Below, piece after piece: positions 1 through 64,000 of a stretch of DNA of 64,000 bases (its first letter is position 1; each line of letters opens with the position of its first letter). The translations under genes and the position numbers were made by a program. The DNA comes from Allobosea sp. (GTDB lineage: Bacteria > Pseudomonadota > Alphaproteobacteria > Rhizobiales > Beijerinckiaceae), in contig NZ_JAFKFX010000024.1 in assembly GCF_017308075.1 (NCBI RefSeq), positions 124,001 to 188,000 of the forward strand, in the 5' to 3' direction. The notes beneath the pieces were generated by a model. That model was given only the letters and a program-made list of their open reading frames with translations. It had not been told where the DNA came from and made no database searches.

Positions 1-516
1 GTAATGCGCGGTCATGAAGCCATGCCACTGCCCGTCCGGGCCGAGTGCGCGCGAGGAGAGCGTATGATGGTCGTCGCTCTCGATCTCGAGGATGTCCTGA
101 TACCTCGCCGTCTTGGTCGGATCGCTGAAATCAGGCCCTTCGGTGTCGAGAGTGAGGATCTTGCCTGAAGCGTCGAGCTTGCCGGAATAGACCCATTGGT
201 TGGACATCATCGATCCGATGAAGCTGCCGACGAACACGTTCTTCAATGCGTCGTAGCCGAGGGTGAGCCGGGTCTGCGCCGGCGAGCCGTCCGGCATCTT
301 GCCCTCGCCGTCGCCGACGATCCAGAGGCCGCCGAACGAGGTCGTCCGATGCGTCCCGCTCGATTTCATCGGCGGCTGGTCCGGGCCCATCAGGCAATCG
401 GCCTCATAGGTCCACTCGCCCACGAGCTTGTGCAGCCATTCATGCTCCTTCTGCGGCACGGCCGGTGTGCAGCCTGCGGCATCCTGCGGCTTGTCGGCGT
501 CGGTTGTGCTGGACAT
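1..516 (-). CDS. DUF1579 family protein, C-terminus cut by the window edge
   Basis: The frame is open for 172 codons from an ATG at 516 to the window edge, so the C-terminal end is missing. A GGAGG ribosome-binding site lies about nine bases upstream of the ATG. The protein has the DUF1579 pattern: an HEWLHKLVGEW block near residues 25-35, then SSGTHRTTSFGGLWIVGDGEG and a beta-rich body with repeated GYD and GSFIGSMM segments. Family members are small cytosolic beta-barrel-like proteins of unknown function. It heads in the same direction as the DoxX-like and VOC genes behind it, and such genes are often found together in soil alphaproteobacteria. Family assignment is fairly secure; the role is unknown. 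Confidence 0.75.
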   Translation of the reverse strand, partial: MSSTTDADKPQDAAGCTPAVPQKEHEWLHKLVGEWTYEADCLMGPDQPPMKSSGTHRTTSFGGLWIVGDGEGKMPDGSPAQTRLTLGYDALKNVFVGSFIGSMMSNQWVYSGKLDASGKILTLDTEGPDFSDPTKTARYQDILEIESDDHHTLSSRALGPDGQWHGFMTAHY

Positions 517-619
517 GGCGGCATTCCTCCTTTGCTGGTGCCCTTTCGAAAGCACTGCCAGCGAGATTGCCTCGGCCGTTCGTCAGCCTGCGACAGGATG
601 GAACGCAATCCGCAGATCG

Positions 620-1039
620 TCAGGTGTCTTGGCGCAGCGGGAACAGGCGGCGGAGCCGGCCATCCCGGAGGTACAGCCCGCCCCAGGCGATCAGGCCGAG
701 ATAGAGGCCGAAGAAGAGATGGCTGAAGAGCGGGCTGCCGACACGCAGATGCGTCGCCATGGCGCCGCCGAGCAGGCCGGTCAGCAGGATGGCGCCGAGA
801 ATGCTGGTTCGCGGCAGCGCGTAGAGCAGGGCGATCGCCAGCGTCATCACGCCAAGCCCGCGCGCCAGCTCGGGCGAGCCGGAATAGCCGAGCTGCTGCA
901 TGGTCTTGGTCACCACCGAAAGCGGTGCGAGCTTGATGCCGCCGTCGAAGATCAGGAAGGCGACGACGAGTCCGCTCATGGCACGGCCGATCCAGAGCGC
1001 CGCCGGCGGGGTGGCTGCGATTTCGGCTTCCGACTGCAT
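620..1039 (-). CDS. DoxX-like small membrane protein
   Basis: A 139-residue protein starting at the ATG at 1039, with GGAGAG just upstream. It shows four hydrophobic segments (about residues 15-35, 55-75, 80-100 and 105-125), a conserved IGRAMSGLVVAFLIFDGGIKL opening split by an FDG turn, and a short basic C-terminus (RDGRLRRLFPLRQ). This is the layout of the DoxX-like family, inner-membrane proteins whose function is unknown and which sometimes partner oxidoreductases. It lies 103 bases after the DUF1579 start in transcription order, so the two could share a transcript. A longer frame runs upstream to 1327, but it antisenses the next gene and has no good start. Confidence 0.75.
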   Translation of the reverse strand: MQSEAEIAATPPAALWIGRAMSGLVVAFLIFDGGIKLAPLSVVTKTMQQLGYSGSPELARGLGVMTLAIALLYALPRTSILGAILLTGLLGGAMATHLRVGSPLFSHLFFGLYLGLIAWGGLYLRDGRLRRLFPLRQDT

Positions 1040-1158
1040 GGTTCTCTCCGGAACGGCATGGCGCGACGGGGCATGGCTTCGCCGGCCCGGCGCGCGAAAG
1101 GCGGCCGGCGAAAGTTTCGTGGAACTGGCATGCGGCGTCGGCTTCTCGCCGCTCGTCG

Positions 1159-1584
1159 CTATTTGACCGCCGAGACCAGCGCCCAGAGGAAGCCGAACGG
1201 GTCGCGGTACTGGCCGTAGCGGTCGCCCCAGAACATCACCTCGACCGGGGTGACGACCTCCATGCCGGCATCGACGCCGCGCCTCCACCAGAAGTCGATA
1301 TCGTCGACGCGCAGGGTGAGCGTGCAACCCTTCGGCGCCTCCCAGGGATAGCCATATTCCGGATAGGGGTCGCTCAGCATCAGCGAGCCGCCATTGACGT
1401 AGAGGTGGATGTGCATGGTCCGCCCCTTCTCGTCGAGCGGCTGGCGGGCGACCTCCTCGGCTCCGAACGCCTTCTGGTAGAATTCCGAGGCCTTCACCGC
1501 GCCGTCGACGCTGAGATAGGGGACGACGCCGCCGCGGGTCTCGGGTTGGGCTTGGGGCTGTTTGGCTTCTGCTGGCTGCGACAT
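1159..1584 (-). CDS. VOC (glyoxalase/PhnB-like) family protein
   Basis: A 141-residue single-domain vicinal-oxygen-chelate protein. After a Gln/Pro-rich leader the fold opens with VVPYLSVDGAVKASEFYQKAFGAEEV and closes with DRYGQYRDPFGFLWALV, the pattern of the PhnB/YcdN-like branch. The HIHLYV segment and the final glutamate-less strand suggest that metal ligands may be incomplete, so catalytic activity is uncertain. The ATG at 1584 has GGGAG upstream. Eleven bases before the start lies a perfect 18-bp tandem repeat that probably carries regulatory information. Substrate unknown; proteins like this are often linked to stress or antibiotic binding. Confidence 0.8.
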   Translation of the reverse strand: MSQPAEAKQPQAQPETRGGVVPYLSVDGAVKASEFYQKAFGAEEVARQPLDEKGRTMHIHLYVNGGSLMLSDPYPEYGYPWEAPKGCTLTLRVDDIDFWWRRGVDAGMEVVTPVEVMFWGDRYGQYRDPFGFLWALVSAVK

Positions 1585-1595
1585 GGCGAAACTCC

Positions 1596-1631
1596 CTTCA
1601 CTTGGATTGCAAGCTTCACTTGGATTGCAAG
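1596..1631. promoter_or_regulatory. Perfect 18-bp tandem repeat upstream of the VOC gene
   Basis: The unit CTTCACTTGGATTGCAAG occurs twice, head to tail, at 1596-1613 and 1614-1631. Each copy contains CTTG-GATTG-CAAG, a 4-bp inverted repeat around a 5-bp centre, so the two half-palindromes are 18 bp apart, close to two helical turns minus a few bases. It sits 12-47 bases upstream of the ATG at 1584. The arrangement suggests a dimeric repressor bound side by side; the protein that binds is not known. Confidence 0.5.
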
Positions 1632-1722
1632 TCGAGTTCGAATTCCCCGGCCGATCCTGCCGCGTTCCGAGGCCGGAACGATGGCGAGCCGGCAGGGAGG
1701 CGTGGCTGGGCGGATCAGGGCC

Positions 1723-2139
1723 TCATTCGGCTCCCTTGAGTTCGATCGCGTTGCCGTCGGGGTCCCGGACATAGATCGCCTGGCCTTCGCCCTCGGCGCC
1801 GTAGCGCGAGCCGGCCGCGACGACGGCAACACTATGGCGCTCCAGATGGGCGCGCAGGCTCGCCTCGTCGAACGGCCTGATCCCCAGGCAGATATGGTCG
1901 ACATTGCGGCCCTCAGGGCCCGGCGCGGCCCCGCCGGTGCGGCCGAGCGGGCCGGCGACATCGACGAGGTCGATCAGCGAGCGGCCGGCGCGCAGCTGCA
2001 CCAGGCCGAGCTCGTCCTGGCGGCGCTCGAGCGGGCAGCCGAGCACCTCCCGATAGAAGGCCAGCATGCGCGGCGTATCGGCAGTCCGGAACACGACATG
2101 GTCGAGTCCGGCGAGGCTGAACGGGATCTGCTCCGACAT
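1723..2139 (-). CDS. VOC family (glyoxalase/bleomycin-resistance-like) protein
   Basis: A 138-residue VOC protein beginning SEQIPFSLAGLDHVVFRTADTP and ending IYVRDPDGNAIELKG, with NVDHICLGI opening the second beta-alpha module. H17 (LDHVV), H near 86 (VDHIC) and the glutamate of AIELKG match the usual metal-ligand pattern H...H...E, so this copy may be catalytically competent, unlike its neighbour. I chose the ATG at 2139 because GGAGG precedes it by five bases; an upstream ATG at 2151 overlaps that ribosome-binding site. It is transcribed away from the MarR gene, and two palindromes lie between them, so MarR control is likely. Substrate unknown. Confidence 0.82.
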   Translation of the reverse strand: MSEQIPFSLAGLDHVVFRTADTPRMLAFYREVLGCPLERRQDELGLVQLRAGRSLIDLVDVAGPLGRTGGAAPGPEGRNVDHICLGIRPFDEASLRAHLERHSVAVVAAGSRYGAEGEGQAIYVRDPDGNAIELKGAE

Positions 2140-2150
2140 CGCGTCCTCCA

Positions 2151-2196
2151 TTTATCTTGATGTAAAGATAAATTTCTTCATGTCTTGACGTCAAGA
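2151..2196. promoter_or_regulatory. Two palindromic operators between VOC and marR-type genes
   Basis: Site one, 2151-2172, is TTTATCTT and AAGATAAA around a 6-bp centre (8-bp perfect arms). Site two, 2183-2196, is the perfect 14-bp palindrome TCTTGACGTCAAGA. Both share the half-site ATCTTGA/TCAAGAT type typical of MarR-family operators. They fill the gap between the divergent VOC gene and the MarR gene and overlap where both promoters must be, so autorepression plus control of the VOC gene is the simple reading. Confidence 0.65.
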
Positions 2197-2244
2197 TATA
2201 TCCGTCGTTCTGCTGACAGGATCGGGCAGGAGTGGGAGACCGGG

Positions 2245-2769
2245 ATGGATGCTGCGGCTGGCGGGGAAGGGGACCATGTCGATCGGTTGCGCGCGCAATG
2301 GGCGCGCGAACTGCCCGATCTCGATACCGAGCCCATGGGGGTGATCGGCCGGGCGCGGCGGATCACCCTGCGACTGCGTCCCGCCATCGAGGCCGTGTTC
2401 ACGCGCCACGGCGTCGATGCCGGCGAGTTCGACGTGATCTCGACCCTATTGCGCGCGGGCGAGCCCTGGCGGCTGACGCCGACCGAGCTCTACCGCACGC
2501 TGATGATCTCCTCGGGCGGCCTGACCGCCAGACTCAACCGGCTCGAAGCTGCCGGGCTGATCAGGCGCTGCGAGGCGCCGGAGGATCGGCGCAGCCTGCT
2601 CGTCGAGCTCACAAAGGCCGGCCGCGCCAAGGCCGAAGCTGCCTTCCGCGAGGACATGGCGCTCAAACGACGCCTGCTCGACGGGCTGAGCGTGGCCGAG
2701 AAGGAGCAACTTGCCTCGCTGCTGCGCAAGCTCGCTCTCAGCCTGGAGGCCGGTCCCGCCCAGGACTGA
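2245..2769 (+). CDS. MarR family transcriptional regulator
   Basis: A 174-residue winged-helix regulator. The core runs from FTRHGVDAGEFDVISTLLRAG through ELYRTLMISSGGLTARLNRLEAAGLIRR (recognition helix) and the wing CEAPEDRRSLLVELTKAGRAKAEAA, which contains the DRR wing motif of MarR proteins. The frame extends upstream to a TTG at 2185, but that lies in an operator palindrome; the ATG at 2245 follows GGGAG by six bases and is preferred. Members bind small phenolic or oxidising ligands and repress adjacent genes. The ligand here is unknown. Its likely targets are itself and the VOC gene at 2139. Confidence 0.88.
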   Translation: MDAAAGGEGDHVDRLRAQWARELPDLDTEPMGVIGRARRITLRLRPAIEAVFTRHGVDAGEFDVISTLLRAGEPWRLTPTELYRTLMISSGGLTARLNRLEAAGLIRRCEAPEDRRSLLVELTKAGRAKAEAAFREDMALKRRLLDGLSVAEKEQLASLLRKLALSLEAGPAQD

Positions 2770-2830
2770 GCGATGTCGGGAAAGGCAGGTGCCGGTTTGA
2801 AGCGCAGGCGCAGGCGATCAGCGGAAGCGC

Positions 2831-3625
2831 TCAGCTCAGCAGCAGGCTGTCGTCCGATAGTTCCTCGCCGCGGACCTGCTTGAACAGGCGCAGCAGGTCT
2901 GGCACGTCCATCGCCTTGCGGCGCTCGCCTTCGATGTCGAAGACGACCTTGCCCTCGTGCAGCATCACCGTGCGGCTGCCATGGTCGAGCGCGTCGCGCA
3001 TCGAATGGGTCACCATCAGCGCGGTCAATTTCTGCTCGTCGACGATGCAGCGGGTCAGGTCGAGCACGAAGGCGGCGGTGCGCGGGTCGAGCGCTGCGGT
3101 ATGCTCGTCGAGCAGCAGGGTCTTCGTACCCGCCAGCGTCGACATCAGCAGGCTGACCGCCTGGCGCTGACCGCCCGAGAGCAGTCCCATCGAATCGCCG
3201 AGGCGGTTCTCCAGCCCGAGGCCGAGCATCGCCAGCCTGTCGCGGAACAGCGCCCGGCGCGATGTGTCGAGTGCGGCGCCGAGACCGCGTGCCCCGCCGC
3301 GCGCCTGAGCCAGCGCCATGTTCTCCTCGATGGTCAGGCGCTCGCAGGTGCCGGCCATCGGGTCCTGGAAGACGCGCGCGATCAGGCCGGCGCGCTTCGG
3401 CGTCGGCCAGCGCGTCACGTCGATGCCGTCGACCTCGACCGTGCCGCGCTCGGCCCGGGCATCGCCGCTGAGGACATTGAGCAAGGTCGACTTGCCGGCG
3501 CCGTTCGAGCCGATGACGGTGACGAATTCGCCATCGGCCACCTTCAGGTCGAGACCGCGCAGCGCCCGGTTCTCCAGCGGCGTACCGCGTCCGAAGGTGA
3601 CGTGGACATCCCGCACGCTGATCAT
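2831..3625 (-). CDS. ABC transporter ATP-binding protein (TrpZ-like class)
   Basis: A 264-residue ATPase with Walker A GSNGAGKST at residues 39-47, Q-loop in VFQDPMAGT, signature LLSGGQRQ, Walker B LLLDEHTAALD and H-loop VTHSMRDAL. The VFQDPMAGTCERLTIEENM stretch and the DEHTAALD variant mark the small class that pairs with a single permease and a COG2984-type binding protein; streptococcal TrpXYZ is the best-known relative. The ATG overlaps the permease stop as ATGA, which indicates translational coupling. It is the last gene of a binding protein-permease-ATPase set. Substrate may be an aromatic amino acid, but this is inferred only from the family and the nearby trpE. Confidence 0.88.
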   Translation of the reverse strand: MISVRDVHVTFGRGTPLENRALRGLDLKVADGEFVTVIGSNGAGKSTLLNVLSGDARAERGTVEVDGIDVTRWPTPKRAGLIARVFQDPMAGTCERLTIEENMALAQARGGARGLGAALDTSRRALFRDRLAMLGLGLENRLGDSMGLLSGGQRQAVSLLMSTLAGTKTLLLDEHTAALDPRTAAFVLDLTRCIVDEQKLTALMVTHSMRDALDHGSRTVMLHEGKVVFDIEGERRKAMDVPDLLRLFKQVRGEELSDDSLLLS

Positions 3626-4545
3626 GGCGCGCTCCGCTTGAACAGGCTGCGCAGCGGGTTGGCGACACCGGGCAGCATCAGCGCGATGCCGACCAGCACC
3701 GCGGTGACGAGATTGAGGTCGGAAGCCCGCAGGCCGAGCCAGCCGGCGTTCAGCGCGAGCGCGATGGCGAGGCGATAGGCGATGGCGCCGATCAGGCAGG
3801 AGAAGATCGCCACGACGATGGACCGGCTACGGAAGATCGTCTCGCCGAGGATCACGGCGGCGAGGCCGGCGATGATGGTGCCGGTGCCGATGCTGACATC
3901 GGCGAAGCCGGCTGTCTGCGCGAACAGGGCGCCGGCCAAGGCGACGAGGCCGTTGGAGAGGGCGACGCCGACATAGACATGCATGTCGGTGCGGATGCCC
4001 TGCGCCCGCGCCATGCGCGGATTGGCGCCGGTGGCGCGCATGGCGAGGCCGAACTCGGTCTTCAGGAAGCGGGCGAGCAAAGCGGCGATCACGGTGACGA
4101 TGATCAGCAAGGCCAGAACGCGCAGGGTCGGGCGGCCGGGCAGGCCGGTGGCGGCGATCAGCGGATTCAGCCAGGTGAAGAACTCGATCACCGTCGGCCG
4201 GTTCATCAGCGGGATGTTCGGCACCCCCATCACCCGCAGATTGATCGAGAACAGCGCCGTCATCGTCAGGATGCCGGCGAGCAGATGCAGGATCGCAAAG
4301 CGGATGTTGAGCCAGGCGGTCACGGTGCCGGCGAGGCAACCGGCGATGATCGCCGCCAGCGTCGCGATCACGGGATTGACGCCGCCGGCGATCATCGCCG
4401 CCGCGACCGCGGCGCCGAGCGGCAGGGTTCCGTCGACCGTCAGGTCGGGAAAGTCGAGCACGCGGAAGGTGATGTAGACGCCGAGCGCCACGAGAGCGAA
4501 CACCAGTCCGATCTCTATGGCGCCCAGAGTGGCGATGAGGCTCAT
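3622..4545 (-). CDS. ABC transporter permease (TrpY-like class)
   Basis: A 307-residue integral membrane protein with about eight to nine hydrophobic segments. The opening IEIGLVFALVALGVYITFRVLDFPDLTVDGTLPLGAAVAA is characteristic of the branched-chain-type permease branch that works as a homodimer with COG2984 binding proteins. The loop GANPRMARAQGIRTD is the cytoplasmic coupling helix region that contacts the ATPase. It lies 78 bases after the binding-protein stop and overlaps the ATPase start by four bases. It forms the inner-membrane channel of the importer encoded by 2831-5601. Confidence 0.88.
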   Translation of the reverse strand: MSLIATLGAIEIGLVFALVALGVYITFRVLDFPDLTVDGTLPLGAAVAAAMIAGGVNPVIATLAAIIAGCLAGTVTAWLNIRFAILHLLAGILTMTALFSINLRVMGVPNIPLMNRPTVIEFFTWLNPLIAATGLPGRPTLRVLALLIIVTVIAALLARFLKTEFGLAMRATGANPRMARAQGIRTDMHVYVGVALSNGLVALAGALFAQTAGFADVSIGTGTIIAGLAAVILGETIFRSRSIVVAIFSCLIGAIAYRLAIALALNAGWLGLRASDLNLVTAVLVGIALMLPGVANPLRSLFKRSAP

Positions 4546-4623
4546 CGGTCGCCCTGCTTGTTCTGGTCGAAAACGGCGAGTTAGGCGGCCGTTGGCGGCG
4601 GCGTTGTGCGCCGCCGCTTCACC

Positions 4624-5601
4624 TCAGTTGATGACCTGCTTGGCGCGCGCCAGCACCGCCGGCGGAACCGTGACGCCCATCGCGGCGGCGGCCTTGGCGT
4701 TGATCACGAGATTGCTGCCGCTGGCATTGCTGACCGGAATGGCGCCGGGCTTCTCGCCCTTCAGAATCCGCACGACGACCGCGCCGGTCTCGAGCCCGAC
4801 CTGGAAATAGTCGAAGCCGATCGAGGCGACCGAGCCCTTCTGGACCGACTCGGTGTCGCCGGTGAAGACCGGCAGCTTGTTGTCGGTGCCGACGGCGAGC
4901 ACCGTGCCGAGCGCCGAGATGATGGTGTTGTCGGTCGGCAGATAGAGCGCGTCGACCTTGCCGACGAGACTCTGCGCGGCGGCGGAGACATCGGCGGTCC
5001 GGCCCGCCGAAGCCTCGACGATCTGGAGGTTGCGGGCCGGTGCCAGCGCCTTTACGGCGTTGAGCAGCGCGACGCTGTTGGCTTCGCCAGGATTGAAGAC
5101 GACGCCGATCTTCTTGGCTGCGGGCACCAGTTCCTTGATCAGGTCGAACTGGGCTTCGAGCGGCGAGAAGTCGGAAATGCCGGTGACGTTTCCGCCCGGC
5201 GCCTTGCGGTCCTTGACGATCTGGGCCGCGACCGGGTCGGTCACGGCGGTGAAGACCACCGGAATCGTCTGCGTCGCCGTGACCATCGCCTGGGCTGAGG
5301 GGGTCGCGATCGCGACGATCACGTTCGGATTCTCGCCGGCGAATTTCTGCGCGATCTGGGCTGCCGTCGCCGGCTGGCCCTGCGCGGATTCGTAGCGGAA
5401 GCTGAGATTGGCGCCGTCCTTGTATCCGGCCTCCTCGAGCGCCTTCTTGACGCCGTCGCGGGCGGCATCGAGCGCCGGGTGCTCGACGATCGCGGTGACG
5501 GCGACGGTCACCTTCTGTTGGGCCTGTTGCGCGAAGGCGGCCGTTCCGGCCAGGAGTGCCAGGGCGATGCCGCTGCCAATCAAGCTTGCGCCGAGACGCA
5601 T
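4624..5601 (-). CDS. ABC transporter substrate-binding protein (TrpX-like, COG2984)
   Basis: A 325-residue periplasmic binding protein with a Sec signal peptide (about residues 1-24, cleaved after AAFA). The mature part starts KVTVAVTAIVEHPALDAARDGVKKAL and contains VVFTAVTDPVAAQIV, GGNVTGISDF and LPTDNTIISAL, hallmarks of the TrpX/COG2984 family with two Rossmann-like lobes. It is the first gene of the importer set and follows trpE by 218 bases on the same strand. Relatives in streptococci carry tryptophan, but other members bind different ligands, so the substrate is only a suggestion. The start ATG is preceded by a purine-rich GGAGAG stretch. Confidence 0.88.
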   Translation of the reverse strand: MRLGASLIGSGIALALLAGTAAFAQQAQQKVTVAVTAIVEHPALDAARDGVKKALEEAGYKDGANLSFRYESAQGQPATAAQIAQKFAGENPNVIVAIATPSAQAMVTATQTIPVVFTAVTDPVAAQIVKDRKAPGGNVTGISDFSPLEAQFDLIKELVPAAKKIGVVFNPGEANSVALLNAVKALAPARNLQIVEASAGRTADVSAAAQSLVGKVDALYLPTDNTIISALGTVLAVGTDNKLPVFTGDTESVQKGSVASIGFDYFQVGLETGAVVVRILKGEKPGAIPVSNASGSNLVINAKAAAAMGVTVPPAVLARAKQVIN

Positions 5602-5699
5602 GGTCTTCTCTCCATCAATTTCCGGGCCTTGCCTGCTGGCTTCAGGTCTCCGCAGCGGCGGCAGGGCCAGTCATGGCTGTTATTCGAGCCGGCCAAAGC

Positions 5700-5716
5700 G
5701 CCCCCGGATCGGGGGC
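5700..5716 (-). terminator. Possible hairpin downstream of trpE
   Basis: GCCCCCG-GAT-CGGGGGC forms a 7-bp perfect GC stem with a 3-base loop, in the 218-base gap between the trpE stop and the binding-protein start. There is no T-run on either strand, so it may be a weak terminator, a processing hairpin or an attenuator-like leader structure. I looked for a short leader peptide with tandem tryptophan codons here and found none. Confidence 0.3.
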
Positions 5717-5819
5717 TGGCGGCCTCGACCGGAGCCACTATGCGCGGCGGGAAACGCACGAGGCAAGTGAGGCAGCCGCATGGCAAGCCGGTGCGGGCGC
5801 AGGTGAGGATCGCCGCGGT

Positions 5820-7334
5820 TCACTGCCCGCGTCGGCTGCGTGCGGCGAAGCGGACGGCTTCCTCCGCAGCCTTGAACAGCGCCTTGGCCTTGTTGACGCA
5901 TTCGGTCTGCTCGGAAGCCGGGTTGGAATCATAGACGATGCCGGCGCCGGCCTGGACCTGCATGCGCCCATCCTGGACCACGGCGGTGCGCAGCACGATA
6001 CAGGTGTCCATCTCGCCATTGGCACCGAAATAGCCGATGCAGCCGCCATAGGCGCCGCGGCGATCCTTCTCAAGCTCGTCGATGATCTCCATCGCCCGGA
6101 CCTTGGGCGCGCCGGAGACGGTGCCGGCCGGGAATCCGGCGATCAGTGCCGAAAGCGCATCATGCTCTGGGGCGAGGCGGCCCTCGACGTTCGAGACGAT
6201 GTGCATCACCTGGCTGTAACGCTCGATAAAGAACGAATCCGTGACCCTGACGCTGCCGATCTCGGCGACGCGGCCGACATCGTTGCGGCCGAGATCGAGC
6301 AGCATCAGATGCTCGGCACGCTCCTTGGGGTCGGCGAGCAGATCCTCGGCGAGCGCGTTGTCGGCCTCGCTCGTCGCGCCGCGCGGACGGGTGCCGGCAA
6401 TCGGGCGGATGGTGACATTGCCCTCGCGCATCCGGACCAGGATCTCGGGGCTCGAGCAGACGATCTGGAAGTCCTCGAAGTCGAGATAGCAGAGGAAAGG
6501 CGCTGGATTGATCCGGCGCAGCGCCCGATAGAGCGCGAAGGGCGGCAGTTCGAAGGGAGCTTCGAAGCGCTGCGACAGCACGACCTGGAAGATGTCGCCG
6601 GCGCGGATGTATTCCTGCGCGCTCAGCACCATCGCTTCGTATTCGGCTTCGCTGGTATTCGAGACCGGCTCGGGATGGGACAGGCCGGCGATGTCTATCG
6701 CGGCTTCGGCCGGGAGCGGTGATTCAAGCGCATGCACGACAGCTTCGAGCCGTTCCTGGGCTCGTTCATGCGCGATGGCGGCGGACACGCCCGGCTGATG
6801 CCGCACCGGTGAGACCACGGTGATCTCGTCGCGCACGGCGTCGAACACCACCATCAGCGTCGGCCGCATCAGGATTGCGTCGGGCACGCCGACGCCGGTT
6901 TCCTTCGGCTCGGCCAGGCGCTCCATCAGGCGCACCATGTCGTAGCCGAGATAGCCGAACACGCCTGCCGCCATCGGTGGCAACCCGTCCTGGTCGGGGA
7001 TCGCGCTTTCCGCCAGCAGCGAGCGCAGGCTCTCGAAGGCGGGTCGGGCGTCCGGCAGGAGGGCGTCGCCGAGGGCCGGCCGGCACATCGCGGCCTGGCC
7101 GTGATGGCAGCGCCAGATCAGATCGGGCTCGAGCCCGATCATCGAATAGCGCCCGCGCACGGCGCCGCCTTCGACCGATTCGAGCAGGAAGGCCGGGCCC
7201 TTGCCGGCATGGCGCAGCTTCATGAAGGCCGCGACGGGCGTTTCGCAGTCGCCGACCAGGCTCAGCGTCACGAGCTGGGGCTGGCCGGCGTCGTAGGCGG
7301 CGGTGAAACGTTCGAGGTCGAAGGCCGACGCCAT
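5820..7334 (-). CDS. trpE: Anthranilate synthase component I
   Basis: A 504-residue chorismate-binding enzyme that makes anthranilate from chorismate with ammonia or TrpG-derived ammonia, the first step of tryptophan synthesis. The feedback-binding motif LLES sits at residues 50-53. The catalytic half has PIAGTRPRG, HLMLLDLGRNDVGRV, GFPAGTVSGAPKVRAMEIIDELE and GAYGGCIGYFG. The ATG at 7334 follows the ppiD stop by 11 bases, so ppiD and trpE are co-transcribed. No TrpG domain is fused, unlike the trpE(G) fusions of some rhizobia. The usual trpG-trpD-trpC genes do not follow; an ABC transporter does instead. Confidence 0.95.
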   Translation of the reverse strand: MASAFDLERFTAAYDAGQPQLVTLSLVGDCETPVAAFMKLRHAGKGPAFLLESVEGGAVRGRYSMIGLEPDLIWRCHHGQAAMCRPALGDALLPDARPAFESLRSLLAESAIPDQDGLPPMAAGVFGYLGYDMVRLMERLAEPKETGVGVPDAILMRPTLMVVFDAVRDEITVVSPVRHQPGVSAAIAHERAQERLEAVVHALESPLPAEAAIDIAGLSHPEPVSNTSEAEYEAMVLSAQEYIRAGDIFQVVLSQRFEAPFELPPFALYRALRRINPAPFLCYLDFEDFQIVCSSPEILVRMREGNVTIRPIAGTRPRGATSEADNALAEDLLADPKERAEHLMLLDLGRNDVGRVAEIGSVRVTDSFFIERYSQVMHIVSNVEGRLAPEHDALSALIAGFPAGTVSGAPKVRAMEIIDELEKDRRGAYGGCIGYFGANGEMDTCIVLRTAVVQDGRMQVQAGAGIVYDSNPASEQTECVNKAKALFKAAEEAVRFAARSRRGQ

Positions 7335-7345
7335 GCTTGGAACTC

Positions 7346-9259
7346 TCAGTTCTGCGTGCCGCCGGTCGCGTTGCGGAAGGCGGCCTGGTTGACCGAGACG
7401 CCGAGATCCTTCTGCAGCTTGCCGACATATTGCATCAGCACATCGTCGCTGAGGCTCGAGGTGAACAGGCGTACGAAGTTCTCGGCTTCCTCGGTCGTGC
7501 GCATATAGGGCGGCACCGTCGCCGCCTTCACCTGGAACAGGATGCGTCCCTGACCATCGGCCGCAGCGGACGCGCTCTTGCCGACGGGGGTGCCGAAGAT
7601 CAGCGAGACGACATTGCGGGGCAGGGCGTCGCTCTGGTCCTGGCGGCCGAGGTCGCTCGCCTCCTCGGGGTTCAGCCCGGCGGCGGTGACGACCGTGGCG
7701 AAGTCCTCGCCGGCATCGAGACGCTGGATCAGCTCGCGCGCCTTGGCCGAGAGCTTCGCGGCGACTTCGTCGGCGCGCCACTGTCGCTCGACCTCGGCCT
7801 TGACTTCGTCGAAGCTGCGGTCGCGCGGCGGCTCGATCTTGGTGACCTCGTACCAGACATAGCCGCCATTATTGGGCAGGCGCAGCGCCTCGTTGTCGAC
7901 GCCGATATCCGAGCCGAAGATCGCCGTCAGCGTCGCATCGCCGCCCGGTAGCGGGGCTTCCTGCGCGCCGTCGGGCTTGCGCAGGCCGGCATCGACCGGC
8001 CCGACCGGCCGAAGGGTCAGGCCGAATTCCTTGGCGATCTCGCCTAGCGGGCGGGCCGAGGCGCGCTGGTCCTCGATCTTGTCGTGCAACTCGGAAATCT
8101 GCGCGGCGGCCTTGCTGGTCGCGACCTCGTTGCGGACCTCGGCGGCGACTTCCTCGAAGCTCTTCAGACGCTCCGGCTCGATCTCGCTGACCCGCAGGAG
8201 CACCGCGCCGAAGCCGCCCTGGACGGGCGCACTGACGGCCCCCTGGGCAAGGGCGAAAGCCGCGTCGCGGACGGCCGGATCGAACAGGCCCTCGCGGGTG
8301 AAGGTGCCGAGCGTCAGATCCTGCTCCGAGACGTTGCGGGCTGTGGCGATCGCTTCGAAGGTCTCGCCGCCATCGATCTTCGCCTTGGCGGCCTGAGCCT
8401 CCTCGATGCTCGGGAAGCTGATCTGCTGCACGGTGCGGCGCTCGGGCGAGCCGTAGCGTTGCGTCTTGACCGACTCGTAATGCGCCCTGGCGTCGGCATC
8501 GGAGACCTTGGCGGCGTCGGCGAGATTGGCCGGGGTCAGAGCCAGTACATTGGCGTTACGGAATTCCGGCGCGCGGAACGCGGCCTTGCGCTCTTCGAAG
8601 AAGCGCTTGAGCACGTCCTCGGCGGGCGTTGCGATCTCGCCGGCCGCGGTCTCGGGGATCACCGCATAGGCGATGTCGCGCTTCTCGTTGCGCAGCCGGT
8701 GCCCGAGCTCCTGCAGCGCGACGGGGGCGGAGATGCCGCCGATCACCATCTCGGCGAGCTCCTGGCGCATCGTCGCGGCGCGCTGCTCGCGCACGAAGGC
8801 CTGCTCGGTCAGGCCGATGGCCCGCAGCAATTCGTTGAAGCGGTTGCGGTCGAAGGCGCCGGAAGCGTTCTTCAGATTCGGATCGTTGAAGATCACGTCG
8901 CGCACCGTGTCGTCGGAGACGGCGAGCCCCATCCTGGTGGCGACCTGATCGAGCGTCGCCTCGGTGATCAGGCGCGACAGGACACGCTGGTCGACACCGA
9001 GCGCGCGGGCGATTTCCGGCGTGATCGAGCGCCGCTGCTGACGCGTCAGCATCTGGGTCTCGTTCTGATAGGCCGTCCGCATCTGCTCGATGCTGATCTC
9101 TCTCTTCCCGACGATGGCGACGGCGTTGCGGCCATAGCCCTGGAAGATGTCGCCGACACCCCAGATCGCGAAGGACAGGATCAGGAACCCGAACATCAAG
9201 GCGACGAGGAGCTTGCCGACCAGGCTTTGCCCCGCCTTGCGGATGCCCTGCATCATCAT
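7346..9259 (-). CDS. ppiD: Membrane-anchored periplasmic chaperone/prolyl isomerase, PpiD/SurA-like
   Basis: A 637-residue protein with one N-terminal membrane anchor (LLVALMFGFLILSFAIWGVGDIF, about residues 15-37) and a large periplasmic part. The SurA-N-like region contains TRQQRRSITPEIARALGVDQRVLSRLITEATLDQVATRMGL, followed by a parvulin-like domain (RRTVQQISFPSIEEAQAAKAKI) and a C-terminal SurA-like segment. It assists folding of outer-membrane and periplasmic proteins. Three ATGs in a row occur at 9259, 9256 and 9253; I use the first. It is divergent from tpiA and directly precedes trpE, the standard alphaproteobacterial order. Confidence 0.9.
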   Translation of the reverse strand: MMMQGIRKAGQSLVGKLLVALMFGFLILSFAIWGVGDIFQGYGRNAVAIVGKREISIEQMRTAYQNETQMLTRQQRRSITPEIARALGVDQRVLSRLITEATLDQVATRMGLAVSDDTVRDVIFNDPNLKNASGAFDRNRFNELLRAIGLTEQAFVREQRAATMRQELAEMVIGGISAPVALQELGHRLRNEKRDIAYAVIPETAAGEIATPAEDVLKRFFEERKAAFRAPEFRNANVLALTPANLADAAKVSDADARAHYESVKTQRYGSPERRTVQQISFPSIEEAQAAKAKIDGGETFEAIATARNVSEQDLTLGTFTREGLFDPAVRDAAFALAQGAVSAPVQGGFGAVLLRVSEIEPERLKSFEEVAAEVRNEVATSKAAAQISELHDKIEDQRASARPLGEIAKEFGLTLRPVGPVDAGLRKPDGAQEAPLPGGDATLTAIFGSDIGVDNEALRLPNNGGYVWYEVTKIEPPRDRSFDEVKAEVERQWRADEVAAKLSAKARELIQRLDAGEDFATVVTAAGLNPEEASDLGRQDQSDALPRNVVSLIFGTPVGKSASAAADGQGRILFQVKAATVPPYMRTTEEAENFVRLFTSSLSDDVLMQYVGKLQKDLGVSVNQAAFRNATGGTQN

Positions 9260-9408
9260 TTTGCTATCTTCCTGTCCTGTCGGCGGCGTCGCATTTGCGC
9301 GCCGCTTATAGGTAGAGAGGCTCGCCTCGGCAATCGCCGGCTCTTGCTCGTGATTGCGAACCGATCCCGGCGTTGCTAGTGCCCTTGCAGGAAAATTCGG
9401 AGGTGGAC

Positions 9409-10170
9409 GTGACGGCAAGCATCAAGCCGCTGGTGGCGGGCAACTGGAAGATGAACGGCCTGAAGGCCGATCTCGGCATCGCCGCCGGGATCGCGCGCGG
9501 CCATGACGGCGCCCTGCGGCGCCAGGTCGATCTCGCCATCTGCCCGCCGGCGACGCTGCTTTTTCCGATGACGGCCGCGCTGATCGGCTCGCGGATCGCC
9601 ACCGGCGGTCAGGATTGCAGCCTGCGTGAAAGCGGTGCCTTCACCGGCGAGGTCTCGGCTGCGATGCTGGCCGATGCCGGCGCGCAATTCGCCATCGTCG
9701 GCCATTCCGAGCGCCGTACCTTGCATGGCGAGCGCGACGCCACCGTGAAAGCCAAGGCGGAGGCAGCGCAGGCGGCATTGCTGGTTCCGATCGTCTGCGT
9801 CGGCGAGACGAAGGAAGAGCGCGAGGCCGGCAAGGCGCTCGCCGTGGTCAAGAAGCAGCTGCGCGGCTCGGTGCCTGAAGGCTCGACCGGCGCGACGCTG
9901 GTCGTCGCCTATGAGCCGGTCTGGGCGATCGGCACGGGTTTGACCCCGACCGTGGCGGATGTCACCGAAATGCATGCGGCGATCCGGGCCGAGCTCGGCC
10001 GCATTCTGGGCAAGGCCGCGGCCGCAGGCGTCCGGCTGCTCTATGGCGGCTCGGTCAAGCCGTCGAATGCCGCCGAACTGATGGGGGTTGCCGATGTCGA
10101 CGGTGCGCTCGTCGGCGGCGCCAGCCTCAAGGCCGAGGATTTTCTGGCGATCGCCCGTGCCTGCGGCTGA
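9409..10170 (+). CDS. tpiA: Triosephosphate isomerase
   Basis: A 253-residue TIM barrel interconverting dihydroxyacetone phosphate and glyceraldehyde 3-phosphate in the cytosol. K14 (AGNWKMNG), H99 (IVGHSERR) and E169 ([10 protein letters not shown]) are the catalytic residues, and [12 protein letters not shown] plus GALVGGASL form the phosphate site. I chose the GTG at 9409 because GGAGG lies five bases upstream and the N-terminus then matches the family; a TTG at 9373 would give an unusual extension. It is divergent from ppiD and followed by secG and pyrG, a conserved order in this class. Confidence 0.96.
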
Positions 10171-10190
10171 GGCCGATCGTTTGAAATCGC

Positions 10191-10219
10191 TTGTGGTGCG
10201 GCGCGCCTGCCCATGCTAA
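10191..10219 (+). promoter_or_regulatory. Putative sigma-70 promoter of secG
   Basis: TTGTGG (10191-10196) and TGCTAA (10214-10219) are separated by 17 bases, close to the alphaproteobacterial housekeeping pattern. The -10 box ends 77 bases before the secG ATG. Prediction by eye only. Confidence 0.35.
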
Positions 10220-10296
10220 GGGCAGCGCCGAAACACGGATCCGGCGCCGATACGCTCCTCTTGGCGATCGCGCGCGCCATACCCATTTCGTGAGCC

Positions 10297-10698
10297 ATGC
10301 AGAACGTTATCATCGTCATCCACCTGCTCATCGTGATCGCGCTCGTCGGCGTCGTCCTGCTTCAGCGCTCGGAGGGCGGCGGCCTCGGCATGGGCTCGGG
10401 CGGTGGCGGCGGCGTCGGCGGCTTCATGACCGGCCGCGGCCAGGCCAATGCGCTGACGCGCGCGACGGCGATCCTGGCGGGCCTGTTCTTCATTACCTCG
10501 ATCACGCTGGCCGTGCTCGCGACCCATGGCCGGACCCAGCGTTCGATCATCGACGGTGCTCCCGCTCCGGGGGCCACGGCTCCGGCCGTGCCGAGCGCAC
10601 CTTCGGCTCCCAATGCCGGCGGCGTCCTCGACCAGCTCAGGCAGATGCAGAATCCCGGCGGCTCGCAGCCGCCGACCCCGGCGGCGCCGGGTCAATGA
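10297..10698 (+). CDS. secG: Preprotein translocase subunit SecG
   Basis: A 133-residue inner-membrane protein with two transmembrane helices (about residues 3-22 and 57-76) joined by the conserved glycine-rich loop LLQRSEGGGLGMGSGGGGGVGGF. SecG aids the SecYE channel during protein export. The Ala/Pro-rich C-terminal tail from residue 85 is typical of alphaproteobacterial SecG and not found in the enterobacterial form. It lies 126 bases after tpiA and is closed by a strong hairpin terminator, so it may be its own unit. Confidence 0.94.
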   Translation: MQNVIIVIHLLIVIALVGVVLLQRSEGGGLGMGSGGGGGVGGFMTGRGQANALTRATAILAGLFFITSITLAVLATHGRTQRSIIDGAPAPGATAPAVPSAPSAPNAGGVLDQLRQMQNPGGSQPPTPAAPGQ

Positions 10699-10712
10699 TC
10701 GGGGCGGGGCAG

Positions 10713-10739
10713 GGGCCGGGAAACCGGCCCTTCTCTTTT
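10713..10739 (+). terminator. Rho-independent terminator after secG
   Basis: GGGCCGG (10713-10719), GAAA loop, CCGGCCC (10724-10730), followed by TTCTCTTTT. A 7-bp GC stem with a tetraloop and T-rich tail is the textbook form. It separates secG from pyrG. Confidence 0.85.
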
Positions 10740-10849
10740 GAGGGCAGGGCGACCGGAAGCCGGCTCTGCTCTATTGTGGATAAGCACGCAGCGCACATCC
10801 GACCCTCATCGGCGCGCTTAGCGAATCGCAATCTTGGCGTTAAAGGTGA

Positions 10850-12484
<1,635 letters not shown>

Positions 12485-12666
12485 CGGGCCGTTCGGGGAT
12501 CCCCGGCCGCGCAATTACTGCACTGACAGTCACAAGGCGCGCTTCGCATCTTCCTTCCGAAGGCGAGGCGCGCAATGCCGTTGCCATTCATCCTGCGGCA
12601 GTCTGGCGCATCTGCGCGGCTGCCGTATAGTGAGCTCTCCGGGCGCAGGTATTCGCTGGGGGCGGC

Positions 12667-13068
12667 ATGACGATCTCGATGGCCGGCTTGCCGGCGTTCT
12701 TCCTCTATTTCTGTGTCGGCTTCGCGCTGATCTCCGGGTTCGCCGCTGCCTATCTGCGCTTGACCGCCCATGACGAGATAGCGCTGATCCGCAACGGCAA
12801 TCTCTCAGCGGCAATCGCCTTCGGCGGCAACATCGTCGGCTTTTCGGTGCCGCTCGAAAAGGCGATCGAGCAGGCCAGCAGCATTCCCGATCTGGTCATC
12901 TGGGCGGTCATCGCCATGCTGATCCAGTTCGGTGCCTATGGCTTTGCCCGCATCGTGATCCCGGACCTCTCGCGCAAGATCGAGGAGGATCGGCTTCCCT
13001 CGGCCGCGATGCTGGCCGTGATCGCCGTCATCAGCGGCACGCTGGCCGCCGCCAGCATGACCGAGTGA
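12667..13068 (+). CDS. DUF350 family small membrane protein (YjfL-like)
   Basis: A 133-residue inner-membrane protein with four predicted helices (about 8-28, 45-62, 72-95, 113-130). FVGFALISGFAAAYLRLTAHDE and IRNGNLSAAIAFGGNIVGFSVPL are DUF350 hallmarks. E. coli YjfL belongs here. It begins a three-gene run with the DUF1190 and ATP-grasp genes (gaps of 10 and 2 bases), the same partners as in yjfL-yjfM-yjfC. The function is unknown; the conserved context suggests a membrane part of a peptide- or polyamine-ligase system. Confidence 0.85.
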   Translation: MTISMAGLPAFFLYFCVGFALISGFAAAYLRLTAHDEIALIRNGNLSAAIAFGGNIVGFSVPLEKAIEQASSIPDLVIWAVIAMLIQFGAYGFARIVIPDLSRKIEEDRLPSAAMLAVIAVISGTLAAASMTE

Positions 13069-13078
13069 GGAGGTCTCG

Positions 13079-13714
13079 ATGAAGCGCTCGACCCAGATCG
13101 GCCTTGCCGCAGTGGGTGTGGTGCTCGTTGCGAGCTACTGGTCCCTCTCCGGCGGCGAGACCGACGATTCGCTGATCTACAGCAATGTCGCGGAATGCCG
13201 AGCCGGCAACCAGCTCAGCGCCAGCCAATGCGAGCAGCGCTTCAACGAGGCCGCCGCGAACCATCTGCGCGAGGCCAGGAAATTCGGCAGCACGGCGGCC
13301 TGCGAGCAGGAATATGGCAGCGGCGGCTGCCAGAGCGCGGTCTGGAATGGAGCCCAGGTCGCCATTCCCGCGTTGGCCGGCATCATGCTGGCGCGCCAGT
13401 TCATGGCGGGCGGTGGCGCCGCCCAGCCGCTTCTGCCGCCGACCAGCTCCGCCTGCCCGCCAGGCACGCGCCAGCCGGGTTCAGGGCGCCCGGAATGCGA
13501 GCAGCCGGCACGCAGCGCGTCATCATCGTCATCATCCAGCAGCGGCTACTATGGCGGCAGCAGCAGCCGCTCGCGCGCCTATACGACAACCTCGGGCCAG
13601 GCCATGGTCGCCCGCAACATCTCCTCGACCGGCATGGCGAGCACGCCGAGCGTCGCCTCGCGCGGCGGTTTCGGCTCGAGTTCACGCTCCTATTCCTCGT
13701 CCTCCTCGTCCTGA
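13079..13714 (+). CDS. DUF1190 family protein (YgiB/YjfM-like)
   Basis: A 211-residue protein. An uncleaved or lipoprotein-less hydrophobic start (MKRSTQIGLAAVGVVLVASYW) is followed by the cysteine-bearing YSNVAECRAGNQLSASQCEQRFNEAAANH region that defines DUF1190, a second hydrophobic stretch, and a low-complexity Ser/Tyr/Gly-rich C-terminus including two runs of serines. Cysteines near 40, 50, 75 and 83 suggest periplasmic disulfides. The E. coli relatives YgiB and YjfM sit beside YgiC/YjfC ligases, as here, where the ATP-grasp gene begins two bases after its stop. GGAGG precedes the ATG. Function unknown. Confidence 0.85.
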   Translation: MKRSTQIGLAAVGVVLVASYWSLSGGETDDSLIYSNVAECRAGNQLSASQCEQRFNEAAANHLREARKFGSTAACEQEYGSGGCQSAVWNGAQVAIPALAGIMLARQFMAGGGAAQPLLPPTSSACPPGTRQPGSGRPECEQPARSASSSSSSSSGYYGGSSSRSRAYTTTSGQAMVARNISSTGMASTPSVASRGGFGSSSRSYSSSSSS

Positions 13715-13716
13715 CC

Positions 13717-14883
13717 ATGCGCCGGCTTTCCCTGTCGCCACGCCCGGACTGGCAGGCTCAGGTCGAGCGCCTGGGCTTCGCCTTCCACACGATCGAGGGC
13801 GAGACCTATTGGGACGAGAGCGCGGCCTATGGCTTCTCGCTCCGGCAGATCGAGGATGACATCGAGGCACCGACCGGGGCGATCGAGCAGCTCTGCTTCG
13901 CCTTCGTCGAGCGCGCCATCGCCGATGAGGAGATCATGCGCCGGCTCGCCGTGCCGGAAGCGCAATGGCAACTGATTCGCGACAGCTGGCAGCGCGGCGA
14001 CCGGAACCTCTACGGCCGGCTCGACCTCGCCTATGACGGCAAGGGGCCGGCCAAGCTGCTCGAGTACAATGCCGACACGCCGACCTCGCTGTTCGAGGCG
14101 GCCGTGGTGCAATGGGACTGGCTCGAACAGGCGATGGCCCGGGGCCTGCTCTCGCGCGGTTGCGACCAGTTCAATTCGCTGCACGAGCGGCTGGTCGCGG
14201 CCTTCGGCCAGCTTCGCGAGCCGGCGCCGGAGCGCATGCATTTCACCTGCGTCGAGGGCAGTGCCGAGGACAAGGGCACGGTCGACTACCTGATGGACTG
14301 CGCCACGCAGGCCGGGATCGACGCCCGCTTCAGCTTCATCGAGGAGATCGGCCTGCTCGCCGATGGGCGCTTCTGCGATGGCGCCAGCCTGCCGATCGAG
14401 ATGCTGTTCAAGCTCTATCCCTGGGAATGGCTGTTTCGCGAGCACTATGCCGGCGCGCTCGCGACCTCGCGCTGCCGCTTCGTCGAGCCGCCCTGGAAGG
14501 CGCTGGTCTCCAGCAAGGGACTGCTGCCCTATCTCTGGGAGATGGCGCCGGGTCATCCCAATCTGCTGCCGGCCTATTTCGAGGGCGATCCACGCTGCGC
14601 CGAGCTCGGCGCCAGCCATGTCCGCAAGCCGCTCTATTCGCGCGAAGGCGCCAATGTGACACTGGTCGAGGGCGGGACGGTGCGCGACAGCGACGACGGT
14701 CCCTATGGCGCCGAGGGCTTCGTGCTGCAGGCGGTGGCGATGCTGCCGAATTTCGACGGGAACTATCCGGTCCTCGGTTCCTGGCTCGTCGCCTCGCAGC
14801 CCTGCGGCCTCGGCATCCGCGAGGATGCGACGCCGATCACCAAGAACACCTCGCGCTTCGTGCCGCATTTCATCGAGGCCTAG
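13717..14883 (+). CDS. Glutathionylspermidine synthase-like ATP-grasp ligase (YgiC/YjfC-like)
   Basis: A 388-residue protein of the glutathionylspermidine synthase pre-ATP-grasp plus ATP-grasp family. Diagnostic parts are YWDESAAYGFS near the start, LYGRLDLAYDGKGPAKLLEYNADTPTSLFEAAVVQWDW, HFTCVEGSAEDKGTVDYL, and the C-terminal KPLYSREGANV and VLGSWLVASQPCGLGIREDATPITKNTSRFVPH. Relatives join a carboxylate to an amine with ATP; E. coli YgiC and YjfC lack the amidase half, as this one does, and do not make glutathionylspermidine as far as known. The frame stays open far upstream inside the DUF1190 gene, but the ATG at 13717 is where similarity starts. Confidence 0.88.
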   Translation: MRRLSLSPRPDWQAQVERLGFAFHTIEGETYWDESAAYGFSLRQIEDDIEAPTGAIEQLCFAFVERAIADEEIMRRLAVPEAQWQLIRDSWQRGDRNLYGRLDLAYDGKGPAKLLEYNADTPTSLFEAAVVQWDWLEQAMARGLLSRGCDQFNSLHERLVAAFGQLREPAPERMHFTCVEGSAEDKGTVDYLMDCATQAGIDARFSFIEEIGLLADGRFCDGASLPIEMLFKLYPWEWLFREHYAGALATSRCRFVEPPWKALVSSKGLLPYLWEMAPGHPNLLPAYFEGDPRCAELGASHVRKPLYSREGANVTLVEGGTVRDSDDGPYGAEGFVLQAVAMLPNFDGNYPVLGSWLVASQPCGLGIREDATPITKNTSRFVPHFIEA

Positions 14884-14977
14884 AAAGCCGCGCGAACCAC
14901 CGGTGCCCGCGCACCCGGCGCAGGATGGGCTAACATGGTGCGAATCGACCGCCCTGTTTCTGCGAGCCCAGCCAGCC

Positions 14978-15856
14978 ATGAACCAGCCTTCGCCTTCGCG
15001 CGGCCTCGACCATCTCGTCATCGGCGTCGCCGATCTCGATGCGGCAGGCGAGTTCTATGCCAGTCTCGGCTTCCGGGTCGGTGCGCGCAATCGCCATCCC
15101 TGGGGTACGGAAAACCGGATCGTCCAGTTTCCCGGCGCTTTCCTGGAACTGATCACCGTCGGCGACGGCACGGCGATTCCGCCGCATGGCCAGCATCTCT
15201 TCTCCTTCGGCGCCTTCGTCCGCGACGCATTGGCGCGCGACCAGGGCATGTCGATGCTCGTCCTCGAAAGCCAGGATTCGCACGCCGATGCAGCGGGCTT
15301 CAGGCAGGCGGAAATCGGCGATTTCGAGCCGTTCTTCTTCGAGCGGCAGGCCACGCGGCCTGATGGCTCGCAGGTTCGCGTCGCCTTCAGCCTGGCCTTC
15401 GCCGCCAATCCCGCAGCGCGCGAATGCGGCTTCTTCGTCTGCCAGCAGCACGAGCCGCAGAATTTCTGGAACCCGGCCTTCCAGCAGCACGAGAATGGCG
15501 CGAGCGGGCTTGCCGCGACCTTCATGGTCGCCGCCGAGCCGCTGGCGCAGCGCGATTTCCTCTCTGCCTTTTCCGGTGCGGCGGCGATCGAGACCGCCGA
15601 TGGCGGCCTGCGTCTCGATCTGGCGCGGGGCCGCATCGAGGTACTCACGCCCGGGGCTGCCGACGCGCGGCTCGCTGATGACGCGGCGAATCGGGCGGAG
15701 CCCCGTTTCGCCGGCTTTGCCGTGACGGTTCCCGATCTGGCGCGGGTCGAAGCCAGCCTCGGGCGCCAGGGTGTCGGATATCGCCGCAGCGAGCGCAGCC
15801 TCGTCGTGCCGTCGGGCGCCGGGCTCGGCTGCGCCATCGTCTTCGAGCAGGGCTGA
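14978..15856 (+). CDS. VOC family protein with glyoxalase-like domain
   Basis: A 292-residue two-module protein. Module one starts GLDHLVIGVADLDAAGEFYASLGFRVGARNRHPWGTENRIVQFPGAFLELI, the pattern of the Glyoxalase-like (PF13468-type) family; module two covers about residues 160-290. H12 and E54 are candidate metal ligands. The reading frame is open further upstream across the previous gene, but the ATG at 14978 gives the canonical N-terminus. It follows the ATP-grasp gene by 94 bases. Its stop faces opgH across 13 bases. Substrate unknown. Confidence 0.82.
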   Translation: MNQPSPSRGLDHLVIGVADLDAAGEFYASLGFRVGARNRHPWGTENRIVQFPGAFLELITVGDGTAIPPHGQHLFSFGAFVRDALARDQGMSMLVLESQDSHADAAGFRQAEIGDFEPFFFERQATRPDGSQVRVAFSLAFAANPAARECGFFVCQQHEPQNFWNPAFQQHENGASGLAATFMVAAEPLAQRDFLSAFSGAAAIETADGGLRLDLARGRIEVLTPGAADARLADDAANRAEPRFAGFAVTVPDLARVEASLGRQGVGYRRSERSLVVPSGAGLGCAIVFEQG

Positions 15857-15869
15857 ACGCGGGTCTGGC

Positions 15870-18089
15870 CTACCGGGCCGGCGCTTCGGCGCCGGCATGG
15901 GCCGGCCCTTCCGGCAGACTGGCGAGCAGGCCGAGCAGGGCCCGGTCGTGCAGCACGACCATGCGCTCCTTCGGCTTCAGCCAGATCGCCGCGTCCGAGA
16001 CGGTCTCGGCATCGACCAGCTTCGCTTGCGCCACCGCCCGCTCGGGCTCGATCTCGCCGCGTCGGCGCGGCTGGACCTGCGGCAGCATGCTCTCATGCGC
16101 CGAGCGCAGCACCTGGTCGGCATGCAGCGCCACGAGTCCGTCGGCATCGTCATAGCCAGCCTTCATGAATTCGGCCTGCAGTGCGTTGGCGCGTGTCGCG
16201 ATCGCCGGCGGCGCGCCTTCCTCGGGCGTGACGAGCAGGTTGTGCCGCTTCAGCCAGAGGCCGAGCGCCAGCTGGCCCGAAGCCCAGGACAGCGGGATCG
16301 CCAGCACGAGGCCGACGATGGTCGGCGACATCCAGGCGAAGAGCGAGGTCGCGATCATGAAGGCCGAGAGACCGGCGATCAGGCCGAGCATGGTGTGGGT
16401 GCGATGCCGCCGCACGATGTCCTTGAACGGGATCGAGCCGTCGTCGCGGCGCTGCGGATTCCAGCCCGTGTCGCGGCCGAGCAGGATCTGGAAGACCGAG
16501 CCGGACTGGATCACCATCATGATCGGCGCGAAGATCGCCGAGAACAGCACTTCGAGCAGGGCCGAAAGGGTCAGGCGGACGCCGCCGCCGCAGGCGCGCC
16601 GCAGCTTGCCGTCGAACAGCGTCAGCAGCAGCCCGAACAGTTTTGGCGCCAGCAGGATCGCCATGGTCAGCGCGAACAGGTTCAGCGCGCGCTCGGGGTC
16701 GAAGCGCGGCCAGATCGGGAACAGCGTGAACTCATGGGTGAAGTATTCGGGCCGCGCGTAGTTGACCTGCAGCACGATCAGGATGCCGACCACCAGCTGC
16801 ATCAGCCAGAAGGGCGAGGCGAGATAGGCCATCATGCCGGTGGCGAAATGCTGCCGCGTCGCCAGCGTCAGCCCCTTGGCGCCGATGACGCGCGAATGCT
16901 GCAGATTGCCCTGGCACCAGCGCCGGTCGCGCGTCGCGATGTCGATCAGCGAGGGCGGGCTTTCCTCATAGGAACCGGTCAGATCCGGCAGCATGTAGAC
17001 CGACCAGCCGGCACGCCGGATCAGCGCCGCTTCGACGAAATCATGGCTGAGCACATGGCCGCCGAAGGGCGGCTTGCCCTTCAGGTCGGGCAAGCCGCAA
17101 TGATCGGCGAAGGCCTTCGTCCGGATGATCGCGTTATGGCCCCAGTAATTGCCGTCGCGCCCGGACCAGACCGCAAGCCCGGTCGCGATCACCGGTCCGT
17201 AGACGCGCGCCGCGAACTGCTGGAGGCGCGCGAAGAAGGTGTTGCGGTTGATGATCAGCGGCAGCGACTGGATGATGCCGGCATCGGGATCGGCCTCCAT
17301 CGCCGCCGCCAGGCGCACGATGCAGGTGCCGGTCATCAGGCTGTCGGCGTCGAGCACGACCATATGGGCGTAGTGCCCGCCCCAGCGGGTGACGAAATCG
17401 GCGATGTTGCCGGCCTTGCGGTGATGGTTCTTCGGCCGATGGCGGTAATAGATCCGCGCCTCCGGTCCCAGTCGCTGGCGCAGCGCCAGGAAGGCACGCT
17501 CCTCCGCGACCCAGATGTCCGGGTTGGTCGTGTCGGAGACGATGAAATAGTCGAAATGCTCGCCGAGCCCCGTCGCCTCGACCGATTCGCGGATCGCGGC
17601 CAATGCCGCGAAGGTGCGCGCCGTCGACTCGTTGTAGATCGGCATCACCACCACGGTCTTCTGGCTCAGCGTCTCGGCGCGCGGGCTTTTCAGCAGGCCG
17701 AACAGCAGGGTGACGAAGCCGAGGATCGCGCTGGTGAAGGCAAGCGCGATCCAGGAGAAGTTCACGGTGAACAGCAGGAGCAGCACATACTGCAGGAAGG
17801 TCGTTCGGCTGACCGACACGACATTGTACATCTCCCAGGCGCCATAGGCCGTCAGCGCCCAGGCGCCGCCGAAGACGAAGAGGCGCGCCAGCCAGGGCGT
17901 GCGCCAGGCCGACGGCGCAGCAGGAGCGCGCCGCTCCGCCCCCTTCCAGCGACGGAAGGACTGCACCGGCATGTCGAGCCTGTTCTCCGGCGGTGTCGCC
18001 TCGAAAGGCGCCGGCCATGTCGCGATCTCGCCTTCCGGCTTGCGGACGATCTCGTCCACCGTCGCGTGCTGCGTGCTCACCATGTCCAT
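15870..18089 (-). CDS. opgH: Glucans biosynthesis glucosyltransferase
   Basis: A 739-residue inner-membrane family 2 glycosyltransferase that polymerises glucose from UDP-glucose for osmoregulated periplasmic glucans. Two N-terminal helices (about 70-90, 100-125) precede the catalytic domain with VVVMPIYNES, the DAD of VVLDADSLMTG, GGHVLSHDFVEA and the RDRRWCQGNLQH motif; several more helices follow from about residue 400. The start overlaps the opgG stop by 13 bases, so the two are translated from one message. The C-terminal codons contain a UUCG-capped hairpin near 15885. Confidence 0.94.
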   Translation of the reverse strand: MDMVSTQHATVDEIVRKPEGEIATWPAPFEATPPENRLDMPVQSFRRWKGAERRAPAAPSAWRTPWLARLFVFGGAWALTAYGAWEMYNVVSVSRTTFLQYVLLLLFTVNFSWIALAFTSAILGFVTLLFGLLKSPRAETLSQKTVVVMPIYNESTARTFAALAAIRESVEATGLGEHFDYFIVSDTTNPDIWVAEERAFLALRQRLGPEARIYYRHRPKNHHRKAGNIADFVTRWGGHYAHMVVLDADSLMTGTCIVRLAAAMEADPDAGIIQSLPLIINRNTFFARLQQFAARVYGPVIATGLAVWSGRDGNYWGHNAIIRTKAFADHCGLPDLKGKPPFGGHVLSHDFVEAALIRRAGWSVYMLPDLTGSYEESPPSLIDIATRDRRWCQGNLQHSRVIGAKGLTLATRQHFATGMMAYLASPFWLMQLVVGILIVLQVNYARPEYFTHEFTLFPIWPRFDPERALNLFALTMAILLAPKLFGLLLTLFDGKLRRACGGGVRLTLSALLEVLFSAIFAPIMMVIQSGSVFQILLGRDTGWNPQRRDDGSIPFKDIVRRHRTHTMLGLIAGLSAFMIATSLFAWMSPTIVGLVLAIPLSWASGQLALGLWLKRHNLLVTPEEGAPPAIATRANALQAEFMKAGYDDADGLVALHADQVLRSAHESMLPQVQPRRRGEIEPERAVAQAKLVDAETVSDAAIWLKPKERMVVLHDRALLGLLASLPEGPAHAGAEAPAR
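15877..15896. terminator. UUCG-capped hairpin at the convergent VOC/opgH junction
   Basis: GCCGGCGC, TTCG, GCGCCGGC: an 8-bp perfect stem with a tetraloop, inside the last codons of opgH and just downstream of the VOC stop at 15856. No T-run follows, so it would at best be a Rho-assisted or bidirectional stop signal. Confidence 0.35.
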
Positions 18090-19636
18090 CGATTCAACCA
18101 GGTCTCGGATACCGCCTGGCCGCCGGCGTCGAGAACCAGGCGAAGCTCCGAGAGATTCTCGTTGCCGGGGTCGACTTCGAAGCCGACGCGCATGGTCCGC
18201 CGCTCGGGGAAAGGCCAGAGGCGTAGATTATGCACTGCGCCGGGGGTGGCGGTCACGATCGCTCTCGTCGCGGCGACCAGCCCGGCATCGGCCAGCCGCT
18301 CGCCGGTGAAATCGACGATGAAGCGCCGGCGGCGGCCCTGCGTGCCGCGCCCCTGCCTGGTCCGGGTGGCGAGCGCCAGCGGCGGCCGATCCGGCGGTTG
18401 CCAGCACCACGCCTGACGATAGGCCACGGTCGTCTCGCTGCCAGCCGCGATCGGCTGTCGCGGCCGCCAATAGGCGATGATGTTGTCGTTGAGTTCGGAA
18501 TCGGTCGGGATCTCGATCAGCTGGACCGAGCCCTGGCCCCAATCCCCGAGCGGCTCCATCCAGACGCTCGGGCGCAGCTCGAGTCGCTGGTCGTCGTCGA
18601 GGAAGGCATTGGGGTCGCGCTCGCGCTGCACCAGCCCGAAGCCCCGCGGGTTCGAGTCCTGGAAGGAGGAGACCTGCAGATTGGCGGGGTTGCTGAGCGG
18701 CCGGTAGATCCACTCGCCGCTGCCGGACTGCATCTGGACACCGGAGAGTTCGTGCACGGCCGGTCGCACATCGTCGAAGGTGCGCCGGCTCTGCGGGCCG
18801 GCGAAGAAGGTGCCCATCGTGCAGCCGAAGCCGACATGATCGAGATTGGCGCGGGCGAACAGCGTCATCTCGACGTCGATGAAGGTCATGTCGCCGGGCC
18901 GCAAGGTCATGCGCACGGCGCCCGCGACGCTTTCGGAATCGAGCAGCCCGTGGATGATCAGCACGCCGGAGGCCGGGCTTGGCCGCTCGATCCAGAAGGC
19001 GCGGAAGAAAGGGATTTCCTCGCCGCGCGTTTCGCCCGGGCGCAGAATCAGTGCCCGGGCCAAGGCGCCGAAATTCTGGCCGCGAGCCAGCGAGCGGAAG
19101 AAGGTCGCGCCCTGGAAGGTCGCGACCTCGAACGGGCGCTCAAGGCCCGTCGCGACCCGAAATCCCGAGAATTGCAGATCGAGCCCGGCCGGGGGCGGGG
19201 TGACCCGGCCATAATCGAACTTGCCGCGGTCGAAAGCCACGCGGCGCACCACGTCATCCTCGACGGCGAACAGGCTGACCGGCGCCGAAAAGACATAGCC
19301 GCGATGCATCGGCTCGATCGTGAAGCCGCGATTTTCGCCGGCCCAGATCAGTCCGCCGGGCTGGGCCCTTATGCCGACATACTGATCATAGGGCAGGGTG
19401 GCGTAGCCCTCGGGCAGGTCGGTGGCAGTCAGCGGCACCATCGGGCGGCGCGACAGCATCCGCGCCGCTTCGACGACGAGCGAGGCTTCGAAGCGCTGGC
19501 CTTCGGCGATGACCGATTGCACCAGGCCCGCCCAGCTCGACTGGGCATGTGCCGGCGTGCCGGCCACCAGGCGCTGGGCGACGAGACCGGTCGCAGCAGC
19601 GCTCAAAAATCGACGACGATTCAAGGATTTCGACAT
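18077..19636 (-). CDS. opgG: Periplasmic glucan biosynthesis protein, OpgG/OpgD family
   Basis: A 519-residue periplasmic protein with a twin-arginine signal (SLNRRRFLSAAA at residues 4-15, cleavage near AHAQ). The body has the MdoG beta-sandwich signatures LPYDQYVGIR, LFAVEDDVVRRVAFDRGKFDYG, FFRAFWIERP, HGLLDSESVAGAVRMTLRPG and GPQSRRTFDDVRPAVHDS-like HELSGVQM. It acts with OpgH to shape osmoregulated periplasmic glucans. The Tat signal is more typical of OpgD, but the place next to opgH fits OpgG. The ATG at 19636 is chosen for a normal signal-peptide length; one at 19648 adds four residues. Confidence 0.9.
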   Translation of the reverse strand: MSKSLNRRRFLSAAATGLVAQRLVAGTPAHAQSSWAGLVQSVIAEGQRFEASLVVEAARMLSRRPMVPLTATDLPEGYATLPYDQYVGIRAQPGGLIWAGENRGFTIEPMHRGYVFSAPVSLFAVEDDVVRRVAFDRGKFDYGRVTPPPAGLDLQFSGFRVATGLERPFEVATFQGATFFRSLARGQNFGALARALILRPGETRGEEIPFFRAFWIERPSPASGVLIIHGLLDSESVAGAVRMTLRPGDMTFIDVEMTLFARANLDHVGFGCTMGTFFAGPQSRRTFDDVRPAVHELSGVQMQSGSGEWIYRPLSNPANLQVSSFQDSNPRGFGLVQRERDPNAFLDDDQRLELRPSVWMEPLGDWGQGSVQLIEIPTDSELNDNIIAYWRPRQPIAAGSETTVAYRQAWCWQPPDRPPLALATRTRQGRGTQGRRRRFIVDFTGERLADAGLVAATRAIVTATPGAVHNLRLWPFPERRTMRVGFEVDPGNENLSELRLVLDAGGQAVSETWLNRWTW

Positions 19637-19680
19637 CAGTTCCAACATGCGCCGTCGGCGGGCCGGCCGCTTTGCGCTTC

Positions 19681-19731
19681 TAGAGCATTTTGCGGCGAGC
19701 TGGAAAGCGCGCGCCACTTTGTAAGGTGAAA
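19681..19731 (-). repeat. Degenerate REP-like element (AGAGCATTTT type)
   Basis: TAGAGCATTTTGCGGCGAGC followed by a partly complementary tail. It resembles the short intergenic repeat common in Hyphomicrobiales whose copies begin AGAGC(A/G)TTTT; a second, better copy begins at 34038. Arms are decayed here. Confidence 0.3.
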
Positions 19732-19829
19732 AAAAGAGCCTCGCGGCTTTCGCAAGGCCATGCCCCGGATCGCTCGCCCCTTCCAGCCAAGGCTTTGCGG
19801 AAATTCCGCTTTCGCTTCGGCCGTCGACT

Positions 19830-19858
19830 TTGCCAAATCCGCCTCGGATCGGCTATCC
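19830..19858 (+). promoter_or_regulatory. Putative sigma-70 promoter of glmU
   Basis: TTGCCA (19830-19835) and CTATCC (19853-19858), 17-base spacer, match the alphaproteobacterial TTGaca-N17-CTATat pattern. The start codon is 97 bases downstream. By eye only. Confidence 0.35.
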
Positions 19859-19955
19859 ACTCCCCGCGCAACACCCGCCTGCGCCGGACCGATGGCCGGC
19901 TTCGGACGTATCCGCGTCGACCGCTATTCTCCCGACAGCATGAGACTCGAAGATC

Positions 19956-21320
19956 ATGACGGAAATGCAGCCCGCCCGAACCTGCCTCGCCATCATCCTT
20001 GCGGCCGGCGAGGGCACGCGGATGAAGTCGGCCCGACCGAAGGTGCTGCATGAGATGGCGGGGCGCTCGCTGCTCGGCCATGCGCTTGCGGCCGTTTCCG
20101 CCGCTGGAGCGGATTCGCTCGTCGTCGTCATCGGCCCGGACCGCCCGGATGTCGCCGCGGAGGTGAGCAGGCTCGCTCCGCATGCCAGGATCGCGGTTCA
20201 GGCCGAGCGCAAGGGTACGGCCCATGCGGTTCTCGCGGCGCGCGCCAGCCTGGCCGAGGATCATGACGACGTCCTCGTCGCCTTCGCCGACACGCCTCTG
20301 GTGCGGCCCGAAACCTATGCCGGCCTGCGACAGGCGCTGCGCCAGGGCGCTGGTGTTGCGGCGCTCGGTTTCGAGGCCCGCGACCCGAGCGGCTATGGCC
20401 GCTTCGTCACCCGGGACGGGCAGCTCGAAGCCATCGTCGAGCATAAGGATGCCGATGCGGCGACGCGGGCCATCCGGCTTTGCAATGCCGGGCTGATGGC
20501 TCTCGATGGGAAGCGCGCGCTCGCCATCCTCGACGCCATCGGCAACGCCAACGCCCAGAACGAATACTATCTGACCGATGCGGTCGAAGTCGCTCGCCGG
20601 CAGGGGCTGACGACCATCGCGCTGATCGCGCCGGAAGCCGAGGTGCAGGGCGTCAACGACCGCGCCCAGCTCGCCGGGGCCGAAGCCGATTTCCAGAAGC
20701 GCCGGCGCCTCGAGGCCATGGCGTCGGGAGCGACCCTCATCGCTCCGGACACCGTGTTCTTCAGCCATGACACCCGAATCGGCCGCGATGTCGTGATCGA
20801 GCCGAATGTCGTCTTCGGACCGGGCGTCAGCGTTGCCGACGGGGCGGTGATCCACGCCTTCTCGCATCTGGAAGGTGCGAGCGTCGGAGCTGGCGCGACG
20901 ATCGGCCCCTATGCCCGGCTGCGGCCGGGCGCCGATCTCGCCGAAGGGGCCAAGGTCGGCAACTTCGTCGAGATCAAGGCGGCGACGATCGGCGCCGGAG
21001 CCAAGGTCAACCATCTCACCTATATCGGCGATGCGGAGATCGGTGCGGCCGCCAATATCGGCGCGGGAACCATCACCTGCAATTATGACGGCTTCTTCAA
21101 GTCGAAGACGATCATCGGCGAGGGCGCCTTCGTCGGCTCGAATTCGGCGCTGGTCGCGCCGGTGACGATCGGTGCCGGCGCCTATGTCGGCTCGGGGTCG
21201 GTGATCACCCGCGACGTGGCGCCGGACGCGCTGGCCGTCGCGCGCGGCCGCCAGGTCGAGCGCGAAGGCTGGGCGGCGGACTTCCGGGCCGCGGCGAAGG
21301 CCCGCAAGGCGGCGCGCTAG
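19956..21320 (+). CDS. glmU: Bifunctional GlcNAc-1-P uridyltransferase / GlcN-1-P acetyltransferase
   Basis: A 454-residue cytosolic enzyme making UDP-GlcNAc for peptidoglycan and lipopolysaccharide. The N-terminal uridyltransferase has [22 protein letters not shown] (residues 15-36) with K and R for substrate phosphate. From about residue 255 a left-handed beta-helix of hexapeptide repeats carries acetyl transfer; H353 in VNHLTYIGD is the catalytic base, followed by [11 protein letters not shown]. Length matches the family. It is 107 bases upstream of glmS in the same direction, giving consecutive steps of one pathway. Confidence 0.97.
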
Positions 21321-21427
21321 CCGGCTCCGTGCCGTCGCGTTCACAGTTCGACATTCATCGTGATTGGGCATTCGGCGCCGGGCGCATTATTGCGGACGGC
21401 AACGAAAACTTCCCGTGAGGCATAGGC

Positions 21428-23254
21428 ATGTGCGGAATCGTAGGCATTCTCGGCAAGGAAGCTGTCGCTGGGCAGGTGGTCGAGGCGCTGCGGCGGCTCG
21501 AATACCGCGGCTATGACTCGGCCGGGGTCGCCACGCTCGAGCATGGCAGGCTCAGCCGTCGGCGCGCCGAGGGCAAGCTCAAGAACCTGGAGGTCCGGCT
21601 GTCGAGCGAGCCGCTCGACGGGCTGATCGGCATTGGCCATACCCGCTGGGCCACGCATGGCCGACCGAACGAGACCAACGCCCATCCGCATGCCACCGCC
21701 AAGCTGGCGGTCGTCCATAACGGCATCATCGAGAACTTCCGCGAGCTCAAGGCGGAGCTCCAGGCTGACGGGCACGTCTTCGAGACCGAGACCGATACCG
21801 AGGTCGTCGCCCATCTCGTCACCCGCGAGCTCGACCGTGGCAAGGACCCAGTCGCGGCGGTCGGCGCCTGCCTGCCACGCCTGCGCGGCGCCTTCGCGCT
21901 CGCCTTCCTGTTCGAGGGGCAGGAGGATCTGCTGATCGGCGCGCGCAAGGGCTCGCCGCTGGCCGTGGGCATCGGCGACGGTGAGATGTATCTCGGCTCC
22001 GATGCACTCGCGCTGGCGCCCTTCACCAATCTGATCGCCTATCTCGACGAGGGCGACTGGGTGGTGCTGAATCGTGGTGGCGCGACCTTCTACGACGCCT
22101 CTGGGGCGCAGGTGGAGCGCCGCGCCCAGCGCGTCGCCGCCGGGGCCTTCCTGGTCGAGAAGGGCAACCACCATCACTTCATGGCCAAGGAGATCTATGA
22201 GCAGCCGGAAGTGGTCGGCCACACGCTGACGCATTTCGTCGACATGGCGAATGGCCGTGCCCGGCTGCCTTTCGACGCGCCTTTCGACTGGAAGGCCTTG
22301 TCGCGGCTTTCGGTTTCGGCCTGTGGAACGGCTTATTATGCTGGCCTGACCGCCAAGTACTGGTTCGAAAAGCTGGCGCGGCTGCCGGTCGAGATCGATG
22401 TCGCCTCCGAGTTCCGTTATCGCGAGGCGCCGCTGCCGGCGAATGGGCTCTCGCTCTTCGTCTCGCAGTCCGGCGAGACCGCCGACACGCTCGCCTGCCT
22501 GCGCTACGCAAGGCAGGAGGGGCAGCACGTCCTGTCGGTGGTCAACGTCCCGACCTCGACGATCGCCCGCGAGAGCGATGTCGTGGCGCCGACCCTGGCC
22601 GGGCCGGAAATCGGCGTCGCCTCGACCAAGGCCTTCACCTGCCAGCTGACGGCGCTCGCCGGCCTCGCACTGGCGGCCGCCCGTGAGCGCGGCACGCTCT
22701 CGGCCGAGCAGGAGGCACGCTACGTCCAGGAGCTGATCGCGCTGCCCGGGCTGATGGCGCAGGCCCTGACCCTGGAGCCGGAGATCGAGAAGCTCGCGCG
22801 CAAGCTGTCGCGGGCACGCGACGTGCTCTATCTCGGGCGCGGAACGGCCTTCCCGCTGGCGCTCGAGGGCGCGCTGAAGCTCAAGGAAATCAGTTACATC
22901 CACGCCGAAGGTTATCCGGCGGGCGAGCTCAAGCACGGACCGATCGCGCTGATCGACGAGGAGATGCCGGTCATCGTCATCGCCCCGCATGACGCCTTGT
23001 TCGAGAAGACGGCGTCCAACATGCAGGAAGTCGCGGCGCGTGGCGGGCGGATCATCCTGATCACCGACGCCAAGGGCGCCGCCGAATGCGGCGTCGAGCC
23101 CGAGACGACGATCATCATGCCGGAGATGGACCCGCTCTTCGCGCCGATCGTCTACGCCGTTCCGATCCAGATGATCGCCTATCAGACGGCCGTCTTCATG
23201 GGCAAGGACGTCGACCAGCCGCGCAATCTGGCGAAGTCCGTCACCGTCGAGTGA
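21428..23254 (+). CDS. glmS: Glutamine-fructose-6-phosphate aminotransferase (isomerizing)
   Basis: A 608-residue enzyme producing glucosamine 6-phosphate from fructose 6-phosphate and glutamine. C2 is the N-terminal glutaminase nucleophile (MCGIVGILG), with GYDSAGVA, HTRWATHG and NGIIENF in the glutaminase domain. Two SIS domains follow (SVSACGTAYYAG; SQSGETADTLACL; LGRGTAFPLALEGALKLKEISYIHAEGYPAGELKHGPIAL), and the conserved tail is PRNLAKSVTVE. No glmS ribozyme-like leader was seen in the 107 bases upstream. It converges on the DUF454 gene with an 18-base gap. Confidence 0.97.
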   Translation: MCGIVGILGKEAVAGQVVEALRRLEYRGYDSAGVATLEHGRLSRRRAEGKLKNLEVRLSSEPLDGLIGIGHTRWATHGRPNETNAHPHATAKLAVVHNGIIENFRELKAELQADGHVFETETDTEVVAHLVTRELDRGKDPVAAVGACLPRLRGAFALAFLFEGQEDLLIGARKGSPLAVGIGDGEMYLGSDALALAPFTNLIAYLDEGDWVVLNRGGATFYDASGAQVERRAQRVAAGAFLVEKGNHHHFMAKEIYEQPEVVGHTLTHFVDMANGRARLPFDAPFDWKALSRLSVSACGTAYYAGLTAKYWFEKLARLPVEIDVASEFRYREAPLPANGLSLFVSQSGETADTLACLRYARQEGQHVLSVVNVPTSTIARESDVVAPTLAGPEIGVASTKAFTCQLTALAGLALAAARERGTLSAEQEARYVQELIALPGLMAQALTLEPEIEKLARKLSRARDVLYLGRGTAFPLALEGALKLKEISYIHAEGYPAGELKHGPIALIDEEMPVIVIAPHDALFEKTASNMQEVAARGGRIILITDAKGAAECGVEPETTIIMPEMDPLFAPIVYAVPIQMIAYQTAVFMGKDVDQPRNLAKSVTVE

Positions 23255-23272
23255 GCGCGGGCCGAGCCTGAT

Positions 23273-23668
23273 TCAATCGCCGGCCGGCTCCGGCCGGCTG
23301 GCGACATAGGTGCCTGCCGCGATCAGGCAGGCACCGGTCACCCACAACGCGACCGGCGGCGCATCGCTCGCCGCCACCAGGGCGAAGCTCAAGGCCATCG
23401 AGCCGCAGGCGATGTACTTGGTCTTGCGCGCGATCGAGCCGGTCCGCCGCCAGGCCACGACCTGTGGTCCAAGTTTCGGATGGCCGAGCAGCCAGGCCTC
23501 GAAGCGCGGCGAAGAGCGCGAGAAGAACCAGGCCGCTGCGATCAGGAAGATCGTGCCCGGCATCAGAGGCAGCACGAGCCCGATCACGCCGACGGCGGTC
23601 AGCACCCAGCCGGCGACGAAATAGAGGGAGCGGCGCCAGGGGCCGTGCTTTCTGGAAGGCTCGGACAC
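23273..23668 (-). CDS. DUF454 (YbaN) family membrane protein
   Basis: A 131-residue inner-membrane protein with three to four helices. LYFVAGWVLTAVGVIGLVLPLMPGTIFLIAAAWFFSRSSPRFEAWLLGHPKLGPQV is the DUF454 core, including the PLMPGT turn and the F(F/W)SRSSPRFE motif. The start is a GTG (residues SEPSRK follow). Function unknown; E. coli YbaN is the reference. It converges on glmS, and its last codons contain two strong inverted repeats. Confidence 0.88.
   Translation of the reverse strand: MSEPSRKHGPWRRSLYFVAGWVLTAVGVIGLVLPLMPGTIFLIAAAWFFSRSSPRFEAWLLGHPKLGPQVVAWRRTGSIARKTKYIACGSMALSFALVAASDAPPVALWVTGACLIAAGTYVASRPEPAGD
23279..23335. terminator. Pair of hairpins at the glmS/DUF454 convergent junction
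   Basis: GCCGGCCGG (23279-23287) pairs with CCGGCCGGC (23290-23298); GGTGCCTGCC (23309-23318) pairs with GGCAGGCACC (23326-23335). Both arms are perfect, and both lie in the 3' codons of the DUF454 gene just past the glmS stop. No T-tail, so termination is possible but unproven. Confidence 0.4.
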
Positions 23669-23793
23669 GCGCGCCTTGTCGCCATCGGAGAATCAGGGGC
23701 TAGCCAGAAGCGGCTGCTAGGCTATCGTCGCATATTGCGGTGCAAGCTCGAAGCCCCGCAAGCCTTGGAACCGACCGAAGCCCAGGACAGTCG

Positions 23794-24516
23794 ATGGCCG
23801 CAGCCCGCCCGCCCGATCCGCATCTCGTCGTTCATCCCGACATGCTGCGGCCGAGCTTCGGTACCAGGCTCCGCCGCTATTTCCTGACCGGGCTGGTGCT
23901 GGCGGCACCGCTCGCCATCACCGCCTCGGTGACCTGGTGGTTCGTGAATCTGGTCGATGGCTGGGTCAAGCCGCTGGTTCCGGCGCAGTTCTGGCCGGAC
24001 ACCTATTTGCGCTTTCCGGTGCCCGGCTTCGGCGTCGTCATCGCCCTTGTCGGGTTGACCCTGCTCGGCTTCTTCGCCGCCAATCTCGTGGGACGCACGC
24101 TGATCGGCGCCAGTGAGGCGCTTCTCAACCGGATGCCCGTGGTGCGCGGGCTCTACAAGGGCGTGAAGCAGGTCTTCGAGACGATCTTCTCCCAGTCCGG
24201 GACCTCCTTCCGCAAGGTCGGCATGGTGCAGTTTCCGCAGCCGGGAATGTGGTCGATCGTCTTCATCGCCCAGGAAGCAGCCCCCGAAATCGCCGGTAAG
24301 CTGCCCGATAGCGACGAGCAGATCGGCGTCTTCCTGCCCTGCACGCCGAACCCGACCACCGGCTTTTTCTTCTATCTGCCACGGCGAGAAGTGGTCGAGG
24401 TCGCGATCTCGGTCGAGGAGGGCGCCAAGCTGATCATGTCCGCCGGCATGATCCAGCCCGGCGACGCCCTGGGACGCAACGGCGCCAATGGCAATGGGGG
24501 GCGGATCAGCCCTTGA
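23794..24516 (+). CDS. DUF502 family membrane protein
   Basis: A 240-residue inner-membrane protein. LRRYFLTGLVLAAPLAITASVTWWFVNLVDGWV (first helix) and PGFGVVIALVGLTLLGFFAANLVGR (second helix) are followed by the DUF502 signature LLNRMPVVRGLYKGVKQVFETIFSQSGTSFRKVGMVQFPQPGMW and VFLPCTPNPTTGFFFYLPRREV. Function unknown. The ATG at 23794 is used; the frame is open further upstream. In many Hyphomicrobiales it directly precedes recG, but here 3.2 kb of accessory genes intervene. Its stop overlaps the AraC gene end by 11 bases. Confidence 0.9.
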   Translation: MAAARPPDPHLVVHPDMLRPSFGTRLRRYFLTGLVLAAPLAITASVTWWFVNLVDGWVKPLVPAQFWPDTYLRFPVPGFGVVIALVGLTLLGFFAANLVGRTLIGASEALLNRMPVVRGLYKGVKQVFETIFSQSGTSFRKVGMVQFPQPGMWSIVFIAQEAAPEIAGKLPDSDEQIGVFLPCTPNPTTGFFFYLPRREVVEVAISVEEGAKLIMSAGMIQPGDALGRNGANGNGGRISP

Positions 24517-25339
24517 GGGCGAGCCAGATCTCGACGACGCCATTGCCGGTCGCGGCGTCGAAGCGTTCGTCCATGCGTTCCAGGGTCGGCCCCATTGCGG
24601 GCTCGCGGCCGGACTTGGGCAGCCAGTCGCGCCAGATTGCCTCGAAGCTCTGCTTGATCGCGGTGATGTGGCCGCGGTGCTCGAACACCGCATAGAGCTG
24701 CTCCGGCACACGCAGCCGCTCGAACTCCGCGGGCAGCTCGGAAAAGCTCGAGACCTCGGCGCCGGCGATGTAGTCGAAGGCGCCCTGATCGTCGCAATTA
24801 TGGCTCGCGCCATAGGCGACATGCCCTACCTGTCCGGGGATATGGCCGAAATGCGGGGCGATCTTCTGCCAGAGCAGGGGGATTCCGGCGGTGTTCTCGA
24901 CCGAGAAATGGCCGCCGAAACCGGCGATCAGCAACGGCTTGCCGGTGACGAGACGCGGCTCGCCGAGCGGGCTGGAGGAGATGGCGTTCATGGGTAGCGG
25001 CTCCACGAGGGTGAGCGAGGACAGATCGCGCCGGGCCCGCAGCTCTTCCGGCGTCAGGCCGAACTGCTCGCGGAAGGCGCGGGTGAAGGCCTCGTGCGAG
25101 CCGTAGCCCCAATCCAGCGCGACCGAGAGGATGTCGGGCGCGCCATTGGCGAGCTGGCGTGCCGCCTCCGTCAGCCGTCGCTCGCGCACATAGCGCATCA
25201 CCGAACGGCCGGTCGCCACGCCGAAGGCGCGTACGAGATGGAACCGGGAGACGCCGCTGACCTCGGCGATCTCGTCGAGCGAGAGCGGCGCGGCAAAGCG
25301 GCTTTCGATGCACCAGAGCGCTTTCTTGATCGGATCCAT
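24506..25339 (-). CDS. AraC family regulator with GyrI-like effector domain
   Basis: A 277-residue regulator. Two helix-turn-helix motifs occupy the N-terminal 100 residues (LSLDEIAEVSGVSRFHLVRAFGVATG; PDILSVALDWGYGSHEAFTRAFREQFGLTPEELR), followed by a GyrI-like/SOUL-type ligand-binding domain to the end (LIAGFGGHFSVE, LYAVFEHRGHITAIKQSFEAIWRDWLPKSG). Such proteins (SbmC/Rob type) sense bulky hydrophobic or amphipathic compounds. I use the ATG at 25339; a GTG at 25363 would add eight residues. Targets unknown. Confidence 0.9.
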   Translation of the reverse strand: MDPIKKALWCIESRFAAPLSLDEIAEVSGVSRFHLVRAFGVATGRSVMRYVRERRLTEAARQLANGAPDILSVALDWGYGSHEAFTRAFREQFGLTPEELRARRDLSSLTLVEPLPMNAISSSPLGEPRLVTGKPLLIAGFGGHFSVENTAGIPLLWQKIAPHFGHIPGQVGHVAYGASHNCDDQGAFDYIAGAEVSSFSELPAEFERLRVPEQLYAVFEHRGHITAIKQSFEAIWRDWLPKSGREPAMGPTLERMDERFDAATGNGVVEIWLALKG

Positions 25340-25408
25340 TGGGGTCTCACGAAGCGCGGCCACGATGGCGCCGGCATGGCGCCGGCGCTTGATCGGGATT
25401 GCTGCCGG

Positions 25409-26302
25409 CTATTTTTGCAGCGTCTTGACGACGTCGAGAAAGGCCCGCAGCGCCGGCGGCACGGCGCGATGCCCGGGGTAATAGACCGCCACCCCTTCCG
25501 GAGCCGGCGCCCAGGCGGTGAGGATCTGGCGCAGGCGTCCCTCGACCAAGGCCGTCTCGGCGGCCGGGCTGGCGACATAGGCGATGCCGAGATCATTGAT
25601 CGCGGCCTCCACCATCAGCTCCTCGTCGTCGAGGATGACCGGTCCGCCGACTTCGATCGTCAGCTCCTGCCCGGCCCGTTCGAACTCCCAGCGATAGAGC
25701 TTGCCGCTCGGCATCCGGTGACCGATGCAGCGATGGCTCTCCAGTTCCTCCGGACTGCCCGGCTCGCCGAAGCGTTCCAGGTAGGCCGGTGAGGCAACGC
25801 AGATGAAGCTGATCGCGGCGCCGAGCGGAACGGCGACCATGTCCTTGTGGATCGATCCGGCAAGGCGCACGCCGGCATCGAACCCCGCCGATACGATGTC
25901 GACCAGCCGCCCTTCGACGACGATGTCGACGATGACGCCCGGAAAGCGCTCGGCCATCACGGGCAGCACCTCGCGTACCAGTAGCGTCGCCACCAGCCGC
26001 GGCACGTTGATCCGGACCTTCCCGGCCACGCTGCCGCGGAAGGTCGCGATGCTGTCGAGGGCATCGTCCAGGGTGGCGAGAGCCGGCTGAAGCCGGCCGA
26101 GCAGCTCGAAGCCCGCCTCGGTCGGTGAAACGCTGCGCGTCGTGCGGTTCAGCAGGCGCACCCCCATGCGCTCCTCAAGGGCACGCATCGCATGACTCAA
26201 GGTGGATGGCGCCATGCCGAGCTCATCGGCCGCATGGCGGAAGCTGCGCCGGGTGGCGACGGCCACGAAGGCCGTGAGGTCGTTGAGCGAAGGGCGGTTC
26301 AT
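25409..26302 (-). CDS. LysR family transcriptional regulator
   Basis: A 297-residue LysR protein. The helix-turn-helix is in residues 5-65 (LNDLTAFVAVATRRSFRHAADELGMAPSTLSHAMRALEERMGVRLLNRTTRSVSPTEAG), then the hinge and a periplasmic-binding-like effector domain from about residue 90 (GKVRINVPRLVATLLV). It is divergent from an SDR gene; LysR proteins commonly control a divergent neighbour. The 99-base gap contains a CGGATT/AATCCG inverted repeat at 26329-26349. Ligand unknown. Confidence 0.92.
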   Translation of the reverse strand: MNRPSLNDLTAFVAVATRRSFRHAADELGMAPSTLSHAMRALEERMGVRLLNRTTRSVSPTEAGFELLGRLQPALATLDDALDSIATFRGSVAGKVRINVPRLVATLLVREVLPVMAERFPGVIVDIVVEGRLVDIVSAGFDAGVRLAGSIHKDMVAVPLGAAISFICVASPAYLERFGEPGSPEELESHRCIGHRMPSGKLYRWEFERAGQELTIEVGGPVILDDEELMVEAAINDLGIAYVASPAAETALVEGRLRQILTAWAPAPEGVAVYYPGHRAVPPALRAFLDVVKTLQK

Positions 26303-26328
26303 TGCTGGCTATCTGGCATCAACCCATA

Positions 26329-26349
26329 CGGATTTTAGCGTCTAATCCG
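26329..26349. promoter_or_regulatory. Inverted repeat in the lysR/SDR divergent promoter
   Basis: CGGATT (26329-26334) and AATCCG (26344-26349) flank a 9-base centre that itself contains TTAG...CTAA. The size suits a LysR binding site. It is 26 bases from the lysR start and 53 from the SDR start. Confidence 0.4.
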
Positions 26350-26401
26350 CACAATGCTTCGCCTCTATCTCATGCCGGTGTCAAACCGGGAGATGTGGAA
26401 C

Positions 26402-27250
26402 ATGCAGAAAACCTGGCTCATAACCGGCGTTTCGTCCGGGCTCGGCCGGCTCTTGGCGCAGAAGGTGCTGGCGCGCGGCGATCATGTCGTTGGAACCAGC
26501 CGCAGGGCGGATGCGCTGTCCGATCTGCGCGAGCGCTATCCGCAGCGACTTGGCATCCTCGCGCTCGACCTCAGGGATCAGGCTGCCGTGCGCGGCGCGG
26601 TCGACCTCGCCTTCGAAGAGCGCGGTCGTATCGACATCGTCGTCAGCAATGCCGGCTATGGTCTCGTCGGCGCAGCCGAGGAGGTCAGCGACCAGCAGGT
26701 CCGCGACATCGTCGCGACCAATCTCATGGGTTCGATCACGCTGATCCAGGCGGCGCTGCCGCATCTGCGCAAACAGGGCGGTGGCCGGATCCAACAGCTC
26801 TCGAGCGAGGGCGGGCAGATTGTCTATCCCGGCCTCGGTCTCTATCACGCGACGAAATGGGGCATCGAGGGCTTCGTCGAAACCGTGGCGCTGGAGGTCG
26901 CGCCCTTCGGCATCGAACTCACCCTGGTCGAGCCCGGTCCGACCCGAACGGAGTTCGGCGGTAATCTCGCCCACGCCGAAGCCCTCGATGCCTATGAGGA
27001 GACGCCCGTCGGCCAGACCCGGGCAGCGGTTCGTGGCTCCTGGGTGATCAAGGGTGACCCCGAGCGGGTGACCGAGGCGATGATCGGGCTCGCCGACCGG
27101 AAGGGACCGCTTCCCAGGCGGCTCGTGCTCGGCGCCGATGCCTATGCCCGCATCCGGAAGGCGCTCGGCGGCCGGATCGACGAGCTCGACAGCCAGAAGG
27201 AGATCTCGGTCGCGGCGGACTTCACCGAGGCCGAACTCGCGCGCCTCTAA
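26402..27250 (+). CDS. Short-chain dehydrogenase/reductase family protein
   Basis: A 282-residue Rossmann-fold oxidoreductase. The cofactor motif is TGVSSGLGR near residues 8-16, NAG at about 80-82, and the catalytic S-Y-K is SSEGGQIVYPGLGLYHATKWG (Y then K four residues on). VEPGPTRTEFGG near 180 is common in the classical SDR group. ATG at 26402 has GGGAG nine bases upstream; an ATG at 26393 adds three residues. It is probably controlled by the divergent LysR gene and followed by a RidA gene 81 bases on. Substrate unknown. Confidence 0.9.
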   Translation: MQKTWLITGVSSGLGRLLAQKVLARGDHVVGTSRRADALSDLRERYPQRLGILALDLRDQAAVRGAVDLAFEERGRIDIVVSNAGYGLVGAAEEVSDQQVRDIVATNLMGSITLIQAALPHLRKQGGGRIQQLSSEGGQIVYPGLGLYHATKWGIEGFVETVALEVAPFGIELTLVEPGPTRTEFGGNLAHAEALDAYEETPVGQTRAAVRGSWVIKGDPERVTEAMIGLADRKGPLPRRLVLGADAYARIRKALGGRIDELDSQKEISVAADFTEAELARL

Positions 27251-27331
27251 ACGCTGGTCCCGTCGGCCCGCCAAGCGAAATGCAACGGGATCTCAATTCA
27301 ATTTCTCATTCGAAGATCATGAGGCAATGAC

Positions 27332-27757
27332 ATGCCCAAACGCGACGCGATTTTCCCAGCCGGCCGCCACGCCCTCTATGACGTCCATCAATATTCCGCC
27401 GCCATCCGGCATGGCGACCTGCTCTTCGTCTCCGGACAGGTCGGGAGCCGAGAGGACGGCTCGCCCGAACCGGTCTTCGAGGACCAGGTCCGCCGGGCCT
27501 TCGCCAATCTGCGCGCCGTGCTCGCGGCGGCGGATGCGAGTTTCGACGACGTGATCGACGTGATTTCCTTTCATACCGACCCGCAGGCGCAGTTCGACAG
27601 GATGATGACCATCCGAGCCGAGGAAATCGGCGAACCGCCCTATCCGGCCTGGACCGCGGTCGGCGTGACCTGGCTCGCCGGGTTCGACTTCGAGCTCAAG
27701 GTGGTCGCCCGCATTCCACCCAAAGCTGCCGAAAGCGCGCCGGTCGCACACGGCTGA
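27332..27757 (+). CDS. RidA family protein
   Basis: A 141-residue protein of the YjgF/YER057c/UK114 family. GDLLFVSGQVGSREDG, FEDQVRRAFANLRAVLAAADASFDDVIDVISFHTD and PAWTAVGVTWLAGFDFELKVVARIP follow the family fold. The usual catalytic arginine of RidA (in the R-N-x-x-x-P region) is not evident, and WTAVGV replaces the standard RTAV, so this belongs to an Rid7-like or related subgroup. Classical RidA hydrolyses enamine/imine intermediates; activity here is uncertain. It shares the direction of the SDR gene and converges on recG. Confidence 0.85.
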   Translation: MPKRDAIFPAGRHALYDVHQYSAAIRHGDLLFVSGQVGSREDGSPEPVFEDQVRRAFANLRAVLAAADASFDDVIDVISFHTDPQAQFDRMMTIRAEEIGEPPYPAWTAVGVTWLAGFDFELKVVARIPPKAAESAPVAHG

Positions 27758-27771
27758 GCGCGTCCTCAGCC
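27752..27771. terminator. Hairpin containing both stop codons of ridA-like and recG
   Basis: GGCTGAG (27752-27758) and CTCAGCC (27765-27771) pair perfectly around a 6-base loop. The left arm holds the TGA of the RidA gene and the right arm the complement of the recG TGA. It may terminate both transcripts. No T-tail. Confidence 0.4.
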
Positions 27772-29868
27772 CGCGCGGAGCAACCTGATCGCGACGTCGC
27801 GCTCGAACAGATAGAGCAGGGTCCTGATCGCCTGGCCGCGCGGCGTCTCCAGATTGGGATCGCGCTCGATCAGCAGCCGGGCATCGTCGCGGGCTGCCGC
27901 AAGCAGATCGCCATCGACCTCGGGCCGGGCGATGCGCCAGTCGGGCGAGCCCGACTGCTTGGTGCCGAGAACCTCGCCTTCGCCGCGCAGGCGAAGATCC
28001 TCTTCGGCGATGCGAAAACCGTCCTCGGTCTCGCGCATGATCGTCAGCCTCGCCTCGGCCACCGGCCCGAGCGGGCCTTTGTAGAGCAGGAGGCAGGTCG
28101 AGGCGGCCGAGCCGCGGCCGATCCGGCCGCGGAGCTGATGGAGCTGGGCGAGGCCGAAGCGCTCGGCATGCTCGATCACCATCACCGAGGCATTGGGCAC
28201 GTCGACGCCGACCTCGATCACGGTGGTCGAGACCAGCAGGCGCGTTTGCCCGGCGACGAAGGCCGCCATCGCCGCATCCTTGTCGCGCCCCGGCATCTGG
28301 CCGTGCAGCAGGCCGACCTTGTCGCCGAACGCGTCCTGCAGCGCCTCGAAACGCTGCTGTGCCGCCGCGACGTCGAGCGTGTCGGACTCCTGCACCAGCG
28401 GGCAGATCCAATAGACCTGCGCACCGGCCTCGATGGCGCGGCCGACGGCCCCGACCACCTCGTCATAGCGCTCGGAGGAGATCGCCTTGGTGGCGATCGG
28501 CTTGCGGCCCGCCGGCTTCTCCGAGAGGATCGAGACATCCATGTCGCCGAACCAGGTCAAGGCGAGTGTGCGCGGGATCGGCGTCGCCGTCATCACCAGC
28601 ACGTCGACCGCTTCGCCCTTGGCGCCGAGCAGCAGGCGCTGGTGCACGCCGAAACGATGCTGTTCGTCGACGACCGCAAGCGCGAGGTCGTGGAAGTCGA
28701 CGCCCTCCTGGAACAGCGCATGGGTGCCGACGACGATGTCGATTTCGCCGCTGGCAAGCCCGGCCAGGACCTGGCGGCGTCCCGCGCCCTTTTCGCGGCC
28801 GGTCAGCAGAGCGAGCTTCAGCCCGGCCTTTTCGGCGAGCGGCGCCAGGCGCTCGGCATGCTGGCGGGCGAGGATTTCGGTCGGCGCCATCAGCACCGAT
28901 TGCCGTTTTGCCTCGGCTGCCGCGGCCATCGCCATCAGCGCGACCACGGTCTTGCCGGAGCCGACATCGCCCTGCAGCAGGCGCAGCATGCGCTCGGGCT
29001 TTTCCATGTCGTCATGGATATCGGCGACGGCCTTGCGCTGGCCGTCGGTGAGCCTGAAGGGCAGGGCGGTTTCTATCGCCCGGCGCAGGGCGCCGTCGCC
29101 CGCCGTGACGCGGCCGGCCATCTTCTTCTGCTGGCGCCGGACGAGGGCGAGCGCGATCTGGCTCGCCAGCAATTCGTCATAGCCGACGCGCCGGCGCGCG
29201 ATCGTATCGCCCTCGACGGCTCGCAGATCCGGCGGATGATGCAGCGCCTGCATGGCCGGCCGGAAGGCGGGAAAGCCGGCCTTGGCCAGGAAGCCCTCAT
29301 CCTGCCATTCCGGCAGCTCCGGACAGCGCTCGGCCGCGCCGGCGACGATCCTCGCCATGATCCGCCCGCCGACGCCCTCGGTCAGGCGGTAGACCGGCTC
29401 GATCGAGGGCAGGGTTGCGGCGAGCTTGGGATCTAGCACCCGGTCGGGATGCACCATCTGGCGCATACCGTCCCAGAGTTCGAGCTTGCCCGAGATCAGC
29501 CTGTAGGCGCCGACGGGCAGGGTCTGGAGCAGATGGCGGACATCGGCATGGAAGAAGACCAAGGTCACGTCGCCGCTCTCGTCCTCGACGAGGATGCGAT
29601 AGGGCGCCTTCGCCTTGCTCGGTGGCGGCGGGCGGTGCTCGCTCACCCGCGCCGCAAAGGTCGCGATCTCGCCGATCGGCGCCTCGGCGATGCTCTCGCT
29701 GGGGCGGCGGTCGACGGCGCCGCTCGGCAGATGGAAAAGCAGATCGATGACGCGGGCATCATGGCTCTCGTCGCCGAGGAACTTGTCGAGCAGCTTGCCG
29801 AGCTTCGGGCCGACGCCGGAAAGCGCGGTGGCGGGGGCAAACAGCGGATCGAGGATCGAGGGACGCAA
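27766..29868 (-). CDS. recG: ATP-dependent DNA helicase RecG
   Basis: A 700-residue helicase that remodels stalled replication forks and Holliday junctions. The wedge/OB region spans about 1-220, and the motor holds Walker A LLQGDVGSGKTVVA near residue 298, the DEQH motif (VVDEQHRFG) near 400, VLVMTATPIPRTLALT, and the C-terminal QLRGRIGRG and LRGEGEVLGTKQSG motifs. Length fits the family. The start is the TTG at 29868: it matches the family's MRPSxLxPLF opening and an in-frame stop lies four codons upstream. It is divergent from sdhE. Confidence 0.95.
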   Translation of the reverse strand: MRPSILDPLFAPATALSGVGPKLGKLLDKFLGDESHDARVIDLLFHLPSGAVDRRPSESIAEAPIGEIATFAARVSEHRPPPPSKAKAPYRILVEDESGDVTLVFFHADVRHLLQTLPVGAYRLISGKLELWDGMRQMVHPDRVLDPKLAATLPSIEPVYRLTEGVGGRIMARIVAGAAERCPELPEWQDEGFLAKAGFPAFRPAMQALHHPPDLRAVEGDTIARRRVGYDELLASQIALALVRRQQKKMAGRVTAGDGALRRAIETALPFRLTDGQRKAVADIHDDMEKPERMLRLLQGDVGSGKTVVALMAMAAAAEAKRQSVLMAPTEILARQHAERLAPLAEKAGLKLALLTGREKGAGRRQVLAGLASGEIDIVVGTHALFQEGVDFHDLALAVVDEQHRFGVHQRLLLGAKGEAVDVLVMTATPIPRTLALTWFGDMDVSILSEKPAGRKPIATKAISSERYDEVVGAVGRAIEAGAQVYWICPLVQESDTLDVAAAQQRFEALQDAFGDKVGLLHGQMPGRDKDAAMAAFVAGQTRLLVSTTVIEVGVDVPNASVMVIEHAERFGLAQLHQLRGRIGRGSAASTCLLLYKGPLGPVAEARLTIMRETEDGFRIAEEDLRLRGEGEVLGTKQSGSPDWRIARPEVDGDLLAAARDDARLLIERDPNLETPRGQAIRTLLYLFERDVAIRLLRAG

Positions 29869-30011
29869 AGGAGCCGCTCACAGCATGTCAGGAGTGCGAG
29901 GATCGCGGCGCGGGCACCGCTGACTTCGTCGGATTCCCTCGCTATATAGCCCGCGAAGGCTGGCTCGGCGACGGGCCGGTCCGTTCCGCATTCGCCAGCG
30001 TGAGGACAACG

Positions 30012-30308
30012 ATGAGTGGCTCGACCCGCAGCAGCGCCGATCTCGACCCGCGCCGGCGCAAGATCCTGTTCCGCGCCTGGCATCGCGGCATGCGCGAGAC
30101 CGATTTGATCATGGGCCGCTTCGCCGATGCGGAGATCGGCGGGCTGAGCGAGGCAGAGCTCGACGAGTTCGAGCGGCTGATCGAGGTGCTAGACCGCGAC
30201 CTGCTGAGCTGGATCACCGGCGAGGCGGAGGTGCCGGAGAACTACGACAGCGCGCTGTTCCGCCGGCTGAAGGCGTTCCACAACCACACCAAGCCGATTC
30301 ATGTGTGA
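30012..30308 (+). CDS. sdhE: Succinate dehydrogenase assembly factor 2 (flavinator)
   Basis: A 98-residue helical protein of the DUF339 family that promotes FAD attachment to SdhA. RRKILFRAWHRGMRETDLIMGRFAD contains the functional RGMxE-type motif (RGMRE) and is followed by EAELDEFERLIEVLDRDLLSWITG. The ATG at 30012 has GAGGA just upstream. It sits between recG and mfd, a conserved alphaproteobacterial order. The function comes from the family and is not shown by neighbours. Confidence 0.93.
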   Translation: MSGSTRSSADLDPRRRKILFRAWHRGMRETDLIMGRFADAEIGGLSEAELDEFERLIEVLDRDLLSWITGEAEVPENYDSALFRRLKAFHNHTKPIHV

Positions 30309-30329
30309 GGGCTTGGCCTGCTCCCTTCA

Positions 30330-30462
30330 TTGTCATTCCGGGGCTTCGCGCAGCGAAGAACCCGGAACCCACGACTGGGTGAGCGGCCAGGAACCACGCA
30401 CCAGATGTTCCACTCAGTCGTGGGTTCCGGGTTCGCGCCTGCGGCGCCCCCCGGAATGACAA
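30330..30462. repeat. Large compound palindromic element between sdhE and mfd
   Basis: A 133-base inverted-repeat structure. Outer arms: TTGTCATTCCGG (30330-30341) with CCGGAATGACAA (30451-30462). Inner arms: AACCCGGAACCCACGACTG (30359-30377) with its exact complement (30415-30433). Between outer and inner arms each side carries its own small hairpin: CTTCGC-GCA-GCGAAG on the left and GCGCC-TGC-GGCGC on the right. The TTGTCATTCCGG end is typical of dispersed palindromes in this group. It may act as a bidirectional terminator or mobile palindromic unit. Confidence 0.75.
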
Positions 30463-30488
30463 GCCATAGTCAGAATTGAAGCGTCCCG

Positions 30489-33400
30489 ATGAGCATTCCG
30501 CCTCCCGCCCAGATCGCCAAGCCGCAGCTCGAGCGCATCCTCGATGCGCTGCGCCGCGGCGACAAGCCGATGCTCTCCGGCGTGCCGGACGGTTTCGATT
30601 CCGTCGTGCTCGCCGACCTGACGCGCGCCCGCGCCAAGAAGGCGGAAGGGACGGCGATGCTCGTCTTCGTCACCCGCGACGGCCAGCGCCTGCAGGTGAT
30701 CGAGAATGCGCTGCAATTCGTCGCGCCCGATCTCGAGGTGATGAGCTTCCCGGCCTGGGACTGCCAGCCCTATGACCGGGTCTCGCCGGCGCCCTCCATC
30801 GTCGCGCACCGGATGACGACGCTGTCGCGGCTCGCCAAGACCAAGTCGGGCGAGCGGCCGCGCCTCTTGTTGACCACCGTCAACGCCGCGCTCCAGCGCG
30901 TGCCGGCCTTCTCAAAGGTTGCTTCCGAGAGCTTCTCGGCGGCGCCGGGCAACATGGTCGACACCGAGGAGCTGGCACGCTGGCTCGACGTCAACGGATA
31001 TCTTCGGACCTCGACCGTGCGCGAGACCGGCGAGTTCGCCGTGCGCGGCGGCATCGTCGATCTCTACCCGCCGGGCATGCCGGCGCCGATCCGGCTCGAT
31101 TTCTTCGGCGACACGCTGGAATCGATCCGCACCTTCGATCCGGAGACGCAGCGCACCACTGGGCAGTTGCGGGGCCTGGACCTCGTGCCGATGTCCGAGG
31201 CGCAGATGACGAGCGACTCGATCCGTCGCTTCCGCCAGTCCTATATCGCGACCTTCGGCACGCCGGGGCGCGACGACACGCTGTACGAGGCGGTGAGCGA
31301 GGGCAGGCGCCCGGCCGGCCTCGAGCACTGGCTGCCGCTGCTGGCCGAGAAGCTCGACACGCTCTTCACCTATCTGCCGGACGTGCCGATCGTTCTCGAT
31401 CATCATGTCGATGATGCGGTCGGCGAGCGCATCAGCCTGATCAAGGACTATTACGACGCCCGCAAGAGCGCGCTCGACCAGCCTTCGCCGGGCTCGATCC
31501 CCTACAAGCCGCTGCTGCCGGAGGCGCTCTATCTCTCGCCGGCCGATTGGCGCGGCATCGTCGGCGAGGCCGGTGTCGCCTCGCTGACGCCATTCCAGCT
31601 GCCCGAGAGCGAGGGCAAGCTCGTCGTCGATCTCGGCGGCAAGCAGGGCCGCAGCTTCGCCGCCGAGCGCGCCGACAATTCCGGCAGCGTCTTCGACGCG
31701 GCCGTCGCGCATGTGAAGGCGCTGGAAGCCGATGGGCGGCGCGTCATCCTCGCCGGCTGGTCGGAAGGCTCGCGCGAGCGCCTCGCCCATGTCCTCGCCG
31801 ATCACGGCCTGAAGTCCGTGCAGATGACCGGCTCGCTGCGCGCCGCCTTCGACCTCAAGCCCGGCACCACGGCGCTGGCGGTCTGGGGCTTCGAGACCGG
31901 CTTCGAGGCCGGACGGCTCGCGGTCATCGGCGAGCAGGACATTCTCGGCGACCGGCTGGTGCGCCCGCGCCGCAAGACGCGCCGTCCGCAGGACTTCATC
32001 AACGAGCTCTCCTCGCTGACGCCCGGCGACATCGTCGTCCATGTCGACCACGGCATCGGCCGTTTCGTCGGCTTGCAGACGATCACGGCGGCCGGGGCGC
32101 CGCATGACTGCCTCGAAATCCACTATGCCGGCGAAGCCAAGCTGTTTCTGCCGGCGGAGAATATCGAGCTGCTTTCGCGCTACGGCTCGGAGGACACCGA
32201 GGTCGTGCTCGACCGGCTCGGCGGTGGCGGTTGGCAGGCGCGCAAGGCCAAGCTGAAGCAGCGCATCCGCGAGATGGCGGGCAAGCTGATCCAGATCGCC
32301 GCGGCCCGCGCCCTCAAGGAGGCGCCGCGTCTCGTGCCGCAGGACGGGCTCTATGACGAGTTCTGCGCCCGTTTCCCCTATGAGGAGACCGAGGACCAGC
32401 AGAATACCATCGACGCCGTGCTCGACGATCTCGCCGCCGGCCGGCCGATGGACCGGCTGGTCTGCGGCGATGTCGGCTTCGGCAAGACCGAGGTCGCGCT
32501 GCGCGCCGCCTTCACGGCCGCGCTCGCCGGCAAGCAGGTCGCGGTGGTGGTGCCGACGACGCTGCTGGCGCGCCAGCATTATCGCAACTTCGCCGAGCGC
32601 TTCGCCGGGCTCCCGGTCAAGGTCGGCCAGGCCTCGCGCTTCGTGCCGGCGGCCGAACTCAAGGCGGTGAAGCAGGGTATCACCGACGGCACCATGGACA
32701 TCACGGTCGGTACCCATGCACTGCTCGGCAAGGGCGTCGACTTCAAGGATCTCGGCCTTGTCATCGTCGACGAGGAGCAGCATTTCGGCGTCGCCCACAA
32801 GGAGAAGCTGAAAGAGCTGCGGGCCGAGGTGCACATGCTGACCTTGTCGGCGACGCCGATCCCGCGCACGCTCCAGCTCGCCATGACCGGTGTGCGCGAG
32901 CTCTCGATCATCGCGACGCCGCCGGTCGACCGGCTGGCCGTGCGCACCTTCGTCACGCCCTTCGACCCGCTGATCGTGCGCGAGGCGCTGCTGCGCGAAC
33001 GCTATCGCGGCGGGCGCTCATTCTATGTCGTGCCCCGGATCGAGGACATCGCCGAGGTCAAGGACTTCCTCGACAAGCAGGTGCCGGAGTGCAAGGTCGG
33101 CATCGCCCATGGCCAGATGGCGGCGGGCACGCTGGAAGACGTGATGACCGCCTTCTACGAGGGCCAGTACGACATCCTGCTCTCGACCACGATCGTGGAA
33201 TCCGGGCTCGACATCCCGACCGCCAACACCCTGATCGTGCACCGCGCCGACATGTTCGGCCTTGCCCAGCTCTACCAGCTGCGTGGCCGCGTCGGCCGCT
33301 CGAAGATTCGGGCCTATGCGCTGTTCACCGTGCCGGCCAACCGCAAGCTCACCGATCAGGCCGACAAGCGCCTGAAGGTGCTGCAGTCGCTCGACACGCT

Positions 33401-34037
33401 GGGCGCCGGCTTCCAGCTCGCCAGCCACGACCTCGACATCCGGGGTGCCGGCAACCTGCTCGGCGACGAGCAGTCCGGCCATATCAAGGAGGTCGGCTAC
33501 GAGCTCTACCAGCAGATGCTGGAAGAGGCGGTTGCGGCGCTCAAGGCCGGCGTCGAGATCGAAAGCGATGCGCACTGGTCGCCATCGATCCAGATCGGCG
33601 CACCGGTGATGATCCCCGAGCACTATATCAGCGATCTGACGCTGCGGCTGACGCTCTACAAGCGCCTCTCGACAATGGACGACGACGCCGAATTGCAGTC
33701 CTTCGGTGCCGAGCTGGTCGACCGCTTCGGCCCGCTGCCGGAAGAGGTGCAGCAACTGCTCGAGATCGTGGCGATCAAGTCGCTGTGCAAGCGTGCCAAT
33801 GTCGAGAAGGTCGAGGCCGGGCCGAAGGGCATCATCATCGCTTTCCGCGACAATGAGTTCGCCAATCCGGAAGGGCTCGTCTCCTATGTCGCGAAGCAGG
33901 GTTCGCTCGCCAAGGTGCGCCCGGACATGCGCGTCGTCTTCATCGACGATTTCGCGACGGCGGAGCAGCGCCTGAAGGGCACGCGCCGGCTGCTCGCCGA
34001 TCTCGCGCGCATCGCCGAACGCAAGAAGGCGGCATAG
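30489..34037 (+). CDS. mfd: Transcription-repair coupling factor
   Basis: A 1182-residue translocase that displaces RNA polymerase stalled at DNA damage and recruits UvrA. Residues 1-350 hold the UvrB-like domain, a CarD-like RNA-polymerase-interacting domain lies near 505-570 (PGDIVVHVDHGIGRFVGLQTI), and the RecG-like motor has Walker A GDVGFGKTEVA near 659, DEEQ (VDEEQHFGV) near 761, SATPIPRTLQLAMTG and QLRGRVGRS. The C-terminal UvrA-binding TRCF domain begins about residue 1010. Length and order are standard. Confidence 0.96.
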   Translation: MSIPPPAQIAKPQLERILDALRRGDKPMLSGVPDGFDSVVLADLTRARAKKAEGTAMLVFVTRDGQRLQVIENALQFVAPDLEVMSFPAWDCQPYDRVSPAPSIVAHRMTTLSRLAKTKSGERPRLLLTTVNAALQRVPAFSKVASESFSAAPGNMVDTEELARWLDVNGYLRTSTVRETGEFAVRGGIVDLYPPGMPAPIRLDFFGDTLESIRTFDPETQRTTGQLRGLDLVPMSEAQMTSDSIRRFRQSYIATFGTPGRDDTLYEAVSEGRRPAGLEHWLPLLAEKLDTLFTYLPDVPIVLDHHVDDAVGERISLIKDYYDARKSALDQPSPGSIPYKPLLPEALYLSPADWRGIVGEAGVASLTPFQLPESEGKLVVDLGGKQGRSFAAERADNSGSVFDAAVAHVKALEADGRRVILAGWSEGSRERLAHVLADHGLKSVQMTGSLRAAFDLKPGTTALAVWGFETGFEAGRLAVIGEQDILGDRLVRPRRKTRRPQDFINELSSLTPGDIVVHVDHGIGRFVGLQTITAAGAPHDCLEIHYAGEAKLFLPAENIELLSRYGSEDTEVVLDRLGGGGWQARKAKLKQRIREMAGKLIQIAAARALKEAPRLVPQDGLYDEFCARFPYEETEDQQNTIDAVLDDLAAGRPMDRLVCGDVGFGKTEVALRAAFTAALAGKQVAVVVPTTLLARQHYRNFAERFAGLPVKVGQASRFVPAAELKAVKQGITDGTMDITVGTHALLGKGVDFKDLGLVIVDEEQHFGVAHKEKLKELRAEVHMLTLSATPIPRTLQLAMTGVRELSIIATPPVDRLAVRTFVTPFDPLIVREALLRERYRGGRSFYVVPRIEDIAEVKDFLDKQVPECKVGIAHGQMAAGTLEDVMTAFYEGQYDILLSTTIVESGLDIPTANTLIVHRADMFGLAQLYQLRGRVGRSKIRAYALFTVPANRKLTDQADKRLKVLQSLDTLGAGFQLASHDLDIRGAGNLLGDEQSGHIKEVGYELYQQMLEEAVAALKAGVEIESDAHWSPSIQIGAPVMIPEHYISDLTLRLTLYKRLSTMDDDAELQSFGAELVDRFGPLPEEVQQLLEIVAIKSLCKRANVEKVEAGPKGIIIAFRDNEFANPEGLVSYVAKQGSLAKVRPDMRVVFIDDFATAEQRLKGTRRLLADLARIAERKKAA

Positions 34038-34090
34038 AGAGCGTTTTCGAGCAGTAGGCACCGGTTCGTGTGAAGAAGCCGCGATAAGAG
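34038..34090 (+). repeat. REP-like element (AGAGCGTTTTCGAGC type)
   Basis: AGAGCGTTTTCGAGC followed by CACCGGTTCG and GTGAAGAAGCCGCG. It closely resembles the short intergenic repeat recorded in many Hyphomicrobiales genomes (AGAGCGTTTTC, then ACCGGTTCG, then GAAGAAAACGC), whose ends are complementary. Here the right arm has two or three mismatches. Confidence 0.55.
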
Positions 34091-34139
34091 GCCGATGCTC
34101 GCGACCGGCGACCAGCCCGTCTGTTCCCCGGCCGGCTGG

Positions 34140-35171
34140 TCAGGCTGTCTTGCGGCGCAAGACCCGGACCGTTCCGGGCGCCTGCGCGATGACATCGACG
34201 ATCGCAATGTCCGGCCGCTCGATTGCGAGCGCGGCCGGGGGCTCGTTGCCGCGACGCACGAAGACGAGGCTAGAGAGCGCCTTGTGCCCACCCAGGCGCG
34301 AGCGGGCCAAGGCCGGCTCCATCGCCGCCGGAACGACGAGATGGACCATCCGGCCCCCCTCGAGGCAGGCATGCAGGTCCTCGAGCATGAACAGGCCGAG
34401 CGGCAGCAATTCGACGCCGGTTAGGAGCGCTATGCCCGGACCGGTCGCCAGCGCCGCAAGGTCGGCGCCGACCAGGGTGGTGATGATGCGCGACGAGGCG
34501 AGGGGCTTCAGTACGCGCGAGATTTCCAGCGCCTTGGCGAGGACGTCCTTCTCCTGAACCGCGAAGGGGCCACTGAAGTCGCCGTCGTCGACGACGCTGA
34601 TCGCCGCGCGTGCCGTGGCGGCGACGGCCGGCTGGGCCGCGCCATGGCCGAGGAGCTGGTCGAGCGCCGCGACGCCGTCGGGCACATCGGTGCCGAAGCC
34701 GCCGATGAAACGCATCCCGAAGGCCCTTGCGGCCACGTCGCGCAGCAGGAGCAGCGGCCGCAAGGTGCCGATCCGGCCGACGCCGAGCGCCATCACCGCG
34801 CCGGATCGCTCGATCATGCCGAGAAGCGCGGCCTCGTCGGCATGGGGCGGTAGCGGCATCGGCGACAAACCGGCGCGCAGGCAGGCGAGGATCGAGATCA
34901 GCGCCTCCGGTCCGAGCGGCGCGAGAATCGCGACACGCGCCGCCGGCTGCGGCCGTGCCAGGGTCAGAAGCCCTGCCAGCCGCTCGACCCGGGCATCGAG
35001 CTCGGCAAAGCCGAAGGCACCAGGAGCGACGCCGCTCCAGTCACGCCGGCCCGGCGGGTCGCGAAAGGCCGGCTCATAGCCTCGCTTGGCGGCGAGGGCC
35101 TTAAGCAGCTCGTCGAAATCGAGGCCCTCGACCAAAGCAGCGATGGAAATCTCATCCTGTTCAGGCCGCAT
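34140..35171 (-). CDS. AMP-dependent ligase-like protein without a catalytic core
   Basis: A 343-residue protein resembling the N-terminal subdomain of acyl-CoA/AMP-forming ligases: FAELDARVERLAGLLTLARPQPAARVAILAPLGPEALISILACLRAGLSPMPLPPHADEAALLGMIERSGA is the standard opening. At the place where a ligase would carry the phosphate loop (SGTTGxPK) it has ISVVDDGDFSGPFA, and the GYG(M)TE and YKTGD motifs are absent, so it cannot be an ordinary ligase. The start follows GAGG by seven bases. It begins nine bases after the stop of the YejA-like receptor and is probably co-transcribed. Function unknown. Confidence 0.6.
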   Translation of the reverse strand: MRPEQDEISIAALVEGLDFDELLKALAAKRGYEPAFRDPPGRRDWSGVAPGAFGFAELDARVERLAGLLTLARPQPAARVAILAPLGPEALISILACLRAGLSPMPLPPHADEAALLGMIERSGAVMALGVGRIGTLRPLLLLRDVAARAFGMRFIGGFGTDVPDGVAALDQLLGHGAAQPAVAATARAAISVVDDGDFSGPFAVQEKDVLAKALEISRVLKPLASSRIITTLVGADLAALATGPGIALLTGVELLPLGLFMLEDLHACLEGGRMVHLVVPAAMEPALARSRLGGHKALSSLVFVRRGNEPPAALAIERPDIAIVDVIAQAPGTVRVLRRKTA

Positions 35172-35180
35172 GCGCCGGCC

Positions 35181-37034
35181 TCAATTCGCCGGCGCCGGCG
35201 CCGCGGGGACCCGGGCGAGCGACTCGTTGGAGAAGAAATAGCGCGGCCGCCTCTGCGGCAGCAGGATATTGCGCGAGCGCGCCAGCCAGGTTTCCGGGAG
35301 GTAGTACAGCGGTACCGCATAGAACCCCGACAGCAGCAGCCGGTCGAGTGTGCGCACCGAGGCGACGAAGTCCTCGCGCGAGGTCGCGGCAAGAAGCCGC
35401 TGCAGAGTCGCGTCTACGGCTGGCGAGCGCACGCCGGCATAGTTCAGCGCGCCTTTGCGTCCGGCATTGGCCGAATGCCAGCGCCCGACCTGCTCATTAC
35501 CGGGCGAGGCGGAAGCCGGCCAGGTCCACTGGATCATGTCGAAATCGAAGGCGGAGAGGCGGCGCCAGTATTGAACGTCGTCGATCAGGCGGACGGATAC
35601 GGCGATGCCGAGCCGGGAGAGCGATGAGGCATAGTTCAGTGCGAGGCGCTCCTGCGGCCGGTTGGTCACCGTGATCTCGAAGCCGAAGGGGGTGTTGTCG
35701 CCGCGTTTGCGCAATTCGCCGTCGCGCAATTCGTAGCCGGCGGCCTCGAGCAGGTCGAGCGCGCGCCGTGCCTGATCGCGATCCCGGCCCGAGCCATCGG
35801 TCGCGGAGGGGACCCAGGTTCCGGCCAGGATGTCCTGGCGCACGGCGCCCGGGAAGGCGGCGAGCAGCGCCTTCTCCCGCTCGTCTGCAGGGACGCCGAG
35901 CGCCGAGAGCTCGGAATCGGCGAAGAAGCTGCCGGCCCGCCGATAGACCCCGTAGAACAGGTTGCGATTGGCCCATTCGAAATCGAACAGGATCGCCAGT
36001 GCCTCGCGGACCCGGATATCGGCGAAGGCCGGCCGGCGGGTGTTGAAGACCAGCCCGGTCATGCCCTTCGGCGTTTCGAAGCGCAGCGTATCGCGAACGA
36101 TCCGGCCGTCGCGCACCGCCGGCACATCATAGCCGGTCATCCAGCGCGTCGGGTCGCCTTCCAGGCGAACGTCATAAAGTCCTGCCTTAAAGGCCTCGAA
36201 CAAGGCGTTTGAATCACGATAGAAATCGTAGCGGATCTCGTCGGCGTTGAAGAGCCCTCGGGTGAGGGGATGCTCTTCGGCCCAGAAATCCGTGCGGCGC
36301 TTCAGCACCAGAATCTCGCCGGGTTTGACCTCCTCGACCCGGTAGGGACCGGAGCCGAGCGCCGGCTTGAAGCTGGTTTCGCCGAATTTCTCCGGATCGG
36401 TCGCATGTTTGGCGAAGATCGGCATAGTGCCGATGATGAGCGGCAATTCCCGGTTGGAGCCGTCGCCTAGCTCGAAGACGACCGTGCCTGGCGAAGGCGC
36501 TTCGGCCTTGGTCACTTTGGCGAGGCTGGAGCGGTGAAACGGCTTGCCCTTGGTCTTCAGCATCTCATAGGTGAACAGGACATCCGCTGCCGTCACCGGC
36601 TGCCCGTCCGAGAAACGTGCTCGGGGATCGATCTCGAATAGCAGGCGCGTGCGCTCTGGATTGAGCTCGACCCGGCTGGCGAGCAGGCCATAGGCGGTGA
36701 AGGGCTCATCGGCCGAGCGGAAGAGCAGGCTCTGCTGGACATAGCGCGGCACGGCATCCGGCGCGACGCCGAGCACCACCAGCGGATTCAGGCTGTCGAA
36801 GGTGCCCTGCTGGCCGAAGATGATTCGGCCGCCCTTGGGGGCCGCAGGGTCGGCATAGGGCAGATGCGCAAAGCCCTTGGGCAAAGCGGGCTCGCCATGC
36901 ATGGCGATGGCATGGTCGCTTCCCGCCGCGGCGGCGCGCGGCGCCATCGAGAACAGCGCGATCGAGGCCACGCCCGCGAGGACGAGTCCGAAAACGCTGC
37001 GCTGGAGCGCGGATGCGACGATATTCCGGAACAT
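35181..37034 (-). CDS. Extracellular solute-binding protein, family 5 (YejA-like)
   Basis: A 617-residue periplasmic receptor with a Sec signal peptide (about residues 1-36, cleaved near AAAAG). HLPYADPAAPKGGRIIFGQQGTFDSLNPLVVLG opens the mature domain as in YejA and other oligopeptide/microcin-type receptors; later blocks are FSDGQPVTAADVLFTYEMLKTKGKPFHRSSLAKV, GSGPYRVEEVKPGEI, LVFNTRRPAFADIRVREALAILFDFEWANRNLFYG and MIQWTWPASASPGNEQ. The ATG at 37034 is used although an upstream start exists. No permease or ATPase genes are adjacent, so partners must be elsewhere. It is followed directly by the ligase-like gene. Confidence 0.88.
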   Translation of the reverse strand: MFRNIVASALQRSVFGLVLAGVASIALFSMAPRAAAAGSDHAIAMHGEPALPKGFAHLPYADPAAPKGGRIIFGQQGTFDSLNPLVVLGVAPDAVPRYVQQSLLFRSADEPFTAYGLLASRVELNPERTRLLFEIDPRARFSDGQPVTAADVLFTYEMLKTKGKPFHRSSLAKVTKAEAPSPGTVVFELGDGSNRELPLIIGTMPIFAKHATDPEKFGETSFKPALGSGPYRVEEVKPGEILVLKRRTDFWAEEHPLTRGLFNADEIRYDFYRDSNALFEAFKAGLYDVRLEGDPTRWMTGYDVPAVRDGRIVRDTLRFETPKGMTGLVFNTRRPAFADIRVREALAILFDFEWANRNLFYGVYRRAGSFFADSELSALGVPADEREKALLAAFPGAVRQDILAGTWVPSATDGSGRDRDQARRALDLLEAAGYELRDGELRKRGDNTPFGFEITVTNRPQERLALNYASSLSRLGIAVSVRLIDDVQYWRRLSAFDFDMIQWTWPASASPGNEQVGRWHSANAGRKGALNYAGVRSPAVDATLQRLLAATSREDFVASVRTLDRLLLSGFYAVPLYYLPETWLARSRNILLPQRRPRYFFSNESLARVPAAPAPAN

Positions 37035-37307
37035 GAGCGGCCCTGATTCCCTGCCGGACCATAGCATGGGGGCCAAGCCGAAGATGAGACGCAAATCATC
37101 GGGAGAAACTTACGCTGCGGCGGCTGTTCGGGCTGGAAACCGGTGGCAGAACTCGCTAGACGCAAGCTGAGGCGTCATTCTAACGCCTTAATCGCGCTTG
37201 ATGTGCTCATGCCGCTCCCGGCTCCGGCACCATGCCGGTTGAGCTTTCGGTGTTGCGCGCGGCCAGTTGGTGGCGCTTCCCCAGTTTGCACGTTCGAGGA
37301 ACTTCAG

Positions 37308-38129
37308 ATGTCCGCTTCGTCTTGCCTGCCCCTGCACCAGGGCGCCACCGCGAAGAGCACGATCCGCGGCCTCGCGCTCGTGCTGGGCGCGGCCGTCGCT
37401 CTCGCCCCCTTCTCCGCCCTTGCCCAGGCGCAGCGTCCTGCCGCCAAGCCACCGGCGGCTCAGCAGCAACAGCAGCCGGCCCAGGGCCAGGCCGCCCAGA
37501 ACGGCCCGACCGTCGTGCAGGTCAAGCCCGAGCCCTCGCAGACGACCTGGACCAAGGTCTGCGGCAAGGACCCGGCCGCCAACAAGGAAATCTGCTACAC
37601 CACCCGTGATTTCGTCTCGGATCAGGGCCAGCCGGTGCTCGCCGTCGCCGTGTATGACGTCAAGGGCGACCCGAACAAGATCGTGCGCTTCCTGATGCCG
37701 CTCGGCCTGCTGATCCAGCCCGGCATCCGCTTCGGCGTCGACACCGCCCAGCCGAGCCCCGGCCGCTTCGCGATCTGCTTCCCGAATGGCTGCTTCGCCG
37801 AGGCGCAGGTCAAGGACGATTTCCTCAACCAGATGAAGAAGGGCTCGAATCTCAACATCAGCGTCCAGAACCAGGGCGCTCGCGAGGTTTCGTTCTCGAT
37901 CCCGCTGACGGATTTCGCCAAGGGCTTCGACGGCGCGCCGATCGATCCCAAGGTGCTCGAGGAGCAGCAGAAGCAGCTGCAGGACGAGCTGGCCAAGCGC
38001 CAGGACGAGCTGCGCAAGCGCCTCGGAGGCAGCGGCGCCAGCGCGGCTCCGGGCACCCCCGGTGCGCCGGCGGCGCCGGGCGCCGGGACCATGCCCGCGC
38101 CCGGCGCGACGCCGGCCCCGAAGCCCTGA
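37308..38129 (+). CDS. Invasion-associated locus B (IalB) family periplasmic protein
   Basis: A 273-residue secreted protein. A Sec signal (about 1-38) is followed by a Pro/Gln-rich linker (AAQQQQQPAQGQ), then the IalB domain: TTWTKVCGKDPAANKEICYTTRDFVSDQGQPVLAVAVYDVKGDPNKIVRFLMPLGLLIQPGIRFGVD and CFPNGCFAEAQV with paired cysteines. The C-terminus has a coiled-coil-like QQKQLQDELAKRQDELRKRLG and a Gly/Ala/Pro tail. IalB was named in Bartonella, but family members occur widely in free-living relatives with unknown roles. GAGGA lies eight bases before the ATG; a strong terminator follows. Confidence 0.87.
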   Translation: MSASSCLPLHQGATAKSTIRGLALVLGAAVALAPFSALAQAQRPAAKPPAAQQQQQPAQGQAAQNGPTVVQVKPEPSQTTWTKVCGKDPAANKEICYTTRDFVSDQGQPVLAVAVYDVKGDPNKIVRFLMPLGLLIQPGIRFGVDTAQPSPGRFAICFPNGCFAEAQVKDDFLNQMKKGSNLNISVQNQGAREVSFSIPLTDFAKGFDGAPIDPKVLEEQQKQLQDELAKRQDELRKRLGGSGASAAPGTPGAPAAPGAGTMPAPGATPAPKP

Positions 38130-38153
38130 TCGCGCGTCACGCGCCCAATTCCG

Positions 38154-38181
38154 ACGCCGGACCGAAAGGTCCGGCGTTTTT
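38154..38181 (+). terminator. Rho-independent terminator after the IalB gene
   Basis: ACGCCGGACC (38154-38163), GAAA, GGTCCGGCGT (38168-38177), then TTTTT beginning inside the stem end. A perfect 10-bp stem and T-tail. Confidence 0.9.
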
Positions 38182-38210
38182 CGTTCCGGGGATGGTCGGA
38201 CGGCGCGGGC

Positions 38211-39050
38211 TCAGTCCGGGCCGGCGCGCTCGGCCTGCTTGACCTGCTGCCAGAGCGCCTCCAGCTCGTCGAGCGAGGCCTCGGCGGGCTTGCGCCCATC
38301 CTCGGCCAGGCGCGCTTCGATTCCGGCGAAGCGCCGTTCGAACTTGGTGCTGGCCGCGGCGAGGCAGGCCTCCGGATCGATATCGACATGGCGGGCGAGA
38401 TTGGCGACGACGAAGAGCAGGTCGCCGATCTCCTCGGCGATGGCGGCCTTGTCGTCGCCTTCCAGAGCTTCGGCGATCTCGTCGGTCTCCTCCCGGATCT
38501 TGTCGAGCACGAGCCGGGCATCCTTCCAGTCGAAGCCGACCGTCGAGGCTCTCGCCTGCAGCTTCCAGGCGCGGGTGAGGGCCGGCAGGGTGGTCGGAAT
38601 CCCGGCCAGGACGCTTTGCTCCTCCGCCGGTGCGGGCAGCCCGGCCGCTTGCCGCGCCGCCGCCTTGTCGGCCCGCTCCTGCGCCTTGATCTGGCCCCAG
38701 AGCTGCTTGACCTCCGCCGGAGAGAGGTCGCGCGCATCGCCGAAGACATGCGGGTGACGCCGGATCAGCTTGCCGGTGATCGCCTCGACGACATCGGGAA
38801 AGGCGAAGGCGCCGGCTTCCTCCGCCATGCGGGCATGGAAGGCCACCTGGAGCAGAAGGTCGCCGAGCTCGTCCTTGAGATCGACGAGATCGCCACGGGC
38901 AATGGCGTCGGCGACTTCATGGGCCTCCTCGATCGTATACGGAGCGATCGAGGCGAAGTCCTGTTCGAGATCCCAGGGGCAGCCGGTTCCCGGCGTGCGC
39001 AGGGCGGCCATGATCTCGATCAGGCGGGCGATATCGCGATCGGGCTTCAA
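38211..39050 (-). CDS. mazG: Nucleoside triphosphate pyrophosphohydrolase
   Basis: A 279-residue two-domain all-alpha NTP pyrophosphohydrolase that cleans the nucleotide pool. The first MazG domain opens LIEIMAALRTPGTGCPWDLEQDFASIAPYTIEEAHEVADAI with the ExxxD metal motif, and LKDELGDLLLQVAFHARMAEE completes it. The second, weaker domain starts after TLPALTRAWKLQARASTVGFDWKD and ends KAAIAEEIGDLLFVVANLARHVDIDPE. The order IalB/mazG convergent is separated by the terminator at 38154. It is divergent from arfB across 37 bases. Confidence 0.94.
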   Translation of the reverse strand: MKPDRDIARLIEIMAALRTPGTGCPWDLEQDFASIAPYTIEEAHEVADAIARGDLVDLKDELGDLLLQVAFHARMAEEAGAFAFPDVVEAITGKLIRRHPHVFGDARDLSPAEVKQLWGQIKAQERADKAAARQAAGLPAPAEEQSVLAGIPTTLPALTRAWKLQARASTVGFDWKDARLVLDKIREETDEIAEALEGDDKAAIAEEIGDLLFVVANLARHVDIDPEACLAAASTKFERRFAGIEARLAEDGRKPAEASLDELEALWQQVKQAERAGPD

Positions 39051-39087
39051 CGCTGCAATTCTCCTTGGGCTGCGCTACCGTCCTCCC

Positions 39088-39507
39088 ATGATTCAAGTGA
39101 CACCGTCCATTGCGATCGACGAGAGCCTGATCGAGGAGAGCTTCGTGCGCGCCTCGGGGCCGGGCGGGCAGAACGTCAACAAGGTCTCCTCGGCGGTCCA
39201 GCTGCGCTTCAACAGCGCGGCGGCCGATCTTCCGGACCATCTGCGCGAGAAGCTGCCGCGCGTCGCCGGGAAGCGCATGACCCAGGACGGCACCATCATC
39301 GTCGTGGCGCAGCGCTTTCGCGACCAGCAGCGCAATCGGCAGGACGCGCTCGAACGCCTGCTCGCGATCCTGCGCGAGGCGGCCGAGCGTCAGAAGACCC
39401 GCCGGCCGACCAGGGCGACCTATGGCTCGCAGCAGCGCAGGCTCGCATCCAAGGCGAAGCGCAGCCGCGACAAGAGCCTGCGCTCGGGCAAGCCCGGCGA
39501 TGACTGA
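39088..39507 (+). CDS. arfB: Alternative ribosome-rescue factor, peptidyl-tRNA hydrolase ArfB
   Basis: A 139-residue GGQ protein. The motif SGPGGQNVNK places GGQ at residues 26-28; the basic C-terminal tail (RPTRATYGSQQRRLASKAKRSRDKSLRSG) inserts into the mRNA channel in the family. It frees peptides from ribosomes stalled without a stop codon. The ATG at 39088 follows a CTCCC-rich, not SD-like, stretch, and the frame stays open upstream, so the start is chosen from family alignment. It overlaps recX by eight bases. Confidence 0.94.
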   Translation: MIQVTPSIAIDESLIEESFVRASGPGGQNVNKVSSAVQLRFNSAAADLPDHLREKLPRVAGKRMTQDGTIIVVAQRFRDQQRNRQDALERLLAILREAAERQKTRRPTRATYGSQQRRLASKAKRSRDKSLRSGKPGDD

Positions 39508-40057
39508 GCTTGAGGCCGGCGCGAGACGGGCAGGAAACGCGGGGCAGGGCCGGGCGCCGCGGCCGATCACTCCGACCTATCTGCAAAGAGCGGCGATGCA
39601 CTACCTCCATCGCTATGCCGCCTCGTCGAGCCAGTTGCAGCGCGTTCTCGAACGCAAGGTCGAGCGCAGCTGCCGCCATCATGGCGGCGAACCGCGTGAA
39701 TTTTCCGAGATGGTCGCGGAGGCGGTTGCGGCCTGCGTCAGGAGTGGCCTGGTCGACGACCAGCGTTTTGCCGAGGCGAGGGCGCAGACCCTTCGGCGCA
39801 AGGGGCGCTCGGCCCGGGCCGTCACGGCCGGGCTCGCGGCCAAGGGTATCGCGCGCGAGATCGTCGCGGCGGCCCTGCCCGACAGCGAGGAGGACGAGCT
39901 TGCGGCGGCGCGCATCGCCGCAAGGCGCAAGCGGCTCGGCCCCTGGAGCCGCCCCGGCTCGGAACCGGATCGCCAGAAGCAGCTTGCCGCACTGGCGCGC
40001 GCCGGCTTCAGCATGAAAATCGCCCGCGCCGTGATCGACAGCGCGGGCGACATCTAG
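39500..40057 (+). CDS. recX: RecX family regulatory protein
   Basis: A 185-residue protein with tandem three-helix RecX repeats: YLQRAAMHYLHRYAASSSQLQRVLERKVERSC, VAACVRSGLVDDQRFAEARAQTLRRKGRSARAVTAGLAAKGI, and LARAGFSMKIARAVIDSAGD. RecX limits RecA filament growth. The start overlaps the arfB end as ATGACTGA, suggesting coupling. recA is not in the window, so its regulatory link is inferred from the family only. The third repeat is short, as often in alphaproteobacteria. Confidence 0.85.
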   Translation: MTELEAGARRAGNAGQGRAPRPITPTYLQRAAMHYLHRYAASSSQLQRVLERKVERSCRHHGGEPREFSEMVAEAVAACVRSGLVDDQRFAEARAQTLRRKGRSARAVTAGLAAKGIAREIVAAALPDSEEDELAAARIAARRKRLGPWSRPGSEPDRQKQLAALARAGFSMKIARAVIDSAGDI

Positions 40058-40084
40058 GCCCGTATCGGCCTTGTCTTGAAGCGC

Positions 40085-41065
40085 TCAGTCCGGCTTGACG
40101 TTGGCGTCGGCGACGACCTTGCCCCAGCGCGCGACCTCGGCGTTGACGAAGGCGCCAAAAGCCGGGCCGTAGAGATTCGGGGTTTCCGAGCCGTTCTTCT
40201 TCCAGGCTTCGCTGACCATCGGCGCCGCGAGCGCCTTCTTCACCTCCGCCGTCATTTTCTCGACGACCTCCGGCGGCGTGTTCTTCGGCGCCCACATCGC
40301 ATACCAGGTCGAAACCTCGTAGCCGGGCAGGCCGGCCTCAGCCGCGGTCGGCACGTCGGGGAAGGCGGCGGTGCGCTTGGGCGCAGCGACGGCCAGCGCC
40401 CGGAGCTTGCCGCCGGCGATCTGTGCTGCCGAGGAGCCGAGCCCGTCGAAGGCAAGATCGACCTGGCCGGCGACCAAGTCCTGCATCAGCGGGCCGGCAC
40501 CGCGATAAGGCACATGGGTGAAATTGGCCTTCGACATCAGCTTGAACAGTTCACCGGCGAGGTGATGCGTCGTGCCGTTGCCGGCCGAGCCGTAATTGAG
40601 CTTGTCCGGGTTCTTCCGGCCGAACTCGATCAGCTCCGCCAGCGTCTTGGCCTCGACCTTGCCGGGGTGGACGACCACGACCTGGGGCGGCTGCGCGATG
40701 ATACCGATCGGGATGAAGTCGGTCTGGATGTTGTAGTCGAGCTTGGGATAGAGCGCCGGCGCGATGGCGTGGTGGGCCGCGCCGATGAAGAAGGTGTAGC
40801 CGTCGCCCGCCGCCTTGGATGCGGCCGAGGCGCCGACCGTGCCGCCGGCACCGCCGCGATTGTCGATCAGGATGCGCTGTCCGAGCTGCTGCTCGAGCTG
40901 CGCGGCCAGCGGCCGGGCGAAGGCGTCCGTGCCGCCGCCGGCCGGGAAAGGTACGATGAAGCTGACCGGCTTCTGCGGCCAGGCCTGAGCCTGTACCGGC
41001 GCCGAGGGCACGAGCTGGACGAGGGCGGCGAGCGCGATCGCGCCGAGCCAACCGGATTTGAGCAT
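40085..41065 (-). CDS. Bug/TctC-type tripartite tricarboxylate receptor
   Basis: A 326-residue periplasmic receptor of the Bug family with a Sec signal (cleaved near VQAQ, about residue 28). WPQKPVSFIVPFPAGGGTDAFARPLAAQLEQQLGQRILIDNRGGAGGTVGASAASKAAGDGYTF is the diagnostic opening; the Asp following (GGGTD) usually grips a carboxylate. No TctA/TctB membrane genes are nearby, common for Bug orphans. It is 169 bases downstream of the molybdopterin reductase gene on the same strand, ends the catabolic island and begins convergent with recX. The ATG at 41065 is preferred for the GGGGAGG ribosome-binding site. Confidence 0.9.
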   Translation of the reverse strand: MLKSGWLGAIALAALVQLVPSAPVQAQAWPQKPVSFIVPFPAGGGTDAFARPLAAQLEQQLGQRILIDNRGGAGGTVGASAASKAAGDGYTFFIGAAHHAIAPALYPKLDYNIQTDFIPIGIIAQPPQVVVVHPGKVEAKTLAELIEFGRKNPDKLNYGSAGNGTTHHLAGELFKLMSKANFTHVPYRGAGPLMQDLVAGQVDLAFDGLGSSAAQIAGGKLRALAVAAPKRTAAFPDVPTAAEAGLPGYEVSTWYAMWAPKNTPPEVVEKMTAEVKKALAAPMVSEAWKKNGSETPNLYGPAFGAFVNAEVARWGKVVADANVKPD

Positions 41066-41234
41066 TCTGATCCTCCCCAATGGAACGCGGGAGAGGCTCT
41101 TTCCGGCCTCGTGCCCGCCTGCAAGCCCGGCAATGGCAGCCGAGCGTTCGCGAGGATTAGGACATCACTGCTGACGAATGGCAAGAGAGCGCCGCCGCGG
41201 TTCCGCGACCGCCAGTTCGTCCCAAATCGGGGCT

Positions 41235-43547
41235 TCAGATCAGGGTGGGCGGCTCGTAGCAGGTGATCGGCGGAAGCTCGCCCTTATGGCGCTCGATCTC
41301 GACCAGGCAGGAATGGGCGATCGTCGCCTGTCCGAGCCTGGACGAGCCGCGATCCTGGGTCAGCACGTTCGGATTGCCGTGCTTGTCGAGCGAGCCGACG
41401 AGGCCTGGTTCGAGTGGGTCGTACCAGGCGCCCGTCGCCATCTGCACGACGCCTTGCATCACCGCATCGCAGACGACGATGCCGGCGAGACAGGCCCCGC
41501 GGTCGTTGAAGACACGCACGATGTCGCCGTCCGACAGACCACGCAAGCGCGCATCCTCGGGATGGATGCGCAGCGGCTCGCGGCCGGCGATCTTGGTCGA
41601 ACGAGACAGTGCGCCATTGTCGTACTGGCTGTGCAGCTTACTCGCCGGCTGGTTCGAGATGAGATGCAGCGGGAAGCGCTCGGCGAGCGCTGCGCCGAGC
41701 CATTCGCGCGGCACGAGCCAGCTCGGATGGCCCGGACAATCGTCATAGCCGAAGCCTGCGATCCTCTCCGAGAACAGCTCGATACGGCCGGAAGGTGTCT
41801 TCAGCGGCCGGGCTTGCGGATCGGCGACGAATTCGGCCAGCAGCGGCTTTTGATCCTGCGGCTCGGGGAGGGTGACGATGCCGGCCTGCCAGAAGCTCTC
41901 GAAATCCGGCAGTTCCATGCCGTATTCGGCGACGCGCTGGCGCGCCACGGTATAGAAGTGCCTGATCCAGCCCTCCTCGTCGCGGCCTTCGGTGAAGGTC
42001 TCGCGCGCGCCGAGGAGGCCGGCGAGATCGGCGAAGATCTCGTAATCGCTGCGCGCTTCGCCGATCGGCGCGCTGATCGGGTGGCAGGCGGCGATCATTC
42101 GGTCGCGGGCCGAGCTCGCAATGTCGTTGCGCTCCATGGCGGTGCTGGCCGGCAGCACGATGTCGGCATGGCGGGCCGTCGCATTCCACCAGGATTCGTG
42201 GACGATCACCGTCTCCGGCCGGCGCCAGGCCGCGATCAGCCGGTTGATGTCCTGGTGATGATGGAACGGATTGCCGCCGGCCCAGTAGATCAGCCGGATA
42301 TCGGGATAGCGCCGCTTCTCGCCGTTGAAGTCATAGGGCGCCCCCGGATGCAGCAGCGCATCGGCGATCCGCGCAACCGGAATCGAGTCGGCGATGGCGT
42401 TGCTGCCTTGCGGCAGGGTCGGCCAGGAAAACGGATAGACCGCATTGCCCACGCCGTTCGCTGAGGCGTAGCCGAAGCCGAAGCCGCCGCCGGGCAAGCC
42501 GATCTGGCCGATCATTGCGGCGAGCGCGATCGCCATCCAATAGGGCTGCTCGCCATGCTCGGCCCGCTGCAGAGACCAGGACATCATGATCATGGTGCGG
42601 CGCCGGGCCATCTCGCGCACCAGCGCCCGCATCGTTTCGGCCGGAACGCCGGAAATCGCCTGCGCCCATTCGGGGGTCTTGGGCACGCCATCGTCGGCAC
42701 CGATAACATAGCCGGCAAATCGTTCGAAGCCGGTCGTGCAGCGCGCCAGGAATTTCTGATCGTGCAGGCCTTCTTCGATCAGTGTGTGGGCGAGCGCGAG
42801 CATCAGCGCGACATCGGTGTTGGGCCGTGGCGCGATCCATCTGGCATCGAGCTCGGCCATCGCGTCGTCGCGGATCGGGCTGATGCAGACGAAGGAGGCC
42901 CCCTGGTCGCGACAAGCGGTCAGGCCCTCGCGCAATAGATGGCGGCTGATGCCGCCTGAGCCGACCTGCGCGTTCTTGTGCGGGGCGCCGCCGAACATCA
43001 CGATCAGTTCGGCATGGCCGGCGAGCTGGCCCCAGCTCGTGTGCCCGGCGTCGAGGCCGCGCTTGTCGCCGAGCACATGCGGCAGGATCGCGTCGGCCGC
43101 GGCGAAGCTGTAGTTCGAGATTGAGCGGACATAGCCGCCGACCGCGTTCAGGAAGCGATGCACCTGGCTCTGGGCGTGATGGAAGCGGCCGGCGCTCGAC
43201 CAGCCATAGGAGCCGCCGAAGATCGCGCCATTGCCATGGCTTTCGCGCACCCGCTCGATCTCGCGCGCCACGAGATCGAGTGCCTGCGGCCAGTCGATCT
43301 CGACGAAGGGCTCAGCCCCGCGTCCGGCGCCGCCGGCGGTAGCGCCCTTTTCGAGGAAGGAAGCGCGCACCGAGGGCCGCCTGATCCGGCAGCCATCGTC
43401 CAGCGCGCCGATCATCGAGGCGCCGAGCGGGGAGGGGTCGGGATCGTGCTCATAGGGTTCGAGCGCGACGGCCGCCCCGTCCTGCATCCGCGCCCGATAG
43501 ACGCCCCAATGGGTGGTGACGGTCGGCTGCTCGGGCGTGATCAGCAT
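41235..43547 (-). CDS. Molybdopterin oxidoreductase, BisC/TorA (DMSO reductase) type
   Basis: A 770-residue bis-MGD molybdoenzyme. The serine molybdenum ligand is in GGSYGWSSAG, S118 most likely. GGAPHKNAQVGSGGISRH, PRPNTDVALMLALAHTLIEEGLHD, MSWSLQRAEHGEQPYWMAIALAAMIGQIGLPGGGFGFGY and AGGNPFHHHQDINRLI are core motifs. There is no N-terminal Fe-S cysteine set and no Tat signal, so it is a cytoplasmic biotin-sulfoxide-reductase-like enzyme, using an unknown S- or N-oxide. Its 19-base gap after the FAD oxidase stop shows it is the last gene of the long catabolic operon. Its role in that pathway is unclear. Confidence 0.88.
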   Translation of the reverse strand: MLITPEQPTVTTHWGVYRARMQDGAAVALEPYEHDPDPSPLGASMIGALDDGCRIRRPSVRASFLEKGATAGGAGRGAEPFVEIDWPQALDLVAREIERVRESHGNGAIFGGSYGWSSAGRFHHAQSQVHRFLNAVGGYVRSISNYSFAAADAILPHVLGDKRGLDAGHTSWGQLAGHAELIVMFGGAPHKNAQVGSGGISRHLLREGLTACRDQGASFVCISPIRDDAMAELDARWIAPRPNTDVALMLALAHTLIEEGLHDQKFLARCTTGFERFAGYVIGADDGVPKTPEWAQAISGVPAETMRALVREMARRRTMIMMSWSLQRAEHGEQPYWMAIALAAMIGQIGLPGGGFGFGYASANGVGNAVYPFSWPTLPQGSNAIADSIPVARIADALLHPGAPYDFNGEKRRYPDIRLIYWAGGNPFHHHQDINRLIAAWRRPETVIVHESWWNATARHADIVLPASTAMERNDIASSARDRMIAACHPISAPIGEARSDYEIFADLAGLLGARETFTEGRDEEGWIRHFYTVARQRVAEYGMELPDFESFWQAGIVTLPEPQDQKPLLAEFVADPQARPLKTPSGRIELFSERIAGFGYDDCPGHPSWLVPREWLGAALAERFPLHLISNQPASKLHSQYDNGALSRSTKIAGREPLRIHPEDARLRGLSDGDIVRVFNDRGACLAGIVVCDAVMQGVVQMATGAWYDPLEPGLVGSLDKHGNPNVLTQDRGSSRLGQATIAHSCLVEIERHKGELPPITCYEPPTLI

Positions 43548-43566
43548 GGCATTGCCTTATTTTCCG

Positions 43567-44955
43567 TCAGAGGGTGGCGCTCATGCCGAGCTTGCCGGGG
43601 TTCATGATCCCGTGCGGGTCGAGCGCCAGCTTCAGCGCCCCCATGACCTCGATGCCATTGCCGTGCTCGCGCCGCAGATATTTCAGCTTTCCGAGGCCGA
43701 CGCCATGCTCGCCGCTGGCGGTCCCGCCGGATTCCAGGGCGCGCATCACGACGTTCTCGGCCAGGCGCTTGGCCTCGGCGACTTCCTCCTCGGCATCGGG
43801 CATGACGAGATAGGAGACGTGGAAATTCCCGTCGCCGACATGGCCGTTGATCTTGAACTTCAGGAAGGAGGCGTCGCCATCGGCCCGGGCCGCGGTCATG
43901 TTGTCCGCCAGTGCCGAGATCGGCACGCAGGCGTCGGTCACGAACATCGCCGCACCCGGACGCATGGCGCGCGTCGCCGGGTTGGAATCGTGGCGGGCCT
44001 TCCACAGGCGTTCGCGATCCTCGCGTTGCGTGGCCCACTGGAAGCCGCGTCCGCCATTCTCGGCCGCGAGCGCCTCGACGATTTCGGCCTGCTCGCGGAT
44101 GCCGGCCTCGGTGCCGTGGAATTCGAGGAACAGGGTCGGCGCGACCGCGAGGCTCATCTTGGAGTAGTGGTTCGAGGCCGCGATCGCGATGTCGTCGAGG
44201 AACTCGATGCGGGCGATCGGCACGCCGCTCTGGATCGTGGCGATACAGGTGTCGACGGCGCCCTTCAGGCTGTCGAAGGGGCAGACCGCCGCCGAGATCG
44301 CGGCCGGCACCGGATGCAGCCGAAGCGTGATCTTGGTCAGCACGCCCAGCGTTCCCTCGGCGCCGACGAAGAGCTTGGTCAGGTCGTAGCCCGTCGAGGA
44401 TTTGCGCGCCCGGCTTCCGGTGCGCAGCAATTCGCCGTTCGGCAACACCACTTCGAGCGCCAGCACGTTCTCGCGCATGGTGCCGTAGCGCACCGCATTG
44501 GTGCCGCTGGCGCGGGTCGAGGCCATGCCGCCGATCGAGGCGTCGGCGCCGGGATCGACCGGGAAGGTCAGCCCCGTCGCGCGCAGATGCTCGTTGAGGG
44601 CCTTGCGCGTCACGCCGGGCTCGACCACCACGTCGAAATCGCTCTCATGCACGGCGAGGACGCGGTTCATCCGCGACATGTCGAGGCTGACGCCCCCGGC
44701 GACGGCGAGAATCTGGCCCTCCATCGAGCTGCCGACGCCATAGGGCACGATCGGTACGCGCGCCGCCGCGCAGGCCGCGACGACGCGCTGCACTTCGGCG
44801 GTCGACTGCACGAAAACCACCGCATCCGGCAGCATGGTCGGCAGATAGGAAAGATCCTCGCCATGGTGTCGGCGGACCGCCTCGGCGGTCGAGATCCGCT
44901 CGCCGAAATGCGCGCGCAGGGTTTCGACGACGGCCGCCGTATCGCCATAGCTCAT
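43567..44955 (-). CDS. FAD-linked oxidase, D-lactate/glycolate (GlcD-like) type
   Basis: A 462-residue flavoprotein of the VAO-type. The FAD-binding region has VVAACAAARVPIVPYGVGSSMEGQILAVAGGVSLDMSRMNR, VDPGADASIGGMASTRASGTNAVRYGTMRENVLALEVVLPNGEL and GYDLTKLFVGAEGTLGVLTKITLRL; the C-terminal cap ends SGGTASGEHGVGLGKLKYLRREHG and LALDPHGIMNPGKLG. These enzymes oxidise D-2-hydroxy acids to 2-oxo acids and pass electrons to quinone or cytochrome c. Placed between the CMD-like and molybdopterin genes, it probably oxidises an intermediate of this locus. Specific substrate unknown. Confidence 0.9.
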   Translation of the reverse strand: MSYGDTAAVVETLRAHFGERISTAEAVRRHHGEDLSYLPTMLPDAVVFVQSTAEVQRVVAACAAARVPIVPYGVGSSMEGQILAVAGGVSLDMSRMNRVLAVHESDFDVVVEPGVTRKALNEHLRATGLTFPVDPGADASIGGMASTRASGTNAVRYGTMRENVLALEVVLPNGELLRTGSRARKSSTGYDLTKLFVGAEGTLGVLTKITLRLHPVPAAISAAVCPFDSLKGAVDTCIATIQSGVPIARIEFLDDIAIAASNHYSKMSLAVAPTLFLEFHGTEAGIREQAEIVEALAAENGGRGFQWATQREDRERLWKARHDSNPATRAMRPGAAMFVTDACVPISALADNMTAARADGDASFLKFKINGHVGDGNFHVSYLVMPDAEEEVAEAKRLAENVVMRALESGGTASGEHGVGLGKLKYLRREHGNGIEVMGALKLALDPHGIMNPGKLGMSATL

Positions 44956-45031
44956 GATCGCAATCCATCTGTCTGCAGGTCCGCCCCCGGCATGCGCGTG
45001 GCATCGGGGGCGGGTTCGCTCGGCAAGCCGC

Positions 45032-45424
45032 TTACCCGAGCGAGGGGTCGATCGGAACCCGGTAGCCGTTGACCAGGCGATTGGTCTCGTTGGCCATGCC
45101 GACCACCGCCATCACCTCGCCGAACATCGCGTCGGTCATCCCGGCCTTGCGGGCGGCGGCGGTATGGCTGGCGATGCAGTAGCCGCAGCCATTGCTGGTG
45201 CTGACCGCGAGATAGATCATCTCCTTGACCAGCGGGTCGAGCGCGCCTGGCGCCATCACCTCCTTCACGCTCTCCCAGGTACGCCGCAGACCAATGGGAT
45301 CATGTGCGAGGTACTTCCAGAAGTTGTTGACGTCCTTGAGGTTCCGCGAGGTCTTGATGTCGTCGTAGACGGCGCGGACCGCTGGCGGCGCGTCGGCATA
45401 TTCGATCGGCTTCAATCGGCTCAT
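45032..45424 (-). CDS. Carboxymuconolactone decarboxylase/AhpD-like protein
   Basis: A 130-residue protein of the CMD/AhpD fold. NGCGYCIASHTAAARKAGM carries the Cys-x-x-Cys-x3-His motif (C80, C83, H87), which in AhpD-like members is the redox/peroxidase site; true 4-carboxymuconolactone decarboxylases lack the cysteine pair, so a peroxidase or redox-sensing role is more likely. GGAGA precedes the ATG at 45424. It is the seventh gene of the 50796-41235 operon. In a sulfonate/peroxide-generating pathway it could protect against oxidative by-products of the flavoenzyme; this is inference. Confidence 0.85.
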   Translation of the reverse strand: MSRLKPIEYADAPPAVRAVYDDIKTSRNLKDVNNFWKYLAHDPIGLRRTWESVKEVMAPGALDPLVKEMIYLAVSTSNGCGYCIASHTAAARKAGMTDAMFGEVMAVVGMANETNRLVNGYRVPIDPSLG

Positions 45425-45478
45425 CTTGATGTCTCCGGTATGGTCGTTCGGGGTTCGGCAGGATCGCTGCGAACGCCG

Positions 45479-46126
45479 TCAGATGTTGAGCTCGATACCC
45501 TTCTTGCGGAGCAGCTCGCTCAGATTGAGCATGTCCCAGGTCGTCTTGCCCTGGAGCAGCTCGCGGCGGAAACGGGCTTCCTTCTCCTCGCGGGTCTTGG
45601 ACGCCGCGGCGATGGCGACGATCTCCGCCTTCGGCACGATGCAGACGCCGTCATCGTCGCCAATCACGAGGTCGCCGGGCTCGATCAGCATGCCGCCGGC
45701 AACGATCGGCTTGTTCAGCGCGCCGAGCGTTTCCTTCACCGAGCCCTTGATCGACAAGGCGCGCGCGAAGACCGGGAAGCCGATCTCGGCGATGGTCGCG
45801 CCGTCGCGCACGCCGCCGTCGACGACGAGGCCGGCAATGCCCTTGCCCATGGCGCAGCTGGCCATCACATCGCCGAACAGGCCCTGCTCGGTGAAGCCGG
45901 CCGAGGCGCAGACGATGACGTCGCCTGCCTTCGCCATCTTCAGCGCCGCGTGCAAGGTGAGGTTGTCGCCGGGCGGGCAGACGCAGGTGAAGGCCGGGCC
46001 CAGCACCTTCATGCCGCGCCGGACGGGCTTGATGCTGGAATCGAGCGCGCCGCGGCGTTCCATGGCTTCATGGGCGGTAGCCGAGGCGACCGAAGCATAG
46101 GCTTCGCGATAGTTGAATTCGGTCAT
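45479..46126 (-). CDS. RraA-family aldolase-like protein, copy 1
   Basis: A 215-residue protein of the RraA/4-hydroxy-4-methyl-2-oxoglutarate aldolase family. VVDGGVRDGATIAEIGFPVFA holds the conserved Arg107-Asp108 pair that binds substrate and metal; GDLVIGDDDGVCIVP is the second family motif, and TEQGLFGDVMASC is the pyruvate-side loop. With these residues present it is more likely a metal-dependent aldolase or decarboxylase than the RNase E regulator RraA. It is closest to copy 2 (48405-49076), and lies 23 bases downstream of the enolase-superfamily gene. A frame open to 46378 overlaps that gene and is not used. Confidence 0.88.
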   Translation of the reverse strand: MTEFNYREAYASVASATAHEAMERRGALDSSIKPVRRGMKVLGPAFTCVCPPGDNLTLHAALKMAKAGDVIVCASAGFTEQGLFGDVMASCAMGKGIAGLVVDGGVRDGATIAEIGFPVFARALSIKGSVKETLGALNKPIVAGGMLIEPGDLVIGDDDGVCIVPKAEIVAIAAASKTREEKEARFRRELLQGKTTWDMLNLSELLRKKGIELNI

Positions 46127-46149
46127 GATCTCTATCCGATGAAGGAGGG

Positions 46150-47340
46150 TCAGCGGGTGACGTTGGCTACGCCCCAGACGTAGTTCTTCCGGGGGAATTC
46201 TTCCCAGTACTGGCGCATGTCCTTGTGCGGGAAATCCTTGTATGGCCGCTTGCGCATGCGCTCGACATCGATGTCGACGCCGAGGCCCGGCGCGGTCGGC
46301 AGGTCGATCCAGCCATCCTCGACCTTCAGCCCGGGCGAGCCGATCTCGTCGCAGGCCTCGTTGAGGTTGATGAAGCACTCGGCGATCAGGAAGTTCGGGA
46401 TCACCGCCGAGAAATGCACCGTCGCGGCGAGCCCGACGATGGTGCTGTTGTAGTTGTGCGGGCTGATCGCGATCGCGTGCGGCTGCGCCATCGCTGCGAT
46501 GTCGAGCATCTGCTGAAGGCCGCCGACGGCGCAGATGTCGGGGTTGAGGATATCGGCCGCGCGCTTCTCGAAGACCCGGGCGAAATCCTCCTTGGTATAG
46601 AGGGTTTCGCCGGTCACGACGGGCGTCGAGATCGCGCGGCGGACTTCCGCGACGAGGTCGAGATTGTCGGAGAGGCAGGGCTCCTCATAGCAGAAGATGC
46701 CGTATTCCTCGAGCCGCTTGGCGACGCGGATGGAATGATGCGGCGCGACGCGGCGGTGCGCGTCGATCAGCAGGTCCATGTCGGGGCCTAGCGCCTCGCG
46801 CATCGCCTTGACGTTGGCGACGGCGTAATCCTCCTCCTCGCGCGTGATGAAGGTTCGCCACGGCCCGGGGAACGGGTCCCATTTCAGCGCCGTATAGCCC
46901 ATCTCCTTGACCTGGAGCGCCCGCTCCACCGTCGACTCGATATCGGTGACGCCGTACCACCAGCCATTGGCGTAGACGCGGACCTTCTCGCGCGAGGCGC
47001 CGCCGAGCAGGTTGTAGAGTGGCTGTCCGGCCTTCTTGCCGACGATGTCCCACATCGCCAGCTCGATCGCGCTCCAGGCGCAGAAGAAGTCGACCGAGGA
47101 GCGCCTGATGGCGAAGTCGTCGAACATCACCTGTGCGGTGTGGCGGATATTGTGCGGGCTGCGCCCGATCACATAGGGCGCCATGGCGCGGATATAGTCG
47201 TCGACGACCTTCTCCTTCTTCACACCGACATAGGATTCGCCCCAGCCATAGAGGCCGTCATCGGTCTCGATGCGGCAGAACAGCAGGTTCTTGCCGCTGC
47301 CGGGGTGGAAGAAGAAGGTTTCGATACGCGCGATCTTCAT
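46150..47340 (-). CDS. Enolase-superfamily (mandelate racemase/galactonate dehydratase-like) protein
   Basis: A 396-residue barrel enzyme. The N-terminal capping domain is followed by the barrel with D193 and H195 (LLIDAHRR), E219-E220 (YEEPC), E245 (GETLYTKEDF) and H295 (ISPHNYNST), the ligand and acid/base set of the galactonate-dehydratase branch. The mandelate-racemase KxK motif is absent; LKWDP stands there instead. Such enzymes dehydrate acid sugars or other hydroxy acids to 2-keto-3-deoxy acids. The ATG at 47340 follows GGAG by six bases. Position between quinone oxidoreductase and RraA copy 1 suggests its keto-acid product is cleaved by an RraA-type aldolase. Confidence 0.9.
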   Translation of the reverse strand: MKIARIETFFFHPGSGKNLLFCRIETDDGLYGWGESYVGVKKEKVVDDYIRAMAPYVIGRSPHNIRHTAQVMFDDFAIRRSSVDFFCAWSAIELAMWDIVGKKAGQPLYNLLGGASREKVRVYANGWWYGVTDIESTVERALQVKEMGYTALKWDPFPGPWRTFITREEEDYAVANVKAMREALGPDMDLLIDAHRRVAPHHSIRVAKRLEEYGIFCYEEPCLSDNLDLVAEVRRAISTPVVTGETLYTKEDFARVFEKRAADILNPDICAVGGLQQMLDIAAMAQPHAIAISPHNYNSTIVGLAATVHFSAVIPNFLIAECFINLNEACDEIGSPGLKVEDGWIDLPTAPGLGVDIDVERMRKRPYKDFPHKDMRQYWEEFPRKNYVWGVANVTR

Positions 47341-47360
47341 CGCCAGCTCCGGAATTGGGG

Positions 47361-48335
47361 TCAGGGCCGCAGGATGGTCTGGCCGGTGGTGGCCCGGCTT
47401 TCGAGGGCTGTCTGGGCAGCCGCTGCCTCCTTCAGGGCGAAGACCTGGTCGATCTCCGCCTTGACCACGCCGCGGCGCATCGCCGCGAACAGGTTGCTCG
47501 ACATCGCCTCGAGCCGGGCCCGGTCCTTGATGAAGGGGAAGATCGAGGGGCGCGAGAGCGTCGCGCATTTCGGCGCGAGGCCGGCGATGGCGAAGGGCGG
47601 AACCGGCCCCGAGGCATTGCCGTAGCTGACGATGTGGCCGAACTCGGCGACCGCGGCGAGCGAGGCCTCGAAGGTATCCTTGCCGACGCCGTCATAGACG
47701 CAGTGGCAGCCGCGGCCGCCGGTCAGCTCCTGCACCCGGGCCCCGACATCCTCGCGGCTGGTGACGATGACATGGTCGGCGCCGGCGGCGCGGGCCTTGG
47801 CCGCCTTTTCGTCGCTGGAGGCGGCGCCGATCACCAGGCAGCCGAGCGATTTTGCCCAGGCGGCGAGCAGCAGGCCGACACCGCCGGCGACGGCATGGAT
47901 CAGCACGGCGTCGCCGGCCTTCGCCTGCGTCATCCGGAAGAGCAGCATCTCGGCCGTCATGCCCTTGAGCATCAGCGCTGCGGCCTGATCGTCGGAGATG
48001 TCGCCCGGCAGCTTGACCAGGGCCGCAGCGTTCATGACGCGGCGCTCGACATAGGCGCCGGGAGCGCCGGTGACATAGGCCACCCGGTCGCCGGCGCTGA
48101 GGCCGGTGACGCCGGGGCCGACAGCCTCGACCACGCCGGCGGCTTCCATGCCGGGCGAGCAGGGCATCGTGCCCATCTTGTAGAGGCCGGTGCGAACATA
48201 GATGTCGATGAAGTTCAGCCCGATCGCCGTGTGGCGCAGCAGAACCTCGCCTTGGCCGGGTTTGCCGGGGTCGAGATCGACCCATTCGAGCACGCCCGAC
48301 CCGCCATGCTGGCGCAGGATGATTGCCCCGCTCAT
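47361..48335 (-). CDS. Zinc-independent quinone oxidoreductase/medium-chain dehydrogenase
   Basis: A 324-residue member of the QOR-like MDR family. The opening AIILRQHGGSGVLEWVDLDPGKPGQGEVLLRHTAIGLNFIDIYVRTGLYK and the GMEAAGVVEAVGPGVTGLSAGDRVAY region are typical; AVAGGVGLLLAAWAKSLGCLVIGAASSDEKAAKA is the NADPH Rossmann segment. No zinc-ligand cysteines are seen. It reduces quinones or enones. Starts 69 bases downstream of RraA copy 2 and ends 20 bases before the enolase-type gene, in the long operon. Its link to the pathway is unknown. Confidence 0.9.
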   Translation of the reverse strand: MSGAIILRQHGGSGVLEWVDLDPGKPGQGEVLLRHTAIGLNFIDIYVRTGLYKMGTMPCSPGMEAAGVVEAVGPGVTGLSAGDRVAYVTGAPGAYVERRVMNAAALVKLPGDISDDQAAALMLKGMTAEMLLFRMTQAKAGDAVLIHAVAGGVGLLLAAWAKSLGCLVIGAASSDEKAAKARAAGADHVIVTSREDVGARVQELTGGRGCHCVYDGVGKDTFEASLAAVAEFGHIVSYGNASGPVPPFAIAGLAPKCATLSRPSIFPFIKDRARLEAMSSNLFAAMRRGVVKAEIDQVFALKEAAAAQTALESRATTGQTILRP

Positions 48336-48404
48336 GTCTTGTCCTTCATTTTATTCATCTTGAATCGGGCTGCCGGCTGCCGGCATCCGGGAGATCGCGT
48401 GTCG

Positions 48405-49076
48405 TCAGACGGGCGAGGCCTGCCCCTTGCGGGTCAGCAATTCGCCGAGCTTGTAGACGTCCCAGGGCGTCTCGCCGGAAGCGAAGCGCTGCTTTGCGGC
48501 GGCCTCCTTCTCAGCCCGCAGCTTGCAGGCCGCGAGCACGGCATCGACGGTCTCGAACGGCACCACGACCAGCCCGTCGGCGTCGCCGATGATCACGTCG
48601 CCGGGGCGCACCAGCACGCCGCCGAGGACGATCGGCTCGTTCAGCGAGCCCAGCGTCTCCTTGATCGTGCCCTTGATGCAGATGCCGCCTGCGAAGACCG
48701 GAAAGCCGACCTCGCAGATCGTCGCGGAGTCGCGCACGCCGCCATCGGTGACGAGGCCCGCGAGCTTGGCGCCGACGGCGCAGCTCGACATCACGTCGCC
48801 GAACATGCCCTGCTCGGTGCAGCCATGCGCGTCGCAGACCAGGACGTCGCCCGGCTTCGCCATCTTGAGGGCGGCATGCAGCGTGAGATTGTCATTGGGC
48901 GGGCATTCGCAGGTGAAGGCGGTGCCGGCGACCGTCATCGCCTCGTCGACCGGCTTGATGCCGGAGGCGAAGGCGCCGCGGCGGCCCTGCGCCTCGAAGA
49001 CGGTGGCGGAGCCATAGGCGAGCAGGGCCTGGCAGGTCTCGGGCGAAATGCGCGGGGGCAGGGGGGCTGTGGACAT
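48405..49076 (-). CDS. RraA-family aldolase-like protein, copy 2
   Basis: A 223-residue relative of copy 1. The core VTDGGVRDSATICEVGFPVFA (Arg115-Asp116), TEQGMFGDVMSSC and GDVIIGDADGLVVVP parallel copy 1 closely, and PPNDNLTLHAALKMAKPGDVLVC is almost identical in both, which implies an internal duplication within the island. An N-terminal extension (STAPLPPRISPETCQALLAYGS) and a different C-terminus (TRKGQASPV) distinguish it. Start ATG at 49076 rather than a TTG 15 bases upstream. It lies 20 bases after the dehydrogenase gene in transcription order. Probably an aldolase or decarboxylase on a dicarboxylic keto acid. Confidence 0.88.
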   Translation of the reverse strand: MSTAPLPPRISPETCQALLAYGSATVFEAQGRRGAFASGIKPVDEAMTVAGTAFTCECPPNDNLTLHAALKMAKPGDVLVCDAHGCTEQGMFGDVMSSCAVGAKLAGLVTDGGVRDSATICEVGFPVFAGGICIKGTIKETLGSLNEPIVLGGVLVRPGDVIIGDADGLVVVPFETVDAVLAACKLRAEKEAAAKQRFASGETPWDVYKLGELLTRKGQASPV

Positions 49077-49096
49077 GGCGGCTCTCGTCAAAAACG

Positions 49097-50023
49097 TCAG
49101 GACTTGGCGGGGCGAGGCGCGGCAGCGAGGGCCGCGTCGAGAATGGTGAGCGCGGCGTCGAGCGAAGGCGGCTGACTGCCGCCACTGGCCGCGACGACGC
49201 CGCTGGCAGCGCTGCGCTCCATCAATTGGACGATGGCGTCGGTCATCAGCGGATCGAGGCCGGTCTCGGCGACGGCGGCGCGTGACATGCGCATCTCGTC
49301 GGCGCGGCGGCCGGCATGCGGAACATGCGAGCGCACCAGCATCGCGGCGGTGTCGAGGGCAGGGCGGGCATCGAGGAAGGCGCAGAAGCTCTGCAGCACC
49401 TCCGCCTCGACGCCCATGCGCCGCGCCGCGATCAGGGCCTCGACATAGAGCGCCTCCAGCCCCTTGGCGAGGACGCTGCGGACGATCTTGATGCCGGCAG
49501 CCGCGCCGAAGCGCTCGCCGACCGGTGAGATGTCCATGCCATAGGGCGCAAAGCGCTCGACGAACCGGTCCACCTCGGGCCCGGCCGCGACGATCGGCAC
49601 GCGATTCCGCGAGGTCGGGGCGGAGCCGAGGATCGCGGCATCGACGAAGCGGCGCCCGGCGGCGGCGACATAGGCGCCGACCGCCGCCTTGTCGGTCGGT
49701 CCGAGCGAGGTCAGGTCGACATAGAGCGCATCGGGACTGACATGGCTCGCGCAGCTCTGGGCGACCGTCATCGACGCCGAGGGCTGGACCAGCACGAACA
49801 CGGTCTCGGCGCCGGAAAGTCCTTCGGGACCATCGAGAAGCGTGACCCCGGCCTGCTCGGCCCGCTCGCGGATCCGTGTCCGGAACGGCCCCCGGTCGGC
49901 GGCGACATCGAAGGCGGCCATGCCGTCGAAACCCGCCTCGCGCAGGCCGCTGGCGATCGAGAAGGCCGCCTCGCCGAAGCCGACGAAGGCGAGCCGAAAC
50001 CTGCGTGCTGCGGCGCTCACCAT
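49097..50023 (-). CDS. NAD(P)-dependent dehydrogenase with DUF1932-type C-domain
   Basis: A 308-residue 6-phosphogluconate-dehydrogenase-fold protein. FRLAFVGFGEAAFSIASGLREAG is the Rossmann GxGxxA motif (about residues 15-20), and the C-terminal half (GIKIVRSVLAKGLEALYVEALIAARRMGV; MLVRSHVPHAGRRADEMRMSRAAVAETGLDP) is the DUF1932 helical domain, as in proteins often annotated as phosphogluconate-like or hydroxyacid dehydrogenases. K at about residue 183 (AAGIKIV) corresponds to the family's catalytic Lys. Its start overlaps RraA copy 3 by seven bases. Likely oxidises a 3-hydroxy acid; substrate unknown. Confidence 0.85.
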   Translation of the reverse strand: MVSAAARRFRLAFVGFGEAAFSIASGLREAGFDGMAAFDVAADRGPFRTRIRERAEQAGVTLLDGPEGLSGAETVFVLVQPSASMTVAQSCASHVSPDALYVDLTSLGPTDKAAVGAYVAAAGRRFVDAAILGSAPTSRNRVPIVAAGPEVDRFVERFAPYGMDISPVGERFGAAAGIKIVRSVLAKGLEALYVEALIAARRMGVEAEVLQSFCAFLDARPALDTAAMLVRSHVPHAGRRADEMRMSRAAVAETGLDPLMTDAIVQLMERSAASGVVAASGGSQPPSLDAALTILDAALAAAPRPAKS

Positions 50024-50796
50024 TTCTCGGGCGCCACGATCGCGGCCGTCTCGGCGGCCGACGCGCCGGTGCTGATCGCGTCGATCAGCGTCTTCTCCTT
50101 GGCGGCGACCTCCTCGGCCCGCGCCAGCACTTCGGCGGCGATGGAAAGCGGCACGACGATGACGCCGTCGGAATCGCCGAGCATCAGGTCGCCCGGACGG
50201 ATCTGCACGCCGGCGATCTCGACGATGCCGTTGAACTCCAGCAGCTCGAAACGGTGCTTGCCGGTGCGCGGCGTCGCCCCGCGCGCCCAGACCGGCAGGC
50301 CCATGCGGCGCATCGCGTCGGTATCGCGCACGCAGCCGTCGACGACGACGCCGGCAAAGCCGTGCGCGGCGACGGCGGTCGCCATGATGCCGCCGATGTT
50401 CGAGGCAGCCGGGCAGGCGCTGCCGTCGATCACCATCACGTCGCCGCGCTGCGACAAAGTCACCGCGTCGAGCGCACCGAGGCGAGGGGAGGTCTTGTTG
50501 GCGATGTTGTAGCCGCTGGTCAGCCGGGCGGCGCCGTGCTTGACCGTGATGGCTGGGCCGACCATGCGCTGGCCCGGCGCGATCGGCGGCAGGGCCGTCG
50601 TCGGGATCGCCGAGTCGACGCCGTACTCGTCGAGGATGTCGGCGATGGCGGAGGTCAGGTCGGGCAATTGCCGGAAGCGCGCCACCAGATCCGCCGACGG
50701 ACGCTCGAATGCGACGGCGCGGATACGCTCGACCGGGATCGTTCCGAGGAGCCGGCCCTCATAGGCGGCGAGCTGTTTTTCGATGCTGGTTGTCAT
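50017..50796 (-). CDS. RraA-family aldolase-like protein, copy 3
   Basis: A 259-residue longer RraA-family member, the first gene of the nine-gene operon. It has a 40-residue N-terminal extension (EGRLLGTIPVERIRAVAFERPSAD), then DAVTLSQRGDVMVIDGSACPAASNIGGIMATAV and VVDGCVRDTDAMRRMGLPVWARG with Arg157-Asp158, and GDLMLGDSDGVIVVPLSIAAEVLARAEE. It is only distantly similar to copies 1 and 2 and closer in layout to copy 4. A palindromic region precedes it, divergent from a LysR gene, so LysR control is likely. Probable metal-dependent aldolase/decarboxylase. Confidence 0.88.
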   Translation of the reverse strand: MTTSIEKQLAAYEGRLLGTIPVERIRAVAFERPSADLVARFRQLPDLTSAIADILDEYGVDSAIPTTALPPIAPGQRMVGPAITVKHGAARLTSGYNIANKTSPRLGALDAVTLSQRGDVMVIDGSACPAASNIGGIMATAVAAHGFAGVVVDGCVRDTDAMRRMGLPVWARGATPRTGKHRFELLEFNGIVEIAGVQIRPGDLMLGDSDGVIVVPLSIAAEVLARAEEVAAKEKTLIDAISTGASAAETAAIVAPEKW

Positions 50797-50832
50797 GCCG
50801 CTGAACGCGCCTCGTACCGATTGCTCGATTCA

Positions 50833-50855
50833 ATGGCATGCGCTTCGCATGCCAT
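50833..50855. promoter_or_regulatory. Palindrome upstream of the RraA copy 3 operon
   Basis: ATGGCATGCG and CGCATGCCAT pair perfectly around a CTT centre, starting 37 bases before the operon's ATG. Further symmetric sites follow in the same gap: GAATT-A-AATTC at 50861-50871 and GGATCGATCC at 50975-50984. The 266-base gap between 50797 and 51062 is relatively AT-rich and is the regulatory region for the operon and the divergent LysR gene. Confidence 0.55.
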
Positions 50856-51005
50856 AAAGCGAATTAAATTCAGTTTCATCGATCGCAAAAATGCATCATT
50901 CTTGCTCGGCCTTCCTGAGTGGCAAGAGTCGGTGTTTCTCGTATTTGTCTCGCCAGGATCGGTAATTCTCAGCTGGATCGATCCGGATCGAAAAAGCGAC
51001 CAAGT

Positions 51006-51034
51006 TTGACTTGAGTGATTGCTTTTTCTATTCG
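51006..51034 (+). promoter_or_regulatory. Putative sigma-70 promoter of the lysR gene
   Basis: TTGACT (51006-51011), 17-base spacer, TATTCG (51029-51034), 28 bases before the ATG at 51063. The -35 is one base from consensus. Prediction by eye. Confidence 0.4.
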
Positions 51035-51062
51035 GTCTATGGACCGGCGAAAGGGGCCAGCC

Positions 51063-51989
51063 ATGTTGACCTTCAAGCAAATCGAAGCCGCCTACTGGAT
51101 CAGCAAGCTCGGCAGCTTCCATGCCGCGGCGAAACGGCTCAACACGACCCAGTCGACCGTCTCCAAGCGCATCGCCGAGCTCGAAAAATACCTCTCGATC
51201 GAGATTTTCGACCGCAGCAACAAGACGACGCAGCTCACCATCAAGGGGCGCGAGCTGATCGACGATTTCGTCCAGATGCTCGATCTGCAGCAGAACGTCG
51301 TGCGCCGCGTCGGCAGTGACGTTTCCTATGCCGGGCGCTTCCGCTTCGGCGTGACCGAGATGGTCGCCCTGACCTGGCTCCCGGCCCTGATCGCCGGCAT
51401 CAAGCAGCTCTATCCGGACATCATCCTCGAGCCGAAGATCGATCTGACCGTCAATCTGCGCCAGCAGATGGTCACGCATCGGCTCGACATGATCATCTGC
51501 CCGGCGCCAAAGACCGACAACAGCTTCCCGACGGTGCCGCTCGACTTCCTGGAATCGGAGTGGATGTGCAGCCCCTCGCTGGTGGGAGCGAAGGGCGTCG
51601 TGCCGATCGAGCGCCTGATGGAGCTGCCGCTGCTGACCTATGCCGAGGGCTCGCTGCTGCATCTCAACCTGCTGCAGGCGCTGGCGGCGATCGACATCAA
51701 GCCGCAGAACACCATCACCTGCAACAGCATGATCGCGCTGGCGGAAATGGCGAGCGCCGGGCTCGGCATCACCTATCTGCCGACCGGCTACTTTTCCGCC
51801 TATCGCCAGGAGGGCTATCTCAGGCCAGTGCGGACCAATCTCGTCCTGCCGCCGCTCGAATACCTCGCCGTTCATCGCAACGACGCCGTCAGCCGCAGGA
51901 TCGCGCAGCTGGCGCGCGAGACCTGCGATTTCGGGATCCCGCGCTGGCGCCGGCCGGAGGAGGCCAGCGCCGCCCGCGAGGCGTCCTGA
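51063..51989 (+). CDS. LysR family transcriptional regulator of the catabolic island
   Basis: A 308-residue LysR protein. Helix-turn-helix in residues 1-60 (LTFKQIEAAYWISKLGSFHAAAKRLNTTQSTVSKRIAELEKYLSIEIFDRSNKTTQLTIKG) and a two-lobed effector domain from about residue 90 (GRFRFGVTEMVALTWLPALIAGIKQLYPDI). It is divergent from the nine-gene operon and convergent with RraA copy 4, central to the island, and the likely pathway sensor for a substrate or intermediate. I chose the ATG at 51063 (AAAGGGG seven bases upstream); an ATG at 51015 would add 16 residues inside the promoter. Confidence 0.92.
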   Translation: MLTFKQIEAAYWISKLGSFHAAAKRLNTTQSTVSKRIAELEKYLSIEIFDRSNKTTQLTIKGRELIDDFVQMLDLQQNVVRRVGSDVSYAGRFRFGVTEMVALTWLPALIAGIKQLYPDIILEPKIDLTVNLRQQMVTHRLDMIICPAPKTDNSFPTVPLDFLESEWMCSPSLVGAKGVVPIERLMELPLLTYAEGSLLHLNLLQALAAIDIKPQNTITCNSMIALAEMASAGLGITYLPTGYFSAYRQEGYLRPVRTNLVLPPLEYLAVHRNDAVSRRIAQLARETCDFGIPRWRRPEEASAAREAS

Positions 51990-52003
51990 GCGGGCATGCT
52001 CAG
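51986..52003. terminator. Hairpin containing both stop codons of lysR and RraA copy 4
   Basis: CTGAGC (51986-51991) pairs with GCTCAG (51998-52003) around GGGCAT. The left arm contains the lysR TGA, the right the complement of the RraA copy 4 TGA. Same architecture as at 27752-27771. Short stem, no T-tail. Confidence 0.35.
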
Positions 52004-52683
52004 CGCACCTTGTATTTGCGCACCGCATCCTGGAGCGTCGCGCCGGTGCGCATGAAGCCCTGCATCTCCTCCTCGACCTCGACGAGCTCATGTGCCTTGG
52101 CGGCGATCGCGCCGGCCTGGGCCGGGTCGATGACGATGACGCCATCGGCATCGCCGACGATGATGTCGCCGGGGCGGATCAGCACGCCGGCGCAGATCAC
52201 CGGCTCGTTGCGGATCGCGGTCGCAAAGCGGAAGTGACCGGCGCGCGGCGAGGTGCCTTGCGCGAAGATCGTCATGCCGAGCGGCCCCATTTCTTCGAGG
52301 TCGCGGATCGCGCCGTCGGTGATCAGGCCGAGCGCCCCGACCGCGGCCGCCCGCGTCGCCATGTTGCCACCCCAGTTGGCATGGGTGGCGATGCCCTGCG
52401 TCGCGATCACCATGATCGAGCCGGGACCACAGCCGTCGATCACCTCCTGGATCGCCAGCGAGAATTCGGGCTTGATCTCTTGCTGGCCGCCATTGGAGGG
52501 CAGGGGGACGCGCCCGATCGTCCGGGCGCGTCCGAGAATGCGCTTGCCGACGAGCAGGCGCACGGACGGGCCGAGCGCCGTATCCTTGAGCCCGAGCGCG
52601 AACATCGCGTCGGACAGGGTCGAGACCTGCAGGTGCTCGAACTGGGAGAGCTCGGGATCGTTGGCGGGGGTGGCTGAGGACAT
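52000..52683 (-). CDS. RraA-family aldolase-like protein, copy 4
   Basis: A 227-residue RraA-family protein. ITDGAIRDLEEMGPLGMTIFAQG gives Arg127-Asp128, GDIIVGDADGVIVIDPAQAGAIAAKAHELVEVEEEM is the second motif, and HANWGGNMATRAAAVGALG replaces the FGDVM loop of copies 1 and 2, so its substrate may differ. GGAGA precedes the ATG at 52683 by six bases. It ends the second minus-strand operon, 74 bases after the Bug receptor. Probable metal-dependent aldolase or decarboxylase; RNase E control is less likely for a gene in this setting. Confidence 0.88.
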   Translation of the reverse strand: MSSATPANDPELSQFEHLQVSTLSDAMFALGLKDTALGPSVRLLVGKRILGRARTIGRVPLPSNGGQQEIKPEFSLAIQEVIDGCGPGSIMVIATQGIATHANWGGNMATRAAAVGALGLITDGAIRDLEEMGPLGMTIFAQGTSPRAGHFRFATAIRNEPVICAGVLIRPGDIIVGDADGVIVIDPAQAGAIAAKAHELVEVEEEMQGFMRTGATLQDAVRKYKVR

Positions 52684-52757
52684 GATCGTCTCCTGGGCAT
52701 CGGAGCCCGGCCGGCCAGGGGCGGGCGTTCGGTGAAATGGGGGCCGTCTCGGCCGGG

Positions 52758-53732
52758 CTATTGCGGCTTGAGGCCGGCGGTCTCGGCCGCCGCCTTCCAT
52801 TTGATCAGCTCGGAGCCGACGCGCTTGCGCAGTGCCTCCGGGGTGTCGGGCGCGGGCAGGAAGCCGATCTCATAGAGGCGCGCACGCAGGGCAGGGCTCG
52901 CCACGGCGTCGCTGAAGGCCTTGCCGAGTTTCTCGACTATCGGCTTCGGGGTTCCGGCCGGCGCGAAGACGCCGCTCCAGGAATAGGCTTCGACCGGGGT
53001 GCCGGCCTCCGCCATGGTCGGCAGGTCCGGCGCGTTCGCGGCGCGTATCCCGGCGGCGATCGCCAGGCGGCGCAAGCTGCCATCGGCGATATAGGGCTCG
53101 GTCGCGGCGAAGGTGTCGAACATGAAGGTCAGCCGGCCGCCGAGCAGCTCGGTGATGGCCGGCGCCGAGCCGCGGAAGGGCACATGGGCGGCCTCGACCC
53201 CGGCCGCCGTCTTGAACAGCTCGCCGGCGAGGTGGAGCGGTCCGCCGACGCCGGAGGAGCCGTAATTGATCTTGCCGGGATTGGCCTTGAGATAGGCGAC
53301 CAGCTCGGCCACGGTCTTCGCCGGCACATCGCGGTTCACCACCAGCACGAGCGGCACCTCGGCCAGCATCGCGACGGGCTCGAAGCTCGTCTGCGCGTCG
53401 AAGCCCAGCGACTTGTAGAGCGCCTGGTTCATACCATGGGTCGCAGCCGTGCCGAGCAGCAGCGTATAGCCGTCCGGCGCGGCACGCGCGACGGCGCTCG
53501 CCGCGATATTGCCGGCGCCGCCGACGCGGTTGTCGATCACCAGCGATTGCTTGATCGCCTCCGAAACGCCCGGCGAGATCAGGCGCATGAAGATGTCCTG
53601 GCCACCACCGGCGGCGAAGGGCACGAGAATGGTGACGGGGCGGGCAGGGTAGTCCTGCGCCAGTGCCGGCGAATGCCCCAGTGCCGCGCAGGCGGCAGCG
53701 GCCATGCCGCCGAGGAAGGTTCTGCGGTCCAC
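52758..53732 (-). CDS. Bug/TctC-type receptor with Tat-like signal
   Basis: A 324-residue Bug-family periplasmic receptor. The N-terminus DRRTFLGGMAAAACAALGHSPALAQ carries twin arginines followed by a hydrophobic stretch, so export may use Tat. YPARPVTILVPFAAGGGQDIFMRLISPGVSEAIKQSLVIDNRVGGAGNIAASAVARAAPDGYTLLLG is the Bug core; GGGQD replaces GGGTD. The start is GTG at 53732. It follows the ABC permease by 55 bases, which is unusual: a Bug receptor and an ABC importer in one operon. Ligand likely a carboxylate. Confidence 0.9.
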   Translation of the reverse strand: MDRRTFLGGMAAAACAALGHSPALAQDYPARPVTILVPFAAGGGQDIFMRLISPGVSEAIKQSLVIDNRVGGAGNIAASAVARAAPDGYTLLLGTAATHGMNQALYKSLGFDAQTSFEPVAMLAEVPLVLVVNRDVPAKTVAELVAYLKANPGKINYGSSGVGGPLHLAGELFKTAAGVEAAHVPFRGSAPAITELLGGRLTFMFDTFAATEPYIADGSLRRLAIAAGIRAANAPDLPTMAEAGTPVEAYSWSGVFAPAGTPKPIVEKLGKAFSDAVASPALRARLYEIGFLPAPDTPEALRKRVGSELIKWKAAAETAGLKPQ

Positions 53733-53787
53733 GATATCGGTCCTTTTCGAGCGTTGGACGGGGGCGGCATCAGGTGCCGCCGCCGGA

Positions 53788-54693
53788 TCAGTTCTGCATG
53801 CCCCAGCGCCGGATCGTGGCCGCCTCGATGCTCCGGAAGACCACCCCCTCGACGATCAGTCCGATGACGATCACCGTGAAGAGTCCGGCGAAGACATGCG
53901 CGGTTTCGAGCGCGTTGCGGTTCTGGAAAATGTACCAGCCGAGACCGGCCGAGCTGCCCGAGACGCCGAAGACCAGTTCGGCCGCGATCAGCGTGCGCCA
54001 GGCGAAGGCCCAGCCGATCTTGAGCCCGGCCAGGATCGAGGGAAACGCCGCCGGGATCAGGATGGAGAGCACCATGCGCAGGCCACCCAGCCCGTAATTG
54101 CGGCCGACCATGCGCTGCGTCTGACTCACCGAAAGGAAGCCGGTGAAGGCGTTGAGCGAGACCGCCCACAAGACCGAATGCACGATCACGAAGATCAGGC
54201 TCTCCAGGCCGAGGCCGAACCAGAGCAGCGCCAGCGGCAGGATCGCGATCGCCGGCAGCGGGTTGAACATCGCAGTCAGCGTCGCCAGCAGGTCGGTGCC
54301 GATCCGCGTCGAGATCGCGATCGTGGTCAGGACCGCGGCGAGCAGCACGGCCGTGCCATAGCCGATCAGCAGCACGCGCACCGAATTGCCGACCGCCGAA
54401 AGCAGGACACCGCTCGACATGTCGGTCGTCCAGGCAACCAGCGTGTCGCTCAGCGAGGGAAACATCAGCGGGTTGTCGGCGAAGCGCGCATAGACCTCCC
54501 AGAGGATGCCGAGCGCGATCAGCACCATACCCCGACGCAGCGGCGTATGCGCCATGGCACGCTGCCAGAGCCCGACATCGCGGACGATCTCGCCGATAGC
54601 CGCGGCGTCGAGCGTCTGGTGCTCGATGCTCGGGCGTGCCGGCAGTTCCTTGAAGCGCGTCCGGCCGCGCATGGCGTGAATCGCCTCAGCCAT
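53788..54693 (-). CDS. ABC transporter permease, SsuC/TauC/NrtB type
   Basis: A 301-residue membrane protein with about six helices, of the BPD_transp_1 class. MVLIALGILWEVYARFADNPLMFPSLSDTLVAW starts the first helix as in sulfonate/taurine/nitrate permeases, and the coupling loop NYGLGGLRMVLSILIPAAFPSILAGLKIGWAFAWRTLIAAELV contains the EAA motif. It overlaps neither neighbour but is only eight bases from the ATPase stop. With 54702-55526 and 55531-56535 it makes a complete importer. Confidence 0.9.
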   Translation of the reverse strand: MAEAIHAMRGRTRFKELPARPSIEHQTLDAAAIGEIVRDVGLWQRAMAHTPLRRGMVLIALGILWEVYARFADNPLMFPSLSDTLVAWTTDMSSGVLLSAVGNSVRVLLIGYGTAVLLAAVLTTIAISTRIGTDLLATLTAMFNPLPAIAILPLALLWFGLGLESLIFVIVHSVLWAVSLNAFTGFLSVSQTQRMVGRNYGLGGLRMVLSILIPAAFPSILAGLKIGWAFAWRTLIAAELVFGVSGSSAGLGWYIFQNRNALETAHVFAGLFTVIVIGLIVEGVVFRSIEAATIRRWGMQN

Positions 54694-54701
54694 CGACCTG
54701 C

Positions 54702-55526
54702 CTATCCATGTGCGATCTTCTCCTCGCCGAAGAGCATGCCGTTGATCTTGCGATTGAAGGCCATGAACTCCTCGCTGCCGGCGTCCTCCTGCTTGAAGGG
54801 CGTGGCATCGAGTTCGGCGCGGATCTGGCCGGGGTGAGGGGTCATCACCACGATCCGGCTGCCGATCACGATCGCCTCCTGGATCGAGTGCGTGACGAAG
54901 ACCAGGGTGAAGCGGATCTCGTTCCAGAGCTCGAGCAGCTCATCCTGCATGCGCCGGCGCGTCAGCGCGTCGAGCGCCGCGAACGGCTCGTCCATCAGCA
55001 GGATCTCGGGCTCCATGGCGAGTGCCCGGGCGATGGCGACGCGCTGCTTCATGCCGCCCGATAGGGTGTGGGGGTGGCTGTCGGCGAATTTGGCGAGCCC
55101 GACCTTCTCGACCGCGCGCATGGCCCGGTCTCGCCATTCCGAGCGCGGAAAGCGCCCGGTCTTGCGCATCGGGAACATCACATTGCCGAGCACGGTCTGC
55201 CAGGGCAGGAGCTGGTCGAACTCCTGGAAGACCATCATCCGGTCGGCCCCCGGGCCGGAGATGCGCTTGCCGGCAAGGCTGATCTCGCCCTCGACCGGTG
55301 ACAGGAAGCCGCCAATGCCCTTGAGCAGCGTCGATTTCCCGCAGCCGGACGGGCCGAGCAGGATGAAGCGGTCCTGCCGCTGCACGTCGAAGGAGACGCG
55401 GTAGGTCGCCGTGACGATCTGGCGGCGCGTCTGGTACTGGAGCGTCACGTCGCGGACGCTCAGCAGGGGCGTCGCCGCCTGCTGAGCCTGCACTTCCATC
55501 GGCTCGCGCATCATAGCAAGAGCCAT
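54702..55526 (-). CDS. ABC transporter ATP-binding protein, SsuB/TauB type
   Basis: A 274-residue ATPase. Walker A GPSGCGKST at residues 58-66, Q-loop VFQEFDQLLPW, signature TLSGGMKQR, Walker B LLMDEPFAALD and H-loop VTHSIQEAIVIG are all intact. The FDALTR-like ALDALTRRRMQDELLELW region is characteristic of the nitrate/sulfonate/taurine class. It starts four bases after the binding-protein stop. Several in-frame ATGs occur near the N-terminus; I use the first, at 55526. Confidence 0.9.
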   Translation of the reverse strand: MALAMMREPMEVQAQQAATPLLSVRDVTLQYQTRRQIVTATYRVSFDVQRQDRFILLGPSGCGKSTLLKGIGGFLSPVEGEISLAGKRISGPGADRMMVFQEFDQLLPWQTVLGNVMFPMRKTGRFPRSEWRDRAMRAVEKVGLAKFADSHPHTLSGGMKQRVAIARALAMEPEILLMDEPFAALDALTRRRMQDELLELWNEIRFTLVFVTHSIQEAIVIGSRIVVMTPHPGQIRAELDATPFKQEDAGSEEFMAFNRKINGMLFGEEKIAHG

Positions 55527-55530
55527 CGCA

Positions 55531-56535
55531 CTAGCTGCCGGAGCCCTGGTTGACGGGCGGGAAGAACACGTCCTGCCACTTGGCCGGCGCGGCTTTCAAT
55601 TGCCCGAGCTTCACCATGAAATTGGCAGTGTCGATGATGCCGTTCGGCTCGGTCGTGTATTCGTTCTTGTTGTTCTCGATGACCTTGAGCATCTCCTCGG
55701 CCGAGAGCTTGCTCGGCTCGGCGGCGGTGTAGATCTTGGCTGTTTCGGCGACCTCGCTCTGGATGAAGCGTCCAGCCTCGTCGAGCGCCGCGACCACCGC
55801 GGAAGACAGCTCCTTGTTCTCCTCGACGAACTTCCTGAGCACGCCGACCACGCCATTGGTCATGTTCGGCGGATTGTACTCCGTCGTCCGGCCGATGACG
55901 TGGACGTTCGGCTGCTGCGCCAGGAACTCGGCGAAGGGCGACAGCGCGAAATAGACCTGGACCGTATTGCCGGTGGTCAGCGCCGCGACCGCATCCGGAT
56001 GGGGCAGGGAGACGATCTGCTTGTCGAAGCGCAGCGCCTCGCCCGGGCCGAAAATCTTCTCGGCGGCACGGCGCAGGATCAGCGCCTGCGAGCTCGTCGG
56101 GCCCGGCGTCGCGACCTTGTCGGTCGGGCGGATGTCCTTCAGCGACTTGATCGCCGGGTCGTTGGCGAAGATCGTGTAGACGCCCTTCCAATAGGCGCTG
56201 AGCCCGCCGAGATCGTAGGCGCGCCGGGTCTTCTCATGGGCGATCAGCAGGCCGAGCGTACCGAGCGCGCCGACCTGGATGTTGCCGCTGATCAGCCCCT
56301 CGGTGATCGCTGTCGGACCGCTCAGGCGCACGAAGTTAATCTTGGGATCGCGCACGCCCGCCTTCTCGGCCGCCTTGGTGAACAGGCCCTGCCGCTCGGC
56401 AACGATAAAATTCAGATAGGGCAGGCCATATTGGATCGCAAAAGTGATCGGCTTGGTTTGCGCCCAGACGGCCGGCGCGGGCAGGGCCAGCGTGGCCGCC
56501 GTTCCCGCTAACAGCTTGCGGCGATTAAGATTCAT
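55531..56535 (-). CDS. ABC transporter substrate-binding protein, SsuA/TauA/NrtA-like
   Basis: A 334-residue periplasmic protein with a Tat-like leader (NRRKLLAGTAATLALPAPAVWAQ, cleavage near residue 26). The mature part begins ITFAIQYGLPYLNFIVAERQGLFTKAAEKAG and contains RLSGPTAITEGLISGNIQVGALGTLGLLIAHEKT, the aliphatic-sulfonate/nitrate/taurine receptor pattern. ATG at 56535. It is the first gene of the second minus-strand operon, whose promoter should be in 56536-56700. Ligand could be a sulfonate or a small carboxylate; unknown. Confidence 0.9.
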   Translation of the reverse strand: MNLNRRKLLAGTAATLALPAPAVWAQTKPITFAIQYGLPYLNFIVAERQGLFTKAAEKAGVRDPKINFVRLSGPTAITEGLISGNIQVGALGTLGLLIAHEKTRRAYDLGGLSAYWKGVYTIFANDPAIKSLKDIRPTDKVATPGPTSSQALILRRAAEKIFGPGEALRFDKQIVSLPHPDAVAALTTGNTVQVYFALSPFAEFLAQQPNVHVIGRTTEYNPPNMTNGVVGVLRKFVEENKELSSAVVAALDEAGRFIQSEVAETAKIYTAAEPSKLSAEEMLKVIENNKNEYTTEPNGIIDTANFMVKLGQLKAAPAKWQDVFFPPVNQGSGS

Positions 56536-56907
56536 GACGTTTCAATCCCCATTGAGAAGGTCGATCTGTGCCGACTACTTAGATGGGGCTTTGCCCCTGG
56601 GACCAGCCTAAAACTGGAGAGCATGAAGTAAAGAGAACAATGTTCAGCTACGACAATCGCTTTTTGGAATTATCATCTACGCAACGGGGCAGCTGGAGAG
56701 CATTGGTCTCGCGCCGTTTGGGCGATCATTGCGTCGGCCGCCGCCGGCCGCTCGAAAACTCCGAGTCGCCGGTGTTCGGCTCTGGCCGGGACCGAAGCGT
56801 GCCGGGAACGGCAGCCGAGCAGCGCGTCAGCGAAAGACAACCCAAGATGGAATCGAGCTGTATCTGGACAGTTTCGATACGTGCGTTAAGCTGACTAAAG
56901 GGAAGGG
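56536..56907. other. Intergenic region upstream of the ABC operon
   Basis: About 372 bases between divergent genes, noticeably less GC-rich than the rest (for example 56620-56690). It contains GGGGC-TTT-GCCCC at 56585-56597, 50 bases upstream of the binding-protein ATG, which may be regulatory. I see no credible coding gene, though a 60-codon frame is open. Confidence 0.45.
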
Positions 56908-57300
56908 ATGAAAGGGCGGCAGATGATCAAGCTCAAGGACCCCGAGGGGAACGAGCGCGAATTCGATCCCGGCAGGATCGTACTGATCTTCTATTCGAAG
57001 TTTCTCAGCCCACCGAAGGCCAAGGGCAATATGGTCTACGATGGGACAATTCGCAGCTTGCTCGCCAAGCCGGACGAAATCGTCGCGGCTGTCGGCGGCC
57101 ATGCCAAGCTGATCCAATTGACCTTGCCTGAAGGCGGGCTCGCTTCCGCCAAAGGTCCCGCCTGGTTCAATGTCGCGATGATCGACACCGTCACGCAAGG
57201 CAAGGCCGGCGCTGTCGTCAAGATGAAGCCCCAGCGCGGCGTGGTGCTCGTCAAGGAGAGCAAGCAGCAGGTGCTCGATCGCATCGAAGCTGCCGGCTGA
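56908..57300 (+). CDS. Hypothetical protein of unknown function
   Basis: A 130-residue protein I do not recognise. It opens IKLKDPEGNEREFDPGRIVLIFYSK and ends GAVVKMKPQRGVVLVKESKQQVLDRIEAAG. The two ends vaguely recall the small FlbD-like motility protein pattern (MIKL...G.E..., then V.L..G..V.VKES...V...I), but the middle (NMVYDGTIRSLLAKPDEIVAAVGGHAKL) does not match, so no family is claimed. Base composition seems lower in GC than its neighbours. Starts possible at 56908 and 56923. It stands alone on the plus strand between two minus-strand operons and looks like a late arrival. Confidence 0.55.
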   Translation: MKGRQMIKLKDPEGNEREFDPGRIVLIFYSKFLSPPKAKGNMVYDGTIRSLLAKPDEIVAAVGGHAKLIQLTLPEGGLASAKGPAWFNVAMIDTVTQGKAGAVVKMKPQRGVVLVKESKQQVLDRIEAAG

Positions 57301-57446
57301 TGCGCGCCGCGGCTGGACGGAGCAGGCGGACATTCGCCAGTTTGTCTGCCTGCGCCTCAATAGCCACGATTCGCATAAGACATATTATGGAACTTAAATC
57401 TGACCCATGGAGCTGCAGACGGCCGGCGCTTACATGAGCCGCCTCG

Positions 57447-58244
57447 TCAAACCGTCAGGGTCATGCCGTCATAGGCAGGTTCGACATTCGCCGGCAAACG
57501 CTTGGAAAGGCGTACATAATCGAAGTCGACATGCAGGTTGGTCAGCACCGTCCGCCGCGGTGCCAGCGTCTCGATAGCACCGAGCGCCTGCTCCAGATTG
57601 AAATGGCTCGGATGCGGCGCATCGCGCAGGCAGTCGAGGATCAGCAGGTCCAGCCCGGCCATCGCCGCCATGGCCTCAGGCGGGATCGCGCTGACATCCG
57701 GCGCGTAGCCGATGCCGCCGAAGCGGAAGCCGAGCGCGTCGTAACCCGGGCCGTGCTCGAGCCGGAACGGCAAGGCCTCGATCGCGCCGCCTGGCCCGTC
57801 GACGACCTGGAGCTCGCCGGCCGTGAGCGGAGCCAGATCGAGGATCGGCGGATAGAGGCTGCCCGGCGGCGTCTCGAACAGATAGGCGAAGCGTGAGCGC
57901 AGCGTCGCGCCGGTCACCGCGTCGGCATGGACCGGAATGCGCTTGCGCATGTGCAGGACGAGCGCCCTGAGATCGTCGATGCCATGCGTGTGGTCGGCAT
58001 GGTCATGGCTGAACAGCACGGTATCGAGCCGGGTCACGCCGGCGTCGATCAGCTGCTCGCGCAGATCCGGCGTGGTGTCGACCAGCACGCTCGTCGTGCC
58101 TCCGGCGCCTTGGCGCTCGACCAGCACCGAGCAGCGCCGGCGGCGGTTCTTCGGATTGGCGGGGTCACAGGCACCCCAGCCGGAGCCCGGCCGCGGCACG
58201 CCGCCGGAGGAACCGCAGCCGAGGATCGTGACCTTCAGGCTCAT
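57447..58244 (-). CDS. MBL-fold metallo-hydrolase (PhnP-like)
   Basis: A 265-residue metallo-beta-lactamase-fold protein. TVLFSHDHADHTHGIDDLR gives H80-x-H82-x-D84-H85, the two-zinc motif. The start VTILGCGSSGGVPRPGSGWGACDPANPKNRRRRCSVLVE is typical of the PhnP-like cyclic-phosphate phosphodiesterase branch, which contains two extra cysteines (here C10 and C26) for a structural zinc. It lies 17 bases after tatD in transcription order and ends the core operon. I use the ATG at 58244; upstream ATGs lie in tatD. Substrate unknown. Confidence 0.88.
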   Translation of the reverse strand: MSLKVTILGCGSSGGVPRPGSGWGACDPANPKNRRRRCSVLVERQGAGGTTSVLVDTTPDLREQLIDAGVTRLDTVLFSHDHADHTHGIDDLRALVLHMRKRIPVHADAVTGATLRSRFAYLFETPPGSLYPPILDLAPLTAGELQVVDGPGGAIEALPFRLEHGPGYDALGFRFGGIGYAPDVSAIPPEAMAAMAGLDLLILDCLRDAPHPSHFNLEQALGAIETLAPRRTVLTNLHVDFDYVRLSKRLPANVEPAYDGMTLTV

Positions 58245-58261
58245 GCGGATACCAACCCGGA

Positions 58262-59062
58262 TCAGCCGACCTGCGCCGGGCGCGTGGCGTGGTCCATCTT
58301 CCAATAGCAGCGGCGCGCATTTTCCGTGGTGATGCGCGCGATCTCGTCGAAGGAGACGCCTTTCACATCAGCCAAAATCTTTGCAGTCTCAACGACATAG
58401 GATGGCTCGTTGCGCTTGCCGCGATAGGGCGTCGGGGCGAGGTAGGGCGCATCGGTCTCGACCAGCAGGCGTTCCAGCGGGATCTCGCGGGCGATGGCCC
58501 GCAGCGCCTCGGAGGTCTTGAAGGTCAGGATGCCGGAGAAGGAGACGTAGAGGCCGAGCGCGACGCCGGTCCGCGCCAGCATCTCGCCGGCGGTGAAGCA
58601 GTGCAGGATGGCGGGGAAGGCGCCCTTCCCCATCTCCTCGCGCAGGATCGCCGCCATGTCCTCATCCGCCTCGCGCGAATGGATGACGAGCGGCAGCTGC
58701 GTCTCCCGGGCGGCGGCGATATGGGTCAGCAGGCCCTGCTTCTGCGCCTCACGCGGGCTCTTGTCGTAATGGTAGTCGAGTCCGGCCTCGCCGATGGCGA
58801 CGCAGCGCGGATGCCGCGACAGCTCGACCAGTTGCGCGGCCGTGACGTCGAGTTCCTCATGGGCACCATGCGGATGCGTGCCGACGGTGCACCAGACCGA
58901 AGGGAAACGTTCGGCCAGCGCGGCATAGGCCGGAAAGCGCGCGACCCGCGTCGAGATCGTCACCATCCGACTGACGCCGGCAGCCTCCGCCCGGCCGACA
59001 TAGGCTTCGATATCTCCGGCGAAATCGGGGAAATCGAGGTGGCAATGCGTGTCGATCAGCAT
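58262..59062 (-). CDS. TatD family metal-dependent hydrolase
   Basis: A 266-residue TIM-barrel hydrolase. LIDTHCHLDFPDF holds the H6-x-H8 metal ligands, then GEAGLDYHYDKSPREAQ (E, H), LVIHSREAD and ETDAPYLAP (final D). Family members act as 3'-5' exonucleases on DNA or RNA. The start ATG shares an A with the metG stop (TGATG), so the genes are translationally coupled. Despite the name it is not needed for Tat export. Confidence 0.93.
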   Translation of the reverse strand: MLIDTHCHLDFPDFAGDIEAYVGRAEAAGVSRMVTISTRVARFPAYAALAERFPSVWCTVGTHPHGAHEELDVTAAQLVELSRHPRCVAIGEAGLDYHYDKSPREAQKQGLLTHIAAARETQLPLVIHSREADEDMAAILREEMGKGAFPAILHCFTAGEMLARTGVALGLYVSFSGILTFKTSEALRAIAREIPLERLLVETDAPYLAPTPYRGKRNEPSYVVETAKILADVKGVSFDEIARITTENARRCYWKMDHATRPAQVG

Positions 59063-60621
59063 CAGGAGGCCGGAGCCTCCTCAGGCTCTACATAGCGCGG
59101 GAAGACCGCGCTCGGCGCCGGCAGCACCGTGCCCGAGGTCAGGCGCCCAGCCTCGCCGAGCGTGGCGAAGCTGCGCGCTTCGTCCGGGATCGCCAGCAGG
59201 TCGAGCAGCTTCGCCATGGCTTGCGGCATGACCGGCTGGGTGAGGAGCGCGACCTGGCGGATCGTCTCGATCGTGACGTAGAGCACGGTATCGCGCCGGG
59301 CCGGGTCGCTCTTGGAGAGCTTCCACGGCTCATTGTTGGCGAAATAGCGATTGGCCTCGGCGACCACGGCCCAGATGTCGGCCAGCACGACATGCAGGGC
59401 GAAATCCTCCATGGCGGCACGTGTCTTCGCCAGCAGTCCGTCGGCCTGCGCCAGCATGGCGAGGTCGGCCTCGGTCAGCGCGCCGGCCGGCGGCACCCTG
59501 CCCTCACAGTTCTTGGTGATCATCGACAGCGAGCGCTGCGCCAGATTGCCGAGATCGTTGGCGAGGTCGGCGTTGATACGGCCGACGATCGCCTCATGGC
59601 TGTAGTTGCCGTCCTGGCCGAAGGAGACCTCGCGCAGGAAGAAATAGCGCAGCTGGTCGACGCCATAGGCATCCGCCAGCCCGAATGGGTCGACGACGTT
59701 GCCGAGCGATTTCGACATTTTGGTTCCCTTGTTCAAAAGGAAACCATGCCCGAAGACGCGCTTCGGTAAGGGCAGCCCCGCCGACATCAGGAAAGCCGGC
59801 CAATACACCGTGTGGAAGCGCACGATATCCTTGCCGATGATGTGAACATCGGCCGGCCAGTAGTGCCAGCGCGGGTTGCTCTCGTCGGGAAAGCCGCAGC
59901 CCGTGAGGTAGTTGTTGAGCGCGTCGACCCAGACATACATCACATGCTTCGGGTCGCCCGGGACGGCCAAGCCCCAGTCGAAGGTGGTACGGCTGATCGA
60001 GAGATCCTCGAGTCCGCTCTGGACGAAGGAAACCACTTCGTTGCGGCGCGTCTCGGGTGAGACGAAGTCCGGCACATCCCGATAGAGCGCGAGCAGCTTG
60101 TCCTGATAGGCTTTGAGGCGGAAGAAATAGCTCTCCTCCTCGACCCATTCGACCGGCGTGCCCTGCCCGCCCAGGCGCGTGCCATCGGGCTGGAGGGTCG
60201 TCTCCTCCTCGCCATAGAAGGCCTCGTCTCGGACCGAATACCAGCCGGAGTATTTGGCGAGATAGATGTCGCCATTGGCCTCCATCCGGCGCCAGAGCTC
60301 CTGCGTCGAGGGCAGGTGGTCGGCATCGGTGGTGCGGATGAAGCGGTCGAAGGAGCAGCCCAGCTGCTGCTCCATCTCCTTGAAGCGTGCGGCGAAGCCG
60401 TCGACGAAGTCCTGCGGCGAAAGGCCGTTCTGCGCAGCGGTGCGCTGCACCTTCTGGCCGTGCTCGTCAGTGCCGGTCATGGCGAAGACGTCGTAGCCGT
60501 CGAGGCGCTTGAAGCGGGCGATCGCATCCGCAGCCACCATCTCATAGGCGTGGCCGATATGCGGCGGGCCGTTGGTGTAGTGGATCGCGGTCGTCAGGTA
60601 GAACTTCGGGGCCGAGGCCAT
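59062..60621 (-). CDS. metG: Methionyl-tRNA synthetase
   Basis: A 519-residue class I aminoacyl-tRNA synthetase of the short form without a C-terminal tRNA-binding domain. The HIGH motif is in [14 protein letters not shown] (about residues 10-25), KMSKS is in [13 protein letters not shown] near residue 300. It charges tRNA-Met. The frame remains open up to a GTG at 60648 that overlaps the holB stop; I use the ATG at 60621 because the family begins [15 protein letters not shown]. It is 23 bases after holB in transcription order and overlaps tatD. Confidence 0.95.
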
Positions 60622-60644
60622 GGTCTGTCCGCTGCTGTCTCGTT

Positions 60645-61715
60645 TCACGCCGCGCGCGATCGCGCTACCGCCTCGGACAGATCGTGAAACAGCGACATGA
60701 CGAGGGGGCGTCGGTCGAGATTATAGGTTTCCACCTCCCGGGCCGAGCGCGCAAGTCTCTCCCACACCTCCGCCAGGGGTGCAAGCCGTGCCGGCCCGAC
60801 CGCGGCATGCGCATGGAGATGGGCGCTGAGCCAGCCCTGGATGGTCTCGATCAACACCGCGAACTCGGCCTCGCCGGCCTTGCCCGCCACATCCTCTCCG
60901 AGAGCCAGCAGGGCCGGAAGATCGACGCCCGGCAGCGCGTCGAGCCGCGCCCTCACCGCTTCGACCAGAGCCAGCGTCGCCGGGTCGACATAGCTGAGCG
61001 CCCGCTTCACCGAGCCTTCGGAGAGCGCAGCCGCCCGTTGGAGCGCGGAACCGTCATAAGGCAGGCCCATCCGCTCGAGCGCGATCCGGCCGGCCTCGGC
61101 GACATCGCCCTCGGACAGAGGCTCGAAGCCGAGCAGCCGGCAGCGCGAGCGGATGGTCGGCAGGATCCGGCCCGGCGCATGTGCGACGATCAGGAAGAGT
61201 GTGCGGGCCGGCGGCTCCTCGAGCAGCTTGAGCAGGGCATTGCCGGCCGAGCGGTCGAGTTCCTCGCTGGAATCGACGATGCAGACGCGCCAGCCGCCCT
61301 CCCCGGCGCTGGAGCCGAAGCGCTCGAGCACGCGGCGGACCAGATCGACCGGGATGTTGCTGGTGAAGCTCTTGCCGTCGGGCTTTGGGATCCGGCGCAG
61401 CAGATGCAGGTCTGGATGCGATAGCGCCATGATCTTGCGCGTCGCGCCATCATCGGCGGGCATGGAAAGATCGCCTGCGGTGCTGGCGCGGCGCATCGGA
61501 TCGCCCTCCGCCAGCAGAAAGCGCGCGACGCGATAGGCGAAGCTCGCCTTGCCGATGCCCTCCGGCCCACCCAGCAGCCAGGCATGGTGCAGCCTGCCGG
61601 AGCGCAAGGCCGCGAGAAAGGCCTGCTCCTGGCGTTCATGGCCGATCAGCGCCAGCGTTTCGCGCGGATGCGGCGCATTGGGCAGGCGGTCGGGTTCATT
61701 GGTCGATTCGATCAT
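60645..61715 (-). CDS. holB: DNA polymerase III subunit delta'
   Basis: A 356-residue clamp-loader subunit. [33 protein letters not shown] is the AAA+ P-loop region (49-57), and [48 protein letters not shown] contains the sensor and RSRC motif. The Cys-rich zinc insert of other DnaX-type proteins is reduced, as in alphaproteobacteria. The start overlaps the tmk stop as ATGA. Part of the chromosomal replication complex. Confidence 0.92.
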
Positions 61716-62398
61716 GCCGGCGCAATCTGCGGTAGCCGCAGCCGGCTGGCCAGCGCCTGCCAAGCCTGCTCAGCCAATTGCTCTGGAGACCGGCTGGCGT
61801 CGAGCACGACGCAGCGGCCGGGCTCGGCCGCTGCGATGTCGAGGAAGGCCTGGCGCAGCCGGCGATGGAAGTCGAGCGTCTCGCCCTCGAAGCGATCGAC
61901 CGCCTCGCCCGGCAGCCGGCGGCTCGCGGCACGGGCCAGTCCGATCTCGGGCGCGAGGTCGAGGATGAGGGTGAGCTCCGGCTTCAACCCGGCAATGGCG
62001 ACGGTCTCCAGTGCGGCGAGCTTCTCGGGGCCGATCGCGCCCAATGCACCCTGATAGACCCGCGTCGAGTCGATGAAGCGGTCGCATATCACCCAGGCTC
62101 CGCGCGCCAGCGCCGGCTTGATGCGCCGGTCGACATGGTCGATGCGGGCGGCGGAGAACATCAGCGCCTCGGCGAAGGCGCCATAGGGCTTGATCTGGCC
62201 GGCGAGCAGCGCGTTCCGGATCCGCTCGGCTTTCGGCGAGCCGCCGGGCTCGCGCGTCAGCTCGACGGTGAGGCCGAGCGCGCCGAGCCGGGCGGCCAGC
62301 GCCTTCGCCAGCGTCGACTTTCCGGCACCCTCCCCGCCCTCCAGCGTGATGAAGTGGCCGGCTTCCGGCGCCGACGCGCTGGTGTTCTGCTTGGTCAT
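61712..62398 (-). CDS. tmk: Thymidylate kinase
   Basis: A 228-residue P-loop kinase that phosphorylates dTMP to dTDP. Walker A GGEGAGKST is at residues 21-29; CDRFIDSTRVYQG has the DR(F/Y) motif, and RAASRRLPGEAVDRFEGETLDFHRRLRQAF is the LID. It lies between the D,D-carboxypeptidase (eight-base gap) and holB (four-base overlap). The gene order tmk-holB-metG-tatD is conserved in alphaproteobacteria. Confidence 0.94.
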   Translation of the reverse strand: MTKQNTSASAPEAGHFITLEGGEGAGKSTLAKALAARLGALGLTVELTREPGGSPKAERIRNALLAGQIKPYGAFAEALMFSAARIDHVDRRIKPALARGAWVICDRFIDSTRVYQGALGAIGPEKLAALETVAIAGLKPELTLILDLAPEIGLARAASRRLPGEAVDRFEGETLDFHRRLRQAFLDIAAAEPGRCVVLDASRSPEQLAEQAWQALASRLRLPQIAPA

Positions 62399-62406
62399 CG
62401 CCGCGC

Positions 62407-63600
62407 TCAGCTCCGCCCGAGCGCCTTGCGGATCCAGCCGGTCGAGACCTCGAACAGGGCATCGAGCGCGCGCTGCTGCAGGCTGCCGACCTTCACCGCC
62501 TCGGCCGTGTAGAGCGGGATGTCGAGCGTCTTGACCTCGCCGCGCGTCACCAGGAGCCGCGCCACCTGGGCACCCTCCTCCACCGGTGCCTGCAAGGGGC
62601 CGCGATAGACGATACGGGCGTTGAGGCGTTCATTGCTGCCCCGCGGCACCAAAAGGTTGATCGGCCCTCTGGCCTTGAGGGCGACGCGTCCCTTGTCGCC
62701 ACCATAGACGCTGGCTTCGCCGACTGTTTCGTCCGCAGCGAAGACCTGGCGCTGCTCGAAGGAGCGGAAGCCCCATTCGAGCAGCTTGCGCCCCTCGCTC
62801 GCCCGGTCACGGGCGTTCTTCAGCCCGGCGACCACGACGATCAGGCGCTGGTCCTTCTGAACCGCCGAGCCGACCAGCCCATAGCCGGAATCGTCGACAT
62901 TGCCGGTCTTGAGGCCATCCGCGCCGATATCCATCGCAAGCAAGGGATTGCGGTTCTGCTGCTTGATCTTGTTCCAGGTGAACTCGCGCTGGCCGAAGAT
63001 CTTGTAGAGATCGGGATAGGTCTTGATCAGATGGTCGGAGAGGCGCGCCAGCTCGCGGGCCGTGACCTTCTGCTCGGGGTCGGCCATGCCGGTGGCATTG
63101 CGGAACACGGACTTGCTCAGGCCGAGCGCCCGGACCCGCTCCGTCATCAACCGCGCGAAGTTCGCCTCGGTGCCGGCGACCGCTTCGGCCAGGGCGATGG
63201 CGGCATCGTTGCCGGATTGCACGATCAGGCCTTGCAGAATGTCGCCAAGCTTCACCCGGCTGTTGACCAGCGCGAACATGGTCGAGCCGCCCGAGACGCC
63301 TCCGCCCTTGCGCCAGGCGTTCTCCGAGATCGATATCTCGGTATCGAGGGTCATCCTGCCCTGCTCGATCTCCTGGAAGGCGACCAGCGCCGTGGCGATC
63401 TTCGCGAGGCTCGCCGGCACCATGAGTTCGTCGGCGGCTTTTTCGTAGAGAATGGCGCCGCTGCCGGAATCGAGCAGCACGGCATGGGGCGCGGCAGATT
63501 GGAAACTCTGGGCGCCCGCGCCGGGAATGGCCGCGAGCAGAAACGCCAAAGCGCCGAGCGAGCGCCCGCCACGCGCCAGAAAACGGCCGAACATGAGCAT
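62407..63600 (-). CDS. D-alanyl-D-alanine carboxypeptidase, class A PBP (DacA-type)
   Basis: A 397-residue periplasmic enzyme with a Sec signal (cleaved after GAGA, about residue 30). Catalytic motifs: SxxK in PASLAKIATALV (S64-K67), SxN in QSGNDAAIALAEAV, KTG in DGLKTGNVD; TMFALVNSRVKL lies between. A C-terminal PBP5-like beta domain follows (residues about 290-380) and an amphipathic anchor ends the protein (ALFEVSTGWIRKALG). It trims the stem pentapeptide of peptidoglycan. I prefer the ATG at 63600 because GAGG is eight bases upstream; in-frame starts at 63618 and 63654 exist. Confidence 0.92.
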   Translation of the reverse strand: MLMFGRFLARGGRSLGALAFLLAAIPGAGAQSFQSAAPHAVLLDSGSGAILYEKAADELMVPASLAKIATALVAFQEIEQGRMTLDTEISISENAWRKGGGVSGGSTMFALVNSRVKLGDILQGLIVQSGNDAAIALAEAVAGTEANFARLMTERVRALGLSKSVFRNATGMADPEQKVTARELARLSDHLIKTYPDLYKIFGQREFTWNKIKQQNRNPLLAMDIGADGLKTGNVDDSGYGLVGSAVQKDQRLIVVVAGLKNARDRASEGRKLLEWGFRSFEQRQVFAADETVGEASVYGGDKGRVALKARGPINLLVPRGSNERLNARIVYRGPLQAPVEEGAQVARLLVTRGEVKTLDIPLYTAEAVKVGSLQQRALDALFEVSTGWIRKALGRS

Positions 63601-63666
63601 CGAACGACCTCGCGCCATCTCTCGATCAGATGATGGCGCCGTGCGGGCGGTCAAGCCCGGCGCGGA

Positions 63667-64000
63667 TCAATTCCGCGCAAGCGGCTGGAGAATCTGCGGC
63701 TTGACGCCGGAAGCCAGCGGGTGGCCGGCGGCGAAGCGCGCCGACGGCGCCTTTTCCGGGGCGGCGAAGAGGCTGGCGACGCTGGTCCGCGGTGTAGCCG
63801 ACGCGGAGGTCATGACGGCCGGCCGCAGAACCGGGACAGGCTTGCTGGCGTTGGCGATGGTGTCGAGATCGAACGGGCGCTCGGGCGGCAGCCTGACACC
63901 ACGCATCGGAACGCCGTCGCCCGCGGTGCTGACGGTCGAGACCTGGATCGGGCTCTGGAGCGGCGCGCGCTGCGGTTGCTCGGCGTAGGCCTGAACCACG
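63667..64000 (-). CDS. C-terminal part of a protein upstream of the D,D-carboxypeptidase
   Basis: The frame is open from the window edge to the stop at 63667 (about 110 residues). It is Ala/Pro-rich without a clear domain: VPMRGVRLPPERPFDLDTIANASKPVPVLRPAVM then RTSVASLFAAPEKAPSARFAAGHPLASGVKPQILQPLARN. In many Hyphomicrobiales this position carries rlpA, a septal-ring lytic transglycosylase with a low-complexity C-terminal part, so that is the best guess, but the DPBB domain is outside the window. Low certainty on identity. Confidence 0.5.
   Translation of the reverse strand, partial: VVQAYAEQPQRAPLQSPIQVSTVSTAGDGVPMRGVRLPPERPFDLDTIANASKPVPVLRPAVMTSASATPRTSVASLFAAPEKAPSARFAAGHPLASGVKPQILQPLARN

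Follow-up and report, generated by a model that had tools for sequence, protein, structure and literature searches.

A mobile gene block with four RraA-fold genes in Allobosea sp. may encode an undescribed route for polyhydroxy carboxylic acids

Few RraA-fold proteins have, to our knowledge, an assigned reaction, the literature giving at least three activities, and a locus that gathers four of them raises the question of what such a set does together. The locus lies in a stretch of 64,000 nucleotides of an Allobosea sp. genome (the window), and Pfam searches bear out the four RraA-fold genes that a sequence-only reading had reported, with a PF03737 match in each gene, all on the minus strand and within 7.2 kb. 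The 5.55 Mb genome has nine RraA-like matches, four of them in this block; were the nine placed at random, such a foursome within 7.2 kb would be expected about 1e-6 times by simple arithmetic, although RraA1 and RraA2 arose by duplication. RraA-fold proteins are common: in a sample of 41 genomes of this order, with this one among them, 25 have an RraA-like match. Domain searches likewise recover the enolase-superfamily, DUF1932, quinone oxidoreductase, GlcD-type, molybdoenzyme, TctC, ABC and LysR genes. The proposed nine-gene operon does consist of nine contiguous genes, from RraA3 through MoOR, one of which, the AhpD-family gene, had gone unnamed; the DUF1932 gene overlaps RraA3 by 7 bases. 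The features are the following.

41252..56671, no strand: taken as the mobile unit, the extent common to the window and genome G536
41235..43547, minus: MoOR, molybdopterin oxidoreductase related to BisC/TorA S-/N-oxide reductases (PF00384, PF01568, PF18364)
43567..44955, minus: GlcD-type FAD-linked oxidase, by family a probable 2-hydroxyacid dehydrogenase (PF02913, PF01565)
45032..45424, minus: AhpD/carboxymuconolactone-decarboxylase family small protein (PF02627, 68 bits; TIGR00778 over cut-off)
45479..46126, minus: RraA1, HMG/CHA-aldolase-like RraA (NF006731, 221.7 bits)
46150..47340, minus: Eno, enolase-superfamily (MR/MLE) protein, acid-sugar-dehydratase-like (PF13378, PF02746)
47361..48335, minus: QOR, quinone oxidoreductase-like (PF00107, PF08240)
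48405..49076, minus: RraA2, HMG/CHA-aldolase-like, duplicate of RraA1 (NF006731, 207.8 bits)
49097..50023, minus: DUF1932 6-phosphogluconate-dehydrogenase-like protein (PF09130, PF03446; PDB relatives 3qsg, 4ezb)
50017..50796, minus: RraA3, RraA-fold (PF03737, 126.8 bits)
51063..51989, plus: LysR-family regulator, between both operons (PF00126, PF03466)
52000..52683, minus: RraA4, RraA-fold (PF03737 over cut-off; NF006093 115.9 bits, below its cut-off of 208)
52758..53732, minus: Bug2, TctC-type solute receptor (PF03401, 229 bits)
53788..54693, minus: ABC importer permease (PF00528)
54702..55526, minus: ABC importer ATPase (PF00005; NF008421 211 bits against 357)
55531..56535, minus: ABC substrate-binding protein, NMT1/SsuA-like (PF13379; TIGR01728 below cut-off)
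57371..57399, plus: dif-like site; sister-genome homology resumes at 57368

Comparison with other genomes of the genus delimits the block to about 41.2-56.7 kb. Its 15 genes recur in identical order at an unrelated site in G536, with 85.9% DNA identity over the shared extent, and are missing at this site in two sister genomes, G132 and G552. An empty site in relatives together with a copy elsewhere identifies a genomic island, as the earlier reading had supposed, with different borders from the 40085..56535 then drawn: the TctC receptor gene at 40085, counted as a member at the time, is backbone, since a gene 87% identical to it occupies the corresponding position in two genomes of the genus that lack the block. 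Between one end of the block and the chromosome dif site, where GGGNAGGG polarity switches, there are about 0.7 kb. Of 41 genomes of the genus, this one included, 19 carry the last 28 bases of this dif-like site as a single copy and 22 have no match to them at up to two mismatches. Integration mediated by Xer was rejected because the site occurs once and not at both ends, no second copy being found in the window at up to three mismatches. The G536 copy lies 3.26 Mb from the dif-like site of that genome in record coordinates, or 2.2 Mb the short way if circular.

The divergence between the window and G536 at 4-fold sites is equal in block and flanking genes (0.334 and 0.340), and a recent transfer between the two was rejected on this ground, partial saturation of these values being possible. 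At this equal divergence, protein identity is higher for 13 block genes (85-96%) than for four flanking genes (70-86%), which argues that the block is under purifying selection. Of 61 genomes of the genus, this one included, three have Eno, and the same three have RraA3. Rfam at gathering thresholds returned no match in 40000-58300, PADLOC none on two proteins, and repeats within the block outside the RraA genes are chance-like. The best reading is that of a mobile, selected catabolic module.

The search for the gene set in other genomes that had been proposed with the sequence-only reading found, beyond the whole block in G536, variants in other alpha- and betaproteobacteria, with Eno relatives 77-96% identical. 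RraA1 adjoins Eno in all 11 opened relatives whose Eno is at least 77% identical, in line with the suggested coupling of a dehydratase-like Eno to RraA1, and also in L024 (Eno 61%); no RraA1 is found beside the Eno homologues of L030 (66%), L025 (61%) and L021 (52%). This neighbour comparison was made without the homologues L053 and L054 (48-50% identical), and plasmid matches were opened for H2 and H5, with H1, H3, H4 and H6-H9 left out. The common core comprises Eno, RraA1, RraA3 and the DUF1932 gene, while importers and Mo/FAD enzymes are the variable parts. Among the 11 relatives, MoOR is present in five, always with GlcD and RraA2, QOR is in place in one (G536), and the LysR gene is found in nine within the stretches looked at. 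In the relatives, conservation of RraA3 and of the DUF1932 protein falls short of that of Eno, with DUF1932 identity as low as 37% in L018, so that these proteins may not all do one job.

The active-site residues separate the four RraA proteins into two pairs. RraA1 and RraA2, 60.1% identical to each other, share the fold family of HMG/CHA aldolase (LigK/ProA/GalC; PDB 3NOJ, P. putida F1) and retain its nine polar or charged active-site residues R40, N71, H75, D102, R123, D124, K147, R195 and E199 (P. putida numbering), six of which, D102, R123, D124, E199, N71 and K147, form the metal, enolate and further active-site set, as well as G101 and G144. In the parts of PMC5065237 available to us, N71A and K147A each lower the HMG kcat of the P. 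putida aldolase 1114-fold, H75A and R40A alter it little, and what N71 and K147 do is described as not elucidated. RraA1 differs from that enzyme by V in place of L103 and S in place of T145. RraA3 and RraA4 lack D102, K147, N71, H75, R40 and R195; in both, residue 102 is G and residue 147 is R, and R123, D124 and E199 are kept. The cleavage by several aldolases proposed earlier is thus only partly supported, for RraA1 and RraA2. Similarly, the Arg-Asp pair is indeed present in all four proteins, but the second motif ascribed to all of them is matched without deviation by RraA1 and RraA2 alone, as GDxxIGDxDGxxxVP, with one more x in two gaps than first written; the same position reads GDLMLGD in RraA3 and GDIIVGDADGVIVID in RraA4.

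Curated models give the same division, with RraA1 and RraA2 above the NF006731 (HMG/CHA aldolase) cut-off of 179 bits and RraA3 (82.1) and RraA4 (89.6) below it. RraA1 and RraA2 differ from the characterised HMG/CHA aldolases in missing the TIGR02798 (LigK/PcmE) cut-off (205.3 and 185.0 bits against 304.5), in their separate tree branch, in V at 103 and in having no aromatic ring-cleavage context. In the tree, RraA2 forms one clade (support 99/98) among the RraA1 rows, RraA3 another (96/98) and RraA4 a third (99/99). The tree leaves out the 175-aa RraA-like row of L013, the truncated L018 row, four rows of L023 (the L017 species) and the X letters of masked L014 rows, and has no rows from L020, G536 and G560; the residue table has no L020 or G536 row, and the alignment for folding omits L014. 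The RraA3 structure model, with a mean pLDDT of 52.6, was too poor for use.

It seems quite unlikely that the RraA copies are not aldolases at all and act instead as oxaloacetate-type beta-keto-acid decarboxylases or as regulatory or structural subunits. The residues at 102 and 147 of RraA3 and RraA4 would suit such roles, and HMG/CHA aldolase also decarboxylates oxaloacetate, according to the available part of PMC5065237; however, RraA1 and RraA2 have the N71 and K147 on which full HMG cleavage depends, and all four proteins (61.6, 68.0, 70.0 and 51.8 bits for RraA1 to RraA4) fall below the cut-off of the RNase E regulator RraA (NF006875, 136 bits). A canonical role of RraA1 and RraA2 in protocatechuate 4,5-cleavage was rejected, since L001, in the same genome outside the block, fits that role: it is a CHA aldolase over both curated cut-offs (TIGR02798 372.5 bits) and adjoins a 4-oxalomesaconate tautomerase-like gene, so RraA1 and RraA2 are not needed for the CHA pathway.

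The other central enzyme, Eno, has the N- and C-terminal MR/MLE domains over their Pfam cut-offs, and solved folds match it (Foldseek TM 0.81 to 2POZ by query length; model mean pLDDT 75). Most of the solved structures closest to it belong to acid-sugar dehydratases, putative or known, and it shares fold and domain make-up with galactonate, gluconate and mannonate dehydratases (2POZ putative, 3RR1, 3QKE); a further neighbour, 5OLC, is a cycloisomerase and not a dehydratase. Eno differs from these dehydratases by its identity of 25-32% among the 50 Foldseek matches listed, by its conserved C-terminal tail and by missing all listed NCBIfam dehydratase cut-offs, including those of D-galactonate dehydratase PRK14017 (250.5 bits against 311) and NF040790 (267 against 750). 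With these cut-offs missed, the label galactonate-dehydratase-type is not supported as an identity.

From the gene content, mobility, conservation, co-inheritance and residue identities observed, we infer, tentatively and with somewhat less than even confidence, a mobile module that catabolizes a polyhydroxy, probably di- or tricarboxylic, acid via Eno and RraA1/RraA2. Uptake would proceed through the TctC receptor and/or the ABC importer, one taking the place of the other from genome to genome. Eno would dehydrate an alpha,beta-dihydroxy acid to a 2-keto-3-deoxy acid, and RraA1 with its duplicate RraA2, judged by their residues, would act as a divalent-metal pyruvate aldolase of the HMG/CHA type, cleaving a 4-hydroxy-2-oxo acid to pyruvate and a second 2-oxo acid. 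The aldolase substrate probably carries a C4 carboxylate, a requirement proposed by analogy with HMG and CHA. A pentarate (2,3,4-trihydroxyglutarate) is a first guess at the substrate that we consider unlikely to be right; Eno would then yield 4-hydroxy-2-oxoglutarate and RraA1 pyruvate and glyoxylate. RraA3 and the overlapping DUF1932 dehydrogenase may carry out a step that is separate but coupled, with a hydroxyacid/oxo-acid pair as its possible substrates; GlcD and MoOR may be accessory oxidoreductases of one subtype, and LysR probably senses the substrate. The scheme does not account for RraA4, MoOR and AhpD.

A hexarate route is a rather doubtful alternative. The E. coli GarD-GarL-GarR hexarate pathway consists, as the block may, of a dehydratase, a pyruvate aldolase and a 6PGDH-like reductase, its dehydratase and aldolase being of protein families other than those found here. 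By such a route, Eno would form 2-keto-3-deoxyhexarate, an RraA would release pyruvate and tartronate semialdehyde (or act by an FlDet-like dehydration/decarboxylation), and the DUF1932 protein would reduce the semialdehyde. The DUF1932 protein resembles 6PGDH and matches L-threonate dehydrogenase weakly (35 bits against 350), but it reaches no NCBIfam cut-off. Another RraA gene of this genome, outside the block, shares bases with a split galactarate/altronate dehydratase. The idea that RraA genes in general have a dehydratase as neighbour was rejected, with 2 cases among 28 loci and 1 among 116 control stretches (one stretch of one genome as control, a reach of 1.5 kb and three dehydratase queries). 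FlDet of Flavobacterium UMI-01, also RraA-fold and 20% identical to the P. putida HMG/CHA aldolase, converts 2-keto-3-deoxyhexarate to alpha-ketoglutaric semialdehyde in a sugar-acid route, for which the available part of PMC8563752 mentions no enolase-superfamily partner. Against the hexarate route, RraA1 has the HMG/CHA residue set while keto-deoxyhexarates would lack the C4 carboxylate of HMG and CHA, and the KGSA dehydrogenase family was not found among the scanned genes of the block.

We regard as very doubtful a further reading as the end segment of a lignin or aromatic pathway, in which Eno would hydrate 4-carboxy-2-hydroxypentadienoate to 4-hydroxy-4-methyl-2-oxoglutarate and RraA1/RraA2, which keep the HMG-aldolase residues, would cleave the latter to two pyruvates. 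The portion of PMC12673573 available to us places a mannonate-dehydratase-annotated gene next to the HMG-aldolase gene in the mhq cluster for DDVA degradation of Paenibacillus sp. B2, reports such genes near each other in Agrobacterium sp. B1 and proposes the hydratase role. The mhq cluster differs, however, in its aromatic ring-cleavage genes and, in that portion, by no mention of DUF1932, RraA3 or TctC. In the block, the ring-cleaving dioxygenase and C-C hydrolase families were not found among the scanned genes, and the conserved core also includes RraA3 and DUF1932.

For the polyhydroxy acid module, a published pathway combining these enzyme families, themselves known, was not found in open-licence literature, as the sequence-only reading had anticipated. 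The block could conceivably hold an undescribed pathway, which we put at below an even chance: an enolase-superfamily dehydratase would feed an HMG/CHA-type RraA aldolase, a terminal meta-cleavage aldolase thus recruited for a sugar-acid-like substrate, and three old RraA lineages would do different steps, two of them via chemistry as yet unassigned. With four co-inherited RraA paralogues and defined partners in one module, substrate screening of this cluster could assign three RraA lineages, the DUF1932 dehydrogenase and an enolase-superfamily subgroup together.

An operator dyad search of the LysR-RraA3 gap and upstream of the ABC genes gave no shared candidate in the window. The ABC receptor gene is preceded by one related dyad in L017 and by two in L029, with no copy at up to one mismatch in the window or the other cluster loci scanned, including the G536 stretches. 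Among the accessory enzymes, MoOR narrowly misses TIGR00509 (BisC; 995.5 bits, cut-off 1017.55) and the GlcD-type protein misses TIGR00387 (315 bits, cut-off 567.9). The nearest models of the ABC ATPase are for taurine and nitrate, with cut-offs missed, and the PDB relatives of Bug2 include terephthalate-binding and Bug proteins. A complete tripartite tricarboxylate transporter is not found in the block, which has TctC and neither TctA nor TctB. The carboxylate-type importers read earlier are consistent with TctC and/or ABC genes here and with TctA/TctB in four relatives, by annotation in L024 and by family membership in L018, L019 and L022.

The block comprises 15 genes between 41.2 and 56.7 kb of the window, among them four RraA-fold genes (RraA1 to RraA4) and an acid-sugar-dehydratase-like member of the enolase superfamily (Eno):

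Minus strand, gaps of -7 to 76 bases: operon of RraA3 (50017-50796), a DUF1932 gene, RraA2 (48405-49076), QOR (quinone oxidoreductase-like), Eno, RraA1 (45479-46126), AhpD, GlcD (FAD-linked oxidase) and MoOR (molybdopterin oxidoreductase)
Divergent from this operon: LysR gene
Minus strand, second run: ABC substrate-binding protein, ATPase, permease, Bug2 (TctC-type receptor) and RraA4 (52000-52683)

The sequence-only reading had described a nine-gene operon, which matches the contiguous run from RraA3 to MoOR, except that the AhpD/CMD gene at 45032-45424 had been left unnamed.

In two sister genomes of the same genus, G132 and G552, a RecX-like gene is followed by a TctC receptor, an MBL-fold hydrolase and two genes that we take to be TatD and MetG, with the block absent between them. 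Their TctC receptor is 87-88% identical to the receptor at 40085, which therefore belongs to the backbone and not, as had been thought, to the island. A third same-genus genome, G536, carries all 15 genes in unchanged order, and its DNA is 85.9% identical across window positions 41252-56671; the flanks of its block are unrelated to those of the window, and its RecX-TatD interval is occupied by other genes. The block is a mobile unit. A catabolic island had been proposed at 40085..56535: the empty site in G132 and G552 and the copy in G536 bear out a mobile block, but its real extent is about 41.2-56.7 kb. Homology with the sister genomes starts again at 57368; no counterpart of 56672-57367 was found in them or in the G536 block comparison, and the one small ORF within it matched no Pfam family.

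Between the window and G536, protein identity is 85-96% for 13 block genes (ABC permease and LysR left out) and 70-86% for four flanking genes, at similar 4-fold-site differences of 0.334 (769/2299) for the block and 0.340 (213/627) for the flanking genes. Purifying selection thus maintains the block as a functional set, which in this pair is not visibly younger than the backbone.

Next to the point where homology resumes lies one further feature:

57371-57399: dif-like site, TCGCATAAGACATATTATGGAACTTAAAT, single occurrence in the window

The sequence resembles dif; its last 28 bases occur in one copy each in 19 of 41 same-genus genomes, with no match at up to two mismatches in 22. Across 400 kb of G552 centred on the site, the octamer GGGNAGGG (KOPS) is found 49 times forward and 5 times reverse on the left and 4 and 35 times on the right. 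When octamers of this stretch were counted without a preset motif, GGGCAGGG ranked first in polarity; the GC skew reversal is less sharp, 30-70 kb left of the site. Within the window, the forward and reverse counts of GGGNAGGG are 19 and 1 to the left of the site, 0 and 5 to its right, and 10 and 0 in the block itself. The insertion site of the block is the replication terminus. RecX is matched in 36 of the 41 genomes, and in the 32 of these where it is measurable, the RecX-TatD distance ranges from 2 to 84 kb (below 6 kb in 11, 18 kb in the window genome); the interval is thus variable, a hot spot of gene exchange at the terminus. Xer integration of the block is not claimed, because no second dif-like copy was found in the window.

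Own genome included, Eno occurs in three of 61 same-genus genomes, the same three that hold RraA3. Broader samples gave 3/149 genomes for the family (the other two 89% and 61% identical; E-value limit 1e-80), 3/397 for the order (81% and 66%; 1e-120), 3/385 for the class (48% and 50%; 1e-110) and 1/398, the own genome only, for the phylum (1e-110).

Eleven of the relatives examined have an Eno at least 77% identical: G536 (96%), G405 (81%) and nine others (77-89%) from Polaromonas, a Rhizobiales MAG, Bordetella trematum, Mesorhizobium, Shinella, Bosea BH3, two Azospirillum and Allopusillimonas. Within about 10 kb on each side, RraA1 adjoins Eno in all 11; a DUF1932 gene is also present in all 11, its orthology not sure throughout since identity drops to 37% in L018, the Bosea BH3 locus. 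RraA3 is found in 10, the eleventh (L014) being a contig that starts within DUF1932, and LysR in nine. Less constant are TctC (7/11), AhpD (6/11), RraA4 (5/11), RraA2, GlcD and MoOR jointly (5/11), the ABC importer (4/11) and QOR in place (1/11). By gene calls, RraA3 and DUF1932 overlap by 7 bases in the window, L013, L015, L017, L018, L022, L024, L029 and G536; L019 has TctB there instead, L016 is called with a gap, and no call was obtained for L014 and L020. Among less similar Eno homologues, the Eno-RraA1 link is kept in L024 (61%) and broken in L025 (61%), L030 (66%) and L021 (52%).

The Eno C-terminal tail FPHKDMRQYWEEFPRKNYVWGVANVTR (residues about 366-396; gene 46150-47340) is near-invariant in close relatives, and its end is missing in L021. 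At L018 519-4581, an FMN-dependent 2-hydroxyacid dehydrogenase is found close to a MoOR 69% identical to that of the window, so that MoOR is once more paired with a hydroxyacid oxidase family. On the Azospirillum plasmid (L024 4634-6458), a further RraA gene and a ketopantoate-reductase-family gene are neighbours, an arrangement that resembles the RraA3-DUF1932 pair. L017 (3413-3427) and L029 (16683-16739) share a similar dyad, TCGGAATnATnCCGA, upstream of the ABC receptor gene; it was not found in the window at up to one mismatch.

In a 37-row tree, RraA2, RraA3 and RraA4 each form one clade (support 99/98, 96/98 and 99/99), and RraA2 is placed among the RraA1 rows, where support is moderate; the deepest forks are weak. 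This topology points to three old lineages and one duplicate, RraA2. Of the residues of the P. putida HMG/CHA aldolase, RraA1 and RraA2 retain R40, N71, H75, G101, D102, R123, D124, G144, K147, R195 and E199. This holds for the window and for all syntenic rows of the residue table but L029 (E102 in RraA1, K195 in RraA2); L103 is replaced by V in these rows. The putative aldolase assignment of these two is sound by residue because this set is retained. In RraA3 and RraA4 of the window, G101, R123, D124, G144 and E199 are conserved, whereas position 102 is G, position 147 is R, and positions 40, 71, 75 and 195 also differ, so that the residue support for several RraA aldolases covers RraA1 and RraA2 but not these copies. 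In the P. putida enzyme, N71A and K147A each lower the HMG kcat 1114-fold, and the same paper describes the roles of N71 and K147 as not elucidated (PMC5065237).

Eno would yield a 2-keto-3-deoxy acid that probably carries a carboxylate on C4, and from it RraA1 and RraA2 would release pyruvate; this scheme is supported by the adjacency of Eno and RraA1, by the active-site residues and by the families of the transporters. As the sequence-only reading had anticipated, no published pathway combining the parts of the block was found in searches of an open-licence paper library. The nearest published parallels found there are FlDet and, in the DDVA pathway, a dehydratase-aldolase pair. MR/MLE and TTT genes are likewise present in arylmalonate decarboxylase clusters, but the paper on these does not mention RraA (PMC4996985).

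Sugar-acid contexts also surround two other RraA genes of the own genome: at L064 3941-6098, RraA overlaps a galactarate/altronate dehydratase that is split into two genes, with SAF and GD_AH domains, and at L065 5035-10531 it is near a TctC receptor. The L065 stretch also holds a GntR-like regulator and, about 3 kb from RraA, DHDPS-type aldolase-like and IlvD/Edd-type dehydratase-like genes, all named by eye. RraA near a dehydratase fails as a general rule (2/28 loci versus 1/116 control stretches). Elsewhere in the own genome (L001), a CHA aldolase gene above both curated cut-offs adjoins a PIG-L family gene and a 4-oxalomesaconate tautomerase-like gene, likely a gallate/protocatechuate 4,5-cleavage set.
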